A stretch of 64,000 nucleotides of DNA from Phytohabitans rumicis (GTDB lineage: Bacteria > Actinomycetota > Actinomycetes > Mycobacteriales > Micromonosporaceae): the NCBI RefSeq assembly GCF_011764445.1, contig NZ_BLPG01000001.1, positions 1,798,001-1,862,000 on the forward strand, given 5' to 3'. The translations under genes were made by a program, and so were the position numbers. The notes below the pieces were generated by a model, which was given only the letters and a program-made list of their open reading frames with translations, ran no database searches and had not been told where the DNA came from. This document shows, one piece after another, positions 1 to 64,000 of the stretch; positions within the stretch are counted from its first letter, which is position 1, and each line of letters opens with the position of its first letter.

Positions 1-175
1 CCAGCGTGGCGAGCATCTGCAGCGTGGTGGTTTTTCCGGCGCCGTTCGGGCCGAGGAATCCGAAGATCTCGCCCTCGGCCACGTCGAGGTCGACGCCGCG
101 GACGGCCTCGACGACCTCGGTGCGGCGGCGCCGCTTGGACCGGAAGGACTTGCGCAGCCCTTTGGTGACAATCAC
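1..175 (-). CDS. ABC exporter ATP-binding subunit, N-terminal part (DrrA-like)
   Basis: The 58 visible codons are the start of an ABC ATPase that powers export of a small molecule, cut by the window's left edge. A GTG start opens with VTKGLRKSF, a basic stretch, and then the Walker A motif [10 protein letters not shown] around residues 43-52. The short spacing before Walker A and the sequence [20 protein letters not shown] fit the daunorubicin-resistance (DrrA) type of exporter. The gene diverges from the ACP gene across about 115 bp, so both probably use that interval as promoter. A candidate permease lies 12 kb away, but this gene's own partner may lie beyond the edge. Confidence 0.85.
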
Positions 176-290
176 GGACCTGACTGTATTCGCCGCCGCT
201 CCGGTGCCGATTGGGCGCGGATAGAGGATGCGTCCAGGGCCGCTGGAGCCGCCGCCACGAGGCCCCGCAACGGGTTACCGTCATACCACT

Positions 291-530
291 ATGGACTCGT
301 TGGTTGTGGTGGCGGCGCTGCTGCGCGAGATCACCGGCGAGAGCGTGGCCGTCACGCGGGCCACCAGGCTTGAGGACGATCTGGGGCTGGAGAGCGTCGA
401 GCTGGCCGCGCTCGGGGGTGCGCTGCGCGCCCGGTACGGCGTGGACCTGCCGGCGTATCTGGCCGGGCTCGACATCGACGAGCTCATCGAGCTGACCGTC
501 GGCGACATCGCCGGGCTGGTGACCTCGTGA
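291..530 (+). CDS. Free-standing acyl carrier protein 1
   Basis: A 79-residue acyl or peptidyl carrier protein. The motif DDLGLESVEL (residues 29-38) places the phosphopantetheine serine at S35. The ATG at this position gives a normal carrier-protein N-terminus (MDSLVVVAALLREIT); a longer in-frame ATG upstream would add a proline/arginine-rich stretch with no carrier homology. No convincing ribosome-binding site precedes it. Its stop overlaps the GTG of the glycosyltransferase (GTGA), so the two are translationally coupled. That coupling suggests, but does not prove, that the sugar is added to a carrier-bound intermediate. Confidence 0.85.
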   Translation: MDSLVVVAALLREITGESVAVTRATRLEDDLGLESVELAALGGALRARYGVDLPAYLAGLDIDELIELTVGDIAGLVTS

Positions 531-1675
531 GCAAGTTCTTGTTCGTGGTGCCGCCGGTGGCGGGGCACGTCAACCCGGCCGGGGCGGTGGCGCGGGCGCT
601 CGCCGACCAGGGGCACGACGTGGCCTGGGCGGGGCCGGAGACGACGCTGCGGCGGATGCTGGGCGACGAGACGGTGATGATCTACGGGACCGGGATGCGG
701 CCGTACCGGGGGCAGCGTGACCGCGGCCTGCGGGCGATCAAGTCGGTGTGGGAGGGCTTCCTCATGCCGTACGCCCGGTTCACCCTGCCCGCGGTGGAAA
801 AGGCGGTGCTGGCGTTCGAGCCGGACGTGGTGGTCGTCGACCAGGTCGCGCCGGCCGGTGCGGTGGCCGCCCACCGGCACGGGGTGCGCTGGGCGTCGCT
901 CGCGCCGCAGATGCTGGAGCTGAGCCGCCCGTTCCGCCATCTGCCCAAAGTGGACGCGTGGATCCGGACCACGGCGGCGAGCCTGTCCGCCGACGGGCCT
1001 GACGACCCGCGCTTCTCGCCGTATCTGCAGATCCTGCTCACCACCCGGGAACTCTTCGGCCACGAGGAGTTGCCGGAGCACACCGTGCTGGTCGGACCGG
1101 TGCTCACCGGCCGGCCCGAGCCCGACTTCCCGTGGGAAGCACTGGACGGGACCAAGCACCAGGTCGTGGTCACCATGGGCACGCTCGCCGACGACCTGGC
1201 CCGCGAGTTCTATCCGCGGATGGCCGGTGCGCTGCGCATGCTGGGCGACCGGGTCCAGGCGATCGTCACGGCGCCGCCCGACGCGGTGCCCGACCCGCCG
1301 CCGCAGACCATCGTCGCGCCGCGGGTGCCGTTCCTGGCCTTGATGTCGCGCCTGTCCGCGGCGGTCTGCCACGGCGGCATGAACACGGTCAGCGAGATGC
1401 TGGCCCACGGCGTGCCCCTGGTGATCGCGCCCATCAAGCACGACCAGCCGATGGTGGCCAACCGGGTCGCCGCGGCCGGCGCCGGCGTCCGGGTCCGGTT
1501 CGGCCGCTCCAGCGCAGAGGAACTGCGCGACGCGCTCGCCACCGTGCTAGACGACCCGGCCTACCGCACCGCGGCCACCGGCCTGGCCAGTTCCTTCACG
1601 GAGGCCGGCGGCGCCCCAGCCGCCGCCACCCACCTGATCGCCCTGGCCACGTCCGGCGCCACGTCCGACCGGTGA
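527..1675 (+). CDS. MGT-family glycosyltransferase (GT1 fold)
   Basis: A 382-residue GT-B glycosyltransferase of the UGT/MGT (macrolide glycosyltransferase) type. The N-terminus MSKFLFVVPPVAGHVNP carries the acceptor-side start typical of the family, and HGGMNTVSEMLAHGVPL near residue 282 is the nucleotide-sugar binding signature. The GTG start overlaps the upstream ACP stop. It probably glycosylates the cluster's product or an intermediate; no sugar-modification genes are nearby, so a common NDP-sugar donor is likely. The TGA stop lies inside a palindromic repeat shared with the convergent E1 beta gene. Confidence 0.9.
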   Translation: MSKFLFVVPPVAGHVNPAGAVARALADQGHDVAWAGPETTLRRMLGDETVMIYGTGMRPYRGQRDRGLRAIKSVWEGFLMPYARFTLPAVEKAVLAFEPDVVVVDQVAPAGAVAAHRHGVRWASLAPQMLELSRPFRHLPKVDAWIRTTAASLSADGPDDPRFSPYLQILLTTRELFGHEELPEHTVLVGPVLTGRPEPDFPWEALDGTKHQVVVTMGTLADDLAREFYPRMAGALRMLGDRVQAIVTAPPDAVPDPPPQTIVAPRVPFLALMSRLSAAVCHGGMNTVSEMLAHGVPLVIAPIKHDQPMVANRVAAAGAGVRVRFGRSSAEELRDALATVLDDPAYRTAATGLASSFTEAGGAPAAATHLIALATSGATSDR

Positions 1676-1730
1676 TCATGAAGTTATCCGCGTAGATGAT
1701 CTCTACCGCGACGACAACCTCATGATCACC
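1671..1730. repeat. Palindromic repeat family A, copy 1 (bidirectional terminator candidate)
   Basis: A 60-bp imperfect inverted repeat whose ends read GGTGATCATGA and TCATGATCACC, with a GTT/AAC-containing arm and a short centre. It sits exactly between two convergent genes. The TGA of the glycosyltransferase (1673-1675) and the frame-corrected TGA of E1 beta (minus strand, 1728-1726) both lie in its terminal GTGATCA. Two further copies lie near 32.3-32.5 kb. It may act as a two-way terminator; no T tract is present. Confidence 0.75.
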
Positions 1731-2699
1731 GGGGCTTGGTGACAGCCTGGATGGCTGCCAGCAGTTGGGGCGGGTGGGTTGGACGGCGCGGTCCAACTCG
1801 GGCGAGCAGCCGACCACTACCGCGCCGTCCGGGCGGGTCACCCGCTTGGGCGGCGCGATCAGGGGCATCTCCTCGGCGGCGGTGGCCAGGATCTCGGCGC
1901 CGATGCCGCAGTGGCGGTTGGAGTCGTCGAAGACCACGAGCCGGCCGGTACGCTCCAGCGACGCGGCCAGCCCGGCCCAGTCGAACGGGTAGAGCGTGCG
2001 CGGGTCGAACACCTCCACCGACAGCTCGCCGGACAGCTCGTCGGCCACGGCGAGGGCCTCGTGCACCAGGTGGCCGATCGCCACCACGGTCACGTCGGTG
2101 CCGGGGCGGCACACCCGCCCCACGCCCAGCGGCACCGGCACCAGATCCACATAGGACACCTCCTCACGGATGCCGAGTGCCGGCATGGGACAGAACACCA
2201 CCACCGGGTCGTCGTCGCGGATCGCGGTGGTGAACAGGCCGTACGCGTCGGTGGGGGTCGCCGGGATCACGGTCTTGACGCCCAGGTGCGCGAAGACGCT
2301 GTACGGCTGGTCGGAGTGCTGCGCGCCCCAGCCCGGCCGCCAGCCCGTGCCGGGCAACAAGTACGTCACGGGCACCGCGACCTGCCCGCCGCTCATCAGC
2401 GCGAACTTGTTGGCCTGGTTGGCGATCTGCTCTAGCACCAGTAGCAGCAGGAACGGGATCTGGTACTCCACCACGGGACGGCGGCCGGCCATCGCCGCGC
2501 CGGTGGCGAAGTTGGTGAAGCCCTGCTCGGACAGCGGCGTCTCCAGCACCCGCTGCGGGCCGAAGCGGTCCAGCAGCCCGGTGGTGACGTTGTTGAGGGC
2601 GAACTTGATGTCCTCGCCGAGCACGAACACCGCCGGGTCGCGCTCCATCTCGTCGGTCAGCGCCTTGTTGAGCGCCTTCGTGTACGACAGCTTAGGCAT
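1726..2699 (-). CDS. Thiamine-diphosphate dehydrogenase E1 beta subunit, with apparent frameshift
   Basis: The beta subunit of a 2-oxoacid dehydrogenase E1, of the pyruvate/branched-chain type. MPKLSYTKALNKALTDEM, GEDIKFALNN, PLSEQGFTNFATGAAMAG and GTGWRPGWGAQHSDQ-like segments match the family, and the transketolase C-terminal domain follows. As read, the last coding stretch leaves frame at the G/C runs around 1767-1778. Adding one base restores a normal tail ending PPQLLAAIQAVTKPR and the stop used here; without it the frame runs on to 1596 with unrelated sequence. It overlaps the E1 alpha gene by 8 bp. No E2 or E3 is nearby, as in the PglB/PglC pair of phenylglycine biosynthesis. The acyl substrate is unknown. 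Confidence 0.82.
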
Positions 2700-3660
2700 G
2701 CGAAACTCCCGCCCTGACCCGCATTCCGGTGGCGTACAGGTGGTCGAACGCGTCCAGCGGGTCCGGCCGCGGGCTGTCCAGCGCGAACCGCACCGCCTCG
2801 TCCAGCACCGCCTCGACCTCCGCGTCGATCGTTTCCCGTACCGCCTCGGGGACCCGCTCGGACTGGATCGCCAGCGGATCCGGCCAGTGCGACGCCTCCT
2901 GCGGATCCCGGTACTGCAGCCGCACCTTCCGCTCGAACGTGTGGTGCCCCTCGTACCGGTAGGTGAGGAACTCCACGAGCGACGGTCCGTCCCCGGCCCT
3001 CGCGCGGGCTACGCAACGAGCCATCGCGTCGTACACCACGTCCGGATCCTGTCCGTCCACTGTGGACCCGGGGATGTCGAAGGCGGCGGCCCGGCCGACG
3101 ACCGTGCCAGCGATGCCCGCCGCTGCCGGCAGCGTGGTGGCGTACCCGTTGTTCTCGCACACGAACACCACCGGCACCCGCCACAGCGACGCCAGGTTGA
3201 ACGACTCCAGCAGCGCCCCCTGGGTCACCGCGCCGTCGCCGAAGACGCTGACCGCGATCCGGTCGCCGCCGTCCTGCGCCAGCGCCCAGGCCACCCCGGC
3301 CGCGATGGCGGCGCCGTGCCCGACCGTGCCGCTGGCGCCGTAGACGCCGGCGGCGAAGTCGGACGGGTGGAACGAGCCGGCCCGGCCGCGGTCGATGCCG
3401 GTCACCCGCCCGGTCAGCTCGGCCATGAACCGCGCCGGGTCGCTGCCCTTGGCCAGCAGGTGCCCGTGGCCGCGGTGGTTGCTCAGCAGGACGTCGTCGG
3501 CGCGCAGCGCGGCGCACACCCCGGCGGCGACGGCCTCCTGGCCGATGCAGGGGTGGATGCCGCTGCCGATGTCGCCGGACCTGACCAGCTCGATCGCGCG
3601 CTCCTCGAAGCGGCGGATCAGCCGGATCGTCCGGTACAGGCCCTCGGCGGAGGGGCGCAT
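2692..3660 (-). CDS. Thiamine-diphosphate dehydrogenase E1 alpha subunit
   Basis: A 322-residue E1 alpha subunit. The thiamine diphosphate motif runs from GDGAVTQGALLESFN (residues 141-155) to ENNGYA near residue 169, and HRGHGHLLAKG near residue 62 is the conserved substrate-side loop. With E1 beta it should decarboxylate a 2-oxoacid to an enzyme-bound hydroxyalkyl group. The ATG has a GGGGGAG ribosome site and follows the DUF3050 stop by 12 bp. Within this operon the substrate could be an aryl-2-oxoacid from the hydroxymandelate branch or an aliphatic starter for the KAS III; the sequence does not decide. Confidence 0.9.
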   Translation of the reverse strand: MRPSAEGLYRTIRLIRRFEERAIELVRSGDIGSGIHPCIGQEAVAAGVCAALRADDVLLSNHRGHGHLLAKGSDPARFMAELTGRVTGIDRGRAGSFHPSDFAAGVYGASGTVGHGAAIAAGVAWALAQDGGDRIAVSVFGDGAVTQGALLESFNLASLWRVPVVFVCENNGYATTLPAAAGIAGTVVGRAAAFDIPGSTVDGQDPDVVYDAMARCVARARAGDGPSLVEFLTYRYEGHHTFERKVRLQYRDPQEASHWPDPLAIQSERVPEAVRETIDAEVEAVLDEAVRFALDSPRPDPLDAFDHLYATGMRVRAGVSHA

Positions 3661-3672
3661 GCGCGACTCCCC

Positions 3673-4461
3673 CTACCTGGCCTTGATGGCGGCCAGGATG
3701 CCGTCCCAGAACGCGTACCGCGCGGACAGTGCCAGGTTGACCGTGTCGGCGCACTCCTGCCACTTCACCTCGCTGTCGCCGCACAGGTCGGTGACCATCT
3801 GCATCGCCATCGGGGTGTGCTCCTCGCCGTCCACCTCGATGTGCCGGGCCAGATAGTCCACGAACATCTCCAGCGGGCCGCCGCGCTCCTTGACCGCGAT
3901 CACCTGGGTGAACATGTCCGGGATGAGGTCCTCCCGGCCGAACGCGAACGCGGCCGCCTGGCAGTGCACCGGCGCGGTGTCGATGAACCCCCACGTCGTC
4001 CGCACGAACTCGGCCGCCGGTCCCGGCACCGCCGCGTCGGTCAGGGCCGGCTTGACGTGTACGCCGGAGCGCACCAGGTCGATGAACGTGGTGACCCGCG
4101 ACGTGTCCGCGCCCGCCTCGGCCATCCCGGCGACGTACAGCTCGAAGTGGCTGATGAACCCGCCGCGCAGCTCGTCACTCTCCTCGACCAGCACGATGTC
4201 GTTGATCAGCCGCCGGCTGCCGGCCGGGCCGGTCGGCACCCACGGCACCCGTACGCAGGTGAGGTTGCGCTGCAACGACTTGAGCAGCGACATGAAGTCC
4301 CACACCGCGAAGACGTGGTGCTCCATGAAGGTGACGATGGCCTGGTGCGTGTCGAGGTTGGCGTACAGCGGGTGGGTGACGACCCGGCTGCGCGCCGCGT
4401 CGACGGCGGCCTCCAGCCGGGTGATGCCGGGGTGCGTCTGACCCCAGTCGTACCGGGACAT
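3673..4461 (-). CDS. DUF3050 protein, heme-oxygenase-like fold
   Basis: A 262-residue, mostly helical protein that I recognise as DUF3050. The family has the heme-oxygenase-like fold shared with diiron oxidases (HDO superfamily), but its reaction is not established here. Candidate metal ligands are E47-H48-H49 in [13 protein letters not shown]105/E107 in ISHFELY, and H207/E209/D211/H215 in [11 protein letters not shown]. The ATG has an AGGAAGGTGAGG ribosome site and lies 18 bp after the PhyH gene. Its place between PhyH and E1 alpha suggests oxidation or oxidative decarboxylation of the aryl intermediate (inference). Confidence 0.75.
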
Positions 4462-4479
4462 GCGAACCTCACCTTCCTG

Positions 4480-5373
4480 TCAAGACCGCCAGAGCACGGG
4501 GCAGAACTCGGGGTCGCTGTAGTCGGGTGTGCCGGCGGGGGTCCGGCGCACCAGGTGGTCGTGGTTGTACGTCACGGGCGTACCGTCGGACAGCGAGCGG
4601 ACCCGGTAGCGGTTGTCGCCGTCCTGCAGGTGCAGCGAGATGGCCCGGCGCGGGCTGCCGGACCGGTTCGCCCCGCTGCCGTGGTACGTGCGGCAGTGGT
4701 GGAAGCTCATGTGTCCCTTGGGGATGACCATCGGCACCTTGCGCACCTCGGCGCCGTTGTGCTTGGCGTTGTCGTGCACCAACTGCTCCAGCTCGGCCGC
4801 GTCGCGGTGGGCGAAGTGCCGGGTGGTGTTGTCGTCCCCGCCGAACTCCGTCCACACGTGACTGCCGTCCACCATCGTGATGGTGCCCATCTCCTCGCCG
4901 CAGTCGTGAAACGGGATGAACGCGGTGAGCATCCGGTCGGACGTACACGTCTGCCAGTAGTGCCGGTCGAAGTGCCACGGCACCAGGTTGGTCGGCTCCT
5001 CCGGCCGCGGCGGCTTGTAGATGAGCGTGGACTGGAACAGGCGGATCTCGGCCGCCCGGGCCAGCCGCGCCGCGACCGCACCGATGATCTGCTTGCGCAG
5101 GATGGCGGCGATCGCGTCGCTCTCGTAGTGGACGTAGTCGTTGTGCCGCTGCACCGTGCCGTGCGACGGCTCCCAGTACGCCAGCGTCGGCGGCCGCTTG
5201 CCCAGCCGGCGGCTGCGCGCACCGGCGTAGAACCCCTCGCTCGCGGTGGCCAGCGCGTCCACCTCCGCGTCGGTGAGCAGCTTCCGCGACAGGTACCAGC
5301 CGTGCTCCTCGTACCCCCGCACGTCGTCGTCGGACGGCAGCAGCGCCGGATCGATGTCGGCGACCGTGGTCAT
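4480..5373 (-). CDS. PhyH-family Fe(II)/2-oxoglutarate dioxygenase
   Basis: A 297-residue phytanoyl-CoA-dioxygenase-like protein. The facial triad is visible as H134 and D136 in WHFDRHYW and H231 in CRTYHGSG, with the arginine-rich SPRRAISLHL near residue 240 as the 2-oxoglutarate anchor. Such enzymes hydroxylate or epoxidise small molecules and often act on carrier-bound substrates. The ATG follows the hydroxymandelate-synthase stop by 11 bp with a GAAGGGA ribosome site. No mandelate oxidase is present in the window, so this enzyme or DUF3050 might oxidise the hydroxymandelate; that is inference. Confidence 0.88.
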   Translation of the reverse strand: MTTVADIDPALLPSDDDVRGYEEHGWYLSRKLLTDAEVDALATASEGFYAGARSRRLGKRPPTLAYWEPSHGTVQRHNDYVHYESDAIAAILRKQIIGAVAARLARAAEIRLFQSTLIYKPPRPEEPTNLVPWHFDRHYWQTCTSDRMLTAFIPFHDCGEEMGTITMVDGSHVWTEFGGDDNTTRHFAHRDAAELEQLVHDNAKHNGAEVRKVPMVIPKGHMSFHHCRTYHGSGANRSGSPRRAISLHLQDGDNRYRVRSLSDGTPVTYNHDHLVRRTPAGTPDYSDPEFCPVLWRS

Positions 5374-5384
5374 GTCACGTCCCT

Positions 5385-6455
5385 TCAGGCGTCCGCGCCG
5401 GCGCGCGAGCGCTCCTTCGCCTCGTACAGGGCCTTGATGTTGTTGCTGCCGAACGTCTGCGCCCCGTGCCGCTCGATCAGCTCGAAGAAGAACGTGCGCC
5501 GCTCGAACGGCGACTCGGTGAAGATCTGGAACATCTCGCCCCAGTGGTCGCGGTCCACCAGGACGCTGCCGGCCCGCAGCGCGCCGACCGACCGTCCGAT
5601 GTGGCCCAGCCGGCCCTCGATGGCGTCGTAGTAGCTGTCCGGCGTCTTCAGGAACCGCACGCCCCGGGCGCCGAACACGGCCACCGCCTCGGTGATGTCG
5701 GCCGTGCTGAGCGCGAGGTGCTGCACCCCGCCGCCGTCGTTGGCGCGCAGGAAGTCGTCCAGCTGCCCCGGCCGGCACGCCGGATCGGGGGCGACGATGG
5801 TGAACGTGACCTCCCGCGACTCGCTCTGCACGACGGTGGAGTCCATCGCCTGCTCGCCGACCTCGACCCGCTCCTGGAAGATGTCCCGGAAACCGAACAC
5901 CCGCTCGTAGAAGCGCACCGTGGGCACCAGCTGGTCGGCCGGCACGCACAGCGCGGCGTGGTCCACGATGTCCAGCCGGTCGTCGGCGGACTCCGGCTCG
6001 GGCGGCAGCAGCTCGATCCCGCCGGGTAGGAACGCGCCCTCGGGCCCGCGCCGCTCGACGAGCGTGTGCGCCAGCCCTCCCGGACCGCCCACCGCGGCGG
6101 TCAGCACCACGGCGTCGTCGCGCCGCCAGGCCCGCGGCTCGGCCACCGGGGTCGCGCCGCGGCCCACCGCCTCGGCGTACGCCGCCGCCGCGTCGGCCGT
6201 TCGCAGGGCCACCCGCGCCACGCCGTCGCCGTGCCGCCGCACGTACCGGGATGCCGGGTGGCTGGCGGCGGTGCCCGAGGTGACCAGCAGCCGGATGTGG
6301 CCCTGGCCGAGCAGGAGCGAGCGCTGGTCGGCCAGGCCGGTGCTCGGCCCACCCTGGCCGATGCAGCGGAAGCCGAACGCGTCGCACAGGAAGCGGGCGG
6401 TCTGCTCCGCGTCGCCGACGTAGAACTCGACGTGGTCGACGGTCGTCACGTCCAT
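5385..6455 (-). CDS. 4-hydroxymandelate synthase-like dioxygenase (HmaS/HPPD family)
   Basis: A 356-residue, two-domain, alpha-keto-acid-dependent dioxygenase acting on 4-hydroxyphenylpyruvate or phenylpyruvate. Fe ligands are H166 (DHAAL), H246 (GVQHLAL) and E325 (FFELIER). The HPPD consensus PINEP reads TIVAP here (residues 219-223): threonine replaces proline and valine replaces the catalytic-pocket asparagine. STVVQS precedes it. Hydroxymandelate synthase of glycopeptide clusters has the same kind of changes, and its length (about 357) matches. I therefore favour side-chain (benzylic) hydroxylation to hydroxymandelate over ring hydroxylation to homogentisate. It overlaps the ketosynthase gene by 10 bp. 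Confidence 0.82.
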   Translation of the reverse strand: MDVTTVDHVEFYVGDAEQTARFLCDAFGFRCIGQGGPSTGLADQRSLLLGQGHIRLLVTSGTAASHPASRYVRRHGDGVARVALRTADAAAAYAEAVGRGATPVAEPRAWRRDDAVVLTAAVGGPGGLAHTLVERRGPEGAFLPGGIELLPPEPESADDRLDIVDHAALCVPADQLVPTVRFYERVFGFRDIFQERVEVGEQAMDSTVVQSESREVTFTIVAPDPACRPGQLDDFLRANDGGGVQHLALSTADITEAVAVFGARGVRFLKTPDSYYDAIEGRLGHIGRSVGALRAGSVLVDRDHWGEMFQIFTESPFERRTFFFELIERHGAQTFGSNNIKALYEAKERSRAGADA

Positions 6456-7705
6456 GATGGACCTCCGGTGCCCTTCAAAACGAGGCTGATGTTGTGCCCC
6501 CCGAACGCGAACGAGTTGGACAGCGCGACACCGGCGTCGGCCTCCCTCGCCGACTTGCGGACGTGGTCCAGTTCGCACTCGGGGTCGGGGTCGTCCAGGT
6601 TGACGGTCGGCGGCAGCACACCCTCGCGCAGCGCCATCGCGGTGGCGGCGGCCTCGACCGCGCCCGCCGCGGCGAGCAGGTGCCCGGTGCCGCCCTTGAT
6701 GGAGCTGACCGCCGGCGCGTGGTCGCCGAACACGGCGCGGATCGCCCGGGCCTCGGCGGCGTCGCCGAGTTTGGTGCCGGTGCCGTGGGCGTTGACGTAG
6801 CCGACGTCCTCGGGGCCGACGCCCGCGTCGGCCAGCGCCAGCCGCATCGCGTCGGCCGCGCCGGTGCCGTCCTTTCGCGGCGCCGTCGGGTGGTACGCGT
6901 CGGTGGCGACGCCCCAGCCGGCGACCTCGGCGTAGCCGGGGCGGCCCCGCGCGCGGGCGTGCTCGACCCGCTCCACCACCAGCACCCCGGCGCCCTCGCC
7001 GAGCACGAACCCGTTGCGCCGCCGGTCGAACGGCCGGCTCGCCTCGGTCGGGTCGGCCCAGCCGCCGGCCAGCGCGCGGGAGTTCAGGAACGTGGTCGCG
7101 GCGGTCGGCAGCAGCGGCGCCTCGGCACCGCCGCACACCACCACGTCGGCCAGCCCTTCCCGGATCAGCCGCAGCGCCTCCGCCACCGCGTACCCGCCGG
7201 ACGCGCACGCGGTCGAGATGGTCGAGCTGTACCCGCGGACGCCGTGCTTGATGGCGATCCGGGCGGTCGCCATGTTGGGCAGCATCGCGGCCAGCAGGTA
7301 CGGGGTGACCGCCGTGCGCCCCTGCTCCCGGCGGGCCAGCACCTCCGCCTCGAACGTGGCCAGCCCGCCGAACGCGTTGGCCAGCACCACGGCGGTCCGG
7401 GCCGGGTCGACGTCCCGGCCGACCTGGATGCCGGCGTCGGCGAGGGCCGCGTCGGCGGCGGCCATGGCCAGCACCACGAAGCGGTCGACCCGGCGCGCCT
7501 CCGACGGGGGCAGCACGCGCGCCGGGTCGACGTCCGGTGCCAAGCCCGCCGCGTCCAGGATCCCGGCCACCGGATGGCCGCCGGGCGGCGTCCGCAGACC
7601 GGACCGGCCGGCGCACAGGGCGTCGAAGAACCCCGCCGCGTCCGCGCCGAACGGGGTGAGCACTCCGATCCCGGTGACCGTGGCGCTCCGGGCGCCGGGT
7701 CTCAC
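6446..7705 (-). CDS. Beta-ketoacyl-ACP synthase II (FabF-like), discrete
   Basis: A 419-residue elongating ketosynthase. The triad is complete: C167 in STACASG, H307 in NAHGTGT and H342 in GTGHLLAAAG, with K337 conserved. It should condense an acyl group with malonyl-ACP. No chain-length factor partner is present, so it resembles FabF or a discrete ketosynthase of arylpolyene-like systems rather than an aromatic type II pair. The GTG start overlaps the TGA of the upstream ACP, so the two are coupled and the ACP is its probable partner. The C-terminus overlaps the dioxygenase start. Confidence 0.92.
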   Translation of the reverse strand: MRPGARSATVTGIGVLTPFGADAAGFFDALCAGRSGLRTPPGGHPVAGILDAAGLAPDVDPARVLPPSEARRVDRFVVLAMAAADAALADAGIQVGRDVDPARTAVVLANAFGGLATFEAEVLARREQGRTAVTPYLLAAMLPNMATARIAIKHGVRGYSSTISTACASGGYAVAEALRLIREGLADVVVCGGAEAPLLPTAATTFLNSRALAGGWADPTEASRPFDRRRNGFVLGEGAGVLVVERVEHARARGRPGYAEVAGWGVATDAYHPTAPRKDGTGAADAMRLALADAGVGPEDVGYVNAHGTGTKLGDAAEARAIRAVFGDHAPAVSSIKGGTGHLLAAAGAVEAAATAMALREGVLPPTVNLDDPDPECELDHVRKSAREADAGVALSNSFAFGGHNISLVLKGTGGPSWT

Positions 7706-7968
7706 GTGGACGCGCCGTCCAGGGCGGGCGAGCGCACGACGACGTCGGCGGCCAACTCGCCGAGGGTCATGATGGCCAGCCGCTCCATGTCCTCCTCGCC
7801 GAACTTGACGCCGTACGCGTCCTCGACGCGCAGGGCCAGCTCGGCGACGGCGAGGGAGTCCAGGTCGACTCCGGCCGGGCCGAACACGGTGTCGGCGTCG
7901 GCGCCATCGACGTCGAAGTTCATCTGGCGCAGTGCCTCGATGGTGAACGCGACTACTTGTGCGGACAT
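7702..7968 (-). CDS. Free-standing acyl carrier protein 2
   Basis: An 88-residue carrier protein with GVDLDSLAVAELALRVED around residues 33-50; S38 is the phosphopantetheine site. It begins 16 bp after the acyl-AMP ligase stop, behind a strong AAAGGAGGG ribosome site, and its stop overlaps the ketosynthase GTG. The order ligase-ACP-ketosynthase suggests that the ligase loads this ACP and the ketosynthase extends the chain. The DSL core is closer to a PKS or fatty-acid ACP than to an NRPS carrier (GGxS). Confidence 0.9.
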   Translation of the reverse strand: MSAQVVAFTIEALRQMNFDVDGADADTVFGPAGVDLDSLAVAELALRVEDAYGVKFGEEDMERLAIMTLGELAADVVVRSPALDGAST

Positions 7969-7984
7969 CGGCAGCGCCCTCCTT

Positions 7985-9412
7985 TCACGCGGTTGGTTGT
8001 GCCTGTGGTGGCCTTGCGGCCGACCGCAGGGCGGGGATGCTGCGGACGAGCTTGCCGCTCGACGTGCGGGGCAGCCGGGCCACGAGGGTGATCCGGCGCG
8101 GGCGCTTGTACGCGGCGAGCCGCCCGGCCAGCGCCTCCTTGAGGGCGGGCAGGCCGACCGGCTCGTCGAGCACCACGAACGCCTCGATGGCGCCGTCGTG
8201 GGCGACGACCACCTCGACCACACCGGGCAGCCCGGCGATGGTCTGCTCGACCTCGGTCAGGTCGACCTTGAGCCCGCCGACCGAGACCTGCGAGTCGAGC
8301 CGGCCCTGGATCGTCACCAGCCCGGTCGCCGGGTCGACGGTGCCGGCGTCCTTGGTGCGCAGCCAGCCGTCCACCCACCGGCTCGCGTCGGACAGGCCGA
8401 CGTACGGGCTGCGCGCGGTGGCGAGCAGGATCTGGCCGGCCTCCTCCCGTACCGACATGCCGGGGGCGGGCTCCAGCGCGGGCCGGTGGTGTCCAAACAG
8501 GTCGGTCGCGATGACGCCGGCCTCCGTCATGCCGTACATGTTTCCCAGCGGCGCCGACCAGCGCGCCGCGAACGCCTCCCGCACCGCGGGGCGTACCAGC
8601 TCGCCGCCGACCGTCATCCGCTTCAGCTGCGGCAGCCGCCGGGCCCGGTCGGCCGCGGCGAGGAACTCGATGTGGAACGGCACGCCGAGGACGGTGGCCG
8701 GCTCGGGGCCGGTGGCGAGCGCGTCCAGGATCGCGCCGGTGGACAGCATCCGCGGCAGCACCAGCTGGACGCCGTTGTGCAGCCCGTAGAGCAGGCCGCC
8801 GACCAGGCCCAGCACGTGCACCATCGAGGCCAGCAGGATCACCCGCTCGCCGGTGCGCGGCACGCCGTCGATGAGCTGGTAGCGCTCGACCTCGGCGACC
8901 AGGCTGGCCGCCGTACGGCCGACCACCTTGGACGGTCCGGTCGAGCCGGAGCTGAGCTGCAGCAGCGCGTGCTCGGTGCGGGCCGGCACCCCCGGGTACG
9001 GCGACGTCACCGGCTCGGCGATGGTGTGGCCGCGCAGCGGGACCGCACCATCCGGTGTGGACAGCACCAGCTGCGGGGCGATCCGGGCCAGCGCCGTGTC
9101 CACCTCGTGCTGGGTGAGCCGGTGGTCCAGCAGCGACACCTGGGCGCCCACCCGCCACGCGGCGAGCAGGCTCACGACGTACGCCAGACTCGGCGGCAGG
9201 CGCAGGGCGACCGCGCCACCGGGCCGCAGTCCGGCGGCGGTCAGCGCGGCGGCGCGGGCGGCGACCTGGGCGCGCAGGGCGGCGCGGGTGATGGGCTCGT
9301 CGAGCCGGAGCCAGACGTCGGCGTCCCGCCCGGCGAGCAAATAGCTGTCGACCCATTCCCCGTCAAAAGGTTCGACGGCCGGCGCGCAATTATGCACACG
9401 TGCCCCAAACAA
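7985..9412 (-). CDS. AMP-dependent acyl-CoA/acyl-ACP ligase 1
   Basis: A stand-alone adenylate-forming enzyme of about 475 residues. The AMP-binding core is SSGSTGPSKVV near residue 153, YGMTEAG near residue 293 follows, and the C-terminal lysine region is RTSSGKLVRS. It is shorter than most such ligases, with a brief N-terminal domain. It probably activates an aryl or fatty acid for transfer to the adjacent ACP. The start is uncertain: TTG at the position given has no clear ribosome site, and a GTG five codons later follows a G-rich stretch (TTTGGGGCAC). It heads the eight-gene operon. Confidence 0.88.
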   Translation of the reverse strand: MFGARVHNCAPAVEPFDGEWVDSYLLAGRDADVWLRLDEPITRAALRAQVAARAAALTAAGLRPGGAVALRLPPSLAYVVSLLAAWRVGAQVSLLDHRLTQHEVDTALARIAPQLVLSTPDGAVPLRGHTIAEPVTSPYPGVPARTEHALLQLSSGSTGPSKVVGRTAASLVAEVERYQLIDGVPRTGERVILLASMVHVLGLVGGLLYGLHNGVQLVLPRMLSTGAILDALATGPEPATVLGVPFHIEFLAAADRARRLPQLKRMTVGGELVRPAVREAFAARWSAPLGNMYGMTEAGVIATDLFGHHRPALEPAPGMSVREEAGQILLATARSPYVGLSDASRWVDGWLRTKDAGTVDPATGLVTIQGRLDSQVSVGGLKVDLTEVEQTIAGLPGVVEVVVAHDGAIEAFVVLDEPVGLPALKEALAGRLAAYKRPRRITLVARLPRTSSGKLVRSIPALRSAARPPQAQPTA

Positions 9413-9647
9413 AATCGCGTGATCGACTAAGTCGGGGGAACGCTAACAGCGCAATTTTGGACGGTCAACCGTGCCAAAAGGCCGCCCCGGCGGCGACTGA
9501 AGACGGTCGTCGACTAAGCGGCCTCCGGCATGCCTTCCCAAGCTGCGGAAACGTGGCTGACATCGTTGGCGGCAGGATTACTAAAGGTGTTAGTGACTCT
9601 TTTGCGAGGCGATTTCTAGCGATAGTCGACGCGGTCGTTAGCCATTT
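9413..9647. promoter_or_regulatory. Promoter region of the ligase-to-E1 beta operon
   Basis: This 235-bp gene-free interval between SARP and ligase 1 is visibly richer in A/T than its surroundings. On the minus strand TTGACC (9468-9463), a 16-17 bp spacer and TTAGCG/TAGCGT (near 9446-9440) make a plausible -35/-10 pair. The SARP encoded next door is the obvious activator, but I could not pick out a convincing heptamer direct repeat for it. Confidence 0.45.
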
Positions 9648-10498
9648 CTATCGGACGGTGAGCTGGTCGAGCAGCTGCGCCAGGCCGTCGGTGCGCGGGG
9701 CCACCTCGAGCGCGGGGTCGTCGCTGAGGATGGCCTGCTGCAGCAGGTGTAGCCGCTTGGAGGGCTCCAGCCCGAGCTCCTCGGTCATCGTGGCGCGCAG
9801 CTGCTGGAACACCCGCAGCGCCTCCTGCCGGCGGCCGCTGCGGTGCAGGGCCACCATGAACTGGGCGTGCAGGTTCTCGTGCAGCCGGTGCTCGGCCATC
9901 ATCCCGGCCAGGTCGGAGAGCACCTCCTGGTGGCGGCCCAGCCGCAGGCGCGCCTCGATGCCCTGCTCGACGGTGGTCAGCCGGGACTCTTCCAGCCGCT
10001 TGATCTGCGGCTGCAGCAGCGGCCCGGCCCGCACGTCGGTCAGCGCGGGGCCGCGCCACAGGTCCTGGGCCTGCATCAAGCGCTCGGCCGCGGCCGCGTT
10101 CTGGCCGGTCGCGAGCGCGTGGCGGCCCTCCGCGGAGAGCCGCTCGTACCGCTCCAGGTCGAATTCGTCGGAGGCGCTGCGGAAGAGGTATCCGCCCGGC
10201 GTCGTGACGAGGACGCTCTTGGCGACCTCGGACGCCGGGACGGACAGCGCCGCGCTGAACAGCTTGCGCAGGTGCAGCACGTAGGTCTGCAGCGTGGTCA
10301 GGGCGCTGGCCGGGGGCTCGTGGCCCCAGAGCTCCTGGATGAGGGCGGACACCGGCACGGTCTGGTTGGCCTGTAACAGCAGCAGGGACAGCACGGAGCG
10401 AGGCTTGGGCGCGGTGGGGTCGCCGGCGAAACTCCACAGGTGAGCGTCAATGGTCCAAGGACCCTGATTTCCAGGCCCCTCCCCATTAGATATGACAT
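9648..10498 (-). CDS. SARP-family transcriptional activator, with apparent frameshift
   Basis: A Streptomyces antibiotic regulatory protein: an OmpR-like winged helix (LEIRVLGPLTLT at the N-terminus, then RSVLSLLLLQANQTVPVS and TLQTYVLHLRKL) followed by a bacterial transcriptional activation (BTA) domain. As read, the first about 25 codons and the rest are in different frames. One extra base in the G run at 10416-10419 (C run on the coding strand) joins them into a protein of about 283 residues. The ATG chosen is preceded by GGAGGT (10512-10507) at good spacing, which supports this frame for the start. It is the only regulator inside the cluster and probably activates both operons. Confidence 0.85.
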
Positions 10499-10798
10499 TG
10501 ACTAGGACCTCCGAGGGAAAGGTGCGCACGCTTGGGATGATCAGCAATCTACCCGAGATGGGGCACGTTCCTGCCAGTGCCGGCAGGCCCCTGTCCCGAT
10601 AGGTGGGCGTCATTTGTTTGGCTGATCGATGAACTTGTGCGCAACCCGGCACGCCACCGTACAAGCGGAGATCCCCGGACAGTGGGAGCGCTCCCGACTC
10701 TACGGCGATCCGCTACCTTGTCCGGATTTAACCCGTCCCCTCATTGGTCGTCGTCATGCTGGAACTCTTCCAGAGTATTGACGCTTACCTGTGAAAAA
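10499..10798 (-). promoter_or_regulatory. SARP upstream region
   Basis: A 300-bp interval between ligase 2 and SARP. It holds the SARP ribosome site GGAGGT (10512-10507) and a -10-like TAGATT (10551-10546); no good -35 is visible. The remaining stretch next to the ligase gene shows no gene. Confidence 0.4.
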
Positions 10799-12442
10799 TC
10801 ACCCCTGATTCGCCGCGCCCGTACCAGCCAGGTGCCGCTGGCGCATGAGGAACTTGCGCACCTTACCGGTTGGGCCCACCACGATGTCAGCCTCCGGCAC
10901 CGCGACCACCCGCCGCAGCGTCGCCGCCGCCGGCGCGCCCAGCGCGTCCCGCACGGCGTCCGTCCGGTCCACGTCCGGGTCCGCGCCGGCGTCCAGCATC
11001 AGCAGCACGTCGGTCAGCACCGCGCCGCCCTCCACGCCGGCGACGACGGTGCAGTCGCGCACGTCCGGGCAGCGCATCAGGATCCGCTCCTCGGTCAGCG
11101 CGGTGTAGAGCCACTGCCCGCCGCCCAGGTCGACCGCGTCGACCGCCCGGTCCACGTGGTAGTAGAAGCCTTCCGCGTCCCGGTACATCAGATCCCCCGT
11201 CAGGTACCAGCCGCGGAACCGGGTGCGGTACGTGGTGACCGAGTCGTTCCAGTACCCCGGCGCCAGCGTCGGCGACTTCAACCCCACATGCCCGACCGCG
11301 CCGACCGGGACCTCCGCGCCGGTGTCCAGGTCGAGCAGCGCTATCTCCGCAAAGGGGTACGGCTTGCCGACGCACCGGCCGTACCGGTCGCTGTCCAGCG
11401 TGTGTGTGATGTGGAACGCCGAGTGCCCCATCTCGGTGGAGCCGATGCCGTCGATGAAGCGGGACCCGGGCACCGTCACCGGACCGTCCGATGTGAACCG
11501 CTGGTGGCTGCCGGCCGCGACCAGCCGCCGGATGTGCGACTCGTGCGCCGAGTCGCCGGTGTTGAACCACACCTTGACCGAGGCGAGGTCGCGCGTGCTC
11601 AGATCGAAGCGGGCCAGCTCGGCCCAGGTCACCGCGAACCCGAACACGCCGGTCGGCCGCCACCGCTCGATCGCGTCCAGCACCGCCTCCCCGCTGCCGC
11701 TGAACTGTCCACCTTGTGCGGACAGGAACAGCAACTCGTACCGGTTGCACAGCGCCTGGTTGAACGTGATGATGCCGGCCGCGTGCGCCGCCGGCAGCAC
11801 GGACAGCTCACGCACCGCGCCGCTCGGCCGCGGCTCGGTCAGCCGTACCCGGCGGATCGCCGCGAACAGGCTGCTGTGCGAGTGCACCACCGCCGCCGGC
11901 ACCCGGGTGGTGCCGGACGAGTGCGTGATGGCGACCGGGTCGTCGGCGTGGTGCCGGTAGTGCTCCGGCGCCCCGGCCGGATCCCCGCCGCCGGTCTCGG
12001 CGACGTCGACCAGGGTCGCGCCGTCGAGGTCCGCCCCGGCCAGCGCGGGCCGGTGCGCCGCGTCCACCAGCACCCGGACCGCGCGCAGCCGCCGTACGAA
12101 GCCCACCGCGATCTCGCCGGGCATGTTGCCGTTCATCAGTGCCGGGATCGCGCCGATGCGCACCAGGGCGAAGAAGTTCAGGAACACGTCGGCCGCCGAG
12201 GTGACGTACACGGCGACCGGGTCGCGCGGGCGCACGCCGTGCTCGTACAGCCAGGCGGCCCGCGCGGCCACCCGCTCGCCCAGCACCCCCAACGACAGCG
12301 GCTCGTACGCGGGGCGACCGTCCACATCGGTGTCGAACGTGACGCCCGGCCCGTCCGGGTCGGCGCCGTGCTCGGCCAGCTTCAGCAGCACGTTGCCCGC
12401 GCCCAGCTCGGGGTCGGCGGCGAGGGTGGCTCGAATGCTCAT
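10799..12442 (-). CDS. AMP-dependent ligase/adenylation enzyme 2
   Basis: A 547-residue stand-alone adenylate-forming enzyme. It shows the core motif HSSGTTRVPAAVVHSH near residue 178, GIGSTEMGHSAF, the A7-type GWYLTGDLMY, and GPTGKVRKFLM near the C-terminus with the catalytic lysine. It is not fused to a carrier protein. The ATG has an AGGAG ribosome site and sits 9 bp after the permease stop. With two ligases in one cluster, one may activate the aryl acid and the other an amino acid or fatty acid for the condensation enzymes. I see no basis for a specific substrate. Confidence 0.88.
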   Translation of the reverse strand: MSIRATLAADPELGAGNVLLKLAEHGADPDGPGVTFDTDVDGRPAYEPLSLGVLGERVAARAAWLYEHGVRPRDPVAVYVTSAADVFLNFFALVRIGAIPALMNGNMPGEIAVGFVRRLRAVRVLVDAAHRPALAGADLDGATLVDVAETGGGDPAGAPEHYRHHADDPVAITHSSGTTRVPAAVVHSHSSLFAAIRRVRLTEPRPSGAVRELSVLPAAHAAGIITFNQALCNRYELLFLSAQGGQFSGSGEAVLDAIERWRPTGVFGFAVTWAELARFDLSTRDLASVKVWFNTGDSAHESHIRRLVAAGSHQRFTSDGPVTVPGSRFIDGIGSTEMGHSAFHITHTLDSDRYGRCVGKPYPFAEIALLDLDTGAEVPVGAVGHVGLKSPTLAPGYWNDSVTTYRTRFRGWYLTGDLMYRDAEGFYYHVDRAVDAVDLGGGQWLYTALTEERILMRCPDVRDCTVVAGVEGGAVLTDVLLMLDAGADPDVDRTDAVRDALGAPAAATLRRVVAVPEADIVVGPTGKVRKFLMRQRHLAGTGAANQG

Positions 12443-12451
12443 TGACTGCTC

Positions 12452-13207
12452 CTATCGCACCGTGCGGGCAAAAAGGCGGGTGGACCAGGCGATGGTGACG
12501 GCGGCCAGCGCGGTGACCCCGATCAGGCCCTGCCACACCGACGCGTCGCCGACGCGGCCGTCGAAGAGGGCCCGCATGCCGTTCGTGGCCCAGTAGAAGG
12601 GGTTCCATTCGGCGACGTTCTGGATCCACACCGGCGCCAGGACGATCGGCAACAGCACCCCGGCCAGCAACGAGACCGGCTGCGCCACCGAGTTCATCAC
12701 CGGGCCGAGCGCACCCTCGTTGCGTACGATCAGCGTCACGGTGTACGAGATCGCGGTCGTCATCAGCGCGATCAGCGACAGCAGCAGGAACGCCAGCGCC
12801 AGGTCCAGGGGTCCGACCCGCAGCCCCAGCGGCGCCGCGATCACCATGATGATGGCGGACTGGACCAGCAGCGAGGCGACGTCGCGCAGCGCCCGCCCCA
12901 GCAACAGGGCCGAGCGGCTCACCGGCGTCACCCGGGCCCGCTCGATGACCCCGGCGCGCAGCTCGGCGAGCAGGCCGAAGCCGGTGAACAGCCCGCCGTA
13001 AAGCGACATCACGACCAGCAGGCCCGGAATGTAGACCCGGTAGGCGTCGGCGTAGCTGTCGACGTCCAATGCCGGCTTGAGCATCGGCGCGAAGAGCACG
13101 AGGTAGATGACCGGCTGGGCGAGACCGAAGATGAGCCAGGTACGGCTGCGCAGCAGCAGCGTGATCTGTTGCTGGAAGACCAGCCACGTATCGCGGGCGA
13201 GTTTCAC
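12452..13207 (-). CDS. ABC-2 type exporter permease (DrrB-like)
   Basis: A 251-residue integral membrane protein with six predicted hydrophobic helices, starting VKLARDTWLVFQQQITLLLRS and containing the ABC-2 family stretch GLAQPVIYLVLFAPML. It should form the membrane half of a product exporter or self-resistance pump. GTG is preferred as start because the longer upstream frame lacks homology. No ATPase gene adjoins it; the nearest visible one is at the left edge of the window. It is divergent from the condensation operon across 116 bp. Confidence 0.88.
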   Translation of the reverse strand: MKLARDTWLVFQQQITLLLRSRTWLIFGLAQPVIYLVLFAPMLKPALDVDSYADAYRVYIPGLLVVMSLYGGLFTGFGLLAELRAGVIERARVTPVSRSALLLGRALRDVASLLVQSAIIMVIAAPLGLRVGPLDLALAFLLLSLIALMTTAISYTVTLIVRNEGALGPVMNSVAQPVSLLAGVLLPIVLAPVWIQNVAEWNPFYWATNGMRALFDGRVGDASVWQGLIGVTALAAVTIAWSTRLFARTVR

Positions 13208-13248
13208 GGATGGCAGGTTATGGCCCTGCGCGGACCCGCAACAAGCGC

Positions 13249-13265
13249 CTTGACCGGGAGTCAAG
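13249..13265. promoter_or_regulatory. 17-bp operator-like palindrome between divergent operons
   Basis: CTTGAC-cggga-GTCAAG is a perfect 6+6 inverted repeat in the 116-bp interval between the permease and the first condensation gene. Downstream, TTGCTG and TAATTG at 18-bp spacing could be the -35/-10 of the plus-strand operon. The palindrome would sit at or just upstream of that promoter. Its binder is unknown; SARP sites are normally direct repeats, so this may serve another regulator. Confidence 0.4.
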
Positions 13266-13323
13266 CCTTGCTGCGCACGCGGCTCCACCGGTAATTGAGC
13301 GCCGTCGACATAAACTCCTGCCG

Positions 13324-14697
13324 ATGAAGAGCCAGCGGATTCCCGTCCGGTTCGAAGGCGACGGCAGCGGCGTCGAAGAGCTGTCGTGGGGCCAGCGCGA
13401 GATGTGGCAGGCGATGCGGCGCCAGCTCACCTGGATGCCGATGGGGTACGCCGTGCCCATCGCGCCCGGCACCACCCTGGAGGACGCCGTCGCCGACCTG
13501 CGCTTCATGATGGGGCGGTACCAATCGATGCGCACCCGGCTGCGGCACGACCCCGACGGCCATACCCGTCAGGTGGTCGTCGCCGCCGGCGAGACCGCGC
13601 TGGAGGTGGTCGACGCCGACGACGACGCCGACCCCGCCGAGGTGGCCGACCAGGTCCACCAGCGGTACTGGAACAGCGACTACGACTTCGTCAACGACTG
13701 GCCCATCCGGGTGGCCGTCGTCCGGCACCGCGGCGTCCTCACCCACCACATCGCCGTCCTGTGCCACCTGGTCACCGACGGCTTCGGCGCCCTGGCCGCC
13801 CTGCGCGAGCTCGCCGACCGCGACCTCGTGTACGGCCGCAAGCCGGCACCCCCGATCACCGCGATGCAGCCGATGGAGCAGGCCCGATGGCAGCGCTCCC
13901 CGGCCGGCCAGCGCGAGCTCGCCGCGGTGCTGCGCCGGTGGGACTCGGTGCTGCGGGAGATCCCGGCCCGGCGCTTCCCCGGCTCCGCCGACCCCCGGAA
14001 CCCCCGCTACTGGCGGGTCAACCTCGACTCCCCCGCCACGCTGCTCGCCGTCCGCGCGATCCGGGCACGCACCACAGTGGACCCCACCACGATCCTGCTC
14101 GCGCTATTCGTCGTCGCGCTCGGCCGGGTCACCGGCGCCAGCCCCGTGGTGACCCGGGTGGTGGCCAACAACCGCTTCCGGCGCGGCCTCAGCGACGCGG
14201 TCAGCCCCATCACCCACACCGGCCTGTGCGTGGTCGACCTGCCGGACACGACCTTCGACGACGCCCTCGCCCGCGTCGAACGCCGCTCCGTCGCCGCCTA
14301 CCGGTACGCCTACTACGACCCGGCACGCCTGGACGAGCTGGTCGAGCGGGTCAGCCACGAGCGCGGCGAGGAGCTGGACCTGTCGTGCTTCTTCAACGAC
14401 CGCCGGCTACTCACCCGCGACCTGACCGCCGCACCGCCGCCGGCCCCGGACGAGCTGGCCGCCGCCGTATCGCTGAGCCGGATCCGTTGGGACAGCCAGG
14501 ACAAGCCCGTCGAACGGCTCTTCGCCACCATCAACGACGAGCCGGACACCCTTGACCTGGAGATGTTCGCCGACACCCACCACGTGTCGCCGGCCGACAT
14601 GGAGGCACTCGTCCGCGGCATGGAGACGCTGGCCGTCGCGGCGGCCTTCAACCCCAAGGCGTCCACCCGGATCCCGGCCGCGGCGGGTGTGTCATGA
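13324..14697 (+). CDS. Free-standing condensation-domain enzyme C1
   Basis: A 457-residue protein of the NRPS condensation/acyltransferase superfamily, with no fused adenylation or carrier domain. The usual HHxxxDG is CHLVTDG (C147-H148 to D152-G153): the catalytic second histidine and aspartate are kept, while the first histidine is cysteine. Near its N-terminus it has SWGQREMWQAM, the equivalent of the C1 core motif. It should form an amide or ester between carrier-bound or free partners. Its neighbour C2 is a close paralogue: both share RTRLRHDPDGHTRQVV and NRFRxGL. Its stop overlaps the C2 start (ATGA). Confidence 0.87.
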   Translation: MKSQRIPVRFEGDGSGVEELSWGQREMWQAMRRQLTWMPMGYAVPIAPGTTLEDAVADLRFMMGRYQSMRTRLRHDPDGHTRQVVVAAGETALEVVDADDDADPAEVADQVHQRYWNSDYDFVNDWPIRVAVVRHRGVLTHHIAVLCHLVTDGFGALAALRELADRDLVYGRKPAPPITAMQPMEQARWQRSPAGQRELAAVLRRWDSVLREIPARRFPGSADPRNPRYWRVNLDSPATLLAVRAIRARTTVDPTTILLALFVVALGRVTGASPVVTRVVANNRFRRGLSDAVSPITHTGLCVVDLPDTTFDDALARVERRSVAAYRYAYYDPARLDELVERVSHERGEELDLSCFFNDRRLLTRDLTAAPPPAPDELAAAVSLSRIRWDSQDKPVERLFATINDEPDTLDLEMFADTHHVSPADMEALVRGMETLAVAAAFNPKASTRIPAAAGVS

Positions 14698-16043
14698 CGC
14701 ACGTCACCGTCCCGTTCGAGGGCGACGGCGGCGGCGTCGCCGCCCTCGCCTGGGGCCAGCGCGAGATCTGGTCCGCGATGGTGCGGCAGAACTGGTGGCT
14801 TCCGATCGGGTACGCGCTGCCGCTCCCGCCGGGCACCACAGTGGACGACGCGGTCGACGACATCCGGTTCTGCGTCAGCCGCTACCCGACCATGCGCACC
14901 CGGCTGCGCCACGACCCGGACGGCCACACCCGGCAGGTCGTCGCGGCCGCCGGAGAGCTGAGCGTGGAGATCGTCGACGCGGCCGACGGAGCCGACCCCG
15001 ACGCGGCCGCCGAGCAGGTACGGCAACGCTACTGGGCCGGCGACCACGACTTCGTCGCCGACTGGCCGGTCAAGGCGGCCATCGTCCGGCACCGCGGCGC
15101 GGCCACCCACCTCGTCCTCGTCCTGTGCCACCTGGTCATCGACGCCATGGGCGGCCTGGTAATGCTCGACGAACTGGCCGCCCGCCGGGCCGGCAAGGAC
15201 CTGCCCCCGATCGGCACCCCACCGCTGGAGCAGGTCCGCTGGCAGCAGTCACCGGCCGGGCAGCGGCAAACGGCCGCCGCCCTGCGGCACTGGGAAGGGC
15301 TGCTGCGCACCGTCACGCCGGAGCGCTTCGCCGGCTCCACCGACCACCAGCGCCCGCGGCACTGGGAGGGCTACTTCCGCTCCCCCGCCGCCCACCTCGC
15401 GCTCCAGGTCATCGCCGAACGCACCAAAGTGGACGCCTCACCGCTGCTGCTGGCGCTCTTCGCGGTCTCCCTCGCCCGGCTCACCGGCATCAACCCCGTC
15501 GTCGTCCAGGTCGTGGTGGGCAACCGCTTCCGGCCCGGCCTCGCCGAGTCGGTCAGCCCGGTCAACCAGAGCAGCCTGTGCGCGATCGACGTCGCCGACA
15601 GCACCGTCGACGACGCGGTCCGGCTCGCCGCGCGCCGGGTGCTCGCCACGTACAAAAACGCCTACTACGACCCGTCCCAAGTGGACGACCTCGTCGCCCG
15701 CGTCGGCCGGGAGCGCGGCGCGGACCTCGACATCGCCTGCTACTTCAACGACCGCCGGCTGGAGGTCCGCGACCGGGCCGCCGGGCCGCTGCCCACCACC
15801 GACCAGATCCGGGCCGCGCTGCCGCACAGCACGTTCGCCTGGGGACGGCGGCAGGAGGACCCGTGGGAACGCCTCTTCGTCCACATCGAAGACGTGCCCG
15901 ACACCATGGCCCTCACCATCAACGGCGACACGCACTTCGTCTCGCCGGCCCACCTGGAGGCGTGCCTGCGCGGCATGGAACAGGTCGCGGTCGAGGCCGC
16001 CCTCGACCCGGCGGCCACGACCCGCGTCCGGCGGACCACATGA
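14694..16043 (+). CDS. Free-standing condensation-domain enzyme C2
   Basis: A 449-residue paralogue of C1. Its active-site motif is CHLVIDA (C145-H146 to D150-A151), so besides the cysteine at the first histidine the terminal glycine is alanine. H146 and D150 remain, so catalysis is plausible but the altered loop may change donor handling. Shared segments with C1 include the opening PFEGDG, GQRE(M/I)W, and the late CYFNDRRL/CFFNDRRL. It overlaps both C1 and the KAS III gene by ATGA. Two condensation enzymes in series would allow two acylations, or the formation of a symmetric or bis-acyl product (inference). Confidence 0.86.
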   Translation: MTHVTVPFEGDGGGVAALAWGQREIWSAMVRQNWWLPIGYALPLPPGTTVDDAVDDIRFCVSRYPTMRTRLRHDPDGHTRQVVAAAGELSVEIVDAADGADPDAAAEQVRQRYWAGDHDFVADWPVKAAIVRHRGAATHLVLVLCHLVIDAMGGLVMLDELAARRAGKDLPPIGTPPLEQVRWQQSPAGQRQTAAALRHWEGLLRTVTPERFAGSTDHQRPRHWEGYFRSPAAHLALQVIAERTKVDASPLLLALFAVSLARLTGINPVVVQVVVGNRFRPGLAESVSPVNQSSLCAIDVADSTVDDAVRLAARRVLATYKNAYYDPSQVDDLVARVGRERGADLDIACYFNDRRLEVRDRAAGPLPTTDQIRAALPHSTFAWGRRQEDPWERLFVHIEDVPDTMALTINGDTHFVSPAHLEACLRGMEQVAVEAALDPAATTRVRRTT

Positions 16044-16969
16044 CCGCGCTGGCCGCCGTCGCGACGTACCTGCCGGACCGGCGGGTGCCGATCGAGGAGC
16101 TGGCCGACGGGCTCGACCTGACCCCCATGCAGGTACGCCTGTTCCGGCGCTTCCACATGCTCTCCGACGTCTGCCGCGACCCCGACGCCACCCCGCTCGA
16201 CCTGCTCCTGGCCGCCGTGTCCAACCTGGACGCACTGCGCGGCCAGGAGCACCGCGTGCGGTACGTGCTGTACGCGCGCACCTTCCCGGTCGTCGTGCCG
16301 TACCCGCTCAACCCCCTGCACGCCCTGTGCCGGCTGCTCGGCCTCGACCAAGCCGTGGCGTTCACGGTCACCCACCACGCCTGCGCCACCGGCCTGCTCG
16401 CCATCGACGTCGCCGGCCGCCTGCTGGCCAGCGACCCCGACCCCGACGCGTACGCGCTGGTGCTGGCCGGCGAGAAGGCGTTCACCCGGGACGCCCAACT
16501 CGTACCGGAGACCTCCATCTTCGGCGAGGGCGCCTCCGCCTGCCTGATCCAGCACTCAGGACCGCGGGACCGGCTGCTGTCCTACGCCGCCAACCAGCGC
16601 GGCGAGTTCGACGACGAACTGTCCGACGACACGGCGAAGTTCCAGGAGGAATACCACTCGTCGCTGGCCGACGCGATCCTGGCGGCCGTCGACCGGGCCG
16701 GCCTCGACCTCGCCGACCTCGCGCTGATCCTGCCGCACAACGTCAACCTCGTGGCCTGGCAACGGCTGTGCCGGCGGATCGGCTACCCGGTGGCCCGGGT
16801 GCTGCTGGACAACGTGCCACTGACCGCGCACGTCTTCTGCGCCGACGCGTTCGTCAACTACACGACCGCCCACGCGCGGGGACTGCTACACCCGGGCGAC
16901 CGCTACCTCGTCGCCGCCGCGGGAGCCGGGCGCGGCGCCACGTTCTCGGCGATGGTTTTCGAACACTAG
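16040..16969 (+). CDS. KAS III-like acyltransferase/ketosynthase
   Basis: A 309-residue thiolase-fold protein of the FabH type. C115 in THHACATG is the nucleophile and H233 in LPHNVNL the first catalytic partner. Where FabH has asparagine in GNTSAAS, this protein has H264 in PLTAHVFCADAF. KAS III-like enzymes with an altered third residue often act as acyltransferases or use unusual acceptors, so priming or C-O/C-N acyl transfer should be considered as well as ketosynthesis. It overlaps the C2 stop (ATGA) and precedes ACP3 by 2 bp. Confidence 0.87.
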   Translation: MTALAAVATYLPDRRVPIEELADGLDLTPMQVRLFRRFHMLSDVCRDPDATPLDLLLAAVSNLDALRGQEHRVRYVLYARTFPVVVPYPLNPLHALCRLLGLDQAVAFTVTHHACATGLLAIDVAGRLLASDPDPDAYALVLAGEKAFTRDAQLVPETSIFGEGASACLIQHSGPRDRLLSYAANQRGEFDDELSDDTAKFQEEYHSSLADAILAAVDRAGLDLADLALILPHNVNLVAWQRLCRRIGYPVARVLLDNVPLTAHVFCADAFVNYTTAHARGLLHPGDRYLVAAAGAGRGATFSAMVFEH

Positions 16970-16971
16970 TG

Positions 16972-17262
16972 ATGGGACTGGGCACCATGGAGCAGCTCGA
17001 CACGGACCTCCGGCCGCAAGTCGTGAGCACCATCCAGGCGCTCCTGCCGCGGGTGCTGCGGCGGGAGATGCCGGACGCCTCGGAGCAGACCCGCCTCATG
17101 GAAGACCTGGGCATGAGCTCGTCCAGCTCGCTGGAGCTGATGCTCGAGCTGGAGGACAGCCTGGAGATCCAGATCGACGTCGAAGACATCGACCGGGAGG
17201 ACTTCGCGACGATCGGCACGCTCGCCGACTTCGTCGTCAAGCACCTGATGCCGGCCGGGTGA
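16972..17262 (+). CDS. Free-standing acyl carrier protein 3
   Basis: A carrier protein of about 96 residues with MEDLGMSSSSSLELMLELED (residues 43-62). The run of five serines contains the phosphopantetheine site, most probably S50 by alignment to DLGxxS. An alternative ATG five codons later gives a slightly shorter protein. The stop overlaps the GTG of the following thiolase-like gene. Placed directly after the KAS III-like gene, it is the likely acyl donor or acceptor for that enzyme and for the condensation enzymes. Confidence 0.86.
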   Translation: MGLGTMEQLDTDLRPQVVSTIQALLPRVLRREMPDASEQTRLMEDLGMSSSSSLELMLELEDSLEIQIDVEDIDREDFATIGTLADFVVKHLMPAG

Positions 17263-18137
17263 CGCGGATGTACACTGCCGGCCCGCCCGCCACCGACTAC
17301 CCCGGGCCGCACCTCGTCCGCGCCGCGCGCCGCGCCTTCCCCGGCCCGGCCGCCCGCGCCGCACACCCCGAGCACGCGCCACACCTGACCGCGTACCTGT
17401 CCGATCTGGTCCGGCCGTACGGGCTCGCCCTGCGCCAGCCGGCCGGCGGCCACTCGTACGGCGAGATGGCCGCCGCGCTGGTCGCCGACACCGTCCCGCC
17501 GCACGAGCCGGTCGACCTGCTCGTGCTGGCGTTCGCCGTGCCGGACATCCGCCCCGGGCGGGCCACCGCGACGTACCTGAGCCACATCTGCCCCGGCGCC
17601 CCCATGGCGTTCGCGGTCTGCGACCAGGGCGCCGCCGCCGGCTTCACCGGGCTCCGGCTGATCCGCGAGTACGCCCGCACCGGCGGCTGCCGCCGGGCCC
17701 TGCTCCTCGTGGTGGAGCAGGCCGGTCTGCCGTACGACCCGGCCGCCCCGGTCGCGCTCCCGACCCGGCACACCGGCGTGGCTCTGCTGTGCGGCGACTC
17801 AGGCACGGCGTGGCTCGGTCCGGTGCGCCAGGTACCCATGGCCCCGGGGCAAGCCGGCACAGCGCCGCCCGCGCTCCCGGCCGACCTGGACGCCGACACG
17901 CTGATCCTGGGCAACGGCCTGGGACCGGTACCCGGGGCCCGCTCGGCGCCGTCCGGACAGCCGTACACCGGTGTGTGGTGGACGCTGGCCGGCGAGCTGG
18001 CCGACCCGACCGCCCGCCGGATCGTGCTGGCCGACCACGACCCCGTGCTCGGCTACCTGTGTACGTCCACCGTGGAGATTGGTGGGACCGTCGAGGAAGG
18101 AGGCACAGGTGTCCGAGTGGAACTGGGGGCGTCCTGA
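17259..18137 (+). CDS. Reduced thiolase-fold (KAS III-like) protein, role unknown
   Basis: A 292-residue protein whose first 200 residues resemble the N-terminal half of a KAS III: SYGEMAAALVADTV, LLVLAFAVPDI, and AVCDQGAAAGF with a cysteine at 121. The second catalytic half is shortened (DADTLILGNGL), and I see no clear equivalent of the FabH histidine and asparagine. It may be a non-catalytic partner of the preceding KAS III-like enzyme or a divergent acyltransferase. It starts with GTG overlapping the ACP stop; its 3' end overlaps the methyltransferase start by 29 bp. Confidence 0.65.
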   Translation: MTRMYTAGPPATDYPGPHLVRAARRAFPGPAARAAHPEHAPHLTAYLSDLVRPYGLALRQPAGGHSYGEMAAALVADTVPPHEPVDLLVLAFAVPDIRPGRATATYLSHICPGAPMAFAVCDQGAAAGFTGLRLIREYARTGGCRRALLLVVEQAGLPYDPAAPVALPTRHTGVALLCGDSGTAWLGPVRQVPMAPGQAGTAPPALPADLDADTLILGNGLGPVPGARSAPSGQPYTGVWWTLAGELADPTARRIVLADHDPVLGYLCTSTVEIGGTVEEGGTGVRVELGAS

Positions 18138-18870
18138 CGAGCTGTCGCGACTGATGGACGAGGCATGGTTGGGCCTGGCCCGGTGCGACAAACTGGAACC
18201 CGTCGCCGCCGCTGCCCCGTACTCCCGCGACCAGCTGGGCGCCCTGGGCGTGACCGGCATCGAGTTCGCCGCCTGGAAGACCGCCCATCCGGAAGGGCTC
18301 GGCAGCGACCTGGTTTCGCTGCGGACCGACGACGCCACCACCGAGGCCGGGCACATCTGGCGGGTGGACGGCGAGTGCTACTTCGTAGCGCTGGACATCT
18401 GCCGGCCGCTGCCGTTCGCGGACGGCTCCGTCGACTGGGTGTACGCCGAGCACCTCATCGAGCACGTCACGCTCGACGACGGCATCACCTGGCTGACCGA
18501 GGTGCGGCGGATCCTCGCCCCCGGCGGACTGCTGCGACTGACCACCCCCGACCTGGCGACCTATGTGGACAGTTACACCACCGGGAGCGCGTTCTTCGAC
18601 CGGCACCGCAAGCGCCTGCACGCCGCGGGCCTGGGCCCACCGATGCCGGCCCGCCGGGCGTTCATGTTCAACCAGATCTTCTACCTGTACGGCCACCGCT
18701 GGCTCTACGACCTCGACGAGCTGCGGTACGCCCTGGGCGAGGCCGGCTTCGACCCCGACACCGTACGCCGCGCGTCCTTCCGCAAGGGCGCCCGCCCCGA
18801 CGTAGCCGACCTAGACCGCATCCTCCGCAAAGAAGAGTCCATGTACATCGAAGCAACCCCCCTACCGTGA
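18109..18870 (+). CDS. Class I SAM-dependent methyltransferase
   Basis: A 253-residue methyltransferase of the Methyltransf_11 type. ALDICRPLPFADGSVDWVYAEHLIEHV corresponds to motif II and post-motif regions and RRILAPGGLLRLTTPD to motif III; the glycine-rich motif I is weak. The GTG is set by a strong AAGGAGG ribosome site lying inside the preceding gene. It could methylate a phenol, carboxylate or sugar of the product. The TGA stop forms part of a long perfect palindrome that follows. Confidence 0.85.
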   Translation: MSEWNWGRPDELSRLMDEAWLGLARCDKLEPVAAAAPYSRDQLGALGVTGIEFAAWKTAHPEGLGSDLVSLRTDDATTEAGHIWRVDGECYFVALDICRPLPFADGSVDWVYAEHLIEHVTLDDGITWLTEVRRILAPGGLLRLTTPDLATYVDSYTTGSAFFDRHRKRLHAAGLGPPMPARRAFMFNQIFYLYGHRWLYDLDELRYALGEAGFDPDTVRRASFRKGARPDVADLDRILRKEESMYIEATPLP

Positions 18871-18922
18871 TCAGGGCGTCCCTCAAGTCGTTGGAACGAC
18901 TTGAGGGACGCCCTGATCACGG
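18865..18922. terminator. Perfect 58-bp palindrome between convergent genes (repeat family C)
   Basis: Two fully complementary 28-base arms (18865-18892 and 18895-18922) are separated by only GG. The left arm begins CCGTGATCAGGGCG and contains the methyltransferase stop codon. It lies between the methyltransferase and the convergent amylase gene, and probably acts as a bidirectional terminator. The TGATCAGGG ends recur at 46.3 kb. With a two-base centre it would extrude as a cruciform more readily than form a normal RNA loop. Confidence 0.8.
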
Positions 18923-18939
18923 AAAAGAGGGGGTACGAG

Positions 18940-20751
18940 CTAGCGCCAGGTGTCGAGGAGGCTGACCGGCGCGGTGGGCGTGTAGTAGTGGTTCTCGCCC
19001 GCCTCCCAGGTGACCGTGCCGTCCGGGTCCTTCTTGATGTACTTGTACTCGAACCGCTCTCCGGTCGGCAGGTCCACAGTGGCTCGCCAGACCGGATAGG
19101 TGGCGGCGGACATCGCCACCGCGTTGGCCGGGTTCCAGGAGCCGAGCGCCGGCACGTTGCCGACCACGAACACGTTCTGGCCCCACCAGGTGGTGGCGTT
19201 GACGCCGAAGGTGACGGCCACGGTGCTCGGCGTCGTCGGCGGTGGGGTGCTGCCGCCCGACGCCGGAGCGGCGACGTGCAGTGCCACCCCGCGGTTGGCC
19301 GGGATCGCGGTGGTGAAGGCGCCGCCGGACACCGTGACCGCGCCACCGGTGCACACCCCGGTGGTGGCGTTGTACGTGCCGCGGGCCACGTTGCAGTACG
19401 TCCCGTCCGGCAGGCCGGTGCTGAACGTCCGGGTCCACGCGCTGCCGGTCGCGTTGAACGCGGCGTACCCCCTTGCCCCTCGCGCGAAGGCCAGCCGGCC
19501 GCTGCCGTCGGTGACGACGGACCCGATGCCGGTGCCTTCGGTCGCGTTGCGGAAGCTCGGCATGCCGGCGACCTGCTCGTTGCGGTGCTCGCAGATCCAG
19601 GCGGAGTTGGCGCAGTCGGTGGCGTTGGTGGTGCCGCCCGACGAGCTGGGCGGGCCTTGCGCGGTCACCGAGCCGAACGCGTAGCTGGACATGAGCTGCG
19701 GCCGCCCGTACGGGTGGGCCATCATGAACGCGTCGGCCAGGTAGTACCGGTCACCGTCCTTATAGGTCAGTGTCGGCGTGGACCGCTGGGTGTCGTGGTT
19801 GTCGACGAAGACGACGGACTGGGCGCCGGTGAGGCCGCCGTAGTTCGGCAGGCTGCCGAGCTGTGCGATGTTGCCGTCCTTGAACGCCGACGCGACCGAC
19901 CGCTGGTAGTCGAAGTTGGTGACCGCGCCGTACGGGGCGTACGCGGTGTACGGGACGGTGGCGTCGCCGTACACCTCGTGGAAGAGGTCCGGCTTGCCGC
20001 CGAACTCCGGCACGTCGTGCAGCCGCGAGATGATGTCGGCCAGGTGCGCCTCCTGCACGTGCTTGGCCGCGTCCACGCGGAAGCCGGCCACGCCCAGGTC
20101 GATCACCGAGTTCATGTACTTGGCGATCTTCCGGCGTACCTCGGGGAGGCTGGTGTCGAGGTCGGCCAGGGCGAGCAGCTCGCAGTCCTGCACCTCGTTC
20201 TTGTCGCTCCAGTTGCTGATCGTGCGGTAGCAGGTGCCGAAGTCCGCGTACCCGTAGCTGTCGCCGGAGCCGTCGTTGAACAGGTTCGGATAGTCGTACT
20301 TGGTGTAGGCCGTCCCGGCGCTGCCGGGGCCGCTGCCGACCGAGCCGGTGCCGCTCATGTGGTTGAGCACCAGGTCGACGTAGATCTTCACACCCCGGGC
20401 GCGGCAGCGCTGGACCATGTCGATGAACTCGGCGCGGGTCCCGCGCCGCGTCTGGTCGATCCGGTACGACACCGGCTGGTAGTCCTGCCACCAGGGGTAC
20501 GTCGCGCCTTCCGCACTGGGCAGCACCACGTGCTCCTGCGGCGGGGACACCTGTACGCCGCCCCAGCCGTTGGGGCCGAGGGTGGTCTCGCATTCCTGGG
20601 CGATCGACGACCACCGCCACTGGAAGAGGTGGACGATCGAGCTGCCGTTGCTCTGGACGGCCGCCTGTGCCGTGGGGGCGGTGGCGGTGAGGAACAGGAC
20701 GGGTCCGACGAGCGCCGCTAGGGTGGCGGCGATCGATCTACGTGGGGACAT
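18940..20751 (-). CDS. Secreted alpha-amylase (GH13) with C-terminal starch-binding CBM20
   Basis: A 603-residue exported enzyme that hydrolyses alpha-1,4 bonds of starch. An N-terminal signal peptide (MSPRRSIAATLAALV to TAQAA) leads into the GH13 barrel with GVKIYVDLVLNH, GFRVDAAKH (nucleophile Asp), FHEVYG (acid Glu) and FVDNHD. After a serine/proline linker near residue 505 comes a CBM20 starch-binding module (WGQNVFVVGNVPALGSW). The ATG after the longer upstream frame gives the signal peptide. It is unrelated to the biosynthetic cluster and marks its right boundary. Confidence 0.95.
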   Translation of the reverse strand: MSPRRSIAATLAALVGPVLFLTATAPTAQAAVQSNGSSIVHLFQWRWSSIAQECETTLGPNGWGGVQVSPPQEHVVLPSAEGATYPWWQDYQPVSYRIDQTRRGTRAEFIDMVQRCRARGVKIYVDLVLNHMSGTGSVGSGPGSAGTAYTKYDYPNLFNDGSGDSYGYADFGTCYRTISNWSDKNEVQDCELLALADLDTSLPEVRRKIAKYMNSVIDLGVAGFRVDAAKHVQEAHLADIISRLHDVPEFGGKPDLFHEVYGDATVPYTAYAPYGAVTNFDYQRSVASAFKDGNIAQLGSLPNYGGLTGAQSVVFVDNHDTQRSTPTLTYKDGDRYYLADAFMMAHPYGRPQLMSSYAFGSVTAQGPPSSSGGTTNATDCANSAWICEHRNEQVAGMPSFRNATEGTGIGSVVTDGSGRLAFARGARGYAAFNATGSAWTRTFSTGLPDGTYCNVARGTYNATTGVCTGGAVTVSGGAFTTAIPANRGVALHVAAPASGGSTPPPTTPSTVAVTFGVNATTWWGQNVFVVGNVPALGSWNPANAVAMSAATYPVWRATVDLPTGERFEYKYIKKDPDGTVTWEAGENHYYTPTAPVSLLDTWR

Positions 20752-20793
20752 CGCGCTCTCCAGACGAAGACGGGGGGGTTCCGGGTGCACGAG

Positions 20794-20845
20794 CTTTGCA
20801 AGTTTCGCAAGAGTTTCCAGGTTGTGTCCAGATCCTTGCAGCAAG
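20794..20845. promoter_or_regulatory. Amylase operator candidates (CTTGCAG-type)
   Basis: Between the divergent amylase and cupin genes are CTTGCAGCAAG (20835-20845, a near-perfect palindrome) and CTTTGCAAGTTTCGCAAG (20794-20811). CTTGCAG/TTGCAAG repeats are the known hallmark of LacI-family maltose regulators at actinomycete amylase promoters. The spacing and position upstream of the amylase fit such control. Confidence 0.5.
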
Positions 20846-20870
20846 ACTTTTCAGGTGGGGAGACTTGCTC

Positions 20871-21349
20871 ATGACTTATCCACCGGCGCGGTATAAGGGC
20901 GATTCGGGCGACATCAGCGCTACGTACCGGCCCGATGGGCACGCGCCGGAGCTGACGTACCGCACCGGCAACACGGTCCATTACCTGGCCACCGGCACGA
21001 CGACCAACGGCCAGTTCGGCCTCTACCGCTGGGAGATGGGCCCGGCGCCCAGCGGCCCGGATCCGCACTTCCACCGGTCGATCTCCGAGTCGTTCTACAT
21101 CCTCACGGGTACGGTGCGGATCTACGACGGCACCCGCTGGATCGACTGCACGCCGGGCGACTTCGTCCACGTACCGGAGGGCGGCGTGCACGCGTTCCGC
21201 AACGAGTCCGGCCAACCGGCGACGATGCTCCTGCACTTCGCGCCCGGCGCCCCCGCGAGGGCTACTTCGAGGGCCTGGTGGGCCTGGCCGGCAAGACCGA
21301 CGAGGAAAAGGCCGCCTTCTTCCTGGAGCACGACACGTTCTGGCTGTAG
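20871..21349 (+). CDS. Cupin-domain protein, with apparent frameshift
   Basis: A small cupin of about 159 residues. The two cupin motifs are GPDPHFHRSISESFYILTG and PGDFVHVPEGGVHAFRNES; histidines and glutamate for a metal site are present. As read, the frame breaks at the C run 21250-21254. One added C restores REGYFEGLVGLAGKTDEE and the tail ending FLEHDTFWL with the TAG used here. Function is unknown; such cupins include isomerases and dioxygenases. Divergent from the amylase. Confidence 0.75.
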
Positions 21350-21361
21350 CCGCCCGGGCCG

Positions 21362-21389
21362 GCGCGGCCCGCGTTTCCGCGGGCCGCGC
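21362..21389 (+). terminator. GC-rich hairpin after the cupin gene
   Basis: A perfect 12-bp stem, GCGCGGCCCGCG and its complement, with a TTTC loop lies 12 bp after the restored cupin stop. There is no U tract, as is common in actinomycete terminators. Confidence 0.5.
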
Positions 21390-21410
21390 GGCGCGCGCCG
21401 CGGGGGGCGC

Positions 21411-21516
21411 CGCGTCGATCAAGGACTTCTGCGCCGATCAAGGGCAAAAGGTCGTGGATCGGAGATCAAAGCACGGCCGTTCGCCCTTGATCGACGGGAA
21501 AGCCCTTGATCGCCGC
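21411..21516. repeat. Palindromic repeat family B, copy 1 (nested inverted repeat)
   Basis: The most complete copy of a nested inverted repeat. Inner arms are CGATCAAGGGCAAAAGGTCG and CGGCCGTTCGCCCTTGATCG. Outer arms are CGATCAAGGACTT and AAAGCCCTTGATCG. Copies 2 and 3 are near 32.7 and 44.8 kb. It fills much of the interval between the cupin and the SMR pump promoter. Confidence 0.75.
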
Positions 21517-21552
21517 GGCGCGCAAGCGCCGCGCGGGGCGATCCGGGGACAT

Positions 21553-21584
21553 CTTGTACGATTGTACTTGTACAGACGTACAAG
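21553..21584. promoter_or_regulatory. Operator for the SMR pump operon (TetR site candidate)
   Basis: Arms CTTGTACG and CGTACAAG, 8 bp and perfect, flank a second TTGTACTTGTACA-like repeat, all within 32 bp and ending 14 bp before the SMR start. The layered palindrome resembles sites bound by paired TetR dimers, and the TetR gene is the next in the operon, so autoregulation is likely. Confidence 0.6.
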
Positions 21585-21598
21585 AGAGGGAGCGTGCT

Positions 21599-21922
21599 GT
21601 GCCGTACGTGTTTTTGTTGGGTGCCATCGCGGCCGAGGTGTTCGCCACCAGCCTGCTCAAGTCGACCGAGGGGTTCAGCCGGCTCTGGCCGACCGTGGCC
21701 TGCCTGACCGGCTACGTGGTCTCGTTCGCGGCACTGTCCCAGGCGGTCAAGGGCGTCCAGGTCGGGTTCGCGTACGCCCTGTGGTCCGGGCTGGGCACGG
21801 CCGCGATCGTCGCCATCGGCGCGGCCTTCCTCGGCGAGCCGATCACCTTCGTCAAGGTCGCCGGGACCGCGCTGATCATTCTCGGCGTCGTGACGCTCAA
21901 CCTGGGCGGGGCGGCGCATTGA
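21599..21922 (+). CDS. Small multidrug resistance (SMR) transporter
   Basis: A 107-residue, four-helix membrane protein of the EmrE/SugE family that exchanges protons for cationic drugs or guanidinium-like compounds. The essential membrane glutamate is E13 (AIAAEVFATSLLK), and ALWSGLGTAAIVAIGAAFLGE is the family's GxG-containing third helix. The GTG follows a GAGAGGGAG ribosome site. It overlaps the TetR gene, and the operator upstream makes a self-contained drug-inducible efflux unit. Confidence 0.9.
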   Translation: MPYVFLLGAIAAEVFATSLLKSTEGFSRLWPTVACLTGYVVSFAALSQAVKGVQVGFAYALWSGLGTAAIVAIGAAFLGEPITFVKVAGTALIILGVVTLNLGGAAH

Positions 21923-22500
21923 CCGGCCCGCGCACCCAGCGCCGCCGGGACCCCGAGGCCCGCAAGGAGGCGCTGGCCACCGCGGCGCTGGAGGTCATCG
22001 CGGAGGCGGGCATCGGGCGTACCACGCACCGGGCCGTCGCCGCTCGCGCGGACCTGCCGCTGGGCGCCACCACCTACTACTTCCCCACCCTCGACGACCT
22101 CATCGCCGCCGGGCTGCGCCGGGCCACCGAGGCGGTCCGCGCCGACCTGCGGGTCTGGGCCGAACGGCTCGCCACCGCCCCGGACCTGCCGGCGGCGCTC
22201 GCCCGGATGAGCGCGGCCTACCTCGCCGACCGGCGGCGCGCCCAGATCGAGTACGAGTTGTACGTCGCGGCGGCACGCGACCCGGTGCTGCGGCCGCTGG
22301 CACGGGAGTGGCTGCGCGGGCTGCGCGACGTGCTGGAGCCACACGTCGGCGCGGCGGCGGCCCGTGACGTCTGCGCGCTGCTGGACGGTGCGATGCTGCA
22401 GGCGCTCGTCACCGGCGGCGACCTGGACGAAAAGGCGCTGGCCGAGGCGATCCGCCGGCTCACCCGGGGCGGCGCGGGGTGTGGCGGCGGTACGGGCTGA
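21919..22500 (+). CDS. TetR-family repressor of the SMR pump
   Basis: A 193-residue TetR regulator. The helix-turn-helix is visible near residues 30-55 as IGRTTHRAVAARADLPLGATTYYFPTL, and the C-terminal part is the ligand/dimer domain. The start is probably the TTG that overlaps the SMR stop codon (TTGA), since there is no ATG or GTG nearby at the right place. Its 3' end overlaps the convergent DNA glycosylase gene by 41 bp. Confidence 0.85.
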   Translation: MTGPRTQRRRDPEARKEALATAALEVIAEAGIGRTTHRAVAARADLPLGATTYYFPTLDDLIAAGLRRATEAVRADLRVWAERLATAPDLPAALARMSAAYLADRRRAQIEYELYVAAARDPVLRPLAREWLRGLRDVLEPHVGAAAARDVCALLDGAMLQALVTGGDLDEKALAEAIRRLTRGGAGCGGGTG

Positions 22501-23089
22501 CCGTCGGGTCACCCTCGATCCAGAAACGCCACGGCCGGTCGTGGGCGCCGTTCACGCCGACCCGGGGGCCCGCGGCGATCGCCGACTCGGGCACCGGCGC
22601 GGACGGCGGCGCAAGCCGCACCGGCCCGTCGCCGAGCAGGTACGCCCCGTACGCCGTCCCGTCGATGCCCAGCGCCTGGCACAACCGGGCCGGACCCCGG
22701 GCGAGGTCCCGAGCGGAAGCGGCAGACCGACGCCGCGAGGACGCCACCGCGGTGCCGGACAGGACCGCACCCGCGCGCAGCAGCACGGCGGCAGCCTCGC
22801 CGGGCGGGCCCGTCACCACGTTGGCGCACCAGTGCATCCCGTACGTGAAGTACACGTACAGGTAACCCGGCGGCCCGAACATGATGGCGTTGCGGGGCGT
22901 ACGGCCGCGGTGTGCGTGCGAGGCGGGGTCGCCGGCCGTACCCGCGTATGCCTCGACCTCCGTCAGGCGGACCGTGACGCCGCCGGCGGACAGCTCGCAC
23001 CCCAGCAGGCCGCGCGCCGCCGGCAGCACCGGCCCGGCCAACAGCGAAGCGAGGTCGGTCAGCGAGGCACCACCCGCGCCGTGACCCAT
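22460..23089 (-). CDS. 3-methyladenine DNA glycosylase (AAG/MPG type)
   Basis: A 209-residue base-excision repair enzyme that removes alkylated purines. The family motif RNAIMFGPPGYLYVYFTYG and CANVV are present, and the catalytic region RLTEVEAYAG lies near residue 43. The ATG (MGHGAGGASLTDLA) overlaps the end of argH by 31 bp, so it is probably the last gene of the arginine transcript. Confidence 0.92.
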   Translation of the reverse strand: MGHGAGGASLTDLASLLAGPVLPAARGLLGCELSAGGVTVRLTEVEAYAGTAGDPASHAHRGRTPRNAIMFGPPGYLYVYFTYGMHWCANVVTGPPGEAAAVLLRAGAVLSGTAVASSRRRSAASARDLARGPARLCQALGIDGTAYGAYLLGDGPVRLAPPSAPVPESAIAAGPRVGVNGAHDRPWRFWIEGDPTVSPYRRHTPRRPG

Positions 23090-24489
23090 TCCCGCCACCC
23101 GTCCAGCTTGTCCACCACGGCGGCGAGCTGGTCGGCGACCGGACCCGGGCCGGTCGAGCCGGGGGTGATCCGGGCGGCCAGCGCCGACCGCACCGACAGC
23201 ACGTCGCGCACCGTGGGATCCAAATAGGAGCTGACCAGCGCCAAGTCCTCGTCGCTGACCTCGTCGAGCGCGCACTCGCGGGCCACGCAGAGCGCGACCA
23301 GCCGGCCGGTCACCTCGTGCGCCTCGCGGAACGGCACGCCCTTGCGGACCAGCCAGTCGGCGACCTCGGTGGCCAGCGTGTAGCCCACCGGTGCGGCGGC
23401 GACCAGGCGGTCGACGCGTACCGTCATGGTGGAGATCATGCCGGCGAGAGCCGGCAGCACCAGCTCCAGGGTGTCGACGGCGTCGAAGACCGGCTCCTTG
23501 TCCTCCTGCATGTCCCGGTCGTACGTCAGCGGCAGGCCCTTGAGCATGGTCAGCACCGTGACCAGGCCGCCGATGAGCCGGCCGGCCTTGCCGCGGGCCA
23601 GCTCGGCGATGTCCGCGTTCTTCTTCTGCGGCATGATCGACGAGCCGGTGGCGAACCCGTCGTCCAGCTCCGCCCAGCCGAACTCCTGCGATGTCCACAG
23701 CACCACCTCCTCGCCGAGGCGGGACAGGTGCACCCCGACCAGCGCGGTGATGAAGAGGAACTCGGCGACGAAGTCCCGGTCGGCGACGGCGTCCATCGAG
23801 TTGGCGGCCGGCGCGTCGAAGCCGAGCTCCTTGGCCACCCGCACCGGGTCCAGCGGCAGCGACGAGCCGGCGAGCGCGCCGGCACCGAGCGGGCTGATCG
23901 CGGCGCGGGCGTCCCAGTCGCGCAGGCGTTCCAGGTCGCGCAGCAGCGGCTGCACGTGCGCGAGCAGCCAGTGCCCGAACGTGACCGGCTGCGCGTGCTG
24001 CAGGTGCGTCATCCCGGGGGCCGGCGTGTCGACGTGCCGCTCGGCCTGCTCGACCAGCGCATCCGCGAGCTGCACCAGGCTGGCGGCCACCCCGCGGGCG
24101 TGGTCGCGCAGGTAGAGCCGCAGGTCGGTGGCGACCTGGTCGTTGCGGGACCGGCCGGCGCGCAGCTTGCCGCCGAGGGTGCCGAGGCGTTCGAGCAGGC
24201 CACGCTCCAGCGCGGTGTGCACGTCCTCGTCCTCGACCGTCGGCCGGAACGCCCCGGAGGCGCAGGCGGCCTCCAGGTCGTCGAGCGCGGCGAGGATCTG
24301 GCCGAGCTCGCCGGCGTCGAGCAGCCCGGCGCCGGCCAGCACCCGGGCGTGCGCGCGGGAGCCGGCCAGGTCGTACGGGGCCAGGCGCCAGTCGAACTGG
24401 ACGCTCACGGACAGGCGGGCGAGGGCCTCGGCCGGGCCGCCGGCGAACCGGCCGCCCCACAGGCTGGTACGAGAAGACACGACTGACAT
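23059..24489 (-). CDS. argH: Argininosuccinate lyase
   Basis: Splits argininosuccinate into arginine and fumarate, the last step of arginine synthesis. At 476 residues it has family length, with LWGGRFAGGPAEALARLSVS at the N-terminus, RSRNDQVATDLRL near residue 113, and the signature GSSIMPQKKNAD near residue 280. It starts 2 bp after the argG stop and is the last biosynthetic gene of the arginine operon. Confidence 0.97.
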   Translation of the reverse strand: MSVVSSRTSLWGGRFAGGPAEALARLSVSVQFDWRLAPYDLAGSRAHARVLAGAGLLDAGELGQILAALDDLEAACASGAFRPTVEDEDVHTALERGLLERLGTLGGKLRAGRSRNDQVATDLRLYLRDHARGVAASLVQLADALVEQAERHVDTPAPGMTHLQHAQPVTFGHWLLAHVQPLLRDLERLRDWDARAAISPLGAGALAGSSLPLDPVRVAKELGFDAPAANSMDAVADRDFVAEFLFITALVGVHLSRLGEEVVLWTSQEFGWAELDDGFATGSSIMPQKKNADIAELARGKAGRLIGGLVTVLTMLKGLPLTYDRDMQEDKEPVFDAVDTLELVLPALAGMISTMTVRVDRLVAAAPVGYTLATEVADWLVRKGVPFREAHEVTGRLVALCVARECALDEVSDEDLALVSSYLDPTVRDVLSVRSALAARITPGSTGPGPVADQLAAVVDKLDGWREWVTARVVPR

Positions 24490-24491
24490 TC

Positions 24492-25683
24492 TTACCCCAA
24501 CCGTCCGTCCCGGGCGGCCGCGATCCGGCTCGGCAGCCCCCACAGCCGCACGAACCCCACCGCCTGCGACTGGTCGAACGTGTCACCCGTGTCGTACGTG
24601 GCCAGGTTGAAGTCGTACAGGCTGGCCTCGGAGCGCCGGCCGGTGACCACCGCGCGGCCGCCGTGCAGCGTCATCCGCACGTCGCCGGTCACGTGCCGTT
24701 GGGTCTGGGCGACGAACGCGTCCAGCGCGTCCTTCAGCGGCGAGAACCACAGGCCGTCGTACACCAGTTCGGCCCAGCGCTGGTCGACGCTCTTCTTGAA
24801 GCGGGCCACGTCGCGCTCGACGGTCACGGCCTCCAGCTCCTGGTGGGCGGTGATCAGCGCGATCGCGCCCGGCGCCTCGTACACCTCGCGGCTCTTGATG
24901 CCCACGAGCCGGTCCTCGACCATGTCCAGCCGTCCGACTCCCTGGGCTCCGGCCCGCCGGTTCAGTTCCGCTATCACCTGGTACGGGGTGAGCGTCTCGC
25001 CGTCGATCGCGACCGGCACCCCGGCGTCGAAGGTGAGCACGATCTCGTCCGGGTCGCGCGGCTCCGCCGGGTTGGCGGTGTAGGTGTAGAGGTCCTCGAC
25101 CGGCGCGTTCCAGATGTCCTCCAGGAAACCGGTCTCGACGGCCCGGCCCCACAGGTTCTGGTCGATCGAGTACGGCGACTTGTGGCTGACGTCGATCGGC
25201 AGGCCCTTCTCCTCGGCCAGGGCGATGGCCTTGTCCCGGGTCCACGCGAAGTCCCGGGCCGGCGCCACGACCTTCAGGTGCGGGGCGAGCGCGCCGATGC
25301 CCACCTCGAAGCGGACCTGGTCGTTGCCCTTGCCGGTGCAGCCATGCGCGACGACCGTGCCGCCGTGCCGCTGGGCCGCCGCGACCAGGTGCTTGACGAT
25401 CAGCGGCCGGCTCAGCGCGGACAGCAGCGGGTAGCGGTCCATGTAGAGCGCGTTGGCCCGGACCGCCGGCAGGCAGTAGCCGGCCGCGAACTCGTCCTTC
25501 GCGTCGATGACCTCGGCCTCGACCGCGCCGCAGTCCAGGGCGCGCCGGCGGATGGCGTTCATGTCCTCGCCGCCCTGCCCGAGGTCGACCGCGACCGCGA
25601 TCACCTCGGCGCCCATCCTGTCCGCCAGGTACGGGATGGCGACCGACGTGTCCAGGCCGCCGGAGAACGCCAGCACGACGCGC

Positions 25684-25691
<8 letters not shown>
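24492..25691 (-). CDS. argG: Argininosuccinate synthase
   Basis: Joins citrulline and aspartate using ATP. The N-terminal nucleotide loop [12 protein letters not shown] (residues 8-19) and [14 protein letters not shown] near residue 115 are characteristic. Its 399 residues match the family. It overlaps the argR end by 8 bp. Confidence 0.97.
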
Positions 25692-28272
<2,581 letters not shown>

Positions 28273-28276
<4 letters not shown>

Positions 28277-29154
28277 GATCCAGTCACCATCGTTCCGAAC
28301 CCTTCCGAGGTGAAGACTTCCAGCAGGGTGGAGTGCGCGACCCGGCCGTCGACGACATGTGCCGCCGGCACGCCGCCCTGGACCGCCCGCAGGCACGCCT
28401 CCATCTTGGGCACCATGCCCGACTCCAGCTTCGGCAGCAGCTCGGCCAGCGCGTCCGTGCCGATCTGCGAGACCAGGCTGCTCGTGTCCGGCCAGTCGGT
28501 GTAGAGGCCCGGCACGTCGGTGAGCACGACGAGCTTGCGGGCCTGCAGCGCGATGGCCAGCGCCGCCGCGGCGGTGTCGGCGTTCAGGTTGTGCAGTACG
28601 CCGTCCGCGTCCGGCGCCACCGTGGAGATGACCGGGATGCGGCCGGCGCCGATGAGGTCGGCCACCGCGGAGACGTCGACCTTTTCCACGTCGCCGACGA
28701 GGCCCACGTCGACCGCCTCACCGTCCACATAGGCGTGCCGCCGTACGGCGGTGAACAGCCGCGCGTCCTCGCCCGACAGGCCCACCGCGAACGGACCGTA
28801 CCCGTTGATGAGGCCGACCAGCTCGCGCCCGACCTGGCCGACGAGCACCATCCGGACGACGTCCATCGCCTCGGGCGTGGTGACCCGCAGGCCGCCGCGG
28901 AACTCGCTGTCGATGCCCAGCCGCCCCAGCATCGCGGAGATCTGCGGCCCGCCGCCGTGCACGACGACCGGCTTGAGCCCGGCGTACCGCAGGAACACCA
29001 TGTCGGCGGCGAACGCCTTCTGCAGCTCGGGATCGATCATCGCGTTGCCGCCGTACTTGACGACGACGGTCGAGCCGTGGAAACGGGCCAGCCACGGCAA
29101 CGCCTCGATGAGGGTGGCCGCCTTTTCCTGTGCTGTGATCACCGCAGCCGTCAT
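28273..29154 (-). CDS. argB: Acetylglutamate kinase
   Basis: Phosphorylates N-acetylglutamate. The amino-acid-kinase signatures VVKYGGNAM near residue 32 and [10 protein letters not shown] near residue 63 are visible, as is LTDVPGLY near residue 218. At 293 residues it is a typical actinobacterial ArgB, likely feedback-inhibited by arginine. ATGA overlaps on both sides couple it to argJ and argD. Confidence 0.97.
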
Positions 29155-30301
29155 GTGGAGTACGCCGAGTTCTCGTGCACGTACGCGTGGGACAGGTCGT
29201 TGGTCCAAATGGTCGCCTCCGCGTCGCCGGCGTGCAGGTCGATCCGGATCTTCACGCCCCGCCCGGACAGGTCCACACTGGACCGGTCCTCGGCCGCGGC
29301 ACCACCCTTGCACACCCACACCCCGTTGACCGCGACGTCGATCGCGTCCGGCTCGAACGCGGCCCCGTCGTGCCCACCGCGGCGAGGATGCGGCCCCAGT
29401 TGGGATCGTTGCCGAACAGGGCCGTCTTGACCAGATTGTTGCGGGCCACCGACCGGCCCACCTCGACCGCGTCGTCCTCGCTGGCCGCGCCGGTCACCTC
29501 GATGGCGACCTCCTTGGTGGCGCCCTCCGCGTCGGACAGCAGCTGCTGGGCCAGATCCTGGCAGGCTCTGGTGACGGCTTCGGCCAGCTCGTCGTCGGTC
29601 GGTTCGATGCCCGACGCGCCGCTGGCCAGCAGCAGCACGGTGTCGTTGGTGGACATACAGCCGTCCGAGTCGACCCGGTCGAACGAGACCCGGGTCGCCG
29701 CCCGCAGCGCCGCGTCGAGCGCGTCCGGGCCGGCGACCGCGTCGGTGGTGAGCACGCACAGCATCGTGGCCATGCCGGGCGCCAGCATGCCGGCGCCCTT
29801 GGCCATCCCGCCGACGCTCCAGCCCTGGTGTTGAATGGCCGTCGTCTTCGGCCGGGTGTCGGTGGTCATGATGGCCTCGGCCGCGGCCGGGCCGCCCTTC
29901 TTGTTGAGGGCGCGTGCCGCGGCCGCGACGCCGGGCAGCAGCTTGTCCATCGGCAGCCGCTCGCCGATCAGCCCGGTGGAGCAGACCGCCACGTCCGCGG
30001 CGCCCATGCCACCGAGCATCGCGGCGACGTACTCCGCGGTGGCGTGGGTGTCCTGGAAGCCGCCCGGGCCCGTGCAGGCGTTGGCGCCGCCGGAGTTGAG
30101 CACGACCGCGCGCACCACCCCGGCCCGCAGCACCTGCTGGCTCCACAGCACCGGCGCCGCCTTGACCCGGTTGCTCGTGAACACGCCGGCCGCGGTGGCG
30201 TCCGGCCCGTCGTTGACCACCAGCGCGACGTCCGACCCGCCGCTCTTCAACCCGGCCGCGACGCCGCTCGCCCGGAACCCCTTCGGTGCGGTGACACTCA
30301 T
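29151..30301 (-). CDS. argJ: Bifunctional ornithine acetyltransferase/N-acetylglutamate synthase, with apparent frameshift
   Basis: Recycles the acetyl group in arginine synthesis. An Ntn-like self-cleaving enzyme: the cleavage site is in [19 protein letters not shown] near residue 180, and [13 protein letters not shown] is near the active site. As read, the frame breaks at the C run 29363-29366. One added base gives [18 protein letters not shown] and the normal tail ending [10 protein letters not shown], for 383 residues. Because the operon is otherwise intact, the break is probably a sequence error. Confidence 0.9.
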
Positions 30302-30389
30302 TGCTGGCCTCCGATCGGGACTGCGGGGCTCGCAGGCGCGGGCGCCGCGTATGCCGGCAGCCGCCACTGAAGCTCACTCCTCGCACCGA

Positions 30390-31391
30390 TCACGGTGCCA
30401 CCCCGTACATCGGCAGGCCCGCTGTCTCCGGTAGGCCGAGCATGAGATTGGCGCACTGCACGGCCTGGCCGGCGGCGCCCTTGCCCAGGTTGTCGATGGC
30501 GCTCGTGACAATCACCCGGCCCGAGTCGATGTCCACTGTGGCCTGCAGGTGGCAGGCGTTCGACCCGTACGTCGCCGCGGTGTGCGGCCAGGCCCCCTCG
30601 GGCAGCACGTGCACGAACGGCGCATCCGCGTACGCCTCCTGGAGGACCTGCCGGGGGTCGGCGGTGCCCGTGGGGAGCGCGGTGACGGTGGCGAGGATCC
30701 CGCGTGGCATCGGTGCCAGCACCGGCGTGAACGACAGGCTCCGCGCCCCGGTCGCCTGCTTGATCTCGGGGACGTGCTGGTGCCGGCCCACCTTGTACGG
30801 CGACAGGTCGCCCATCACCTCGCTGCCCAGCAGGTGCGCCTTGGCCGCCCGGCCCGCCCCGGACGTGCCGGAGGCCGCGACCACCACCACGTCGTCCGGC
30901 GACACCGCGCCGGCCGTGATCAGCGGCGCCAGCGCCAGCGTCGTCGCGACCGCGTAGCAGCCCGTCGCGGCCACCCGCGTGGAGATCGCGATGGCCGCCT
31001 TCTGGCCGGGCAACTCGGGCAGCCCGTACGTCCACGCCCCCGCGTGCCCGCCACCGTAATACTGGATCCACGCTCCAGCATCCTGGAGCCGGTGATCGGC
31101 GCCGAGGTCGACGACCTTGACCGTGCCGGCCAGCGCCGCCGCGAGCGCGGCCGACTGCCCATGCGGCAGCGCCAGGAACACCAGGTCCGCGTCGGCCAGG
31201 GCCTCCGGTCCGGTCGCCCCGAGCACCAGGTCCAGCCCGGTCAGATGCGGGTGTACGACGGAAAGCGGCGACCCGGCCTGGCTGTGTGCCGTCGCGGCCA
31301 CCAGGTCTAGCTCGGGGTGCCCGGCGATCAGGCGCAGCAGTTCCCCGCCCGCGTACCCGCTCGCTCCGGCCACCGCGACCCGGATGCCCAT
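30390..31391 (-). CDS. argC: N-acetyl-gamma-glutamyl-phosphate reductase
   Basis: The first gene of the arginine operon, 333 residues. It has an NADP Rossmann start IRVAVAGASGYAGGELLRL, and the active-site cysteine lies in VAATGCYAVAT near residue 145. The ATG at MGIRVAV has an excellent GGAGGT ribosome site (GCGGAGGTAAAC). An 88-bp gap to argJ shows nothing notable. Confidence 0.96.
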   Translation of the reverse strand: MGIRVAVAGASGYAGGELLRLIAGHPELDLVAATAHSQAGSPLSVVHPHLTGLDLVLGATGPEALADADLVFLALPHGQSAALAAALAGTVKVVDLGADHRLQDAGAWIQYYGGGHAGAWTYGLPELPGQKAAIAISTRVAATGCYAVATTLALAPLITAGAVSPDDVVVVAASGTSGAGRAAKAHLLGSEVMGDLSPYKVGRHQHVPEIKQATGARSLSFTPVLAPMPRGILATVTALPTGTADPRQVLQEAYADAPFVHVLPEGAWPHTAATYGSNACHLQATVDIDSGRVIVTSAIDNLGKGAAGQAVQCANLMLGLPETAGLPMYGVAP

Positions 31392-31400
31392 GTTTACCTC

Positions 31401-31456
31401 CGCATGTCTATGCAACGAGGCTAGCAAGCCATGCGGACCGCTGCAAGGTCATGCAG
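31401..31456 (-). promoter_or_regulatory. arg operon promoter with ARG-box-like sites
   Basis: On the minus strand, TTGCAG (31446-31441), a 17-bp spacer and TAGCCT (31423-31418) form a -35/-10 pair. CTGCATGACCTTGCAG (31456-31441) overlaps the -35, and GTTGCATAGACATGCGG (31417-31401) lies over the start region. TGCAT/ATGCA-containing tandem boxes resemble actinomycete ARG boxes, so ArgR repression is likely. Confidence 0.6.
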
Positions 31457-31461
31457 AACGC

Positions 31462-31490
31462 TTGACATGTGACTGTTTAGTCACATAACT
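31462..31490 (+). promoter_or_regulatory. Promoter and operator of the ArsR/AHSA1 pair
   Basis: TTGACA, 17 bp and ATAACT form a near-ideal promoter. The spacer is almost filled by the perfect palindrome ATGTGACT-gttt-AGTCACAT (31467-31486), so a bound repressor would occlude it. The -10 ends 8 bp before the GTG start, so the message is predicted to be leaderless or nearly so. Confidence 0.7.
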
Positions 31491-31497
31491 TTTCGTG

Positions 31498-31817
31498 GTG
31501 ACCGATGACGACCTGGTCTTCAAGGCGCTCGCCGATCCGAGCCGGCGGTTCCTGCTGGACCTGCTCTTCGCGAGGGACGGCCGGACGCTGACCGAGCTGG
31601 AGTCGGAGCTTTCGATGACGCGCTTCGGGTCATGAAGCACCTGCGGGTGCTCGAAGACGCGGGCCTCGTCGTCACCCGCCGTAGCGGCCGGGAGAAGCTG
31701 CACTTTCTCAACCCGGTGCCCATCCGGCAGATCCACGACCGGTGGATCGACAAGTACACGGAGCACCGCACGGCGGCACTCCTGGATCTCAAGCACGAAC
31801 TGGAGGGAGAGTCATGA
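31498..31817 (+). CDS. ArsR-family regulator, with apparent frameshift
   Basis: A winged-helix regulator of about 106 residues: VTDDDLVFKALADPSRRFLL, then RTLTELESELSMTRFG, and HLRVLEDAGLVVTRRSGREK as wing. No metal-binding cysteine pair is seen. It belongs to the ArsR type usually paired with an AHSA1/SRPBCC protein. As read, a stop follows MTRFGS; one more G in the run 31627-31629 joins the two halves as MTRFGVMKHLRVL. GTG codons at 31495 and 31498 are both possible starts. Confidence 0.82.
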
Positions 31818-32272
31818 CGCAGGTGTATCGGATCTACATCAAGGCCACAGCCCAGGCGATCTGGGACGCGATCACCAAGCCGGAGTGGACCGACCGGTAC
31901 GGCTACCGCGGCCTCGCCGAGTACGACCTGCGCCCGGGCGGGGCCTACCGGGCCCGCGCCAACGAGGAGTACCAGGCGATGGGCATGCCGGAGTACCCCG
32001 TGGAGGGCGAGATCATCGAGGTGGACCCGCCGTACAAGCTGGTCCAGACGTGGCACCCCACCTGGCTCGACGAGCCCCCGACCCAGCTGACCTACGAGAT
32101 CAAGGAAGGCCCGGACGGCGTCTCGATGCTGACCGTCACGCACGAGACCGAGGGCGCACCACAGACGGCCGCACAGACCGCCGGCCAGATCGAAGGCGCC
32201 GGCGGCGGCTGGGCCGAGGTCCTCAGCGACCTCAAGACCCTCCTAGAAACCGGCAAATCCCTCCACGAGTAG
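31814..32272 (+). CDS. AHSA1/SRPBCC-domain protein
   Basis: A 152-residue START/Bet v1-like fold protein of the activator-of-Hsp90 (AHSA1) type, with the family opening IYIKATAQAIWDAITKPEWT and RPGGAYRA. These proteins have a hydrophobic ligand cavity; the role is unknown. The ATG overlaps the ArsR stop, so the pair is co-transcribed. Confidence 0.88.
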   Translation: MTQVYRIYIKATAQAIWDAITKPEWTDRYGYRGLAEYDLRPGGAYRARANEEYQAMGMPEYPVEGEIIEVDPPYKLVQTWHPTWLDEPPTQLTYEIKEGPDGVSMLTVTHETEGAPQTAAQTAGQIEGAGGGWAEVLSDLKTLLETGKSLHE

Positions 32273-32290
32273 GTCGCACCCTCCCAGTGT

Positions 32291-32352
32291 GGGTGATCAT
32301 GAAGTTGTCCCCTGGGCTGCGGCGCGTCGCGAGGACAACTTCATGATCACCC
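32291..32352. repeat. Palindromic repeat family A, copy 2
   Basis: Perfect 20-bp arms beginning GGGTGATCATGAAGTTGTCC (32291-32310) and its complement (32333-32352), with a 22-bp centre. It lies 18 bp after the AHSA1 stop and may terminate that transcript. Same ends as the element at 1.7 kb. Confidence 0.8.
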
Positions 32353-32412
32353 GGGCCATGTCAGCCCAGGGGGAACCATTCGCCACACATCGAACGGACG
32401 GTAGCCCGATCG

Positions 32413-32480
32413 CTGCGGTGATCATGAAGTTGGCGTCCAGGTAAGCGCTCTCCCCATCGCTAACCTCATGATCACCGCAG
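32413..32480. repeat. Palindromic repeat family A, copy 3
   Basis: Arms CTGCGGTGATCATGA and its complement flank a diverged centre. It lies 60 bp from copy 2 in the same intergenic region. The rest of this 432-bp gap up to the glycan operon shows no gene apart from the family B element at its end. Confidence 0.75.
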
Positions 32481-32683
32481 GCCGGCGTCGATCGCTCGAC
32501 TTGGCGGGGCACAGGGCCAGCCGCCGCCGCTTGACAGCGCCCAGGGACCCTTAACCACCCGGCCTTGGGGCGCCCCACTGACGGGCCGGGCGCCAGCGCT
32601 CGCCCCGCACTCTGAGTGCGCGCGGCGCTGCGCCGCTCCGGCCCGCCGCCCCAGTCGTGGCGTGTACAGGGGAGCCCCGCGCC

Positions 32684-32762
32684 GATCAAGGACCTTCGCG
32701 TCGATCAAGGGCGAACGGTCGCGGATCGGAGATCAATCCACGACCGTTTGCCCTTGATCGAC
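32684..32762. repeat. Palindromic repeat family B, copy 2, overlapping a gene end
   Basis: Inner arms CGATCAAGGGCGAACGGTCG and CGACCGTTTGCCCTTGATCG are present, and the left outer arm survives as GATCAAGGACCTT; the right outer arm is missing. The element runs into the 3' end of the YfhO-like gene and encodes its last codons and stop. Confidence 0.8.
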
Positions 32763-35695
32763 GGGGAGAGCGGCCGACGGGGCCGCGGGGAGAGGGGCCG
32801 GAAGGGCGGGAGGAGCGGAGCGGGGGGTGGGGAGGGGGATGTGGTGGTCGGGCGGCGGCGGAGGCGTTCGGCGCCTATCGCGGTGAGCAGGAGAAGTACG
32901 GTCGCGCCGCTGATCCAGGCACCCGCGTTGTGGTACGGCAGGGTGTAGGCGAAGCGGATCACATGGTTGCCCGCGGGGACGGCTACCGCGGCGAGCCCGT
33001 GGTCCGCGGGGACCAGGGCGGCCCGCTCGCCGTCCACGGTGACCGTCCACGTCGGTTGGATCGCGTCGGCGATGACCACGTATCCGGCGCCCTGGGCCTG
33101 CACCGAGACGGAGACCTCGTCCATGCCGTCGTTGAGCCAGGTGACCGTGGCCGGGGCGCCCTCCGCGGGTGCCCCCGCGGCGTTCAGCACGACCTCGTCG
33201 TCGGCGAGCCGGCCGCTGGACAGCAGCTCCAGCCGCTTCTGCGGGTCGGGCTCCACCACCGCGCGCGCCGCCCAGCGGACCCGTTGCAGGGCGTGCGTGC
33301 GCTGCCAGATGGTCACTGTGGAGTCGTCGTACACCAGTTTGACGCCGTCGTCGGCGCTGGCCACGGCGGACACGGCGGGCGCGGAGCCGCGGCCGGCCAC
33401 CGCCAGCGAGCCCTCGCGGACGGTGATCTCCGCGGTCAGCGCGGTGCCGGCGGGCACGTCCTCGGCGGCGAGCGGGACGTAGAACGGCGTGCCGGCCTCG
33501 ATGCCGCGGTCCAGGCGCTCGGCCGAGGCCACTTCCCGGCCGCTCGGGTCGCGGAGCACGACCGAGATCCGGGTACGCAGGGTCTGCTCGACGGTGCCCA
33601 CGGGGGTGACGCCGACGCCGCGGATCGGGCCGCTCACCGGCACCGGGACCGTCACCGTCTGGTCCGGCTGGAGCGACAGCGTCGTGCCGTCGCCGGCGTC
33701 CACGTGTGGCGTGCCGAACGGGGCGCGTTCCGGCGGGGTCAGGTAGTGGCTCACGCTGACCCGGTCCAGGACGGGGCTGTCCGGTACGCCGCGGGTGGGC
33801 GCGTCGGGCGCCAGGATGCTGGCCGGCTTCGGCGGAAGCGGGAGCTGCTGGCCCGGCAGGGTCTCGACGAGCTCCGCGAACTGCTTCTCCACGAACGCGT
33901 GCCCACCCAACGAACGCAGCCCGTGGATGGCCTGCACGCCGCCGAAGACGGTGCGGGACATGCCGAAGAACCGGGAATGGCCCAGGTGCGAGGCCAGGTA
34001 CGCGTCGACGCCGCTGACCGGGTAGAAGTTGTCCGGCTTGGTGCGCGGGTAGTACGGGCGTACCCACATGAGGGCCTGCACCGCGATCAGCGCGGGGATG
34101 AGCGTGGCCGCGCCGATCCGGGCGATCCGCCAGCGCTTGTCGGCGCCCGGGTTGCCGAACCACAGCCAGGCCGCGCAGACCAGGGACAGCGCCACGAACG
34201 CCAGCCCCACCGCGACTTCCTGGTTGAGCTGGCCCAGGTACTGCGGGCCCTCCCGCGTGCCGTACGGCTTCTGCGCCCAGCGCCGGCCCTGCAGGTACAC
34301 CACGACGCCGGCCACGCCGACCAGCGCCCACACGGCGGCCCCATACCCAATGCGGGCGCGCGAGGTCGTTTCCCGGCGGTGGCGGACCAGCAGCTCGAAG
34401 CCGGCCGCGGCGAGCACCGCGACGAGGAAGCCGAGCACGCTGCGGGCCCGCTCGACGGAGTTGTCGGAGAACAGGAACGGCAGCTTCTGCAGCAGCGCCA
34501 GCGGCGGGCCGCCGAGGAAGACGACGACGCCCCAGGCGAGCGTGGCGGCCACCATGAACGCCCAGGTGGCGCGCGGCAGCAGCCGGCGGCCGGCCCGGGC
34601 CAGCGCCACGGCGGCGATGGCGAGGACCAACGCGGCGGCGCCGACGTACGACATCTCCTCGATGAGGATCCGGATGTGGAACCACAGCGGCGGGCTGGCC
34701 GGGTTGGCGGTGCCGAACGCGTACGGAGCGATGGTGGTGAGCAGCATCTCGGGCGGCACGTGCTGGTCGGGGGTCTGCGCCCGGCCGCGTACCAGCACGG
34801 TGGACATGTACGCGGCCCAGGGCAGCAGTTGCACGGCGACCAGGCCGGCGCCGGCCACCACGCCCGCGCCACCGGCGAGCATCCGCCCGGCGACCGGTTT
34901 CCAGCGCCCGGGATGCTCGGCCAGCGCCCGCACGGTGAGGTAGAACGCGCCGGTCAGCAGCGCGTATCCGGTCACCGCGGGGAAGCCGCCGAACAGCATC
35001 GCCGCCACCACGAGGGCGACCAGCGCGACCTCGCGTGGGCGCACGTGTGCGACCAGCCGCTCGATCGCCCAGAAGAGCACCGGGATGAAGACGGCCACCC
35101 GGGTCTGCGGCCAGTTCGTCCACAGGATCACGAACGCGCTCGTGGTGAACACCAGGCCGCCGAGCAGGGACGCGGCCCGGCCGAGCCGGATGCGGCGCAG
35201 GAAGAGGTAGCAGCCGCCGACCGCGACGACGATCTCCAGCAGCTTCACGTACGCCGGTGCCAGCCAGGCCGGCAGGAACCAGAACGGCAGCGCCACCGGC
35301 GAGGCCAACCCGTAGTTGGGCGTCGAGGCCAGCGGCACCCCGCCCATGATGTACGGGTTCCACAGTGGGTAGTCGCCGTCCCGGACGCCCTCGCCGAAGA
35401 GCGCCTCGTTGGGGATGGCGGCGTCGACGGTGTCGCCGAGCCCGACGGTCTGCTGCCGTACGCCGAGCAGCTGCTCGTCGCGGTACGGGCTGATGTTGGC
35501 CAGCAGCCCACTCTCCACCATGGACGATCCGCCCCACAGCGGCGAGCCGATCCCGATGAACGCGAACGCGGCGACGGCCAGCACCACGGCGGCGGTCACC
35601 ACGTCTGGTAACCGCCGCTTAAGCGTGGGTTCACGTTGACCGCCGGGCGGCTCGCTCTCTGCGGGCAGGGCGGGCTGCTCGACGGTCGTCGTCAT
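32705..35695 (-). CDS. YfhO-family multi-spanning membrane glycosyltransferase-like protein
   Basis: A 996-residue protein with a hydrophobic N-terminal half of a dozen or more predicted helices and a soluble C-terminal half, ending with one more helix. The first loop (VESGLLANISPYRDEQLLG) and NPYIMGGVPLASTPNYGL fit the YfhO group of GT-C-like, polyprenyl-linked sugar transferases. It heads towards surface glycan or teichoic-acid glycosylation. The last 18 or so residues (PSIKGKRSWIDLRSATVRP) are encoded by a family B repeat. It follows the epimerase by 9 bp. Confidence 0.8.
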   Translation of the reverse strand: MTTTVEQPALPAESEPPGGQREPTLKRRLPDVVTAAVVLAVAAFAFIGIGSPLWGGSSMVESGLLANISPYRDEQLLGVRQQTVGLGDTVDAAIPNEALFGEGVRDGDYPLWNPYIMGGVPLASTPNYGLASPVALPFWFLPAWLAPAYVKLLEIVVAVGGCYLFLRRIRLGRAASLLGGLVFTTSAFVILWTNWPQTRVAVFIPVLFWAIERLVAHVRPREVALVALVVAAMLFGGFPAVTGYALLTGAFYLTVRALAEHPGRWKPVAGRMLAGGAGVVAGAGLVAVQLLPWAAYMSTVLVRGRAQTPDQHVPPEMLLTTIAPYAFGTANPASPPLWFHIRILIEEMSYVGAAALVLAIAAVALARAGRRLLPRATWAFMVAATLAWGVVVFLGGPPLALLQKLPFLFSDNSVERARSVLGFLVAVLAAAGFELLVRHRRETTSRARIGYGAAVWALVGVAGVVVYLQGRRWAQKPYGTREGPQYLGQLNQEVAVGLAFVALSLVCAAWLWFGNPGADKRWRIARIGAATLIPALIAVQALMWVRPYYPRTKPDNFYPVSGVDAYLASHLGHSRFFGMSRTVFGGVQAIHGLRSLGGHAFVEKQFAELVETLPGQQLPLPPKPASILAPDAPTRGVPDSPVLDRVSVSHYLTPPERAPFGTPHVDAGDGTTLSLQPDQTVTVPVPVSGPIRGVGVTPVGTVEQTLRTRISVVLRDPSGREVASAERLDRGIEAGTPFYVPLAAEDVPAGTALTAEITVREGSLAVAGRGSAPAVSAVASADDGVKLVYDDSTVTIWQRTHALQRVRWAARAVVEPDPQKRLELLSSGRLADDEVVLNAAGAPAEGAPATVTWLNDGMDEVSVSVQAQGAGYVVIADAIQPTWTVTVDGERAALVPADHGLAAVAVPAGNHVIRFAYTLPYHNAGAWISGATVLLLLTAIGAERLRRRPTTTSPSPPPAPLLPPFRPLSPRPRRPLSPSIKGKRSWIDLRSATVRP

Positions 35696-35704
35696 CGGTT
35701 CAGA

Positions 35705-36730
35705 TCACAACCGGCCGTCGCGCACGGCCTGGGTGACCCACGGGATGACCTCGTCCAGCATGGTGGAAAGGCTCGTCGTGGCCTCGAAGCCGAGCACCTC
35801 GCGGGCCTTGGTGACGTCCGGGACGCGCTTTTGCACGTCGTACTCGAACGGGTCGTCCGAGACGTAGCGGAACGGCACGTCCGGGCCCTTGATCTTGTGC
35901 CAGATCACCTCGGCCAGCTCCAGCACCGAGGTGGACTCGGCGGTGGAGAGGTTGAAGTCGTCGTTGGTCGCCTCGGGGTGCTCCATCGCCACGACGATGC
36001 CGCGGGCCAAGTCGCCGCCGTACGTGTAGTGCCGCACCTGGTTGCCCTCGCCGAGGATGTGCAGCGGGTCCTGCCCCTTGACGATCTTCTGCACGAGGTC
36101 CGGCACGACGTGCGACATGGCCAGTTTGACGTTGCCGGACAGCACCTCGGCCTCGCCGAGCGCGCGGCCCTCGCCGACGCCGACGCAGTTGAACGGCCGC
36201 ACGATCGTGTACGGCAACTGGTACTGCTCCCAGGCGGCGCGCGCGTAGTACTCCACGGCCAGCTTCTGGAACCCGTACGACGACAGCGGCGGCGGGATCT
36301 TGCGCTCGTCGCCCTCGGCGGACGGCCAGTGCTCGGTCGACTCGAACACCATCGACGACGACATGTAGGTGACCTTGCTCAGCCGGCCGTCGCGGTGCGC
36401 GGCGATCGCCGCGTCGCAGGAGGCGGCCATGATGCGCTCGTTGGTGGCCAGCAGGTCGTACGCGTAGGCGTGGAAGTAGGAGATGCCACCGATCATCGCG
36501 GCGCCGGCGATGAAGTGGTCGCAGTCGGCCAGCAGCTTGGTCAGCAGCTCGGTGTCCCGCGCGTCGCCCTCGACGAAGTGGTACCGCGGGTTGTCGTCGT
36601 AGCTGTGCGTGACCGGACCGTACTTCGAGAAGTTGTCCAGCCCGACCACCTCGTGGCCACGGCCCAACAGCTCCTCGACGACGTACCCGCCGATGAAGCC
36701 GGCCGAACCGGTTACCAGGACCTTAGCCAC
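35705..36730 (-). CDS. NAD-dependent sugar epimerase/dehydratase (extended SDR)
   Basis: A 341-residue extended short-chain dehydrogenase acting on a nucleotide sugar. VLVTGSAGFIGGYVVEEL is the NAD site and SSYGFQKLAVEYY holds the YxxxK pair. The GTG at VAKVLVTG has an AGAGAG ribosome site and overlaps the glycosyltransferase end by 8 bp. It probably interconverts or oxidises the sugar used by the operon. Confidence 0.88.
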   Translation of the reverse strand: MAKVLVTGSAGFIGGYVVEELLGRGHEVVGLDNFSKYGPVTHSYDDNPRYHFVEGDARDTELLTKLLADCDHFIAGAAMIGGISYFHAYAYDLLATNERIMAASCDAAIAAHRDGRLSKVTYMSSSMVFESTEHWPSAEGDERKIPPPLSSYGFQKLAVEYYARAAWEQYQLPYTIVRPFNCVGVGEGRALGEAEVLSGNVKLAMSHVVPDLVQKIVKGQDPLHILGEGNQVRHYTYGGDLARGIVVAMEHPEATNDDFNLSTAESTSVLELAEVIWHKIKGPDVPFRYVSDDPFEYDVQKRVPDVTKAREVLGFEATTSLSTMLDEVIPWVTQAVRDGRL

Positions 36731-37523
36731 TTGCGCTGCTCTCTTTCTCCGGGGACTTTTCACTCTGCATAGGAATGGGCGCGACCGCCGGACGGCGGGA
36801 CGCGACCTGCTCCAGCGTCAGCCGACGGCCGAACGCGAAGAAGTACCACTTGAGGTACGACGGCATGAACCGGCCCACGTCGAAGCGGGACTCGCCGAGC
36901 TGGCGGTCCAGCCAGATGGTCGGGATCTCGGCCACCGGGCGGCGCAGCCGGGCCGCCTTGGCGGTCAGCTCCAGCCCGATCTCGAAGCCGGTGCGGGACT
37001 CGATGCCCACCTGCCGGACGAACTCGGTGTCGTACGCCTTGAAGCTGTTGGTCGCGTCCCGGGTGCCGACCCGGGCGAACCAGCGCAGCGTGCGGCCGGC
37101 CCAGCGGGACAGCATCCGCTTGAACCGCGGGCCGCCGACCTGCTGCCCGCCGGGCATGTACCGGGAGGCGGCCGCCACCACGACGCCCCGGTCGACCAGG
37201 CGGGCCAGGTCGTCGATCTGGCGCGGGTCGTCGGAGCCGTCGGCCATCGTCACCACGGCCACCGGCGCGCGGGCGGTGTCGATGCCGAACCGGATCGCGT
37301 TCGCCGGCCCCCGGCCGTACGTGTTGAGGACGGTGCGCACGCGCGGGTCGGTGCGGGCCACCTCCTGGGCGTACGGCACGGTGGTGTCCTCGGGCATGTC
37401 GTGCACGACGAGGACCTCGGCGGGCAGCAGCACCTCGCGCAGGATCCGATCGAGGCAGCGGACGATCGACTCGCCCTCGTTGTAGACCGGGATGACCACC
37501 GAGACCCGGGGCGTGATCGTCAT
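36723..37523 (-). CDS. Family 2 glycosyltransferase
   Basis: A 266-residue GT-A glycosyltransferase of the polyprenyl-phosphate mannosyl/glucosyl type. VSVVIPVYNEGESI opens the fold and VTMADGSDDP carries the DxD-like metal site. No membrane domain follows. It probably makes a lipid-linked sugar for the YfhO-like protein. The ATG overlaps the dehydrogenase stop. Confidence 0.88.
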   Translation of the reverse strand: MTITPRVSVVIPVYNEGESIVRCLDRILREVLLPAEVLVVHDMPEDTTVPYAQEVARTDPRVRTVLNTYGRGPANAIRFGIDTARAPVAVVTMADGSDDPRQIDDLARLVDRGVVVAAASRYMPGGQQVGGPRFKRMLSRWAGRTLRWFARVGTRDATNSFKAYDTEFVRQVGIESRTGFEIGLELTAKAARLRRPVAEIPTIWLDRQLGESRFDVGRFMPSYLKWYFFAFGRRLTLEQVASRRPAVAPIPMQSEKSPEKESSASG

Positions 37524-38722
37524 ATCAGCACGCCCTGGCCGGTCAGCCCCCACATGTCCACGACCGGCGTGGCGGTGGCCAGCGCGGCGTACTCGGCGTG
37601 CGGGCAGGCGATCACCAGCAGGTCGGCCCGGTCCAGCACCTCGGGCAGCGGCAGGAAGCGCTCGTCCTTGATGTGCGGGTCGGTGCACAGCGTCTCGCGC
37701 GCCTTCATCGACAAGATCTTGCGCAGCTTGTACGCCAGGGACTCGCGCGGGTCGTCGCTGCCGCCCTTGAACGCCATGCCGAGGATGCCCACGGACATCG
37801 TGGACAGGTCGTACTTCTCCTCCAGGCGGGACACCACGTACAGCGGCAGCCCTTCGTTGATCAGCATCGCGGAGTGGCCGAGCACGAAGTTGTTCCGGTT
37901 GAACGCGGCCAGCTGCATGGTGTCCTTGAACAGGCACGGCCCGGCCGCGAACCCCGGCATCGGCAGGTCGGCCGCGCGCGGGTAGTCGTACGTGATGGCG
38001 TGCCGGATCTTCGCGAAGTCCAGCCCGAAGTCGTTGGCCATCATCCAGAACTGGTTGGCCGTGGCGAACTTGATGTAGCGCCAGGTGTTCGTGAAGAGCT
38101 TGGCCAGCTCGGCCTCTTCCGGCTCCAGCGGCACGACGTTGTCGGTCAGGTTACGGAAGAGCTTCTCCGCCCGCGCCAGGGCCTGCGGGGTACGCGCCGC
38201 GACGATCTGCGGCAGCTCGAACAGCTCGGTCATCGCCTTGCCCTCGGCGATCCGCTCCGGGCAGAACGCCACGTCCACGTCCAGGCCCTTGCTGTGCAAC
38301 AGCTTTTCGGTCAACGCGGTGACGCCCGGGTACACGGTGGAGCGCAGCACCACGAGCTGCCCCGGCCGCAGGTGCTCGGCGCACCGTTCCAGGGCCCGCG
38401 GCACCGCGCCGAGGTCGGGGTTGAGGTGCTCGTCGACCGGTGTGCCGACAACCACGACGAGGTGCTCGGCGCCGGCCACCGTGGACGGCTCGGTGGAGGC
38501 GCGCAGCCGCCCGGCGGCCACCACTTCCGCGAGCACCGGGCCGGCACCCGGCTCGTCAAACGGCAGGACGCCCGCGTTCACCGTGGAAACCGCGGCGGCG
38601 TTGATGTCGTACAGCGTGACGGACAGGCCCCGAGAGGCCAGCGCGATGCCCAATGGAAGACCGACCCGGCCACATCCGCCGACGATGCAGACGTCAGTCA
38701 CGAACCCCGTTGCGTGAACCAT
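37520..38722 (-). CDS. Nucleotide-sugar dehydrogenase (UDP-glucose/UDP-ManNAc type)
   Basis: A 400-residue NAD-dependent enzyme oxidising a UDP-sugar to its uronic acid. VCIVGGCGRVGLPLGIALA is the NAD fold; STVYPGVT and EEAELAKLFTNTWRYIKFA match the family. The nucleophilic cysteine is probably in FAAGPCLFKDT near residue 260. First gene of the four-gene glycan operon. ATG is used here; a GTG seven codons later (VTDVCIVGG) is an alternative. A CATAAT box 7 bp upstream of the ATG suggests a leaderless start. Confidence 0.88.
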   Translation of the reverse strand: MVHATGFVTDVCIVGGCGRVGLPLGIALASRGLSVTLYDINAAAVSTVNAGVLPFDEPGAGPVLAEVVAAGRLRASTEPSTVAGAEHLVVVVGTPVDEHLNPDLGAVPRALERCAEHLRPGQLVVLRSTVYPGVTALTEKLLHSKGLDVDVAFCPERIAEGKAMTELFELPQIVAARTPQALARAEKLFRNLTDNVVPLEPEEAELAKLFTNTWRYIKFATANQFWMMANDFGLDFAKIRHAITYDYPRAADLPMPGFAAGPCLFKDTMQLAAFNRNNFVLGHSAMLINEGLPLYVVSRLEEKYDLSTMSVGILGMAFKGGSDDPRESLAYKLRKILSMKARETLCTDPHIKDERFLPLPEVLDRADLLVIACPHAEYAALATATPVVDMWGLTGQGVLI

Positions 38723-38741
38723 AGGACGGCATTATGCACCG

Positions 38742-41195
38742 TCACGCTCCGCGGAGCACGGCGCCCACACGAGCAGCGGCCTCGGCAACAGCGGCGTCAC
38801 GCGCCGTTACCGCTTCCTCCACCGTCAGCGTCCGGTCCGGCGCCCGGAACGTCAGTTTGTACGCCAGCGATTTGCGGCCCGCGCCGAGCTGCTGGGCGGA
38901 CTCGTAGACGTCGAAGAGGCGTACCGACTCCAGCAGTTCACCCGCGCCGGCGACCAGCGCGTCCTGGACGTCGGCGGCGGCCACCCCGGCGTCCACGACC
39001 AGCGCCACGTCGATCAGCGCGGGCGGGAAGCCGGAAATCCGCGGCGCCGGCGCGACGCCGGCCTCCGGCAGCGCGTCCAGGTCCAGTTCCATCGCACTGG
39101 TACGCCGGGGCAGCTCCAGCGCCGCGAGCGCGGCCGGGTGCAGCTCACCCGCGTGCCCGACGACGACGCCGTCCACGGCGATCTCGGCGCACCTGCCGGG
39201 GTGCCACGGCGCCCGCTCGGCGGCCCGCACGCGCACCCGGTCGGCGGCGATGCCCGCCGCCGCGACGGTCACCCGGGCGGCCTCGACCGCGTCGGCCCAA
39301 CCGGCCGGGCGGCCCGCACCCCACCAGCCGGCCGGCTCCACCTCGCCGGCCAGCACGACGGCCGCGTGCCACGGCTGGTGCGGCACGGTCGCGTCGGCGG
39401 CGGCGAGCTGCTCGTCGCTGGGACGCCGCTCGACGCCCATCTCCGGCGGGCTGCCGGCGCCCGGCCGGGGCAGGAAGACCGAGCCCAGCTCGTACAGGGC
39501 GGCGTCGCGGTGGCCCCGGCCGAGGTTGCGGCGCAAGGTGGCCAGCAGCGGCGGCAGCAGCGAGGTGCGCAGGAACGGCTCCTCGTCGGACAGCGGGTTG
39601 GCCAGCCGCACCGCCGGCCCATCGACGTCGGCAGGCCCCACGAAGGGGTACGACAGCACCTCGACGTACCCGCTCTCGGCGAGCGCGCGGGCGATCGAAC
39701 GGCGCCGGCGCTGGGTCGGGGTGAGCCCGTTGCCGGGCGGGGCGACCGGCAGCACGCTGGGCACGTTGCCGTACCCGTCGAGCCGGATCACCTCCTCGAC
39801 CAGGTCGGCCGGCTCGGTCAGGTCGGGCCGCCAGGTCGGCGGCGTCACCGTCAGGACGTCCCCAGTGGACACCCGGCAGCCGACGGCCGCCAAAGAGGAC
39901 ACCACGGTCGAGTCCGGGTACGCCACGCCGGCGCGCCGGGCGGGCAGGTCCACGGGCATGCTGACGGGCTTGGGCGGCACCACGTGGTCGATGTCGAGCA
40001 CGGTGCCGTCGGTCGCGCCGCCGCCGTACTCGACGAGCAGCGCGACCGCCCGGTCCAGGGCGACCAGCGGGACGGCGGGGTCGACCCCGCGCTCCCACCG
40101 CTTGGCCGCCTCGCTGAAGAGCTTGTGCCGGCGGGCGGTGCGGCTCACCATCACCGGGTCCCAGTGCGCCGCCTCGAATAGAACGTCCACTGTGTCCGGT
40201 GCGACCTCGCTCGTCTCGCCGCCCATCACGGCCGCGAGCGAGATCGGTCCGGTGTCGTCGCAGATCACCATGTCCTCGGCGTCGAGCACGCGGGCCACAC
40301 CGTCCAGTGTGGTCAGCTTCTCCCCCGCCTTGGCCCGGCGGACCACCATCGACCCACGCAGCCGCGCCAGGTCGAACGCGTGCATCGGCTGGCCCAGCTC
40401 CACCATCAGGTAGTTGGTGATGTCGACGGCGAGCCCGAGCGTGCGGATGCCGGCCACGGTCAGCCGGCGGCGCATGAACTCCGGCGACGGCGCCTGCGGG
40501 TCGATCCCGCGCACCGCCCGCGCCGCGAACCGGTCACAGCCGACGGTGTCCTCCACGATCACCGGGTACGCCGGCTCGGCCGTGGCACCCGGGGCCGGCG
40601 CGAGACCGGGGTCCGTGAAGGACACCCCGAACGCGTGCGACAGCTCCCGGGCGATGCCGCGCACCGACATGGCGTACCCGCGGTCCGGAGTGATCTCCAG
40701 CTCGAAGATGACGTCGTCGAGCCCGACGTACGGCCGTGCGTCGTCGCCGGGCTTGGCGGAAATGTCAGAGGGCAGGACGATGATGCCGGCATGCTCGTCG
40801 CTGATGCCCAGCTCGCGCGCCGACACGATCATGCCCGCCGACATCCGGCCGTACGTCTTGCGCGCTCCGATCTCGAACCCGCCCGGCAGCACACCGCCCG
40901 GCAGGATCACCGGCACCAGATCACCCGCGGCGAAGTTGCTGGCGCCGCACACGATCTCCTGCGGCGCGTCCCGCCCGATCTCCACCCGGCAGAAGCGGAT
41001 CGGCTTCTTGAAGCCGGTCAGCTCCTCGACCTCCAGCACCCGCCCGACCACCAGGTCGCCGCGCACCGTGGCGCCTTGATCGATGACGGCGTCCACCTCG
41101 ATGCCGAGGTCGACCAGCGCCTGCTCCACCTCGACGCCGCCGACACCGGCCGGCAGGTCGACATACTCCCTCAGCCACGACAGTCCGACGCGCAC
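38742..41195 (-). CDS. pheT: Phenylalanine-tRNA ligase beta subunit
   Basis: The 817-residue beta chain of phenylalanyl-tRNA synthetase. An N-terminal tRNA-binding EMAP-like fold (VVGRVLEVEELTG near residue 50), B3/B4 editing and B5 domains, and a C-terminal ferredoxin-like anticodon domain (ISGFPPALIDVALVVD) are all visible. It begins 3 bp after the pheS stop. Confidence 0.97.
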   Translation of the reverse strand: MRVGLSWLREYVDLPAGVGGVEVEQALVDLGIEVDAVIDQGATVRGDLVVGRVLEVEELTGFKKPIRFCRVEIGRDAPQEIVCGASNFAAGDLVPVILPGGVLPGGFEIGARKTYGRMSAGMIVSARELGISDEHAGIIVLPSDISAKPGDDARPYVGLDDVIFELEITPDRGYAMSVRGIARELSHAFGVSFTDPGLAPAPGATAEPAYPVIVEDTVGCDRFAARAVRGIDPQAPSPEFMRRRLTVAGIRTLGLAVDITNYLMVELGQPMHAFDLARLRGSMVVRRAKAGEKLTTLDGVARVLDAEDMVICDDTGPISLAAVMGGETSEVAPDTVDVLFEAAHWDPVMVSRTARRHKLFSEAAKRWERGVDPAVPLVALDRAVALLVEYGGGATDGTVLDIDHVVPPKPVSMPVDLPARRAGVAYPDSTVVSSLAAVGCRVSTGDVLTVTPPTWRPDLTEPADLVEEVIRLDGYGNVPSVLPVAPPGNGLTPTQRRRRSIARALAESGYVEVLSYPFVGPADVDGPAVRLANPLSDEEPFLRTSLLPPLLATLRRNLGRGHRDAALYELGSVFLPRPGAGSPPEMGVERRPSDEQLAAADATVPHQPWHAAVVLAGEVEPAGWWGAGRPAGWADAVEAARVTVAAAGIAADRVRVRAAERAPWHPGRCAEIAVDGVVVGHAGELHPAALAALELPRRTSAMELDLDALPEAGVAPAPRISGFPPALIDVALVVDAGVAAADVQDALVAGAGELLESVRLFDVYESAQQLGAGRKSLAYKLTFRAPDRTLTVEEAVTARDAAVAEAAARVGAVLRGA

Positions 41196-41198
41196 GCC

Positions 41199-43045
<1,847 letters not shown>

Positions 43046-43080
43046 GGTGTACGGACCTTCCCCGGGTCGGGATTGCTGGA

Positions 43081-43467
43081 TCACGCGGCCTGAGCGCCGC
43101 CGGTGCCCTCCGCCGCGACGGCCGCGCGGGCGACCTCGACGAGCGCGGCGAACGCCGGCGCGTCGTTGACCGCGAGGTCCGCCAGGATCTTGCGGTCGAC
43201 CTCGACGCCGGCCAGGCGCAGGCCCTGGATGAGCCGGTTGTAGGTCATCCCGTTCGCGCGGGCGCCCGCGTTGATGCGGGTGATCCACAGCTGCCGGAAG
43301 TCGCCCTTGCGGTCGCGACGGTCCCGGTAGGCGTACTGCATCGAGTGCAGCACCTGCTCCTTGGCCTTGCGGTACAGCCGCGAGCGCTGCCCGCGGTAGC
43401 CGCTGGCCGTCTCCAGCAGGGTACGGCGCTTCTTCTGGGCGTTCACAGCCCGCTTGACGCGTGCCAT
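43081..43467 (-). CDS. rplT: Ribosomal protein L20
   Basis: The 128-residue 50S protein L20, with [19 protein letters not shown] and the conserved [20 protein letters not shown]. It lies 33 bp after rpmI in the infC operon. In several bacteria L20 represses this operon at the mRNA level; no L20-like leader was identified here. Confidence 0.98.
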
Positions 43468-43500
43468 CTCAACTCCTTCTTTGTTGTCAAGTGGCGCGCG

Positions 43501-43695
43501 TCAGCGGCCCAGCAACTTCTTCACTCGCTTGACGTCAGCCTTGGCCACCTCGACCGTGCCGCTCAGCCGGCGGGTACGGGTGGAGGGCTTGCCCTCGAAG
43601 TTGTGACGCAGACCGGCTTGCTGCTTCACCAGCTTGCCGCTGCCGGTCACCCTGACCCGCTTGCCCGCTCCGGTGTGGCTCTTCATCTTCGGCAT
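43501..43695 (-). CDS. rpmI: Ribosomal protein L35
   Basis: A 64-residue 50S protein, [20 protein letters not shown], and a basic C-terminus ending KRVKKLLGR. It is second in the infC-rpmI-rplT operon. Confidence 0.98.
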
Positions 43696-43713
43696 TGAAA
43701 CGTCTCTCCCCTG

Positions 43714-44334
43714 CTACTCGCCGGACTGTCCGGCGGGTCCGGCCGTGGCCGGCGGTGCCTCCGCGGCACCGGGCTCCCGCTCGCGCCCGCCGCCGCCCTT
43801 GGCCGCCGTCGCGGCGGCCTTGGTGGCCCGGTGCGGAGCCAAAACCATGATCATGTTGCGGCCGTCCTGCTTGGGGGCGGCCTCGACGTACCCCAGGTCC
43901 GAGATCTCCGACTCGAGCCGCCGCAGGAGCCGGTAACCCAACTCCGGTCGGCTCTGCTCGCGACCTCGGAACATGATCGTCACCTTGACCTTGTCGCCCG
44001 CCTTCAGGAACCGCACGACGTGACCCTTTTTGGTCTCGTAGTCGTGGGGATCGATCTTCGGCCGGAGCTTCATCTCCTTGATGACGGTCTGTTGCTGGTT
44101 ACGCCGCGCTTCGCGCGCCTTGAGTGCGCTCTCGTACTTGTACTTGCCAAAGTCCATGAGCTTGCACACCGGCGGGCGCGCCATCGGCGCAACCTCGACC
44201 AGGTCCAGGTCGACGTCCGCGGCCAACTGCAGAGCGCGCTCGAGTGGGACGATGCCCACCTGCTCACCCTCCGGGCCGACCAGTCGGACCTCACGTGCCC
44301 GGATCTGCTCGTTCACGCGTGGTTCGACGCTGAT
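43714..44334 (-). CDS. infC: Translation initiation factor IF-3, with AUC start
   Basis: A 206-residue factor that keeps ribosomal subunits apart and proofreads initiation. The N-domain has [20 protein letters not shown] and the C-domain [20 protein letters not shown]; a non-conserved Gly/Pro/Ala tail follows. The GAGGAGG ribosome site is correctly spaced from an ATC codon (44334-44332), giving [12 protein letters not shown]; the next GTG in frame is too far from it. A rare start codon is the known basis of IF-3 autoregulation. Confidence 0.95.
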
Positions 44335-44403
44335 GGGGCCTCCTCATTTGCGTTTCTACCGTCCGGTCGCGGGCGCGGCGGACGTTTGTGTTGCCTGCCT
44401 GTC

Positions 44404-44448
44404 GACCGAAAAGCAGAAGGCCCCGGCGCATGCCAGGGCCCGCTCGAC
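44404..44448 (-). promoter_or_regulatory. infC leader hairpin (attenuator candidate)
   Basis: On the minus strand, about 70 bp ahead of infC, GGGCCCTGG and CCGGGGCC arms form a GC-rich hairpin followed by TTCTGCTTTTC. This looks like a terminator/attenuator in the 5' leader. Alternative pairing with the flanking CGGTCGA sequences (one on each side) is possible. Confidence 0.5.
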
Positions 44449-44744
44449 CGGTCAGGCACGTCACTACAGCAACGCACCACCGGAGACGGGGATTCCCCCG
44501 ACACCGGTTGACCGGACCCGGCCACCTCGTGGGGGCGACGCGGGTGGGAGCAGGCGCTCCGCTTCGTAGCTACCGCTGCACGTGCAGTGACAGCCTGGTC
44601 GACGCAGCAAGGCTACCAGCCGTAACCACCTTTTGCGAACGCGGGGGTGCCCCTCCACCATCGCCACTCCCCGCCCTGCCCCCGCCCTGCCCAGTCCCGC
44701 GGCCGCGCCCCTCCGCGCCTCGCCGCGTCGCCGGGGCGCCTCGC

Positions 44745-44831
44745 CGCGTCGATCAAGGGCAAACGGTCGTGCTTTGATCTCTAAACTGCGGCCGTTTGCC
44801 CTTGATCGGCGAGGAAATCCTTGATCGGCGG
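44745..44831. repeat. Palindromic repeat family B, copy 3
   Basis: Inner arms CGATCAAGGGCAAACGGTCG and CGGCCGTTTGCCCTTGATCG, and the right outer arm AAATCCTTGATCGGCG, in the gene-free stretch upstream of infC. The left outer arm is absent. Confidence 0.78.
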
Positions 44832-44972
44832 GCGGGCTCGGGCACCCTGCTGCCGCCATGAGCGGAGTAGGGATGCCCCCAAGACCGGGTAGTCGTCCAT
44901 TTCAAGCAGACAGCGCCAGATGCGCCGCCGGGCCGCGCCGCGCCCTGACCACCCGGACGGCTACCCCACTAC

Positions 44973-45078
44973 GGCGCTGATCATGGGGCCAGTGCCATGA
45001 TCGCCGCGGGCTGGTGTCGATCTAGGAAGAATCGTGGGTATCGAGTCCGATTTATACCCACGATGACTCCTAGATCGA
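44973..45078. repeat. Two inverted repeats in a gene-free stretch
   Basis: GATCATGG and CCATGATC (44980-45002) form one hairpin. A second, longer one pairs 45017-45041 with 45054-45078 (ends TCGATCTAGGA and TCCTAGATCGA, with ATCGTGGGTAT matched on the inside and one mismatch). The surrounding interval 44449-45291 otherwise shows only the family B copy and no gene I can support. Confidence 0.65.
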
Positions 45079-45291
45079 TTCGGCGGCTCCAGCGCTGGCA
45101 AGCGATCGGGATCTGCGCGAAGGATCCGAGTCGCCCCAACGACCCACATCCTTCACGTTCACGCGCTAATCCATGATCTCGCCACAGTCATTCAAGCGAC
45201 GCCGACCGATAGCACCAAGATCCGCCCGAGCGGTCAGCGCGAAGCCCTCAGCCGGGGCGCCCTACTTACGCTTGGGCGCGAGGCGAAAGGG

Positions 45292-45798
45292 TCAGGCGGG
45301 GTCGGGGGTGGGCTCGGGTTGGGTGGTCCGCTGCTGGGAGGCTTCTAGCATCGCGCGGAGGGCACGGACGCCGTTGACGGCGTGCTGCTTGTCGGCGGCC
45401 TGCAACGCCATCATCGGCACGAGCTCCTCGTCCTGCAGTTCCAGGGTCGCCCACGGGGTGCCGCGGTTGAAGCGCACCGCCCGTACGACGTCCCAGGGCA
45501 GGTCGTACCCGCCGATGAGGTTGCGCACCCGGATCCCGTCGGCGTCGGCCTCGACCCGGAGCCGGGTGAAGAGCAGGATGCCGAGCGCGAAGAGCACGCC
45601 AAGCCCGATCATGGCGAACTGGTCGCCACGCTGGAAGCTTCCGTAGCCGTCGCCGGTCGAGCCGCGCAACCCCGTGCCGACCAGCGTGAAGACCACCAGT
45701 ACTGCGGCCGCGAGGATCCACGCCACGACCCGGGCCCGGCGCGGACGGAGGCGTACGACCTGAGGTGTGCTCACGGCTACCGAGTCTGCCACCTCCAT
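45292..45798 (-). CDS. PH-domain membrane protein
   Basis: A 168-residue protein with two N-terminal membrane helices (VVAWILAAAVLVVFTLV and FAMIGLGVLFALGILLF) and a bacterial PH-like domain (VEADADGIRVRNLIGGYDLP to DVVRAVRFNRGTPW). Function is unknown. Genes of this kind are common near hisG and rib genes in actinobacteria (recalled, not checked). ATG or the GTG at codon 9 may be the start. Confidence 0.75.
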   Translation of the reverse strand: MEVADSVAVSTPQVVRLRPRRARVVAWILAAAVLVVFTLVGTGLRGSTGDGYGSFQRGDQFAMIGLGVLFALGILLFTRLRVEADADGIRVRNLIGGYDLPWDVVRAVRFNRGTPWATLELQDEELVPMMALQAADKQHAVNGVRALRAMLEASQQRTTQPEPTPDPA

Positions 45799-45877
45799 TC
45801 GCGGCCGTGGGAATTGAGTCGGGTGGACTCAAGTTACAAAAAGTGTTGCAGTGGATGGACACACTTGAGGAGATCTG

Positions 45878-46306
45878 ATGAGCACTGTGTCGTTGTGGAC
45901 CCGGCGGGACCCGTTCGCGGAGTTTGACGCGCTCGTGCGTAGCGCCTTCAGCCCGGTGGCGGCTCGGCGGGGCTTCGTGCCGGCGGCCGAGGTGACGCGA
46001 GACGGCGAGGACGCGGTTGTCCGGGTGGAGCTGCCCGGCTTGGACGTCGAGAAGGACGTCACCGTCGAGGTGGACCGGGGCCGGCTGGTCGTACGCGGGG
46101 AGCGGCGCGACGAGCGCACCGACGAGCGGGACGGCCGGAGCCTGCGTGAGGTGCGGTACGGCTCGTTCCGGCGGTCGTTCGCCCTGCCGCAGCACGTGAC
46201 GGCCGACGCCGTGACCGGCTCGTACGAGGCCGGTGTGCTGACCCTCCGCGTGGCGGCCGCCTACACGGGCACCGAGCCGCGCCGGGTCGCTATCGCGCAG
46301 AAGTAA
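45878..46306 (+). CDS. Hsp20/alpha-crystallin small heat-shock protein
   Basis: A 142-residue ATP-independent chaperone. The alpha-crystallin domain runs from FVPAAEVTRDGEDAVVRVEL through VEVDRGRLVVRGER to GSYEAGVLTLRV, the A-x-x-x-n-G-V-L motif near the end. The ATG follows GAGGAG. Upstream, CACTTGAGG and TTGAGTCGGGTGGACTCAA-like half sites are visible, but no clear HAIR element. Confidence 0.92.
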   Translation: MSTVSLWTRRDPFAEFDALVRSAFSPVAARRGFVPAAEVTRDGEDAVVRVELPGLDVEKDVTVEVDRGRLVVRGERRDERTDERDGRSLREVRYGSFRRSFALPQHVTADAVTGSYEAGVLTLRVAAAYTGTEPRRVAIAQK

Positions 46307-46320
46307 CGCCCAAGATCGCG

Positions 46321-46380
46321 GTGATCAGGGACCGGCTCTCTCGGCACGCCGCGACACGCCCGAGCCGTTCCCTGATCAAC
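46321..46380. repeat. Palindromic repeat family C-like element (terminator candidate)
   Basis: Arms GTGATCAGGGACCGGCTC and GAGCCGTTCCCTGATCAAC pair over 16 of 18 bases with a 24-bp centre. It lies between Hsp20 and the convergent DMT transporter. Its TGATCAGGG end matches the perfect palindrome at 18.9 kb. Confidence 0.7.
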
Positions 46381-46398
46381 ATCCCGAGGCGGGATGGA

Positions 46399-47283
46399 TC
46401 AACGCCTCGAGGTGATCGCTACGGCGGCCACCGTTAGGGCCGCGGCGGCCACGACGGGGGCGTGGATGCCGTCCAGGAAGAGGGCGGTGGCTAGCTGGCC
46501 GGCCACCACGGACAGGCCGGTGCGCAACACGCCTACGGTGCGGACGCTGACCAGCAGGCACACCACGATGATCACGCCCAGGGTGCCGCCCACGTAGAGG
46601 TACCAGTGGTGTGGGAGGCGGGACGACCAGCCGGAGGCGAACGCGCCGAGCAGGGTGGCGGCGGTCAGGACGGCCGGTGCGGCGGTGGCGAAGTTCACCG
46701 CCGTGCCGGCCGATGTCGTACTGGCGACCGAGACGCGGCCGTTGAGCGCGCCCTGGATGGCGACCGCGGCTCCGCCGAGCACGCCCAGCGCCAGCATGCC
46801 CACGGCCAGGTCGCCGATCGGGCGGTCCACCTGGGCGAGGGCCACCGCGGTGACGCCGAGGACCGCGCCGGCCACCCGGGGGCGGGTCAGCGGGAGCCGC
46901 CCGGCCGGGGCCAGCCCGGCCCGGTCGACGGCCAGCCCGCCGAGGCTGTTGCCGGTCACCTGGGCGATCGTGAAGACGGCCACCCCGACGACCGGTACGG
47001 CGTACGTCGCCACGGTCACGAACAGTCCGCCACCGAGCCCGCCCAGGTATGCCCACCAGGGCAGCCCGGAGCCGCGCAGCGCCCGCAGGCCCAGCCGCAT
47101 CGACGGCAGCACCAGCAGGCCGACCAGCACGATGACGCTGCCGCTGGCCACGTTGAGGGCGGCCCCGAAGGAGGCGTTGCCGACCCGCTCGCCCAACTCG
47201 GCGTTGGCCGCGCTCTGCAAAGCGGACGCCACGCCGCCGACCGAGGCGACGCCGAGCGCCGCCCAGGCCGGAAGCCGCTTCAC
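46399..47283 (-). CDS. DMT-superfamily transporter
   Basis: A 294-residue membrane protein with about ten helices in two related halves (QSAANAELGERVGNASFGA and IQGALNGRVSVASTTSAGTA), the DUF606/YdcZ branch of the drug/metabolite transporters. Substrate unknown. It overlaps the hisG stop by ATGA. Confidence 0.82.
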   Translation of the reverse strand: MKRLPAWAALGVASVGGVASALQSAANAELGERVGNASFGAALNVASGSVIVLVGLLVLPSMRLGLRALRGSGLPWWAYLGGLGGGLFVTVATYAVPVVGVAVFTIAQVTGNSLGGLAVDRAGLAPAGRLPLTRPRVAGAVLGVTAVALAQVDRPIGDLAVGMLALGVLGGAAVAIQGALNGRVSVASTTSAGTAVNFATAAPAVLTAATLLGAFASGWSSRLPHHWYLYVGGTLGVIIVVCLLVSVRTVGVLRTGLSVVAGQLATALFLDGIHAPVVAAAALTVAAVAITSRR

Positions 47284-48125
47284 AACCGGCAGGCGTGGAT
47301 GTCCGTCACCAGGATCGCGCGGGCGCCCAGGTCGTACAGCTCGTCCATGACCCGGTGCACCTCGCCGCGCAGCACCATCGCCTGCACGGCCACCCAGCCC
47401 TCGCGGTGCAGCGGGGAGATGGTCGGCGACTCGATGCCTGGGGTCAGCGCGCTGGCCGCCTCCAGCAGGTCGGCGCGCACGTCGTACGCCAGCATCACGT
47501 ACCGGCGGGCCACCAGGACGCCTTGCAGGCGGCGGACCAGCTGGCCGACCTGCCCGTTGGCGGGGGCGCCGACCCGCCGGATCAGCAGCGCGGACGACTT
47601 CAGGATCGGCTCGCCGACGGTCACCAGGCCGGCCTGGCGCAGCGTCGCGCCGGTCTCCACCACGTCCGCGATCACGTCGGCGACGCCGAGGCGTACGGCG
47701 TTCTCGACCGCGCCTTCCAGCCGGACGACGTCGGCCTTGAGACCGCGCTCGGCCAGGTGGCGCTCGACCACGCCGGGGTACGCGGTGGCGATCCGCCGGC
47801 CGCCGATCTCGTCCACCGAGGACAGCGTCTCCGGGCGGGCGGCGAACCGGAACGTGGCACCGCCGAAGTCCAGGTCGAGGACCTCCTCGGCCGGGCTGCC
47901 GGCGTCGACGAGCAGATCCCGGCCGGTGATGCCGAGGTCGAGGTCGCCGGAGCCGACGTACGTGGCGATGTCCCGGGCGCGCAGGTAGAAGAACTCGACG
48001 CCGTTGGCGTCGTCCCGGCAGGCGAGGTCTTTCGGATCGGTGCGCTGGCGGTAGCCGGCCTCCCGCAGCATCGCGGCGGCGGGCGCGGAGAGGGTGCCCT
48101 TGTTGGGCACGGCGATTCGCAACAT
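47280..48125 (-). CDS. hisG: ATP phosphoribosyltransferase, long form
   Basis: The first enzyme of histidine synthesis, 281 residues. LRIAVPNKGTLSAPAAAML at the start, DLGITGRDLLVD near residue 63, and a C-terminal ACT-like regulatory domain that binds histidine. It follows hisE by 38 bp. Confidence 0.97.
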   Translation of the reverse strand: MLRIAVPNKGTLSAPAAAMLREAGYRQRTDPKDLACRDDANGVEFFYLRARDIATYVGSGDLDLGITGRDLLVDAGSPAEEVLDLDFGGATFRFAARPETLSSVDEIGGRRIATAYPGVVERHLAERGLKADVVRLEGAVENAVRLGVADVIADVVETGATLRQAGLVTVGEPILKSSALLIRRVGAPANGQVGQLVRRLQGVLVARRYVMLAYDVRADLLEAASALTPGIESPTISPLHREGWVAVQAMVLRGEVHRVMDELYDLGARAILVTDIHACRL

Positions 48126-48163
48126 CTCTGGGGTCCTTTCAGGCGGAAGACAACGGGGACGGA

Positions 48164-48445
48164 TCAGAGATGTCGGTACACGTCTTTGAGCTCCAGTCCG
48201 GTGGCGAGCATGAGCACCTGGGTCTGGTAGAGCAGCTGCGAGATCTCCTCGGCCGCCCGCTCGGGCCCCTCATGCTCGGCCGCCATCCAGGCTTCGGCCG
48301 CCTCTTCGACGACCTTCTTGCCGATGCCGTGCACGCCGCGCTCCAGCGCCGCGACGGTGCCGGACCCGGGGGTACGGGCGGCCGCCTTGGCCTGCAACTC
48401 GGCGAACAGCTCCTCGAAGGTCTTCACGACCAGTGATTGTGTCAC
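48164..48445 (-). CDS. hisE: Phosphoribosyl-ATP pyrophosphatase
   Basis: A 93-residue, all-helical, MazG-like enzyme for step two of histidine synthesis: [28 protein letters not shown] and [14 protein letters not shown]. The GTG start gives [17 protein letters not shown], matching mycobacterial HisE. Confidence 0.96.
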
Positions 48446-48454
48446 CCGGCCAGC

Positions 48455-49411
48455 TCAGCGCACCGTGACCGTGTGGCCGTCCAGATGCTGGACGCTGCCG
48501 TCCCGGGCCGAGATCTCGTACGCCTCCACGGTGTACGTGCCGGGGGCGAGGGTGAGCGTGACCTTCGCCTCACCCCGCGACGGGGCGCCCTGGGAGAGGG
48601 TCAGCACCTTCTCGGTGACGACCGTGTCGCCCATGCGCACCCGCAGGTGGGCGGTCGCCTCGAAGACCGCGCCGGCGACGTGCGCCTCGAACGTCTTGGC
48701 GACCGTGCTGCCGTGCTGCGGCTCGATCAGCCAGACCGCGGCGAGCGTGTCCACCGCCGGGGCCTTGCGCAACGTGTCCACGGACTGGCCGTCGCGCCGG
48801 ACCCGGACCGACGGATCCCCGCCCACCACCGCGGCCACGGTCCAGACGAGCTGCTGGGCGGCCAGGTCGTTCGGCGGCGCGGCGCTCAGGTCGACGGTGA
48901 CGGCCGAACCGTCCACCGAGACGTCCCGCACGCGCACCCCGGCGGGCCAGTCGCTCGTGTAGTCCGGGTCGGACGCGGTCTCCGGCTCGAGCATCTCCCG
49001 CACGGCCGCGCGGATCTTGTCCGGCGCGGACCCGTCGCCGGCCGGCAGCCGGTGGAACTCCCGGTAGAGCCGCTCGCCGGCAACGTAGTAGATCGCCAGG
49101 GCGGCGGACGGCGTACCAGAGAAGGAGTCGGACCCCGATGGGGAGGGGGTGGCCGGCGGTGGCGACGCCGGCGCGGTGACCGCGCCCGGGTCGGGCGCGA
49201 CCTGCCGCGGCGCCGGTCGCGCGACCAGGCCGACCACGACGAGCGTCGCGGCGGTCGCGGTGGCGGCGGTGAACACGACCGCGCCGAACGGCAGCCAGCG
49301 CCGCCGCCGCGCGGTGCGGGCCCGGATCGCGCTCAGCGCGTCCGGACGGACCTCGACCTTCGCGGCCTCGGATTCGAGTACGCGCCGGAGCACTTCCTCG
49401 TCGCGGGTCAT
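48455..49411 (-). CDS. Membrane-anchored GerMN/Gmad2 protein, sigma-factor partner
   Basis: A 318-residue protein with a short cytosolic N-terminus, one membrane helix (FGAVVFTAATATAATLVVVG, residues 42-61), a Pro/Ser linker, a GerMN-like domain (LAIYYVAGERLYREFH to DVSVDGSAVTVDLS) and a C-terminal immunoglobulin-like Gmad2 domain (VWLIEPQHGSTVAKTF). It overlaps the sigma-factor gene by ATGA, so it probably acts as a sensor or anti-sigma factor, though no zinc-binding HxxxCxxC motif is seen. Confidence 0.8.
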   Translation of the reverse strand: MTRDEEVLRRVLESEAAKVEVRPDALSAIRARTARRRRWLPFGAVVFTAATATAATLVVVGLVARPAPRQVAPDPGAVTAPASPPPATPSPSGSDSFSGTPSAALAIYYVAGERLYREFHRLPAGDGSAPDKIRAAVREMLEPETASDPDYTSDWPAGVRVRDVSVDGSAVTVDLSAAPPNDLAAQQLVWTVAAVVGGDPSVRVRRDGQSVDTLRKAPAVDTLAAVWLIEPQHGSTVAKTFEAHVAGAVFEATAHLRVRMGDTVVTEKVLTLSQGAPSRGEAKVTLTLAPGTYTVEAYEISARDGSVQHLDGHTVTVR

Positions 49412-49962
49412 GAGTCTCGCTCCAGCGTCTCCCGCAGGGCCGCCATGCCCCGCGAACAGTGGCTCTTCACGGCGCCCCGGCTGCACCCCATGGTGATGGC
49501 GATGTCCGCCTCGGACAGGTCGAGGTAGTAGCGCAGCACCAGCGCCTCCCGCTGCCGGGTCGGCAGGGCGCGTAGCGCGGCGACGACGGTGTCGTGCCGC
49601 AGTGTGTCCAGGGCGCCCGATTCGGCGCTCGGGACATCCGGGTCGGGGCGGGCCAGGGCCAGGTGCCGGTCGACGACCTTGCGGTGGCGCAGCGCCGACC
49701 GGGAGCGGTTGACGACGCTGGCCCGCAGGTACGCCAGGGCCTTGTCGGCGTCGCGCAGCCGGCGCCAGTGGCCGTGCAGCGCCACGTACGCGTCCTGGAC
49801 GACCTCTTCGGCCCGGCCCGAGTCGTGCAGCAGGAGCGTGGCCAGGCGCACCAGCGACCGGTAGTGGGCCGCGAAGAGGTGCGTCACCGCCTCGTCGGCC
49901 GCCCACACCGTCGGCGCCACGACCACCACGCTCCCTGTCACCACGCCGGTACGACGCCCCAT
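49408..49962 (-). CDS. ECF sigma factor, SigE-like family
   Basis: A 184-residue extracytoplasmic-function sigma factor. Region 2 has YRSLVRLATLLLHDSGRAEE and VVQDAYVALHGHW; region 4 has LPTRQREALVLRYYLDLSEA and IAITMGCSRGAVKSHCSRGM. ATG is used; GTG codons soon after are alternatives. The membrane partner overlaps its 3' end. Confidence 0.9.
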   Translation of the reverse strand: MGRRTGVVTGSVVVVAPTVWAADEAVTHLFAAHYRSLVRLATLLLHDSGRAEEVVQDAYVALHGHWRRLRDADKALAYLRASVVNRSRSALRHRKVVDRHLALARPDPDVPSAESGALDTLRHDTVVAALRALPTRQREALVLRYYLDLSEADIAITMGCSRGAVKSHCSRGMAALRETLERDS

Positions 49963-50004
49963 CCCACCATCAGGTTTACCGGTCCGGGCAATATGCTGTC
50001 GCGC

Positions 50005-50856
50005 ATGGCTCGCCGATTGATCCCTGTCGCGCTCTTGCTGGTCGCCGCGGCCGGCTGCGCCCCCGCCGACGAACAGGCGCCCGCTCCCGCCGCCACCGGG
50101 CTGACGAACTGCTCCAAGGACCAGCTCACCACCAAGACCCCCGGCAAGCTCACCATCGGCACCGACGACCCGGCGTACGAGCCGTGGTTCAAGGACAACA
50201 AGCCGGACAACGGGCAGGGCTTCGAGTCGGCCGTGGCCTACGCGGTGGCCGGCAAGCTCGGGTACGGGCCGGCCGACGTGAAGTGGATCCGGGTGACGTT
50301 CAACAACGCGATCGCACCCGGGCCGAAGGACTTCGACATCGACATCAACCAGTTCTCGATCACCGACGAGCGCAAGCAGGCGGTCGACTTCTCCGGACCG
50401 TACTACCTGGTCCGGCAGACCGTGATCGCGCTGAAGTCCTCGAAGATCGCGGGCGCCACCTCCGTTTCCGCGCTGCAAGGCGCCAAGCTGGGCGCCCAGG
50501 TGGGCACCACCAGCTACCAGGCGATCACCGACCTCGTCAAGCCCACCGCCAAGCCGGCCGTCTACAACAGCAACGACGACGCCAAGAAGGCCCTGCAGAA
50601 CGGCCAGATCGACGGGCTCGTGGTGGACCTGCCGACCGCGTTCTACATGACCGCGGCCGAGATCAAGGACTCGGTCATCGTGGGGCAGCTGCCGCAGGTG
50701 GGCGTGCCGGAGCAGTTCGGCATCGTGCTGGACAAGGGCTCGGCGCTGACCGGCTGCATCACCCAGGCGGTCGACCAGCTGCGCTCGGCCGGCACCCTCA
50801 GCTCGCTGGAGAAGGAGTGGCTGGCCCAGGCGGCCGGCGCGCGCGAGCTGACGTGA
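50005..50856 (+). CDS. Amino-acid ABC transporter substrate-binding lipoprotein
   Basis: A 283-residue solute-binding protein of family 3. The lipobox LVAAAGC places the lipid cysteine at C18. LTIGTDDPAYEPWF and FDIDINQFSITDERKQAVDF match polar-amino-acid binding proteins. An in-frame ATG four codons earlier is possible. First gene of a three-gene importer. Confidence 0.93.
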   Translation: MARRLIPVALLLVAAAGCAPADEQAPAPAATGLTNCSKDQLTTKTPGKLTIGTDDPAYEPWFKDNKPDNGQGFESAVAYAVAGKLGYGPADVKWIRVTFNNAIAPGPKDFDIDINQFSITDERKQAVDFSGPYYLVRQTVIALKSSKIAGATSVSALQGAKLGAQVGTTSYQAITDLVKPTAKPAVYNSNDDAKKALQNGQIDGLVVDLPTAFYMTAAEIKDSVIVGQLPQVGVPEQFGIVLDKGSALTGCITQAVDQLRSAGTLSSLEKEWLAQAAGARELT

Positions 50857-51683
50857 GCGGGCAGGTCAGCCCCGCCCAGCTCGACCGGATCCGGTACCGG
50901 CGGCGGCAGACGGTCATCTCCGTCCTGATCGCCGCCGCGTCCACCTTCGTGGTGGGCGTACTGCTGGTCGTCGGGGTCACCGGCGCGCCGGGGTGGGACC
51001 GGGTCCGGGAGTCCTTCCTGGACCCGTCGGTGGCGTGGGACGCGCTGCCGGACATCGCCGAAGGGCTCTGGCTCAACATCCGGCTGCTGTTCTTCTGCGC
51101 CATCGGCTCACTCGCCCTCGGGCTCCTGGTGGCCCTGCTGCGCACCCTGCGCGGTCCGGTCTTCTTCCCGGTACGGGCGCTGGCCACCGGGTACACGTAC
51201 ACGTTTCGCGGGCTGCCGCTCATCATCGTGCTGTACGTGCTGACGCTGGGCGTGCCGGGGCTGCGGCTGCGCGGGATGCCCAGCGTGCTGGTGCTGGGCG
51301 GGATCGCGCTGGTGATCACGTACAGCGGGTACCTGGCCGAGGTCTTCCGGGCCGGCATCGAGTCGGTGCACCCCTCCCAGCTGGCCGCGGCCCGGTCGCT
51401 CGGGCTGACGTACCGGCAGACGATGCGGCACGTGGTGCTCCCGCAGGCGGTGCGCCGGGTCGCGCCGCCGCTGCTCAACGACACCGTCGCGCTGCAGAAG
51501 GACGTCGGCCTGGTATCGCTGGCCGGCCCCATCGACGCGGTACGCGCCGCGCAGATCCACACCGCCGAGACGTTCAACTACACGCCGTACATCGTGGCCG
51601 GCGCGCTCTTCGTGCTGCTCGCGATCCCGCTGATCGCGGTGACCGACTGGGTGACGCTGCGGGCGGCACGGAGGCAGTCATGA
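50853..51683 (+). CDS. Amino-acid ABC transporter permease
   Basis: A 276-residue inner-membrane permease of the His/Glu/Gln type with five or so helices, and the EAA loop ESVHPSQLAAARSLGLTYRQ. GTG overlaps the binding-protein stop (GTGA), and its stop overlaps the ATPase start. Confidence 0.93.
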   Translation: MSGQVSPAQLDRIRYRRRQTVISVLIAAASTFVVGVLLVVGVTGAPGWDRVRESFLDPSVAWDALPDIAEGLWLNIRLLFFCAIGSLALGLLVALLRTLRGPVFFPVRALATGYTYTFRGLPLIIVLYVLTLGVPGLRLRGMPSVLVLGGIALVITYSGYLAEVFRAGIESVHPSQLAAARSLGLTYRQTMRHVVLPQAVRRVAPPLLNDTVALQKDVGLVSLAGPIDAVRAAQIHTAETFNYTPYIVAGALFVLLAIPLIAVTDWVTLRAARRQS

Positions 51684-52420
51684 TCCTGTCCTGTCGCGGG
51701 CTGCGGAAGGTCTTCGGCCCCAACGTCGTCCTCGACGGGCTCGACCTCGAGGTGGCCGAGCACGAGGTGGTGGCGCTGATCGGCGCCTCCGGTTCGGGCA
51801 AGTCCACGCTGTTGCGCTGCGTCAACCTGCTGGAGGAGATCGACGACGGCACGATCCACCTCGACGGGCAGCACATCACCGACCCGCGGGTCAACCAGGA
51901 CAAGGTGCGGCAGCGGATCGGGATCGTGTTCCAGTCGTACAACCTCTTCCCGCACATGACGGTGCTGGACAACATCACGCTCGCGCCGGTGCGGGTGCAC
52001 AAACGCCCGGCCAAGCAGGCGGCGGCCCAGGCGCGGGAGTGGCTGGCCCGGGTCGGGCTGGCGGACAAGGCCGGCGAGTACCCGGATCGCCTGTCCGGCG
52101 GCCAGCAGCAGCGGGTGGCGATCGTCCGGGCGCTGGTCAACTCGCCGCGGCTGCTGCTGCTCGACGAGGTCACCTCGGCCCTCGACCCGGAGCTGGTCGG
52201 CGAGGTGCTCACGATGATCCGCGACCTCAAGGGCGAGGGCATGACCATGGTGCTGGCAACGCATGAGATGGGCTTCGCGCGGCAGGTGGCCGACCGGGTC
52301 TGCTTCATCGACGGCGGCCGGGTGCTGGAGCAGGGTCCTCCCGATCAGCTCTTCGGCGACCCCGCTGAGCCCCGCACCCGCCAGTTCCTCGCCCGCATCA
52401 TCGAGGCGGGCCGACTCTGA
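51680..52420 (+). CDS. Amino-acid ABC transporter ATP-binding protein
   Basis: A 246-residue ATPase with Walker A GASGSGKST, Q-loop FQSYNLFPHMTV, signature LSGGQQQRVAI, Walker B LLLLDEVTSALD and H-loop ATHEMGF, of the GlnQ group. A GGAGG ribosome site lies in the overlapping permease end. It is convergent with ribH, with no gap. Confidence 0.96.
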   Translation: MILSCRGLRKVFGPNVVLDGLDLEVAEHEVVALIGASGSGKSTLLRCVNLLEEIDDGTIHLDGQHITDPRVNQDKVRQRIGIVFQSYNLFPHMTVLDNITLAPVRVHKRPAKQAAAQAREWLARVGLADKAGEYPDRLSGGQQQRVAIVRALVNSPRLLLLDEVTSALDPELVGEVLTMIRDLKGEGMTMVLATHEMGFARQVADRVCFIDGGRVLEQGPPDQLFGDPAEPRTRQFLARIIEAGRL

Positions 52421-52891
52421 TCACTGGATGGCGCGGACCGCCAGTGCCGCGTCCAGGGCGGCCACCGTGGCGGACCAGCCCTTGTCCTCCGCCGAGCCGG
52501 GCAGTCCGGCGCGGTCGCGGGCCTGCTCGATCGTGTTGACCGTCAGGACGCCGTGCGCCACCGGCGTGGACTCGTCCAGGGCCACCCGGGTCAGCCCCTC
52601 GGTCACCGCCTTGCAGACGTAGTCGAAGTGGGCCGTCGCACCGCGTACGACCACGCCGAGCGCCACCACGACGTCGCACCGGCGGGCCAGCGCCTGGGCG
52701 ACCACCGGCAGCTCCACCGAGCCGGCCACCCGGGCCACCACCACGTCGGCGGCGCCGCACGCCTTGGCCGCCTCCACCGCGCGCGCCAGCATGTGGTCGG
52801 TCAGCTCGCCGTGCCACCGGGCCGCCACCACGCCCACGGACAGCCCTCCCGCATCCACGGTGGATACACCGGGCTCGCCAAACCCCGCCAT
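52421..52891 (-). CDS. ribH: 6,7-dimethyl-8-ribityllumazine synthase
   Basis: A 156-residue riboflavin enzyme joining the pyrimidine and dihydroxybutanone phosphate. VGVVAARWHGELTDHML, VARVAGSVELP and ALGVVVRGATAHFDYVC are the substrate-binding segments. TGATG couples it to ribBA. Confidence 0.96.
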   Translation of the reverse strand: MAGFGEPGVSTVDAGGLSVGVVAARWHGELTDHMLARAVEAAKACGAADVVVARVAGSVELPVVAQALARRCDVVVALGVVVRGATAHFDYVCKAVTEGLTRVALDESTPVAHGVLTVNTIEQARDRAGLPGSAEDKGWSATVAALDAALAVRAIQ

Positions 52892-54081
52892 CAGGCCAAC
52901 TCCTCGAGCTCGATCAGGTGCCCCATCCGGTCCCGCTTGGTACGTAGGTAGCGCACGTTCTCCGGGTGCGGGCGGATGTGCAGCGCCTCGCGGCCGACGA
53001 TCCGCATGCCATACCCGGACAGACCGTCCCGCTTGGCCGGGTTGTTGGTGAGCAGCCGCATCGAGCGCACCCCCAGGTCGTACAGGATCTGGGCGCCCGC
53101 GCCGTAGTCCCGGGCGTCGGCGGGCAGGCCCAGCTCCAGGTTGGCGTCGACGGTGTCCCGCCCCTGGTCCTGCAGCTCGTACGCGCGCAGCTTGTGCAGC
53201 AGCCCGATGCCGCGCCCCTCGTGCCCGCGCATGTAGAGGACCACCCCGCGCCCCTCCCGGGCGACCCGGGCCAGGGCCGCGTCGAGCTGGGGACCGCAGT
53301 CGCAGCGCAGCGAGCCGAACACGTCGCCGGTCAGGCACTCGGAGTGCACCCGCACCAGGACGTCCGCGCCCTCGCCGAGGTCGCCGTACACGAGGGCCAC
53401 GTGCTCGGCCGTACCGGCCCGGTAGCCGACCGCCCGGAACACGCCGTGCCGGGTGGGCATGCGCGTCTGCACCACCCGATCCGCGCGCCGCCGGTGCGCG
53501 ATCAGGTCCGCGATCGTGATCAGCGACAGCCCGTGCTCGGCGCCGAACTTCTCCAGATCGGGCAGGCGCATCATGGTGCCGTCGTCGTTGACCAGCTCGC
53601 ACAGCACGGCGGCGGGCCGCAGCCCGGCCAGCACGGCCAGGTCGACGGCCGCCTCGGTGTGCCCGGCCCGGTGCAGCACCCCGCCCTCGCGGGCCCGCAG
53701 CGGCACGACGTGACCGGGCCGGTTCAGGTCGCCGGGCACCGTGGCCGGGTCGGCCAGCAGCCGGATCGTGTGCGCCCGGTCGGCGGCCGAGATGCCGGTG
53801 TCGACGCCGTCCCGCGCGTCCACCGTCACCGTGTACGCGGTGCCCCGCCGGTCCTGGTTGACGTGGTACATGGGCGGCAGGCCGAGCCGGTCGCAGTCGA
53901 CCTCGGTCAGCGGCGCGCAGACGTACCCGGAGGTGTAGCGGACCATGAACGCCATCAGCTCCGGCGTCGCCAGCTCGGCCGCGAAGATCAGGTCGCCCTC
54001 GTTCTCCCGGTCCTCGTCGTCCACCACGATCACCGGACGGCCCGCGGCGATGTCGGCGACGGCTTCCTCGATGGTGTTCAT
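52891..54081 (-). CDS. ribBA: Bifunctional dihydroxybutanone-phosphate synthase/GTP cyclohydrolase II
   Basis: A 396-residue fusion. The N-terminal RibB half has [18 protein letters not shown] and the acidic metal site; the RibA half has [19 protein letters not shown] with the three zinc cysteines and [19 protein letters not shown]. It makes two riboflavin precursors. ATGA overlap with ribE. Confidence 0.97.
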
Positions 54082-54656
54082 GACGCGACCCCCACCAACT
54101 TCTCGACATACTTGGCGATCACGTCTACCTCCAGGTTGACCAGGTCACCGACGCCCTTATGCCCCAGTGTGGTGAGCTCAAGCGTGGTGGGGATGAGGCT
54201 CACCGAGAACGCCCGGTCCGTCACCGACACCACCGTCAGGGACACCCCATCCACGGTGATCGAGCCCTTTTCAACCACGTACCGGGACATTCCGGGCGGC
54301 AGGGCCACGCTCAGCTCGGGGGCGCCTTCCAAGATCGTGCCTACCCCGTCCACGTGCCCCTGCACCAGGTGCCCGCCGAGCCGGGTCGCCGGCGTCGCCG
54401 CGCGCTCCAGGTTGACCGGGTCGCCCGCGCTCAACCCGCCGAGCGAGCTGCGGTCGAGCGTCTCCTTGACCACGTCCACCGTGAACCGGTCGCCCGCCAC
54501 GGACACCACCGTCAGGCACACGCCGTTGACCGCGATCGAGTCGCCGGGCCGGGCGTCCGACGTCACCAGCGGGCCGCGCACGGTCACCACCCCGCCGTCG
54601 CCGTGCCACATCAGCCCGACGAACTCCCCCAACTCCTCGACGATCCCGGTGAACAT
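54078..54656 (-). CDS. ribE: Riboflavin synthase alpha chain
   Basis: A 192-residue protein of two homologous lumazine-binding barrels: [12 protein letters not shown] with [12 protein letters not shown], and [12 protein letters not shown] with [12 protein letters not shown]. It dismutates lumazine to riboflavin. 2 bp after ribD. Confidence 0.96.
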
Positions 54657-54658
54657 GC

Positions 54659-55717
54659 TCAGCCCTCTTCTCTCTTGCGTGGGTACGCGGTGAACTTCAG
54701 ATCCGGCCCCACCTGGGTGATCTCGGCGTACTCCAGGTCGATGACCTCGGCGATGGTGTGCACGCCCGCGTCCGCCAGGGCGGGCGGTCCGGCGCCGAGG
54801 AGCTTCGGTGCGACGTACCCGATGATCTTGTCGATCAGTCCGGCGGCGAGGAACGCGCCCGCGAGCGTCGGCCCGCCCTCCAGCAGCGCCGCGCGGACGC
54901 CGCGCCGGTACAGCGCCGCCAGCAGCGCGCGCAGGTCGACCCGGCCCTGCGGGCCGGCACCCACGTCCGCGGCGGTGGCGATCCAGGTGGGCGCGGCGCC
55001 GTCACGCACGCGGGCTTCCGCAGGGGTACGCCCAGCGGAGTCCACGACGACGCGGAGCGGCTGCCGGATGGCCAGCGTGCCGTCGCGCAGGTTGCGGGCG
55101 GTGAGCCGCGGGTCGTCGGCGAGCACGGTGCCGACCCCGACGACGACCGCGTCGGCCGTGCCGCGCAGCGCGTGCACGTCCATCCGGGCCGCCTCCGACG
55201 TGATCCACATGCTGGTGCCGTCGGCCGCGGCGGACCGGCCGTCCAGGGTCGCCGCGTACTTCCAGATCACGTACGGCGAGCCCCGGCGCACCGAGGTCAG
55301 CCACGCGACGTTGCCGGCCTCGGCCTCCGCCCCGCGCACCCCGAACTCCACCTCGACGCCGGCCTGGCGCAGCGTCTGCGCGCCGCCCCCGGCGACCGGG
55401 TTGGGGTCGGCCACGGCGACCACGACCCGCGCCACCCCGGCCCGCACGAGCGCGTGCGTGCACGGGCCGGTACGGCCGATGTGGTCGCACGGTTCGAGGG
55501 TGACGACGGCGGTGCCGCCCCGGGCCCGGTCCCCCGCCTGGGCCAGCGCGACGATCTCGGCGTGTGGGCCGCCGGCGTACGCGTGGAAGCCCTCGCCCAC
55601 GACGGCGCCGGAGGCGTCCAGGATGACGCAGCCGACGACGGGGTTGGGGCTGGTGGTGCCGAGGCCGCGAGCGGCCAGCGCGATCGCGCGGAGCATCGCT
55701 TCGTCAACGCTCGCCAT
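54659..55717 (-). CDS. ribD: Bifunctional riboflavin deaminase/reductase
   Basis: A 352-residue fusion. The N-terminal deaminase has zinc motifs PHAEIVAL and EPCDHIGRTGPCTHAL; the C-terminal reductase has YVIWKYAATLDGRSA and LLEGGPTLAGAFL. The ATG at MASVDEAML is preferred; the longer frame overlaps the riboswitch expression platform. Confidence 0.95.
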   Translation of the reverse strand: MASVDEAMLRAIALAARGLGTTSPNPVVGCVILDASGAVVGEGFHAYAGGPHAEIVALAQAGDRARGGTAVVTLEPCDHIGRTGPCTHALVRAGVARVVVAVADPNPVAGGGAQTLRQAGVEVEFGVRGAEAEAGNVAWLTSVRRGSPYVIWKYAATLDGRSAAADGTSMWITSEAARMDVHALRGTADAVVVGVGTVLADDPRLTARNLRDGTLAIRQPLRVVVDSAGRTPAEARVRDGAAPTWIATAADVGAGPQGRVDLRALLAALYRRGVRAALLEGGPTLAGAFLAAGLIDKIIGYVAPKLLGAGPPALADAGVHTIAEVIDLEYAEITQVGPDLKFTAYPRKREEG

Positions 55718-55828
55718 GGCCCCTCTCCCGCGTGCTGGCGCGCGCGGCGGGGCGACGATGGGAGGATGAGCGACGGTGGCGGCGTCGGTAAACCGACCCC
55801 TGCCCAGGGGTGCCCTCCGTCTCGCGCC

Positions 55829-55970
55829 AACTCCCATCCGGACTTTGACCGTCGGCCCTGGATTTACACCAGGTCCACCGGCCGTTGGATACGACCGGGT
55901 CGCGGGCTCTCCGAGGCGTCATGCCCCCGGATCACCGCCGGTTCGGAATTTCACCGAGCCCCGCCAGCGC
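55829..55970 (-). promoter_or_regulatory. FMN riboswitch (RFN element)
   Basis: The conserved RFN blocks are present on the minus strand in order: GCTCGGTGAAATTCCGAACC and GGCGGTGA, then GGTGTAAATCCAGG, and finally AAAGTCCGGATGGGAG. It lies about 110 bp ahead of ribD and should shut off the ribD-ribE-ribBA-ribH transcript when FMN is high. Confidence 0.95.
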
Positions 55971-56035
55971 GTGGTGGGTTACCCATTGAGTCTTACACGT
56001 CCACGGCCCGACCGGCCTATCGGACGCGACTTAGT

Positions 56036-56997
56036 TCACACACTCTCCGCTTTGCGACGATCGACCGCGATGTACGAACCTGGCTGGTTCTTGGCGACCT
56101 TCTTCATCTCCGAGGCGACGGCGATCACCTCGCGCGGGTCGGCGTACTTGCGGCCGGTGGCGATCGACTGCGCCACCCCGATCGACAGCGTGACGAGCTG
56201 GGCCTTGAGCAGGTTGCCGCGCCGGTCGGGCACCTCGATGTAGCCGCGCGCGGCGTGCTCCGGGTCGTACAGCTCGTCGGCGGCCTGCTCGAAGTCGACC
56301 ACCGCCTGCTGGGTCAGCGGCAGGATCTGGTCCGGGTGGCACACGATCACGAAGTCGTCGCCGCCGATGTGCCCCAGGAACGCCGGCGGCAGCCCCGCCG
56401 CCACCACCGCCCGGTGCATGCTGCGGGCCAGCGCGGTGATGAACTCGTCGCCGCGCTCGAAGCCGTACACGTCGTTGACGCTCTTGAACCGGTCGATGTC
56501 GACGTAGCCGACCGCGTAGTCGGTGCCGCCGCGCATCCGGTCCAGGATCTCCCGCCGTACCCGGGTGTTGCCCGGCAACCCGGTCAGCGGCGACACCTCC
56601 CGGAACTCCTGGTTGCGCCGCAGCGTCGAGCGCACCCGGGCGATCAGCTCCAGCGTGTCGAACGGCTTGACCAGGTAGTCGTCGGCGCCCGCGGTCAGCC
56701 CGACCACCTTGTCGACGGTCATCCCCTTGGCGGTCAGCATGATCACCGGCAGGGCGGAGGTCATCGGGTTGGCGCGCAGCCGCCGGGTCAGCTCCAGCCC
56801 GTCCATCCGGGGCATCATCAGGTCGACCACGGCCAGGTCGGGGCGGTGGTGCTCGACCAGGTCCAGCGCCTCCTGCCCGTCCCCGCGACCAGCACGTCGA
56901 ACCCGTGGATCTTCAGGTTGACCTGGACGAACCGCGCGATGTCCTGGTCGTCGTCGACGACCAGAATGAGGTCGGGCCGCTCCGCCGGCTCAGTCAT
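56036..56997 (-). CDS. Response regulator with GGDEF-type domain, with apparent frameshift
   Basis: Restored to about 320 residues. The receiver domain has VVDDDQD, the phospho-acceptor D59 in [11 protein letters not shown] and YLVKPFD; the C-terminal diguanylate-cyclase-like domain has LTGLPGN and GGDDF in place of GGDEF. As read, the first codons and the rest are in different frames; one base added in the run 56881-56884 joins [16 protein letters not shown]. Overlaps rpe by 8 bp. Cyclase activity is uncertain given the altered motif. Confidence 0.8.
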
Positions 56998-57673
56998 GCC
57001 GGAGCGTGGCCTTCTCGGCCAGCCGCCGCAGCCGGTGTACCGCCTCGGCCGGGTCCTGCGCGCTGTAGACCGCGGTGCCGGCCACGAACGCGTCCGCCCC
57101 CGCCTCGGCCGCCTGGGCGATCGTGTCGTCGGCGATCCCGCCATCGACCTCGATCCGCAGCTCCAGGTGGCCGGCGTTGGCGTGCCGCCGGGCCAGGGCC
57201 ACCTTGTCGAGCATCGCGGGGATGAACTTCTGCCCGCCGAACCCCGCCTTGATCGTCATGATCAGCAGGGTGTCGAAGCTCGGCAACAGCTCCAGGTACG
57301 GCTCGATCGGCGTGTCCCGGTCGATGGCCAGCCCCGCCTTGGCACCCGCGGCGCGCAGGTCCTTCGCCAGAGACACCGGGTTGTCCGACGCCTCGGCGTG
57401 GAACGTGACGTTGTACGCGCCCGCGTCCGCGTACCCCGGGGCCCAGCGGCGCGGATCCTCGATCATGAGGTGCACGTCGAACGGCAGGCTCGTCGCGGCC
57501 CGCAGGCTCTGCACCACGGGCAGCCCGATGGTCAGGTTGGGCACGAAGTGGTTGTCCATGACATCGACGTGCAGCCAGTCCGCGGCGTCCTCGACCGCCC
57601 GGGCCTCCTCGGCGAGGCGGGCGAAGTCGGCGGCGAGGATGCTCGGCGCGATGACCGGCGATGCTGCGCTCAC
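56990..57673 (-). CDS. rpe: Ribulose-phosphate 3-epimerase
   Basis: A 227-residue TIM-barrel enzyme of the pentose phosphate pathway. [40 protein letters not shown] and VDGGIADDT are the metal and phosphate sites. GTG start. Confidence 0.97.
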
Positions 57674-57745
57674 CTGCGCCAGTGTACGTACTCACCGGTG
57701 TCGTATGCTGCGCCCGCCACACACGGGGGCCCTGGGGAGGGTGAC

Positions 57746-58618
57746 ATGCGAGGCTGGCTGCGAGCGGTGCTGTTGGGTGGCCTGATCACGGCGCTGCTGA
57801 CCGGGTGCAACCCCGCCGGCGTGGACGGGTCGCTGACCGACGACTGGAAGGCGGTCCCCGAGCCGGCGCCGTTCGTGCCCGCGACCGGCGTCTGCCACGC
57901 CGGCACCCGCCCGGTGACCCGGACGTCCCTCGGCCTCTACCTCCCGCTGGACTGCGCCGGCGAGCACGGCTTCGAGACGATCCACGTCGGACAGTTCACC
58001 GGTGCGGACGCCAGCAGCGCCACGGCGCCGGAGCTCGGCTCGCCCGCCGTCGAGGCGGCGTTCGCCCAATGCGACGCCAAGGCCGAGGAGTACCTGGGCG
58101 GTGACTGGCGGGCCGCCCGGCTGAACCTGCACCTGCTGCTGCCGAGCCTGCAAACCTGGGACGGCGGCGGTCGCTGGTTCCGCTGCGACCTCTCGGAGAT
58201 CGACGCGATCCACTCCGCCGAGACGCAGGCCCGGTCCGGGCCGCTGCGGGACGTGCTCAAGGCGGCGTCGCCGCTGGCGTACAACTGTTTCAAGGTGGTG
58301 CTGTCGGCCGACGAGCGGCAGGTCTCCCAGATGAACCAGGTCGCCTGCACCAAGGCCCACCGCACCGAGTTCGTCGGGATCTGGACCGCGCCGGACACCT
58401 CCCACGCCGACTTCGTGAAAAACCAGAAGGGCGCCGAGGCGGGCTGCCAGAAGCTCATGGCCGCGTACGTGAAGGCGCCCAACGACAGCGCCCTCGCGTC
58501 CCGCTTCACGACGATCTTCTACTACCCGATCGAGGAGCGCTGGAAAGCGGGCGACCGGGGCGTGCAGTGCTTCCTCTGGGTCTACGGCAAGGAAGCCACC
58601 CGCTCCCTGAAGGGCTGA
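57746..58618 (+). CDS. Septum-formation-domain lipoprotein
   Basis: A 290-residue exported protein. The signal with lipobox LLTGC sets the lipid cysteine at C21. Two copies of a cysteine-containing repeat (LPLDCAGEHGFETIHVGQFT and VACTKAHRTEFVGIWT) match the Septum_form domain of actinobacterial envelope proteins. ATG behind GGGGAGGG. Function unknown. Confidence 0.82.
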   Translation: MRGWLRAVLLGGLITALLTGCNPAGVDGSLTDDWKAVPEPAPFVPATGVCHAGTRPVTRTSLGLYLPLDCAGEHGFETIHVGQFTGADASSATAPELGSPAVEAAFAQCDAKAEEYLGGDWRAARLNLHLLLPSLQTWDGGGRWFRCDLSEIDAIHSAETQARSGPLRDVLKAASPLAYNCFKVVLSADERQVSQMNQVACTKAHRTEFVGIWTAPDTSHADFVKNQKGAEAGCQKLMAAYVKAPNDSALASRFTTIFYYPIEERWKAGDRGVQCFLWVYGKEATRSLKG

Positions 58619-58622
58619 CCGG

Positions 58623-59966
58623 CTAGCCGCGGCGCAGCAGCGCCAGGAACATGGCGTCGGTGCCGTGCCGGTGCGGCCAGAGCTGCACGGTCGGCCCCGA
58701 GCCCAGGCCCGGCATCCCCGCCGGCAGCACCGGCCGGGCGTCCACGAAGTCGACCGCGACGCCGCTGCGCCGCGCCGCCTCGGTGACCGTGACCTGCGTC
58801 TCCACCAGGTGCGGGGAGCACGTCACGTACGCCACCACGCCGCCCGGCCGGGCCGCGCGCAGGGCCGCCGTCAGCAACTCCCGCTGCAGCCGGGTCAGCG
58901 GCGGCAGGTCGGACGGCTGCCGGCGCCACCGCGCTTCGGGCCGGCGGCGCAGCGAGCCCAGGCCGGTGCACGGGGCGTCGACCAGGATCCGGTCGAACTC
59001 CCCGGGCAGGTCGGAGCGGCCGTCCTGGTGCAGCACCGTCACCGGCAGCCCGCGTACGGCCTGCTCGACCAGGCGGGCGCGGTGCTCGGCGACCTCGATG
59101 GCGGTCAGGTGCGCCCCGCGCTCGGCGGCGATGGCGCCCAGCAGGCCGGCCTTGCCGCCGGGGCCGGCGCACAGGTCCAGCCACCGCTCGTCGGTGCCGT
59201 CGAGCGGCGCGTCGGCGAGGGCCAGGGCCACCAGTTGGGAGCCCTCGTCCTGCACGTGTGCCCGCCCGTCCAGGATGGCCGGCAGGTCGCCGGGGGCGCC
59301 GCCGGGCAGGTAGACGGCGTACGGCGAGAACGCGCCGGGCGCCCCGCCCGCCTGGTCGGCCAGCTCGACGGCGTCGATGCGACCGGGCCGGGCGCACAGG
59401 TGCACGGGCGGGCGCTGGTTGTCTTCGATCAGCAGCCGGGTGACCTCGTCGAGGTCGCCGCCGAGCGCCTCCGCGAACGCCCGGACGATCCACTGTGGAT
59501 GGCTGTCGGAGACGGCGAGGTGCGCGACCGGGTCCTGGTCGTACGGCGGGGCGACGCGCGCGATCCAGGCGTCCAGGTCGTGGGCGGCCACCTCGCGCAG
59601 GACGGCGTTGGCGAACCCGGTCGCCCCGGGCGCGACCGAGCGGACCAGGTCGACGGTGGCGGAGACCGCGGCGTGGGCGGGCACCCGGGTGTGCAGCACC
59701 TGGTACGCCCCGAGCCGCAGCGCGTCGCGGGCCGGCGGGTCGATGCGGGTCATGTCGCGGTTGGCGGCCGCGCCCACGATCGCGTCGAGCGTGCCCTGGT
59801 GGCGCAGCGTGCCGTAGGTCAGCTCGGTGGCGAACGCCGCGTCCCGGCCGTGCAGCCGCAGGTCGCGCAGGACGTGCGGGAGGACCAGGTTGGCGTACGC
59901 GCCGTCGCGGTGCACGGCGGCGACGGCCTCGTACGCGGCCCGCCGCGGGTAGTCGGTGACCCTCAC
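58623..59966 (-). CDS. rsmB: 16S rRNA cytosine-5 methyltransferase (RsmB/Sun)
   Basis: A 447-residue enzyme methylating C967 of 16S rRNA. An N-terminal NusB-like domain ([20 protein letters not shown]) precedes the Rossmann fold with [16 protein letters not shown], the catalytic cysteines in [13 protein letters not shown] and [12 protein letters not shown] overlaps the fmt stop. Confidence 0.95.
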
Positions 59967-60906
59967 GCGCCCGGCTCCGCCCCGAAGACGAACGACTCCG
60001 ACCCGACCCGCGCGCCGCGGGCCCAGTCCAGGGCCGGCATCGCCTTCTTGCCGGCCGCGCGCACATCGCCGAGCGCCACCGGGTCGGTGGCGGTGCCGGC
60101 GAGCACGCGGTGTTTCTCCACCAGCAGGTCGCCGGGGCGCAGCTCGGGCCCGTACGGCACCGGCCGCACCGGGCCCAGCTTGACCCGGTCGCCCCGGAAC
60201 GTCGTCCAGGCGCCCGGGGCCGGCGTGCAGGCCCGGACGCGCCGGTCGACGGCGAACATCGGCTCGTTCCACCGCACCTCGGCGTCGGCCACGGTGACCT
60301 TCGGGGCGAGCGTGACCCCGTCGGCCGGCTGCGGCTCGGCCCGCGCGGTGCCCGCCTCGATCGCGTCCAGCACGGCCACCAGCAGCCCGGCGCCCGAATC
60401 GGCGAGCCGCGCCAGCAGGTCGCCGGACGTGTCGGTGGGCCGGACCTCCTCGGTCAGCGTGCCGTACACCGGTCCGGTGTCGAGCCCCTGCTCCAGCTGG
60501 AACACGCTCGCGCCGGTGATGGCGTCGCCGTGCAGGACGGCGTGCTGCACGGGGGCCGCCCCGCGCCAGGCCGGCAGCAGCGAGAAGTGCAGGTTGATCC
60601 AGCCGTGCTTGGGGATCTCCAGCGCGGACGGCGGCACCAGGGCGCCGTACGCCACCACGGGCACGCAGTCGGCCGCCAGATCGCGCAGGCGGGCCTGGAA
60701 CTCCGGCCCGCGGGGCTTGGCCGGGGTGAGCACCTCGACGCCGCGCTCGTCGGCCCACGCGCCGGCGGGCGAGCGGACCAGGTGACGGCCCCGCCCGGCG
60801 GGGCATCCGGCCGGGTCACCACGGCGACGAGCTCATGCCGGGACGCCGCGATCGCGTCCAGGGCGGGCAGGGCGACGGCCGGCGTACCGGCGAAGACGAG
60901 GCGCAC
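59963..60906 (-). CDS. fmt: Methionyl-tRNA formyltransferase, with apparent frameshift
   Basis: Formylates initiator Met-t[55 protein letters not shown] and a C-terminal OB-like domain. As read, the frame breaks between VVTRPDAP and VLTPAKPRG near 60788-60803; one added base gives [17 protein letters not shown] and a full-length protein of about 314 residues. It is normally needed for growth, so a sequence error is likely. Confidence 0.92.
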
Positions 60907-60912
60907 CCGCCG

Positions 60913-61479
60913 TCACCGACCCAGGCCGAGAGGGCTGGCCCCGGGGCTGGCGTGCGGGCTGACCTTGACGACGGGCGGCGCGGACGCGTCGTACCACTCC
61001 GCCGCCCGGACCGCCTTCATCGCCTCCTTGCGCGCTGTCGCGTCCAGCCGGTCCAGGAAGAGCACGCCGTCGAGGTGGTCGGTCTCGTGCTGGATACAGC
61101 GGGCCATCAGCTCGGTGCCGACGATCTGGATCGGGTCGCCGTACATGTTGAAGCCCTTGGCCACGACGTTGAGCCGCCGCTTGGTGTCGAAGTAGAGCCC
61201 GGGGATGGACAGGCAGCCCTCCTGGCCGTCCTGCTCCTCCTCGTCGGGGAAGCTGAGCACCGGGTTGACCAGGTGGCCGACCACGTCGTCGACGTCGAAG
61301 CTGAATACCCGCAGGCCGACGCCGAGCTGCGGCGCGGCGAGGCCGACGCCGCTGGCCTCCAGCATGGTGTCGGTGAGGTCGGCGACGAGCTTGCGCAGCT
61401 CGGCGTCGAAGTCGACGACCGCCTCGGCGGGCGTGCGGAGCACCGGGTCTCCGAAGAGGCGGATGGACTGGACGGTCAC
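60913..61479 (-). CDS. def: Peptide deformylase
   Basis: Removes formyl from nascent proteins. The three motifs GVGLAAPQ (44-51), EGCLS (87-91, metal Cys89) and HETDH (131-135) are intact; 188 residues. It lies 6 bp before fmt, its functional partner. Confidence 0.97.
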   Translation of the reverse strand: MTVQSIRLFGDPVLRTPAEAVVDFDAELRKLVADLTDTMLEASGVGLAAPQLGVGLRVFSFDVDDVVGHLVNPVLSFPDEEEQDGQEGCLSIPGLYFDTKRRLNVVAKGFNMYGDPIQIVGTELMARCIQHETDHLDGVLFLDRLDATARKEAMKAVRAAEWYDASAPPVVKVSPHASPGASPLGLGR

Positions 61480-61593
61480 GTGCGAGAGCTCCTTCGAAAG
61501 AGGGATCGTCCCAGTCTACGGAGTCCCGAACCGACGCCCGGCCCCCCGGGTAAATGGTACGTTCCGGACAGATAACGCCCGGAGGTGTACGCC

Positions 61594-61914
61594 ATGGAGT
61601 TCGTGCAGATCATCCAGTACGAGACCGACCGCGCCGACGAGGTCCGCGCCCTCGGCGAGGAGTTCCGGGCCAGGGGTCGCACCCTCGACGGCGGGCCCAC
61701 CCGGGTGACCGTCTGCCACGACCGGGACCACCCGGACCGCTACGTGACCGTGGTGGAGTTCACCTCGTACGAGTCGGCGATGGCCAACAGCGGCCGGCCG
61801 GAGACGCACGAGTTCGCGACCCGCATGGCGGAGCTGTGCAAGGCGCCGCCACGCTTCGTCAACCTGGACGTCCTGCTCCGCGACGAGTTCGAAGAGCAGA
61901 CCGACGCGTTCTAG
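61594..61914 (+). CDS. Small alpha/beta protein of unknown function
   Basis: A 106-residue protein, MEFVQIIQYETDRADEVRAL, with a pattern of strands and helices like a dimeric ferredoxin-like (ABM/dabb) fold; VTVVEFTSYESAMANSGRPE would be its second half. ATG is chosen because GGAGGT lies 8 bp upstream; a GTG three codons earlier overlaps that site. Function not recognised. Confidence 0.72.
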   Translation: MEFVQIIQYETDRADEVRALGEEFRARGRTLDGGPTRVTVCHDRDHPDRYVTVVEFTSYESAMANSGRPETHEFATRMAELCKAPPRFVNLDVLLRDEFEEQTDAF

Positions 61915-61949
61915 ACAGCGTTAACCACGGGCGCCTACCGTCCGCCCTC

Positions 61950-63143
61950 ATGCGACAGACATCCATCCGCGTAGGGGCGATCGCGCTCGCGCTCACCGTC
62001 GCCGCGACCCCCGCGGCGGCCACCTCCCATCCCGACGTGCGCCAGCCCACGCTCACCGGGTTCGCCTCGCTGCCCGCGCAGACGTACGTGCCGGCCAGCG
62101 AGCCGTCCGGCGCGGCGCTGGGCACGGCGCCGATCAACGGCGTGCAGCCGCCGTTCGCCGACCAGCCGGTCCAGGGCTTCTCGGGCATCCTGCGCGCCGG
62201 TGCCGGCACGTACGAGGTGCTCTCCGACAACGGCTACGGCACCAAGGCCAACAGCGCCGACTTCGCCCTGCGGGTGCAGCGCATCGCTCCGGTGTTCCGC
62301 ACCGGCGCGGTCGACGTGCTGGGCGGATTCAACCTCACCGACCCGGACGGCAAGGTGCCGTTCCCGCTCGTCCGCCCGGACCGGGTGCTGACCGGCCAGG
62401 ACTTCGACGTGGAGTCGATCGTCCGGGCGGTCGACGGCACGTACTGGTTCGGGGACGAGTTCGGCCCGTTCCTGCTGCACACCGACCGCGCCGGCCGGCT
62501 GCTGTCCGCCCCGGTGCCGCTGCCCGACGTACGCGCGCCGGAGAACCCGTACCTGGCCGGCGGCACGCCGAACCTGCCCAGCAGCAAGGGGTACGAGGGC
62601 ATGGCCACCTCGCCCGACGGCCGCTACCTGTACCCGCTGCTGGAGGGGACGGTCACCGGCGACCCGGCCGGCTCGCTGCGCCTGTACGAGTTCGACACGC
62701 GCGCCGGCGCGTACACCGGCCAGCGGTGGGTCTACCGGCTCGACGCGCCCAACCACGCGATCGGCGACGCGATCGCGGTCGACGCCAACCGGTTCCTGAT
62801 CATCGAGCGCGACGGCGGGCAGGGCGACGCCGCCCTGGTCAAGAAGATCTACCTGGCCGACCGCCGGGACAAGGACGGCGACGGCGCGCTGGACAAGACG
62901 CTGCTCGTCGACCTGCTCAACATCGCGAACCCGCGCCGGCTGGGCGGCTTCGGCGAGGTCTTCCGCTTCCCGTTCGTGACGATCGAGGACGTCCTGCTGC
63001 TCGACGAGCGCACGATCGCGGTCCTCAACGACAACAACTACCCGTCCTCGTCGGGCCGCACGCCGGGCCAGCCGGACAACAACGAGTTCATCACGATCCG
63101 CCTGCCGCAGTCCCTGCACCCGGACCCCCGCGCCCTGCGCTGA
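61950..63143 (+). CDS. Secreted esterase-like phytase-family protein
   Basis: A 397-residue exported protein. Signal peptide MRQTSIRVGAIALALTVAAT to AAA; then the esterase-like activity of phytase domain (SGILRAGAGTYEVLSDNGYG, DFDVESIVRAVDGTYWFGDE, KGYEGMATSPDGRYLYPLLE). A beta-propeller is expected. Convergent with priA, with 1 bp between them. Confidence 0.85.
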   Translation: MRQTSIRVGAIALALTVAATPAAATSHPDVRQPTLTGFASLPAQTYVPASEPSGAALGTAPINGVQPPFADQPVQGFSGILRAGAGTYEVLSDNGYGTKANSADFALRVQRIAPVFRTGAVDVLGGFNLTDPDGKVPFPLVRPDRVLTGQDFDVESIVRAVDGTYWFGDEFGPFLLHTDRAGRLLSAPVPLPDVRAPENPYLAGGTPNLPSSKGYEGMATSPDGRYLYPLLEGTVTGDPAGSLRLYEFDTRAGAYTGQRWVYRLDAPNHAIGDAIAVDANRFLIIERDGGQGDAALVKKIYLADRRDKDGDGALDKTLLVDLLNIANPRRLGGFGEVFRFPFVTIEDVLLLDERTIAVLNDNNYPSSSGRTPGQPDNNEFITIRLPQSLHPDPRALR

Positions 63144-63144
63144 G

Positions 63145-64000
63145 TCACAGCAGGTCCAGGGGTCGACCTGGATGCGCACCGCCTGCGCGGCCTTGCGGGC
63201 GGTGCGCACCCCGGCGGCCTCGTGCAGCGCCTTGGCCAGGGCGGCCGCCTTTCCGCGCGCGACCCGGATCAGCATGCGTTCCTGCTTCTCCCCGCCGGCA
63301 CCGGCCCGAGCACCTCCGCCCCGTCGGGCAGGTGGGCGATCGCCAGCAGGTCCGCCACCGCCTCCGGCACCCCGGTGAGGCTCGCCATCCGGGCGGCCGG
63401 CGGGAAGCCCAGCTCCCGGCGCTCGGCCAGCTCGCGCCCCGCGTACCAGGAAGGGTCCCACCGCAGCAGCGCCTGGACCGGCGGCAGCGAGCCGTCGGCG
63501 GCGATGACGACGCGGCCGCTCGGCCGCGCCAGCCCGGCGGCGTTCATCCAGCGGCGCAGCGCCTCCTCGGTGGCCCGCAGGTCGGCGCGGGTCAGCAGGG
63601 CCCAGGTGTCCAGCAGCAGCACCGCGCCGTAGCCGCCGGCCGCGATCGGCTCGGCCCCCGGCGTGGCGACCACGACCGCCGCGGCGTCCGGCACCTCGGC
63701 CAGCACCTCGTCGCGCCCGGACGTGCGCACCGGCACCCCCGGGAACGCCCGGCCCAACTCCTCCGCCGTGCGCCGGGCGCCCACGACCGAGGCGCGCAGC
63801 CGCCGCCCGCCGCACTGCGGGCACGAATACGCGGCCGACACCCGGCCGCACCACTGGCAGCTCGGCACCGCGTGCGACGAGCGCAGCGCGAGGGGCCCCG
63901 CGCAGTGCGGGCACCGAGCCGGGGTACGGCAGGCGGCGCACGCGATCGACGGCAGGTAGCCCCGGCGCGGGACCTGCACGAGCACCGGGGCGTCGGCCTT
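63145..64000 (-). CDS. priA: Primosomal protein N' (PriA), C-terminal part, two apparent frameshifts
   Basis: The C-terminal 280 or so residues of PriA, cut by the right edge. VQVPRRGYLPSIACAACR, then zinc-binding CPHC, CQWCGR and CPQCGG, followed by the C-terminal helicase-derived domain. As read, two breaks occur: the C run 63290-63293 (before EKQERMLIRVARGKAAALA) and the G run 63159-63162 (restoring IQVDPLDLL and the stop). Actinobacterial PriA commonly lacks helicase residues; that part is outside the window. Confidence 0.9.

What the first reader, a model, noticed from the sequence alone, without database searches (positions are those of the whole stretch)
1..18922. A biosynthetic cluster made wholly of discrete enzymes, with no modular megasynthase
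Three free ACPs, two free adenylate ligases, two free condensation enzymes, a FabF, a KAS III-like enzyme, a reduced thiolase-fold protein, three different non-heme-iron-type oxygenases or candidates, an E1 pair, a methyltransferase, a glycosyltransferase, a SARP and exporter parts lie together in two divergent operons. The gene content suggests an aryl-acyl glycoside or amide built on stand-alone carriers. I know no characterised cluster with this exact set; that is recall, not a search.
Basis: partly seen in the sequence, partly recalled or inferred. Interest (0 to 1): 0.8.

Follow-up and report, generated by a model that had tools for sequence, protein, structure and literature searches.

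The report
Free-enzyme cluster with nitrogen-nitrogen bond genes
A soil bacterium carries a conserved set of separate enzymes that probably builds a small molecule from hydroxyphenylglycine, and one enzyme of unknown function in it is a good candidate for a new way of making the nitrite used to join two nitrogen atoms.

Summary
The gene inventory is real, but the cluster is longer than reported: it continues about 11 kb left of the window, where the missing 4-hydroxyphenylglycine (HPG) genes lie. It sits between the arg operon and tyrS across the genus (DUF3050 gene in 6 of 6 genomes held).

Two blocks separate. Block A (HPG, E1, PhyH, DUF3050, ketosynthase, ACP, two ligases) also occurs without block B in Micromonospora, Kribbella and Kitasatospora. 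Block B (condensation proteins, KAS III-like pair, GT, exporter) was seen complete only in Micromonosporaceae.

The second 'ligase' belongs to the CreM/Tri17/AvaA6 diazotase clade, and DUF3050 is a HamA-type heme-oxygenase-like protein. Among 250 family genomes 68 of the 74 with DUF3050 also have the diazotase clade; 63 of 82 DUF3050 copies lie within 20 kb of it. In one homologous cluster type DUF3050 stands where a relative has the nitrite-making pair CreE-CreD. I propose that DUF3050 supplies nitrite for N-N bond formation on an HPG-derived unit.

Against: the window's ligase has lost its P-loop lysine; 15 genomes have the ligase with neither nitrite gene; nothing was tested chemically. The product is unknown.

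The parts
1..175 (-). 5' end of a DrrA-type ABC exporter ATPase (rest left of the window, L003:8222-9175)
   Evidence: PF00005 5.3e-32, PF13732 3.3e-10
306..530 (+). free acyl carrier protein 1
   Evidence: PF00550 1.8e-5
527..1675 (+). UDPGT/MGT-type glycosyltransferase
   Evidence: PF00201 1.6e-17; TIGR01426 137.7 bits, below its cut-off of 260
1596..2699 (-). E1 beta subunit, ThDP-type; the tail overlaps the GT gene, relatives are 319-322 aa
   Evidence: PF02779 6.5e-27, PF02780 1.1e-25; lengths
2692..3660 (-). E1 alpha subunit, ThDP-type
   Evidence: PF00676 1.4e-62
3673..4461 (-). DUF3050, HamA-type heme-oxygenase-like (HDO) protein; proposed nitrite or nitrosating-nitrogen source
   Evidence: PF11251 9.5e-95; HamA 9vwb by fold, E 2.1e-16, and by sequence, 3.3e-55
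4480..5373 (-). PhyH-type Fe/oxoglutarate oxygenase
   Evidence: PF05721 6.4e-25
5385..6455 (-). 4-hydroxymandelate synthase (HmaS)
   Evidence: TIGR01263 338.8 bits; best PDB match 2r5v; Ile/Tyr pair
6446..7705 (-). FabF-type ketosynthase with Cys and two His
   Evidence: PF00109 4.8e-42, PF02801 9e-40; motifs
7702..7968 (-). free acyl carrier protein 2
   Evidence: PF00550 1.6e-5
7985..9412 (-). Lig1: free AMP-binding ligase, probably acyl-ACP or amino-acid loading
   Evidence: PF00501 4.5e-36, PF13193 4.3e-10
9648..10664 (-). SARP regulator (limits of the open frame; the true start lies inside it and was not fixed)
   Evidence: PF03704 1.9e-43, PF00486 8.7e-6 on 9648-10394
10799..12442 (-). 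Lig2: member of the CreM/Tri17/AvaA6 diazotase / N-nitrosylase clade, with altered P-loop GTTRVPA
   Evidence: NF058622 454.4 bits; PDB 8ztz 379 and Tri17 317 bits; clade gap 341 to 132 bits; P-loop
12452..13207 (-). ABC-2 type exporter permease
   Evidence: PF01061 2.5e-26
13324..14697 (+). stand-alone condensation protein C1 (CHLVTDG)
   Evidence: PF00668 5.7e-21; translation
14694..16043 (+). stand-alone condensation protein C2 (CHLVIDA)
   Evidence: PF00668 2.6e-20; motif
16040..16969 (+). KS3: KAS III-like protein with Cys-His-His (the Asn site of KAS III is His)
   Evidence: PF08541 5.8e-11; 30 of 30 rows; FabH, CerJ, ChlB3, PqsC by profile
16969..17262 (+). free acyl carrier protein 3
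   Evidence: PF00550 7.9e-8
17259..18137 (+). THL: KAS III/thiolase-fold protein without the active Cys, probable non-catalytic partner of KS3
   Evidence: model, fold search; no Cys at the site in 20 of 20 rows, motif aligned by eye
18154..18870 (+). SAM-dependent methyltransferase
   Evidence: PF08241 1.5e-8

Best explanation
The region is a conserved biosynthetic cluster made of two modules of free enzymes. Module A makes and activates an aryl unit: HmaS, Hmo and HpgT make 4-hydroxyphenylglycine (HPG); Lig1 loads an acid onto ACP2 and FabF can extend it; PhyH and the E1 pair modify it (steps not assigned). DUF3050, a HamA-type HDO, supplies nitrite or an equivalent nitrosating nitrogen, and Lig2, of the diazotase clade, uses ATP and that nitrogen to diazotise or N-nitrosate the amine. 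Module B joins the tethered acyl unit to a partner through the condensation proteins and a KAS III-like pair (KS3 active, THL inactive) on ACP3, adds methyl and sugar, and a DrrAB-type pump exports the product. Shown: families, folds, gene order, clade membership, co-occurrence. Inferred: every reaction, their order, and an N-N group in the product. Separate odds: HPG is used 0.8; DUF3050 and Lig2 act together in N-N chemistry 0.55; DUF3050 is the nitrite source 0.45.
For: HPG: best PDB match of HmaS is 2r5v (305 bits, HPPD-named chains 266 or less); Ile/Tyr in 14 of 14 rows; Hmo- and HpgT-like genes beside the window, kept in the four same-genus genomes whose left end was read. Lig2: NF058622 454 bits over 4-536; in 296 phylum genomes the clade scores 341 bits or more, the next ANL protein 132; Tri17 is the next PDB match after 8ztz (Tri17 = 9BQ0/8TF7 from passages of PMC11705231). 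DUF3050: HamA fold. Passages in PMC11705231 name HamA and HamE as hypothetical N-N-forming proteins of fragin, with nitrite as the supposed nitrogen source; passages in PMC11659414 say HamA is not needed for the hydroxylamine intermediates and that the hamA mutant makes fragin when fed an intermediate that already has the N-N bond, which places HamA at or just before the N-N step. Link: of 250 family genomes 86 have the Lig2 clade, 74 DUF3050, 68 both; 63 of 82 DUF3050 copies have a Lig2-clade gene within 20 kb; of 113 Lig2-clade copies 63 have DUF3050 within 20 kb, 4 have a CreD-like gene within 30 kb, none has both. Swap: L220 has A-PCP-FADox-diazotase-CreE-CreD-KAM; L218 and L219 have A-PCP-FADox-diazotase-DUF3050; L118 has the first four, KAM, DUF3050. 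In the tree L220 branches beside a starred group holding L095 and the three DUF3050 rows. Five DUF3050 loci with a hydrazine-type cassette (L122, L123, L124, L131, L132) have no CreE/CreD in the stretch, and 4 of the 5 genomes have no CreD-like hit of 500 bits or more anywhere.
Against: The window's Lig2 and 17 other KS3-associated copies (18 of 18) read GTTR(V/M)P(A/T) instead of GTTGxPK, so the P-loop lysine is gone and the activity may have changed; Lig2 is also far below the AvaA6 equivalog cut-off (454 against 975). 15 of 18 Lig2-positive genomes without DUF3050 also have no CreD-like hit of 500 bits, and 46 of 113 Lig2-clade copies have neither gene nearby. L033, L035 and L037-L039 have Lig2 and KS3 without DUF3050 in the stretch. 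In the cassette search not biased to DUF3050, 2 of 6 loci had CreE/CreD, 2 had neither gene, 2 were too diverged to judge, and none had DUF3050. In 21 of 51 annotated DUF3050 loci I recognised no N-N gene (only 8 of these 21 were looked at protein by protein). An mgoB (DUF3050) mutant still made mangotoxin at a reduced level; the authors suspect incomplete inactivation (PMC3298696 passages). Shared descent makes the co-occurrence counts far from independent. No arylamine-forming gene was recognised in block A, whereas CreM, AvaA6 and CmaA6 act on arylamines. The 500-bit line for CreD is my own.
Confidence: 0.45

Rival explanations
1. Lig2 has become an ordinary or inactive activating protein, DUF3050 oxidises carbon or nitrogen of the HPG unit in another way, and the product is an aryl-acyl glycoside or amide without an N-N bond.
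For: P-loop lysine lost in 18 of 18 KS3-associated copies; Lig2 in KS3 clusters without DUF3050 or CreD; proteins of the HDO fold do many reactions (UndA, CADD, HrmI, PolF and AetD entries).
Against: Block-A-only copies keep GTTGxPK beside the same DUF3050 (7 of 7 rows); the motif Glu and the C-terminal TGK are kept; strong linkage of the two families; the CreE-CreD/DUF3050 swap.
Confidence: 0.28
2. Diazotisation is a deamination step, as in the ava and cma pathways: the amine is diazotised and lost as N2, so the final product carries no N-N bond although nitrite and Lig2 are used.
For: The same clade of diazotase does this in ava/cma, with free ligase, ACPs and ketosynthase (PMC10777205, sections 5 and 9 read).
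Against: No gene in the window was recognised as an AvaA7-type denitrification enzyme, but none was searched for with an AvaA7 model; a short-chain dehydrogenase-like gene is next to E1b in L034, L057 and L126 only among the loci read.
Confidence: 0.15
3. The cluster is decaying in this strain and makes nothing.
For: The PPTase reads in two frames and E1 beta has an aberrant tail, unlike relatives.
Against: All core genes are open and the cluster is kept across the genus; a PPTase elsewhere in the genome could serve (not searched).
Confidence: 0.07

Closest known systems
ava (avenalumic acid) and cma (p-coumaric acid) clusters (PMC10777205: abstract, sections 5 and 9 read)
   Same: Free acyl-ACP ligase, free ACPs, ketosynthase and a diazotase of the same clade, no megasynthase; 72 of 134 ava-like clusters are said to lack the ANS nitrite genes.
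   Different: They use 3-amino-4-hydroxybenzoate. Here HPG genes, an E1 pair, PhyH and DUF3050 are present, only one FabF is in the window, and block B is extra.
ham / mgo / pvf clusters (fragin, valdiazen, mangotoxin) (passages of PMC5878181, PMC11659414, PMC3298696, PMC11705231)
   Same: DUF3050/HamA-type HDO and, in ham, a free condensation protein (HamF).
   Different: They have an AurF-like N-oxygenase and an NRPS and, in what I read, no diazotase; the window has neither AurF-like enzyme nor NRPS but has the diazotase clade.
HPG sub-pathway of glycopeptide-type clusters (recalled; HmaS structure 2r5v)
   Same: HmaS, Hmo-like and HpgT-like genes.
   Different: No NRPS; HPG would be handled on free carriers.
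KAS III-fold acyl transfer and condensing enzymes CerJ, ChlB3, PqsBC, AbyA1
   Same: KAS III fold; an active/inactive pair as in PqsC/PqsB (the PqsBC comparison is recalled).
   Different: KS3 has His where KAS III has Asn (30 of 30 rows); sequence similarity is low (PqsC 2.6e-8 by profile).

Membership tests
4-hydroxymandelate synthase (HmaS) | closer to HmaS than to HPPD, with Ile and Tyr at two product-determining positions (their meaning is recalled) | tested here: met
   2r5v 305 bits, HPPD-named chains 266 or less; I/Y in 14 of 14 rows
ATP-dependent diazotase / N-nitrosylase clade (CreM, Tri17, AvaA6) | full-length sequence membership, set apart from other ANL enzymes | tested here: met
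   454 bits; clade 341 or more, next 132; tree with outgroups
AvaA6 equivalog (NF058622) | score above the curated cut-off of 975 bits | tested here: not met
   454.4 bits
ATP-dependent diazotase / N-nitrosylase clade (CreM, Tri17, AvaA6) | intact P-loop GTTGxPK | tested here: not met
   GTTRVPA in the window; altered in 18 of 18 KS3-associated copies
ATP-dependent diazotase / N-nitrosylase clade (CreM, Tri17, AvaA6) | reaction with nitrite and ATP | not testable with these tools
   needs enzyme assay
HamA-type DUF3050 HDO | DUF3050 family and HamA/HDO fold | tested here: met
   PF11251 9.5e-95; 9vwb TM 0.86/0.91, 38% identity
HamA-type DUF3050 HDO | candidate iron ligands conserved | tested here: met
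   E93, E94, H105, E177, H207, D211, H215 invariant in 19 of 19 rows; matched to the SznF ligand pattern by eye, geometry not checked
ava-type cluster | KS plus CLF | tested here: not met
   one FabF in the window; other block A loci such as L101 and L103 have a second FabF-like gene and L103 a PF13723 protein
ava-type cluster | 3,4-AHBA synthase genes (AvaH/AvaI) | not tested
   none among the genes identified in the cluster, but no model of these was searched
ANS nitrite pathway in this genome | CreD (nitrosuccinate lyase) | tested here: not met
   best hit 378 bits, cut-off 650; by eye it is pcaB in a pca operon
PqsBC-like KAS III heterodimer | one active and one Cys-less KAS III-fold subunit encoded together | tested here: met
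   KS3 C/H/H 30 of 30, THL no Cys 20 of 20; fold
PqsBC-like KAS III heterodimer | physical complex and head-to-head condensation | not tested
   no complex was predicted

The most novel reading that the evidence does not exclude
DUF3050 is a diiron enzyme that forms nitrite (or another nitrosating nitrogen) and has replaced the CreE/CreD aspartate-nitrosuccinate pathway more than once in N-N-forming clusters. Here it feeds a P-loop-altered diazotase that puts a diazo or related N-N group on carrier-bound hydroxyphenylglycine, which free condensation proteins and a KAS III-like pair then transfer.
Probability: 0.4. Interest if true: 0.87.

Novelty: new variant of a known kind. Interest (0 to 1): 0.7.

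Why it matters
The source of the second nitrogen in fragin-type compounds is described as unsettled in the review passages read (PMC11705231). A single enzyme family that stands in the place of CreE-CreD in homologous clusters would give a direct test of that question and a one-gene marker for N-N natural products that searches for ANS genes would miss. The cluster family itself is widespread, has no product that I could find, and shows a modular logic: a constant aryl module next to changing coupling genes (condensation proteins plus a KAS III-like pair, a PF02458 transferase, a weakly ATP-grasp-like protein, or an AMP-binding and carrier set).

Tried and rejected
Considered and rejected or dropped. 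(1) HPPD instead of HmaS. (2) Nitrite from CreD elsewhere in this genome: the one hit is, by eye, pcaB in a pca operon. An earlier Pfam test (PF10397, PF13454) rested on a recalled choice of families and is superseded. (3) tyrS as a self-resistance gene: it borders the cluster in the window and in the four relatives whose left end was read and looks like a fixed chromosomal neighbour; not tested further. (4) A named product: listings gave none. (5) Strict complementarity of DUF3050 and CreD at genome level was not found: CreD-like hits of 500 bits or more are in 4 of 68 Lig2+DUF3050+ and 3 of 18 Lig2+DUF3050- genomes; only the absence of both from one locus is clear. (6) tblastn on plasmids with DUF3050 and KS3 gave 33 and 20 records, all under 60% identity; the four regions opened added the distant KS3 contexts only. 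(7) DUF3050 as a hydrazone oxidase: passages of PMC13061610 show that reaction for a ferritin-like enzyme, Dob3; the role stays open for DUF3050. (8) One search failed in my gene caller; the repeat covered 51 of the 80 DUF3050 loci (L101-L151). L152-L180 were left out, nearly all non-actinobacterial, but L154 is a Streptomyces. (10) No paper was found that assigns nitrite formation to DUF3050; only open-licence papers are held.

Full report
What is there. The window is C1:1798001-1862000 of a 10.7 Mb genome in 3 contigs. Its family is Micromonosporaceae: G106, listed as same family, has a contig of 10,494,953 bases, the length of the Dactylosporangium fulvum chromosome record. No tool named the genus. 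The thiolase-fold protein has no Pfam match; its model (mean pLDDT 85.3) finds KAS III folds, ChlB3 first at 9.6e-10.

The cluster is longer than reported. Left of the window lie a DrrA-type ABC ATPase, a PPTase, an FMN-dependent hydroxyacid oxidase (PF01070 3.6e-119), a TPR protein, a beta-helix protein, an HpgT-like aminotransferase and an alpha/beta hydrolase, then tyrS, named from its sequence by eye. With HmaS this gives a full 4-hydroxyphenylglycine (HPG) route. HmaS rather than HPPD is supported by the best PDB match, 2r5v, and by the Ile/Tyr pair in 14 of 14 rows (the meaning of the positions is recalled).

Conservation. A KS3-like protein is in 56 of 250 family genomes. The five other genomes of the genus (G031, G057, G077, G091, G103) carry the cluster in the same order, with two exceptions: G077 has no C1, and the G057 contig ends inside DUF3050. 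DUF3050 is in 6 of 6 genomes held for the genus. In 5 of 5 relatives the cluster lies beside the arg-mpg genes, and in the 4 whose other end was read it is followed by the hydrolase and tyrS.

Two blocks. Block A, taken as HmaS, PhyH, DUF3050 and E1 together, is in 24 of the 51: Micromonospora, Catellatospora, Actinophytocola, Kribbella, Dactylosporangium, Catenulispora, Streptantibioticus, Kitasatospora, one Streptomyces and one Streptosporangiaceae MAG. In 20 of these 24 stretches (8 to 21 kb) there is no KS3 or THL gene. Other coupling-type genes are near instead: a weakly ATP-grasp-like protein in L103 (PF14398 0.0012, below its cut-off) and similar-sized genes at the same place in other Micromonospora loci, and a PF02458 transferase in L144. 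Block B without DUF3050 in the stretch occurs in L033, L035 and, reduced, in L037-L039. KS3 was searched for only in the family, in plasmids and in these loci.

The second ligase. Lig2 matches NF058622 (3-aminoavenalumate diazotase) with 454 bits, cut-off 975, so it is not called an AvaA6 equivalog. In 296 phylum genomes the clade scores 341 bits or more and the next adenylating enzyme 132. Its best PDB matches are 8ztz (379 bits) and Tri17 (317 bits) (Tri17 identified from passages of PMC11705231). The motif Glu and the C-terminal TGK are kept. The P-loop reads GTTR(V/M)P(A/T) in 18 of 18 KS3-associated copies, the window included, and GTTGxPK in the other 3 rows of that alignment and in 7 of 7 block-A-only rows of the tree set.

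DUF3050. The model (mean pLDDT 89.8) matches HamA 9vwb best (E 2.1e-16, TM 0.86/0.91, 38% identity), then UndA, a TenA homolog, CADD, HrmI, and lower down PolF and AetD. MgoB of mangotoxin is DUF3050 too (PMC3298696 passages); its mutant still made mangotoxin, less than wild type, and the authors suspect incomplete inactivation. Passages of PMC11705231 call HamA and HamE hypothetical N-N formers with nitrite as supposed source. Passages of PMC11659414 place HamA after the hydroxylamine and at or before the first N-N intermediate: HamA is not needed for the hydroxylamines, and the hamA mutant makes fragin when fed the N-N intermediate. E93, E94, H105, E177, H207, D211 and H215 are invariant in 19 of 19 rows and resemble the SznF ligand pattern given; this is pattern matching by eye.

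Association. Of 250 family genomes 86 have the Lig2 clade (E 1e-40 or better), 74 DUF3050, 68 both, 6 DUF3050 only, 18 Lig2 only, 158 neither. The Fisher p of 7.7e-37 is far too small because the cluster is inherited. Of 82 DUF3050 copies 63 have a Lig2-clade gene within 20 kb. Of 113 Lig2-clade copies 63 have DUF3050 within 20 kb, 4 have a CreD-like gene within 30 kb, 0 both, 46 neither. CreD-like means 500 bits or more with NF052556, a line I drew in the gap between 443 and 513 bits. It is met in 4 of 68 genomes with both genes and in 3 of 18 with Lig2 only. The window's genome has one hit of 378 bits, by its neighbours a pcaB gene.

Gene swap. L220 carries adenylation, PCP, FAD oxidase, diazotase, CreE, CreD and an aminomutase-like gene (CreD by NF052556 score of G113; CreE by its place and its likeness to the gene beside CreD in L217). 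L218 and L219 carry the same first four genes (54-74% identical) and then DUF3050. L118 (Nonomuraea) carries the four, the aminomutase-like gene, then DUF3050. L095 carries the four and the aminomutase-like gene with neither nitrite gene in the stretch. In a 26-row tree the three DUF3050 rows of this type form a 100/100 group, joined by L095 (95/91), with L220 outside; long-branch warnings concern L096 and the outgroups. Five DUF3050 loci (L122, L123, L124, L131, L132) carry a lyase, amidase, GS-like, GNAT and 642-aa gene, four of them also a ferredoxin, and no CreE/CreD in the stretch; I read this as the hydrazine cassette of the fosfazinomycin/kinamycin type, from memory. 4 of these 5 genomes have no CreD-like hit of 500 bits. 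In a search not biased to DUF3050, 6 of 394 class genomes had the 642-aa gene: 2 with CreE and CreD, 2 with neither, 2 too diverged to judge, none with DUF3050.

Model. HPG is made, loaded and modified by module A, with DUF3050 as source of nitrite or another nitrosating nitrogen and Lig2 as the enzyme that uses it; module B couples, methylates, glycosylates and exports. KS3 has Cys-His-His in 30 of 30 rows and THL no Cys in 20 of 20, so I read them as an active/inactive KAS III-fold pair. None of these reactions was tested, and E1 and PhyH have no assigned step.

Results against the reading: the altered P-loop; 15 of 18 Lig2-positive genomes without DUF3050 that also lack a CreD-like hit; 46 of 113 Lig2-clade copies with neither gene nearby; 21 of 51 DUF3050 loci with no N-N gene recognised (8 of the 21 looked at protein by protein); no arylamine source recognised in block A; a PPTase in two frames in this strain. 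No paper found assigns nitrite formation to DUF3050, but only open-licence papers are held and a HamA structure was released in November 2025, so related work may exist.

Verdict. It is a new variant of free-carrier clusters of the ava kind. Its most interesting part is a testable proposal about DUF3050.

Noticed in passing
L003:7558-8216 (left of the window): The PPTase beside the cluster reads in two frames; three relatives have 213-214 aa in one frame and a fourth was cut by the stretch. Frameshift or assembly error.
   Followed up: partly
window 1596-2699: E1 beta is 367 aa here but 319-322 aa in four relatives; the extra tail overlaps the GT gene on the other strand.
   Followed up: partly
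L024 (own genome C1:412001-432000): A second KS3-type gene (55%) lies in another cluster with two acyl-CoA dehydrogenase-like genes, an AMP ligase, ACPs and a type III PLP decarboxylase-like gene, named by eye; L040 and L041 look alike, and a Streptomyces decoyicus plasmid has a related set.
   Followed up: no
L185 (own genome near C1:7990446): A second DUF3050 copy (65%) lies near an aminodeoxychorismate-synthase-like gene and AMP-ligase pieces, named by eye.
   Followed up: no
L222 (own genome near C1:1060885) and L121: A diverged DUF3050 copy (44%) sits near DXS-, IspG- and IspH-like genes; L121 also shows IspG/IspH-like genes before its DUF3050. Reason unknown.
   Followed up: no
L037, L038, L039: Lig2, GT, ABC pair, KS3 and THL next to prenyltransferase-, polyprenyl synthase-, cyclase-, FAD oxidase- and aminotransferase-like genes (by eye): a possible meroterpenoid variant.
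   Followed up: no
window 18940-22500: An alpha-amylase with CBM20 and an SMR pump with a TetR regulator lie between the cluster and the mpg gene in this genome.
   Followed up: no
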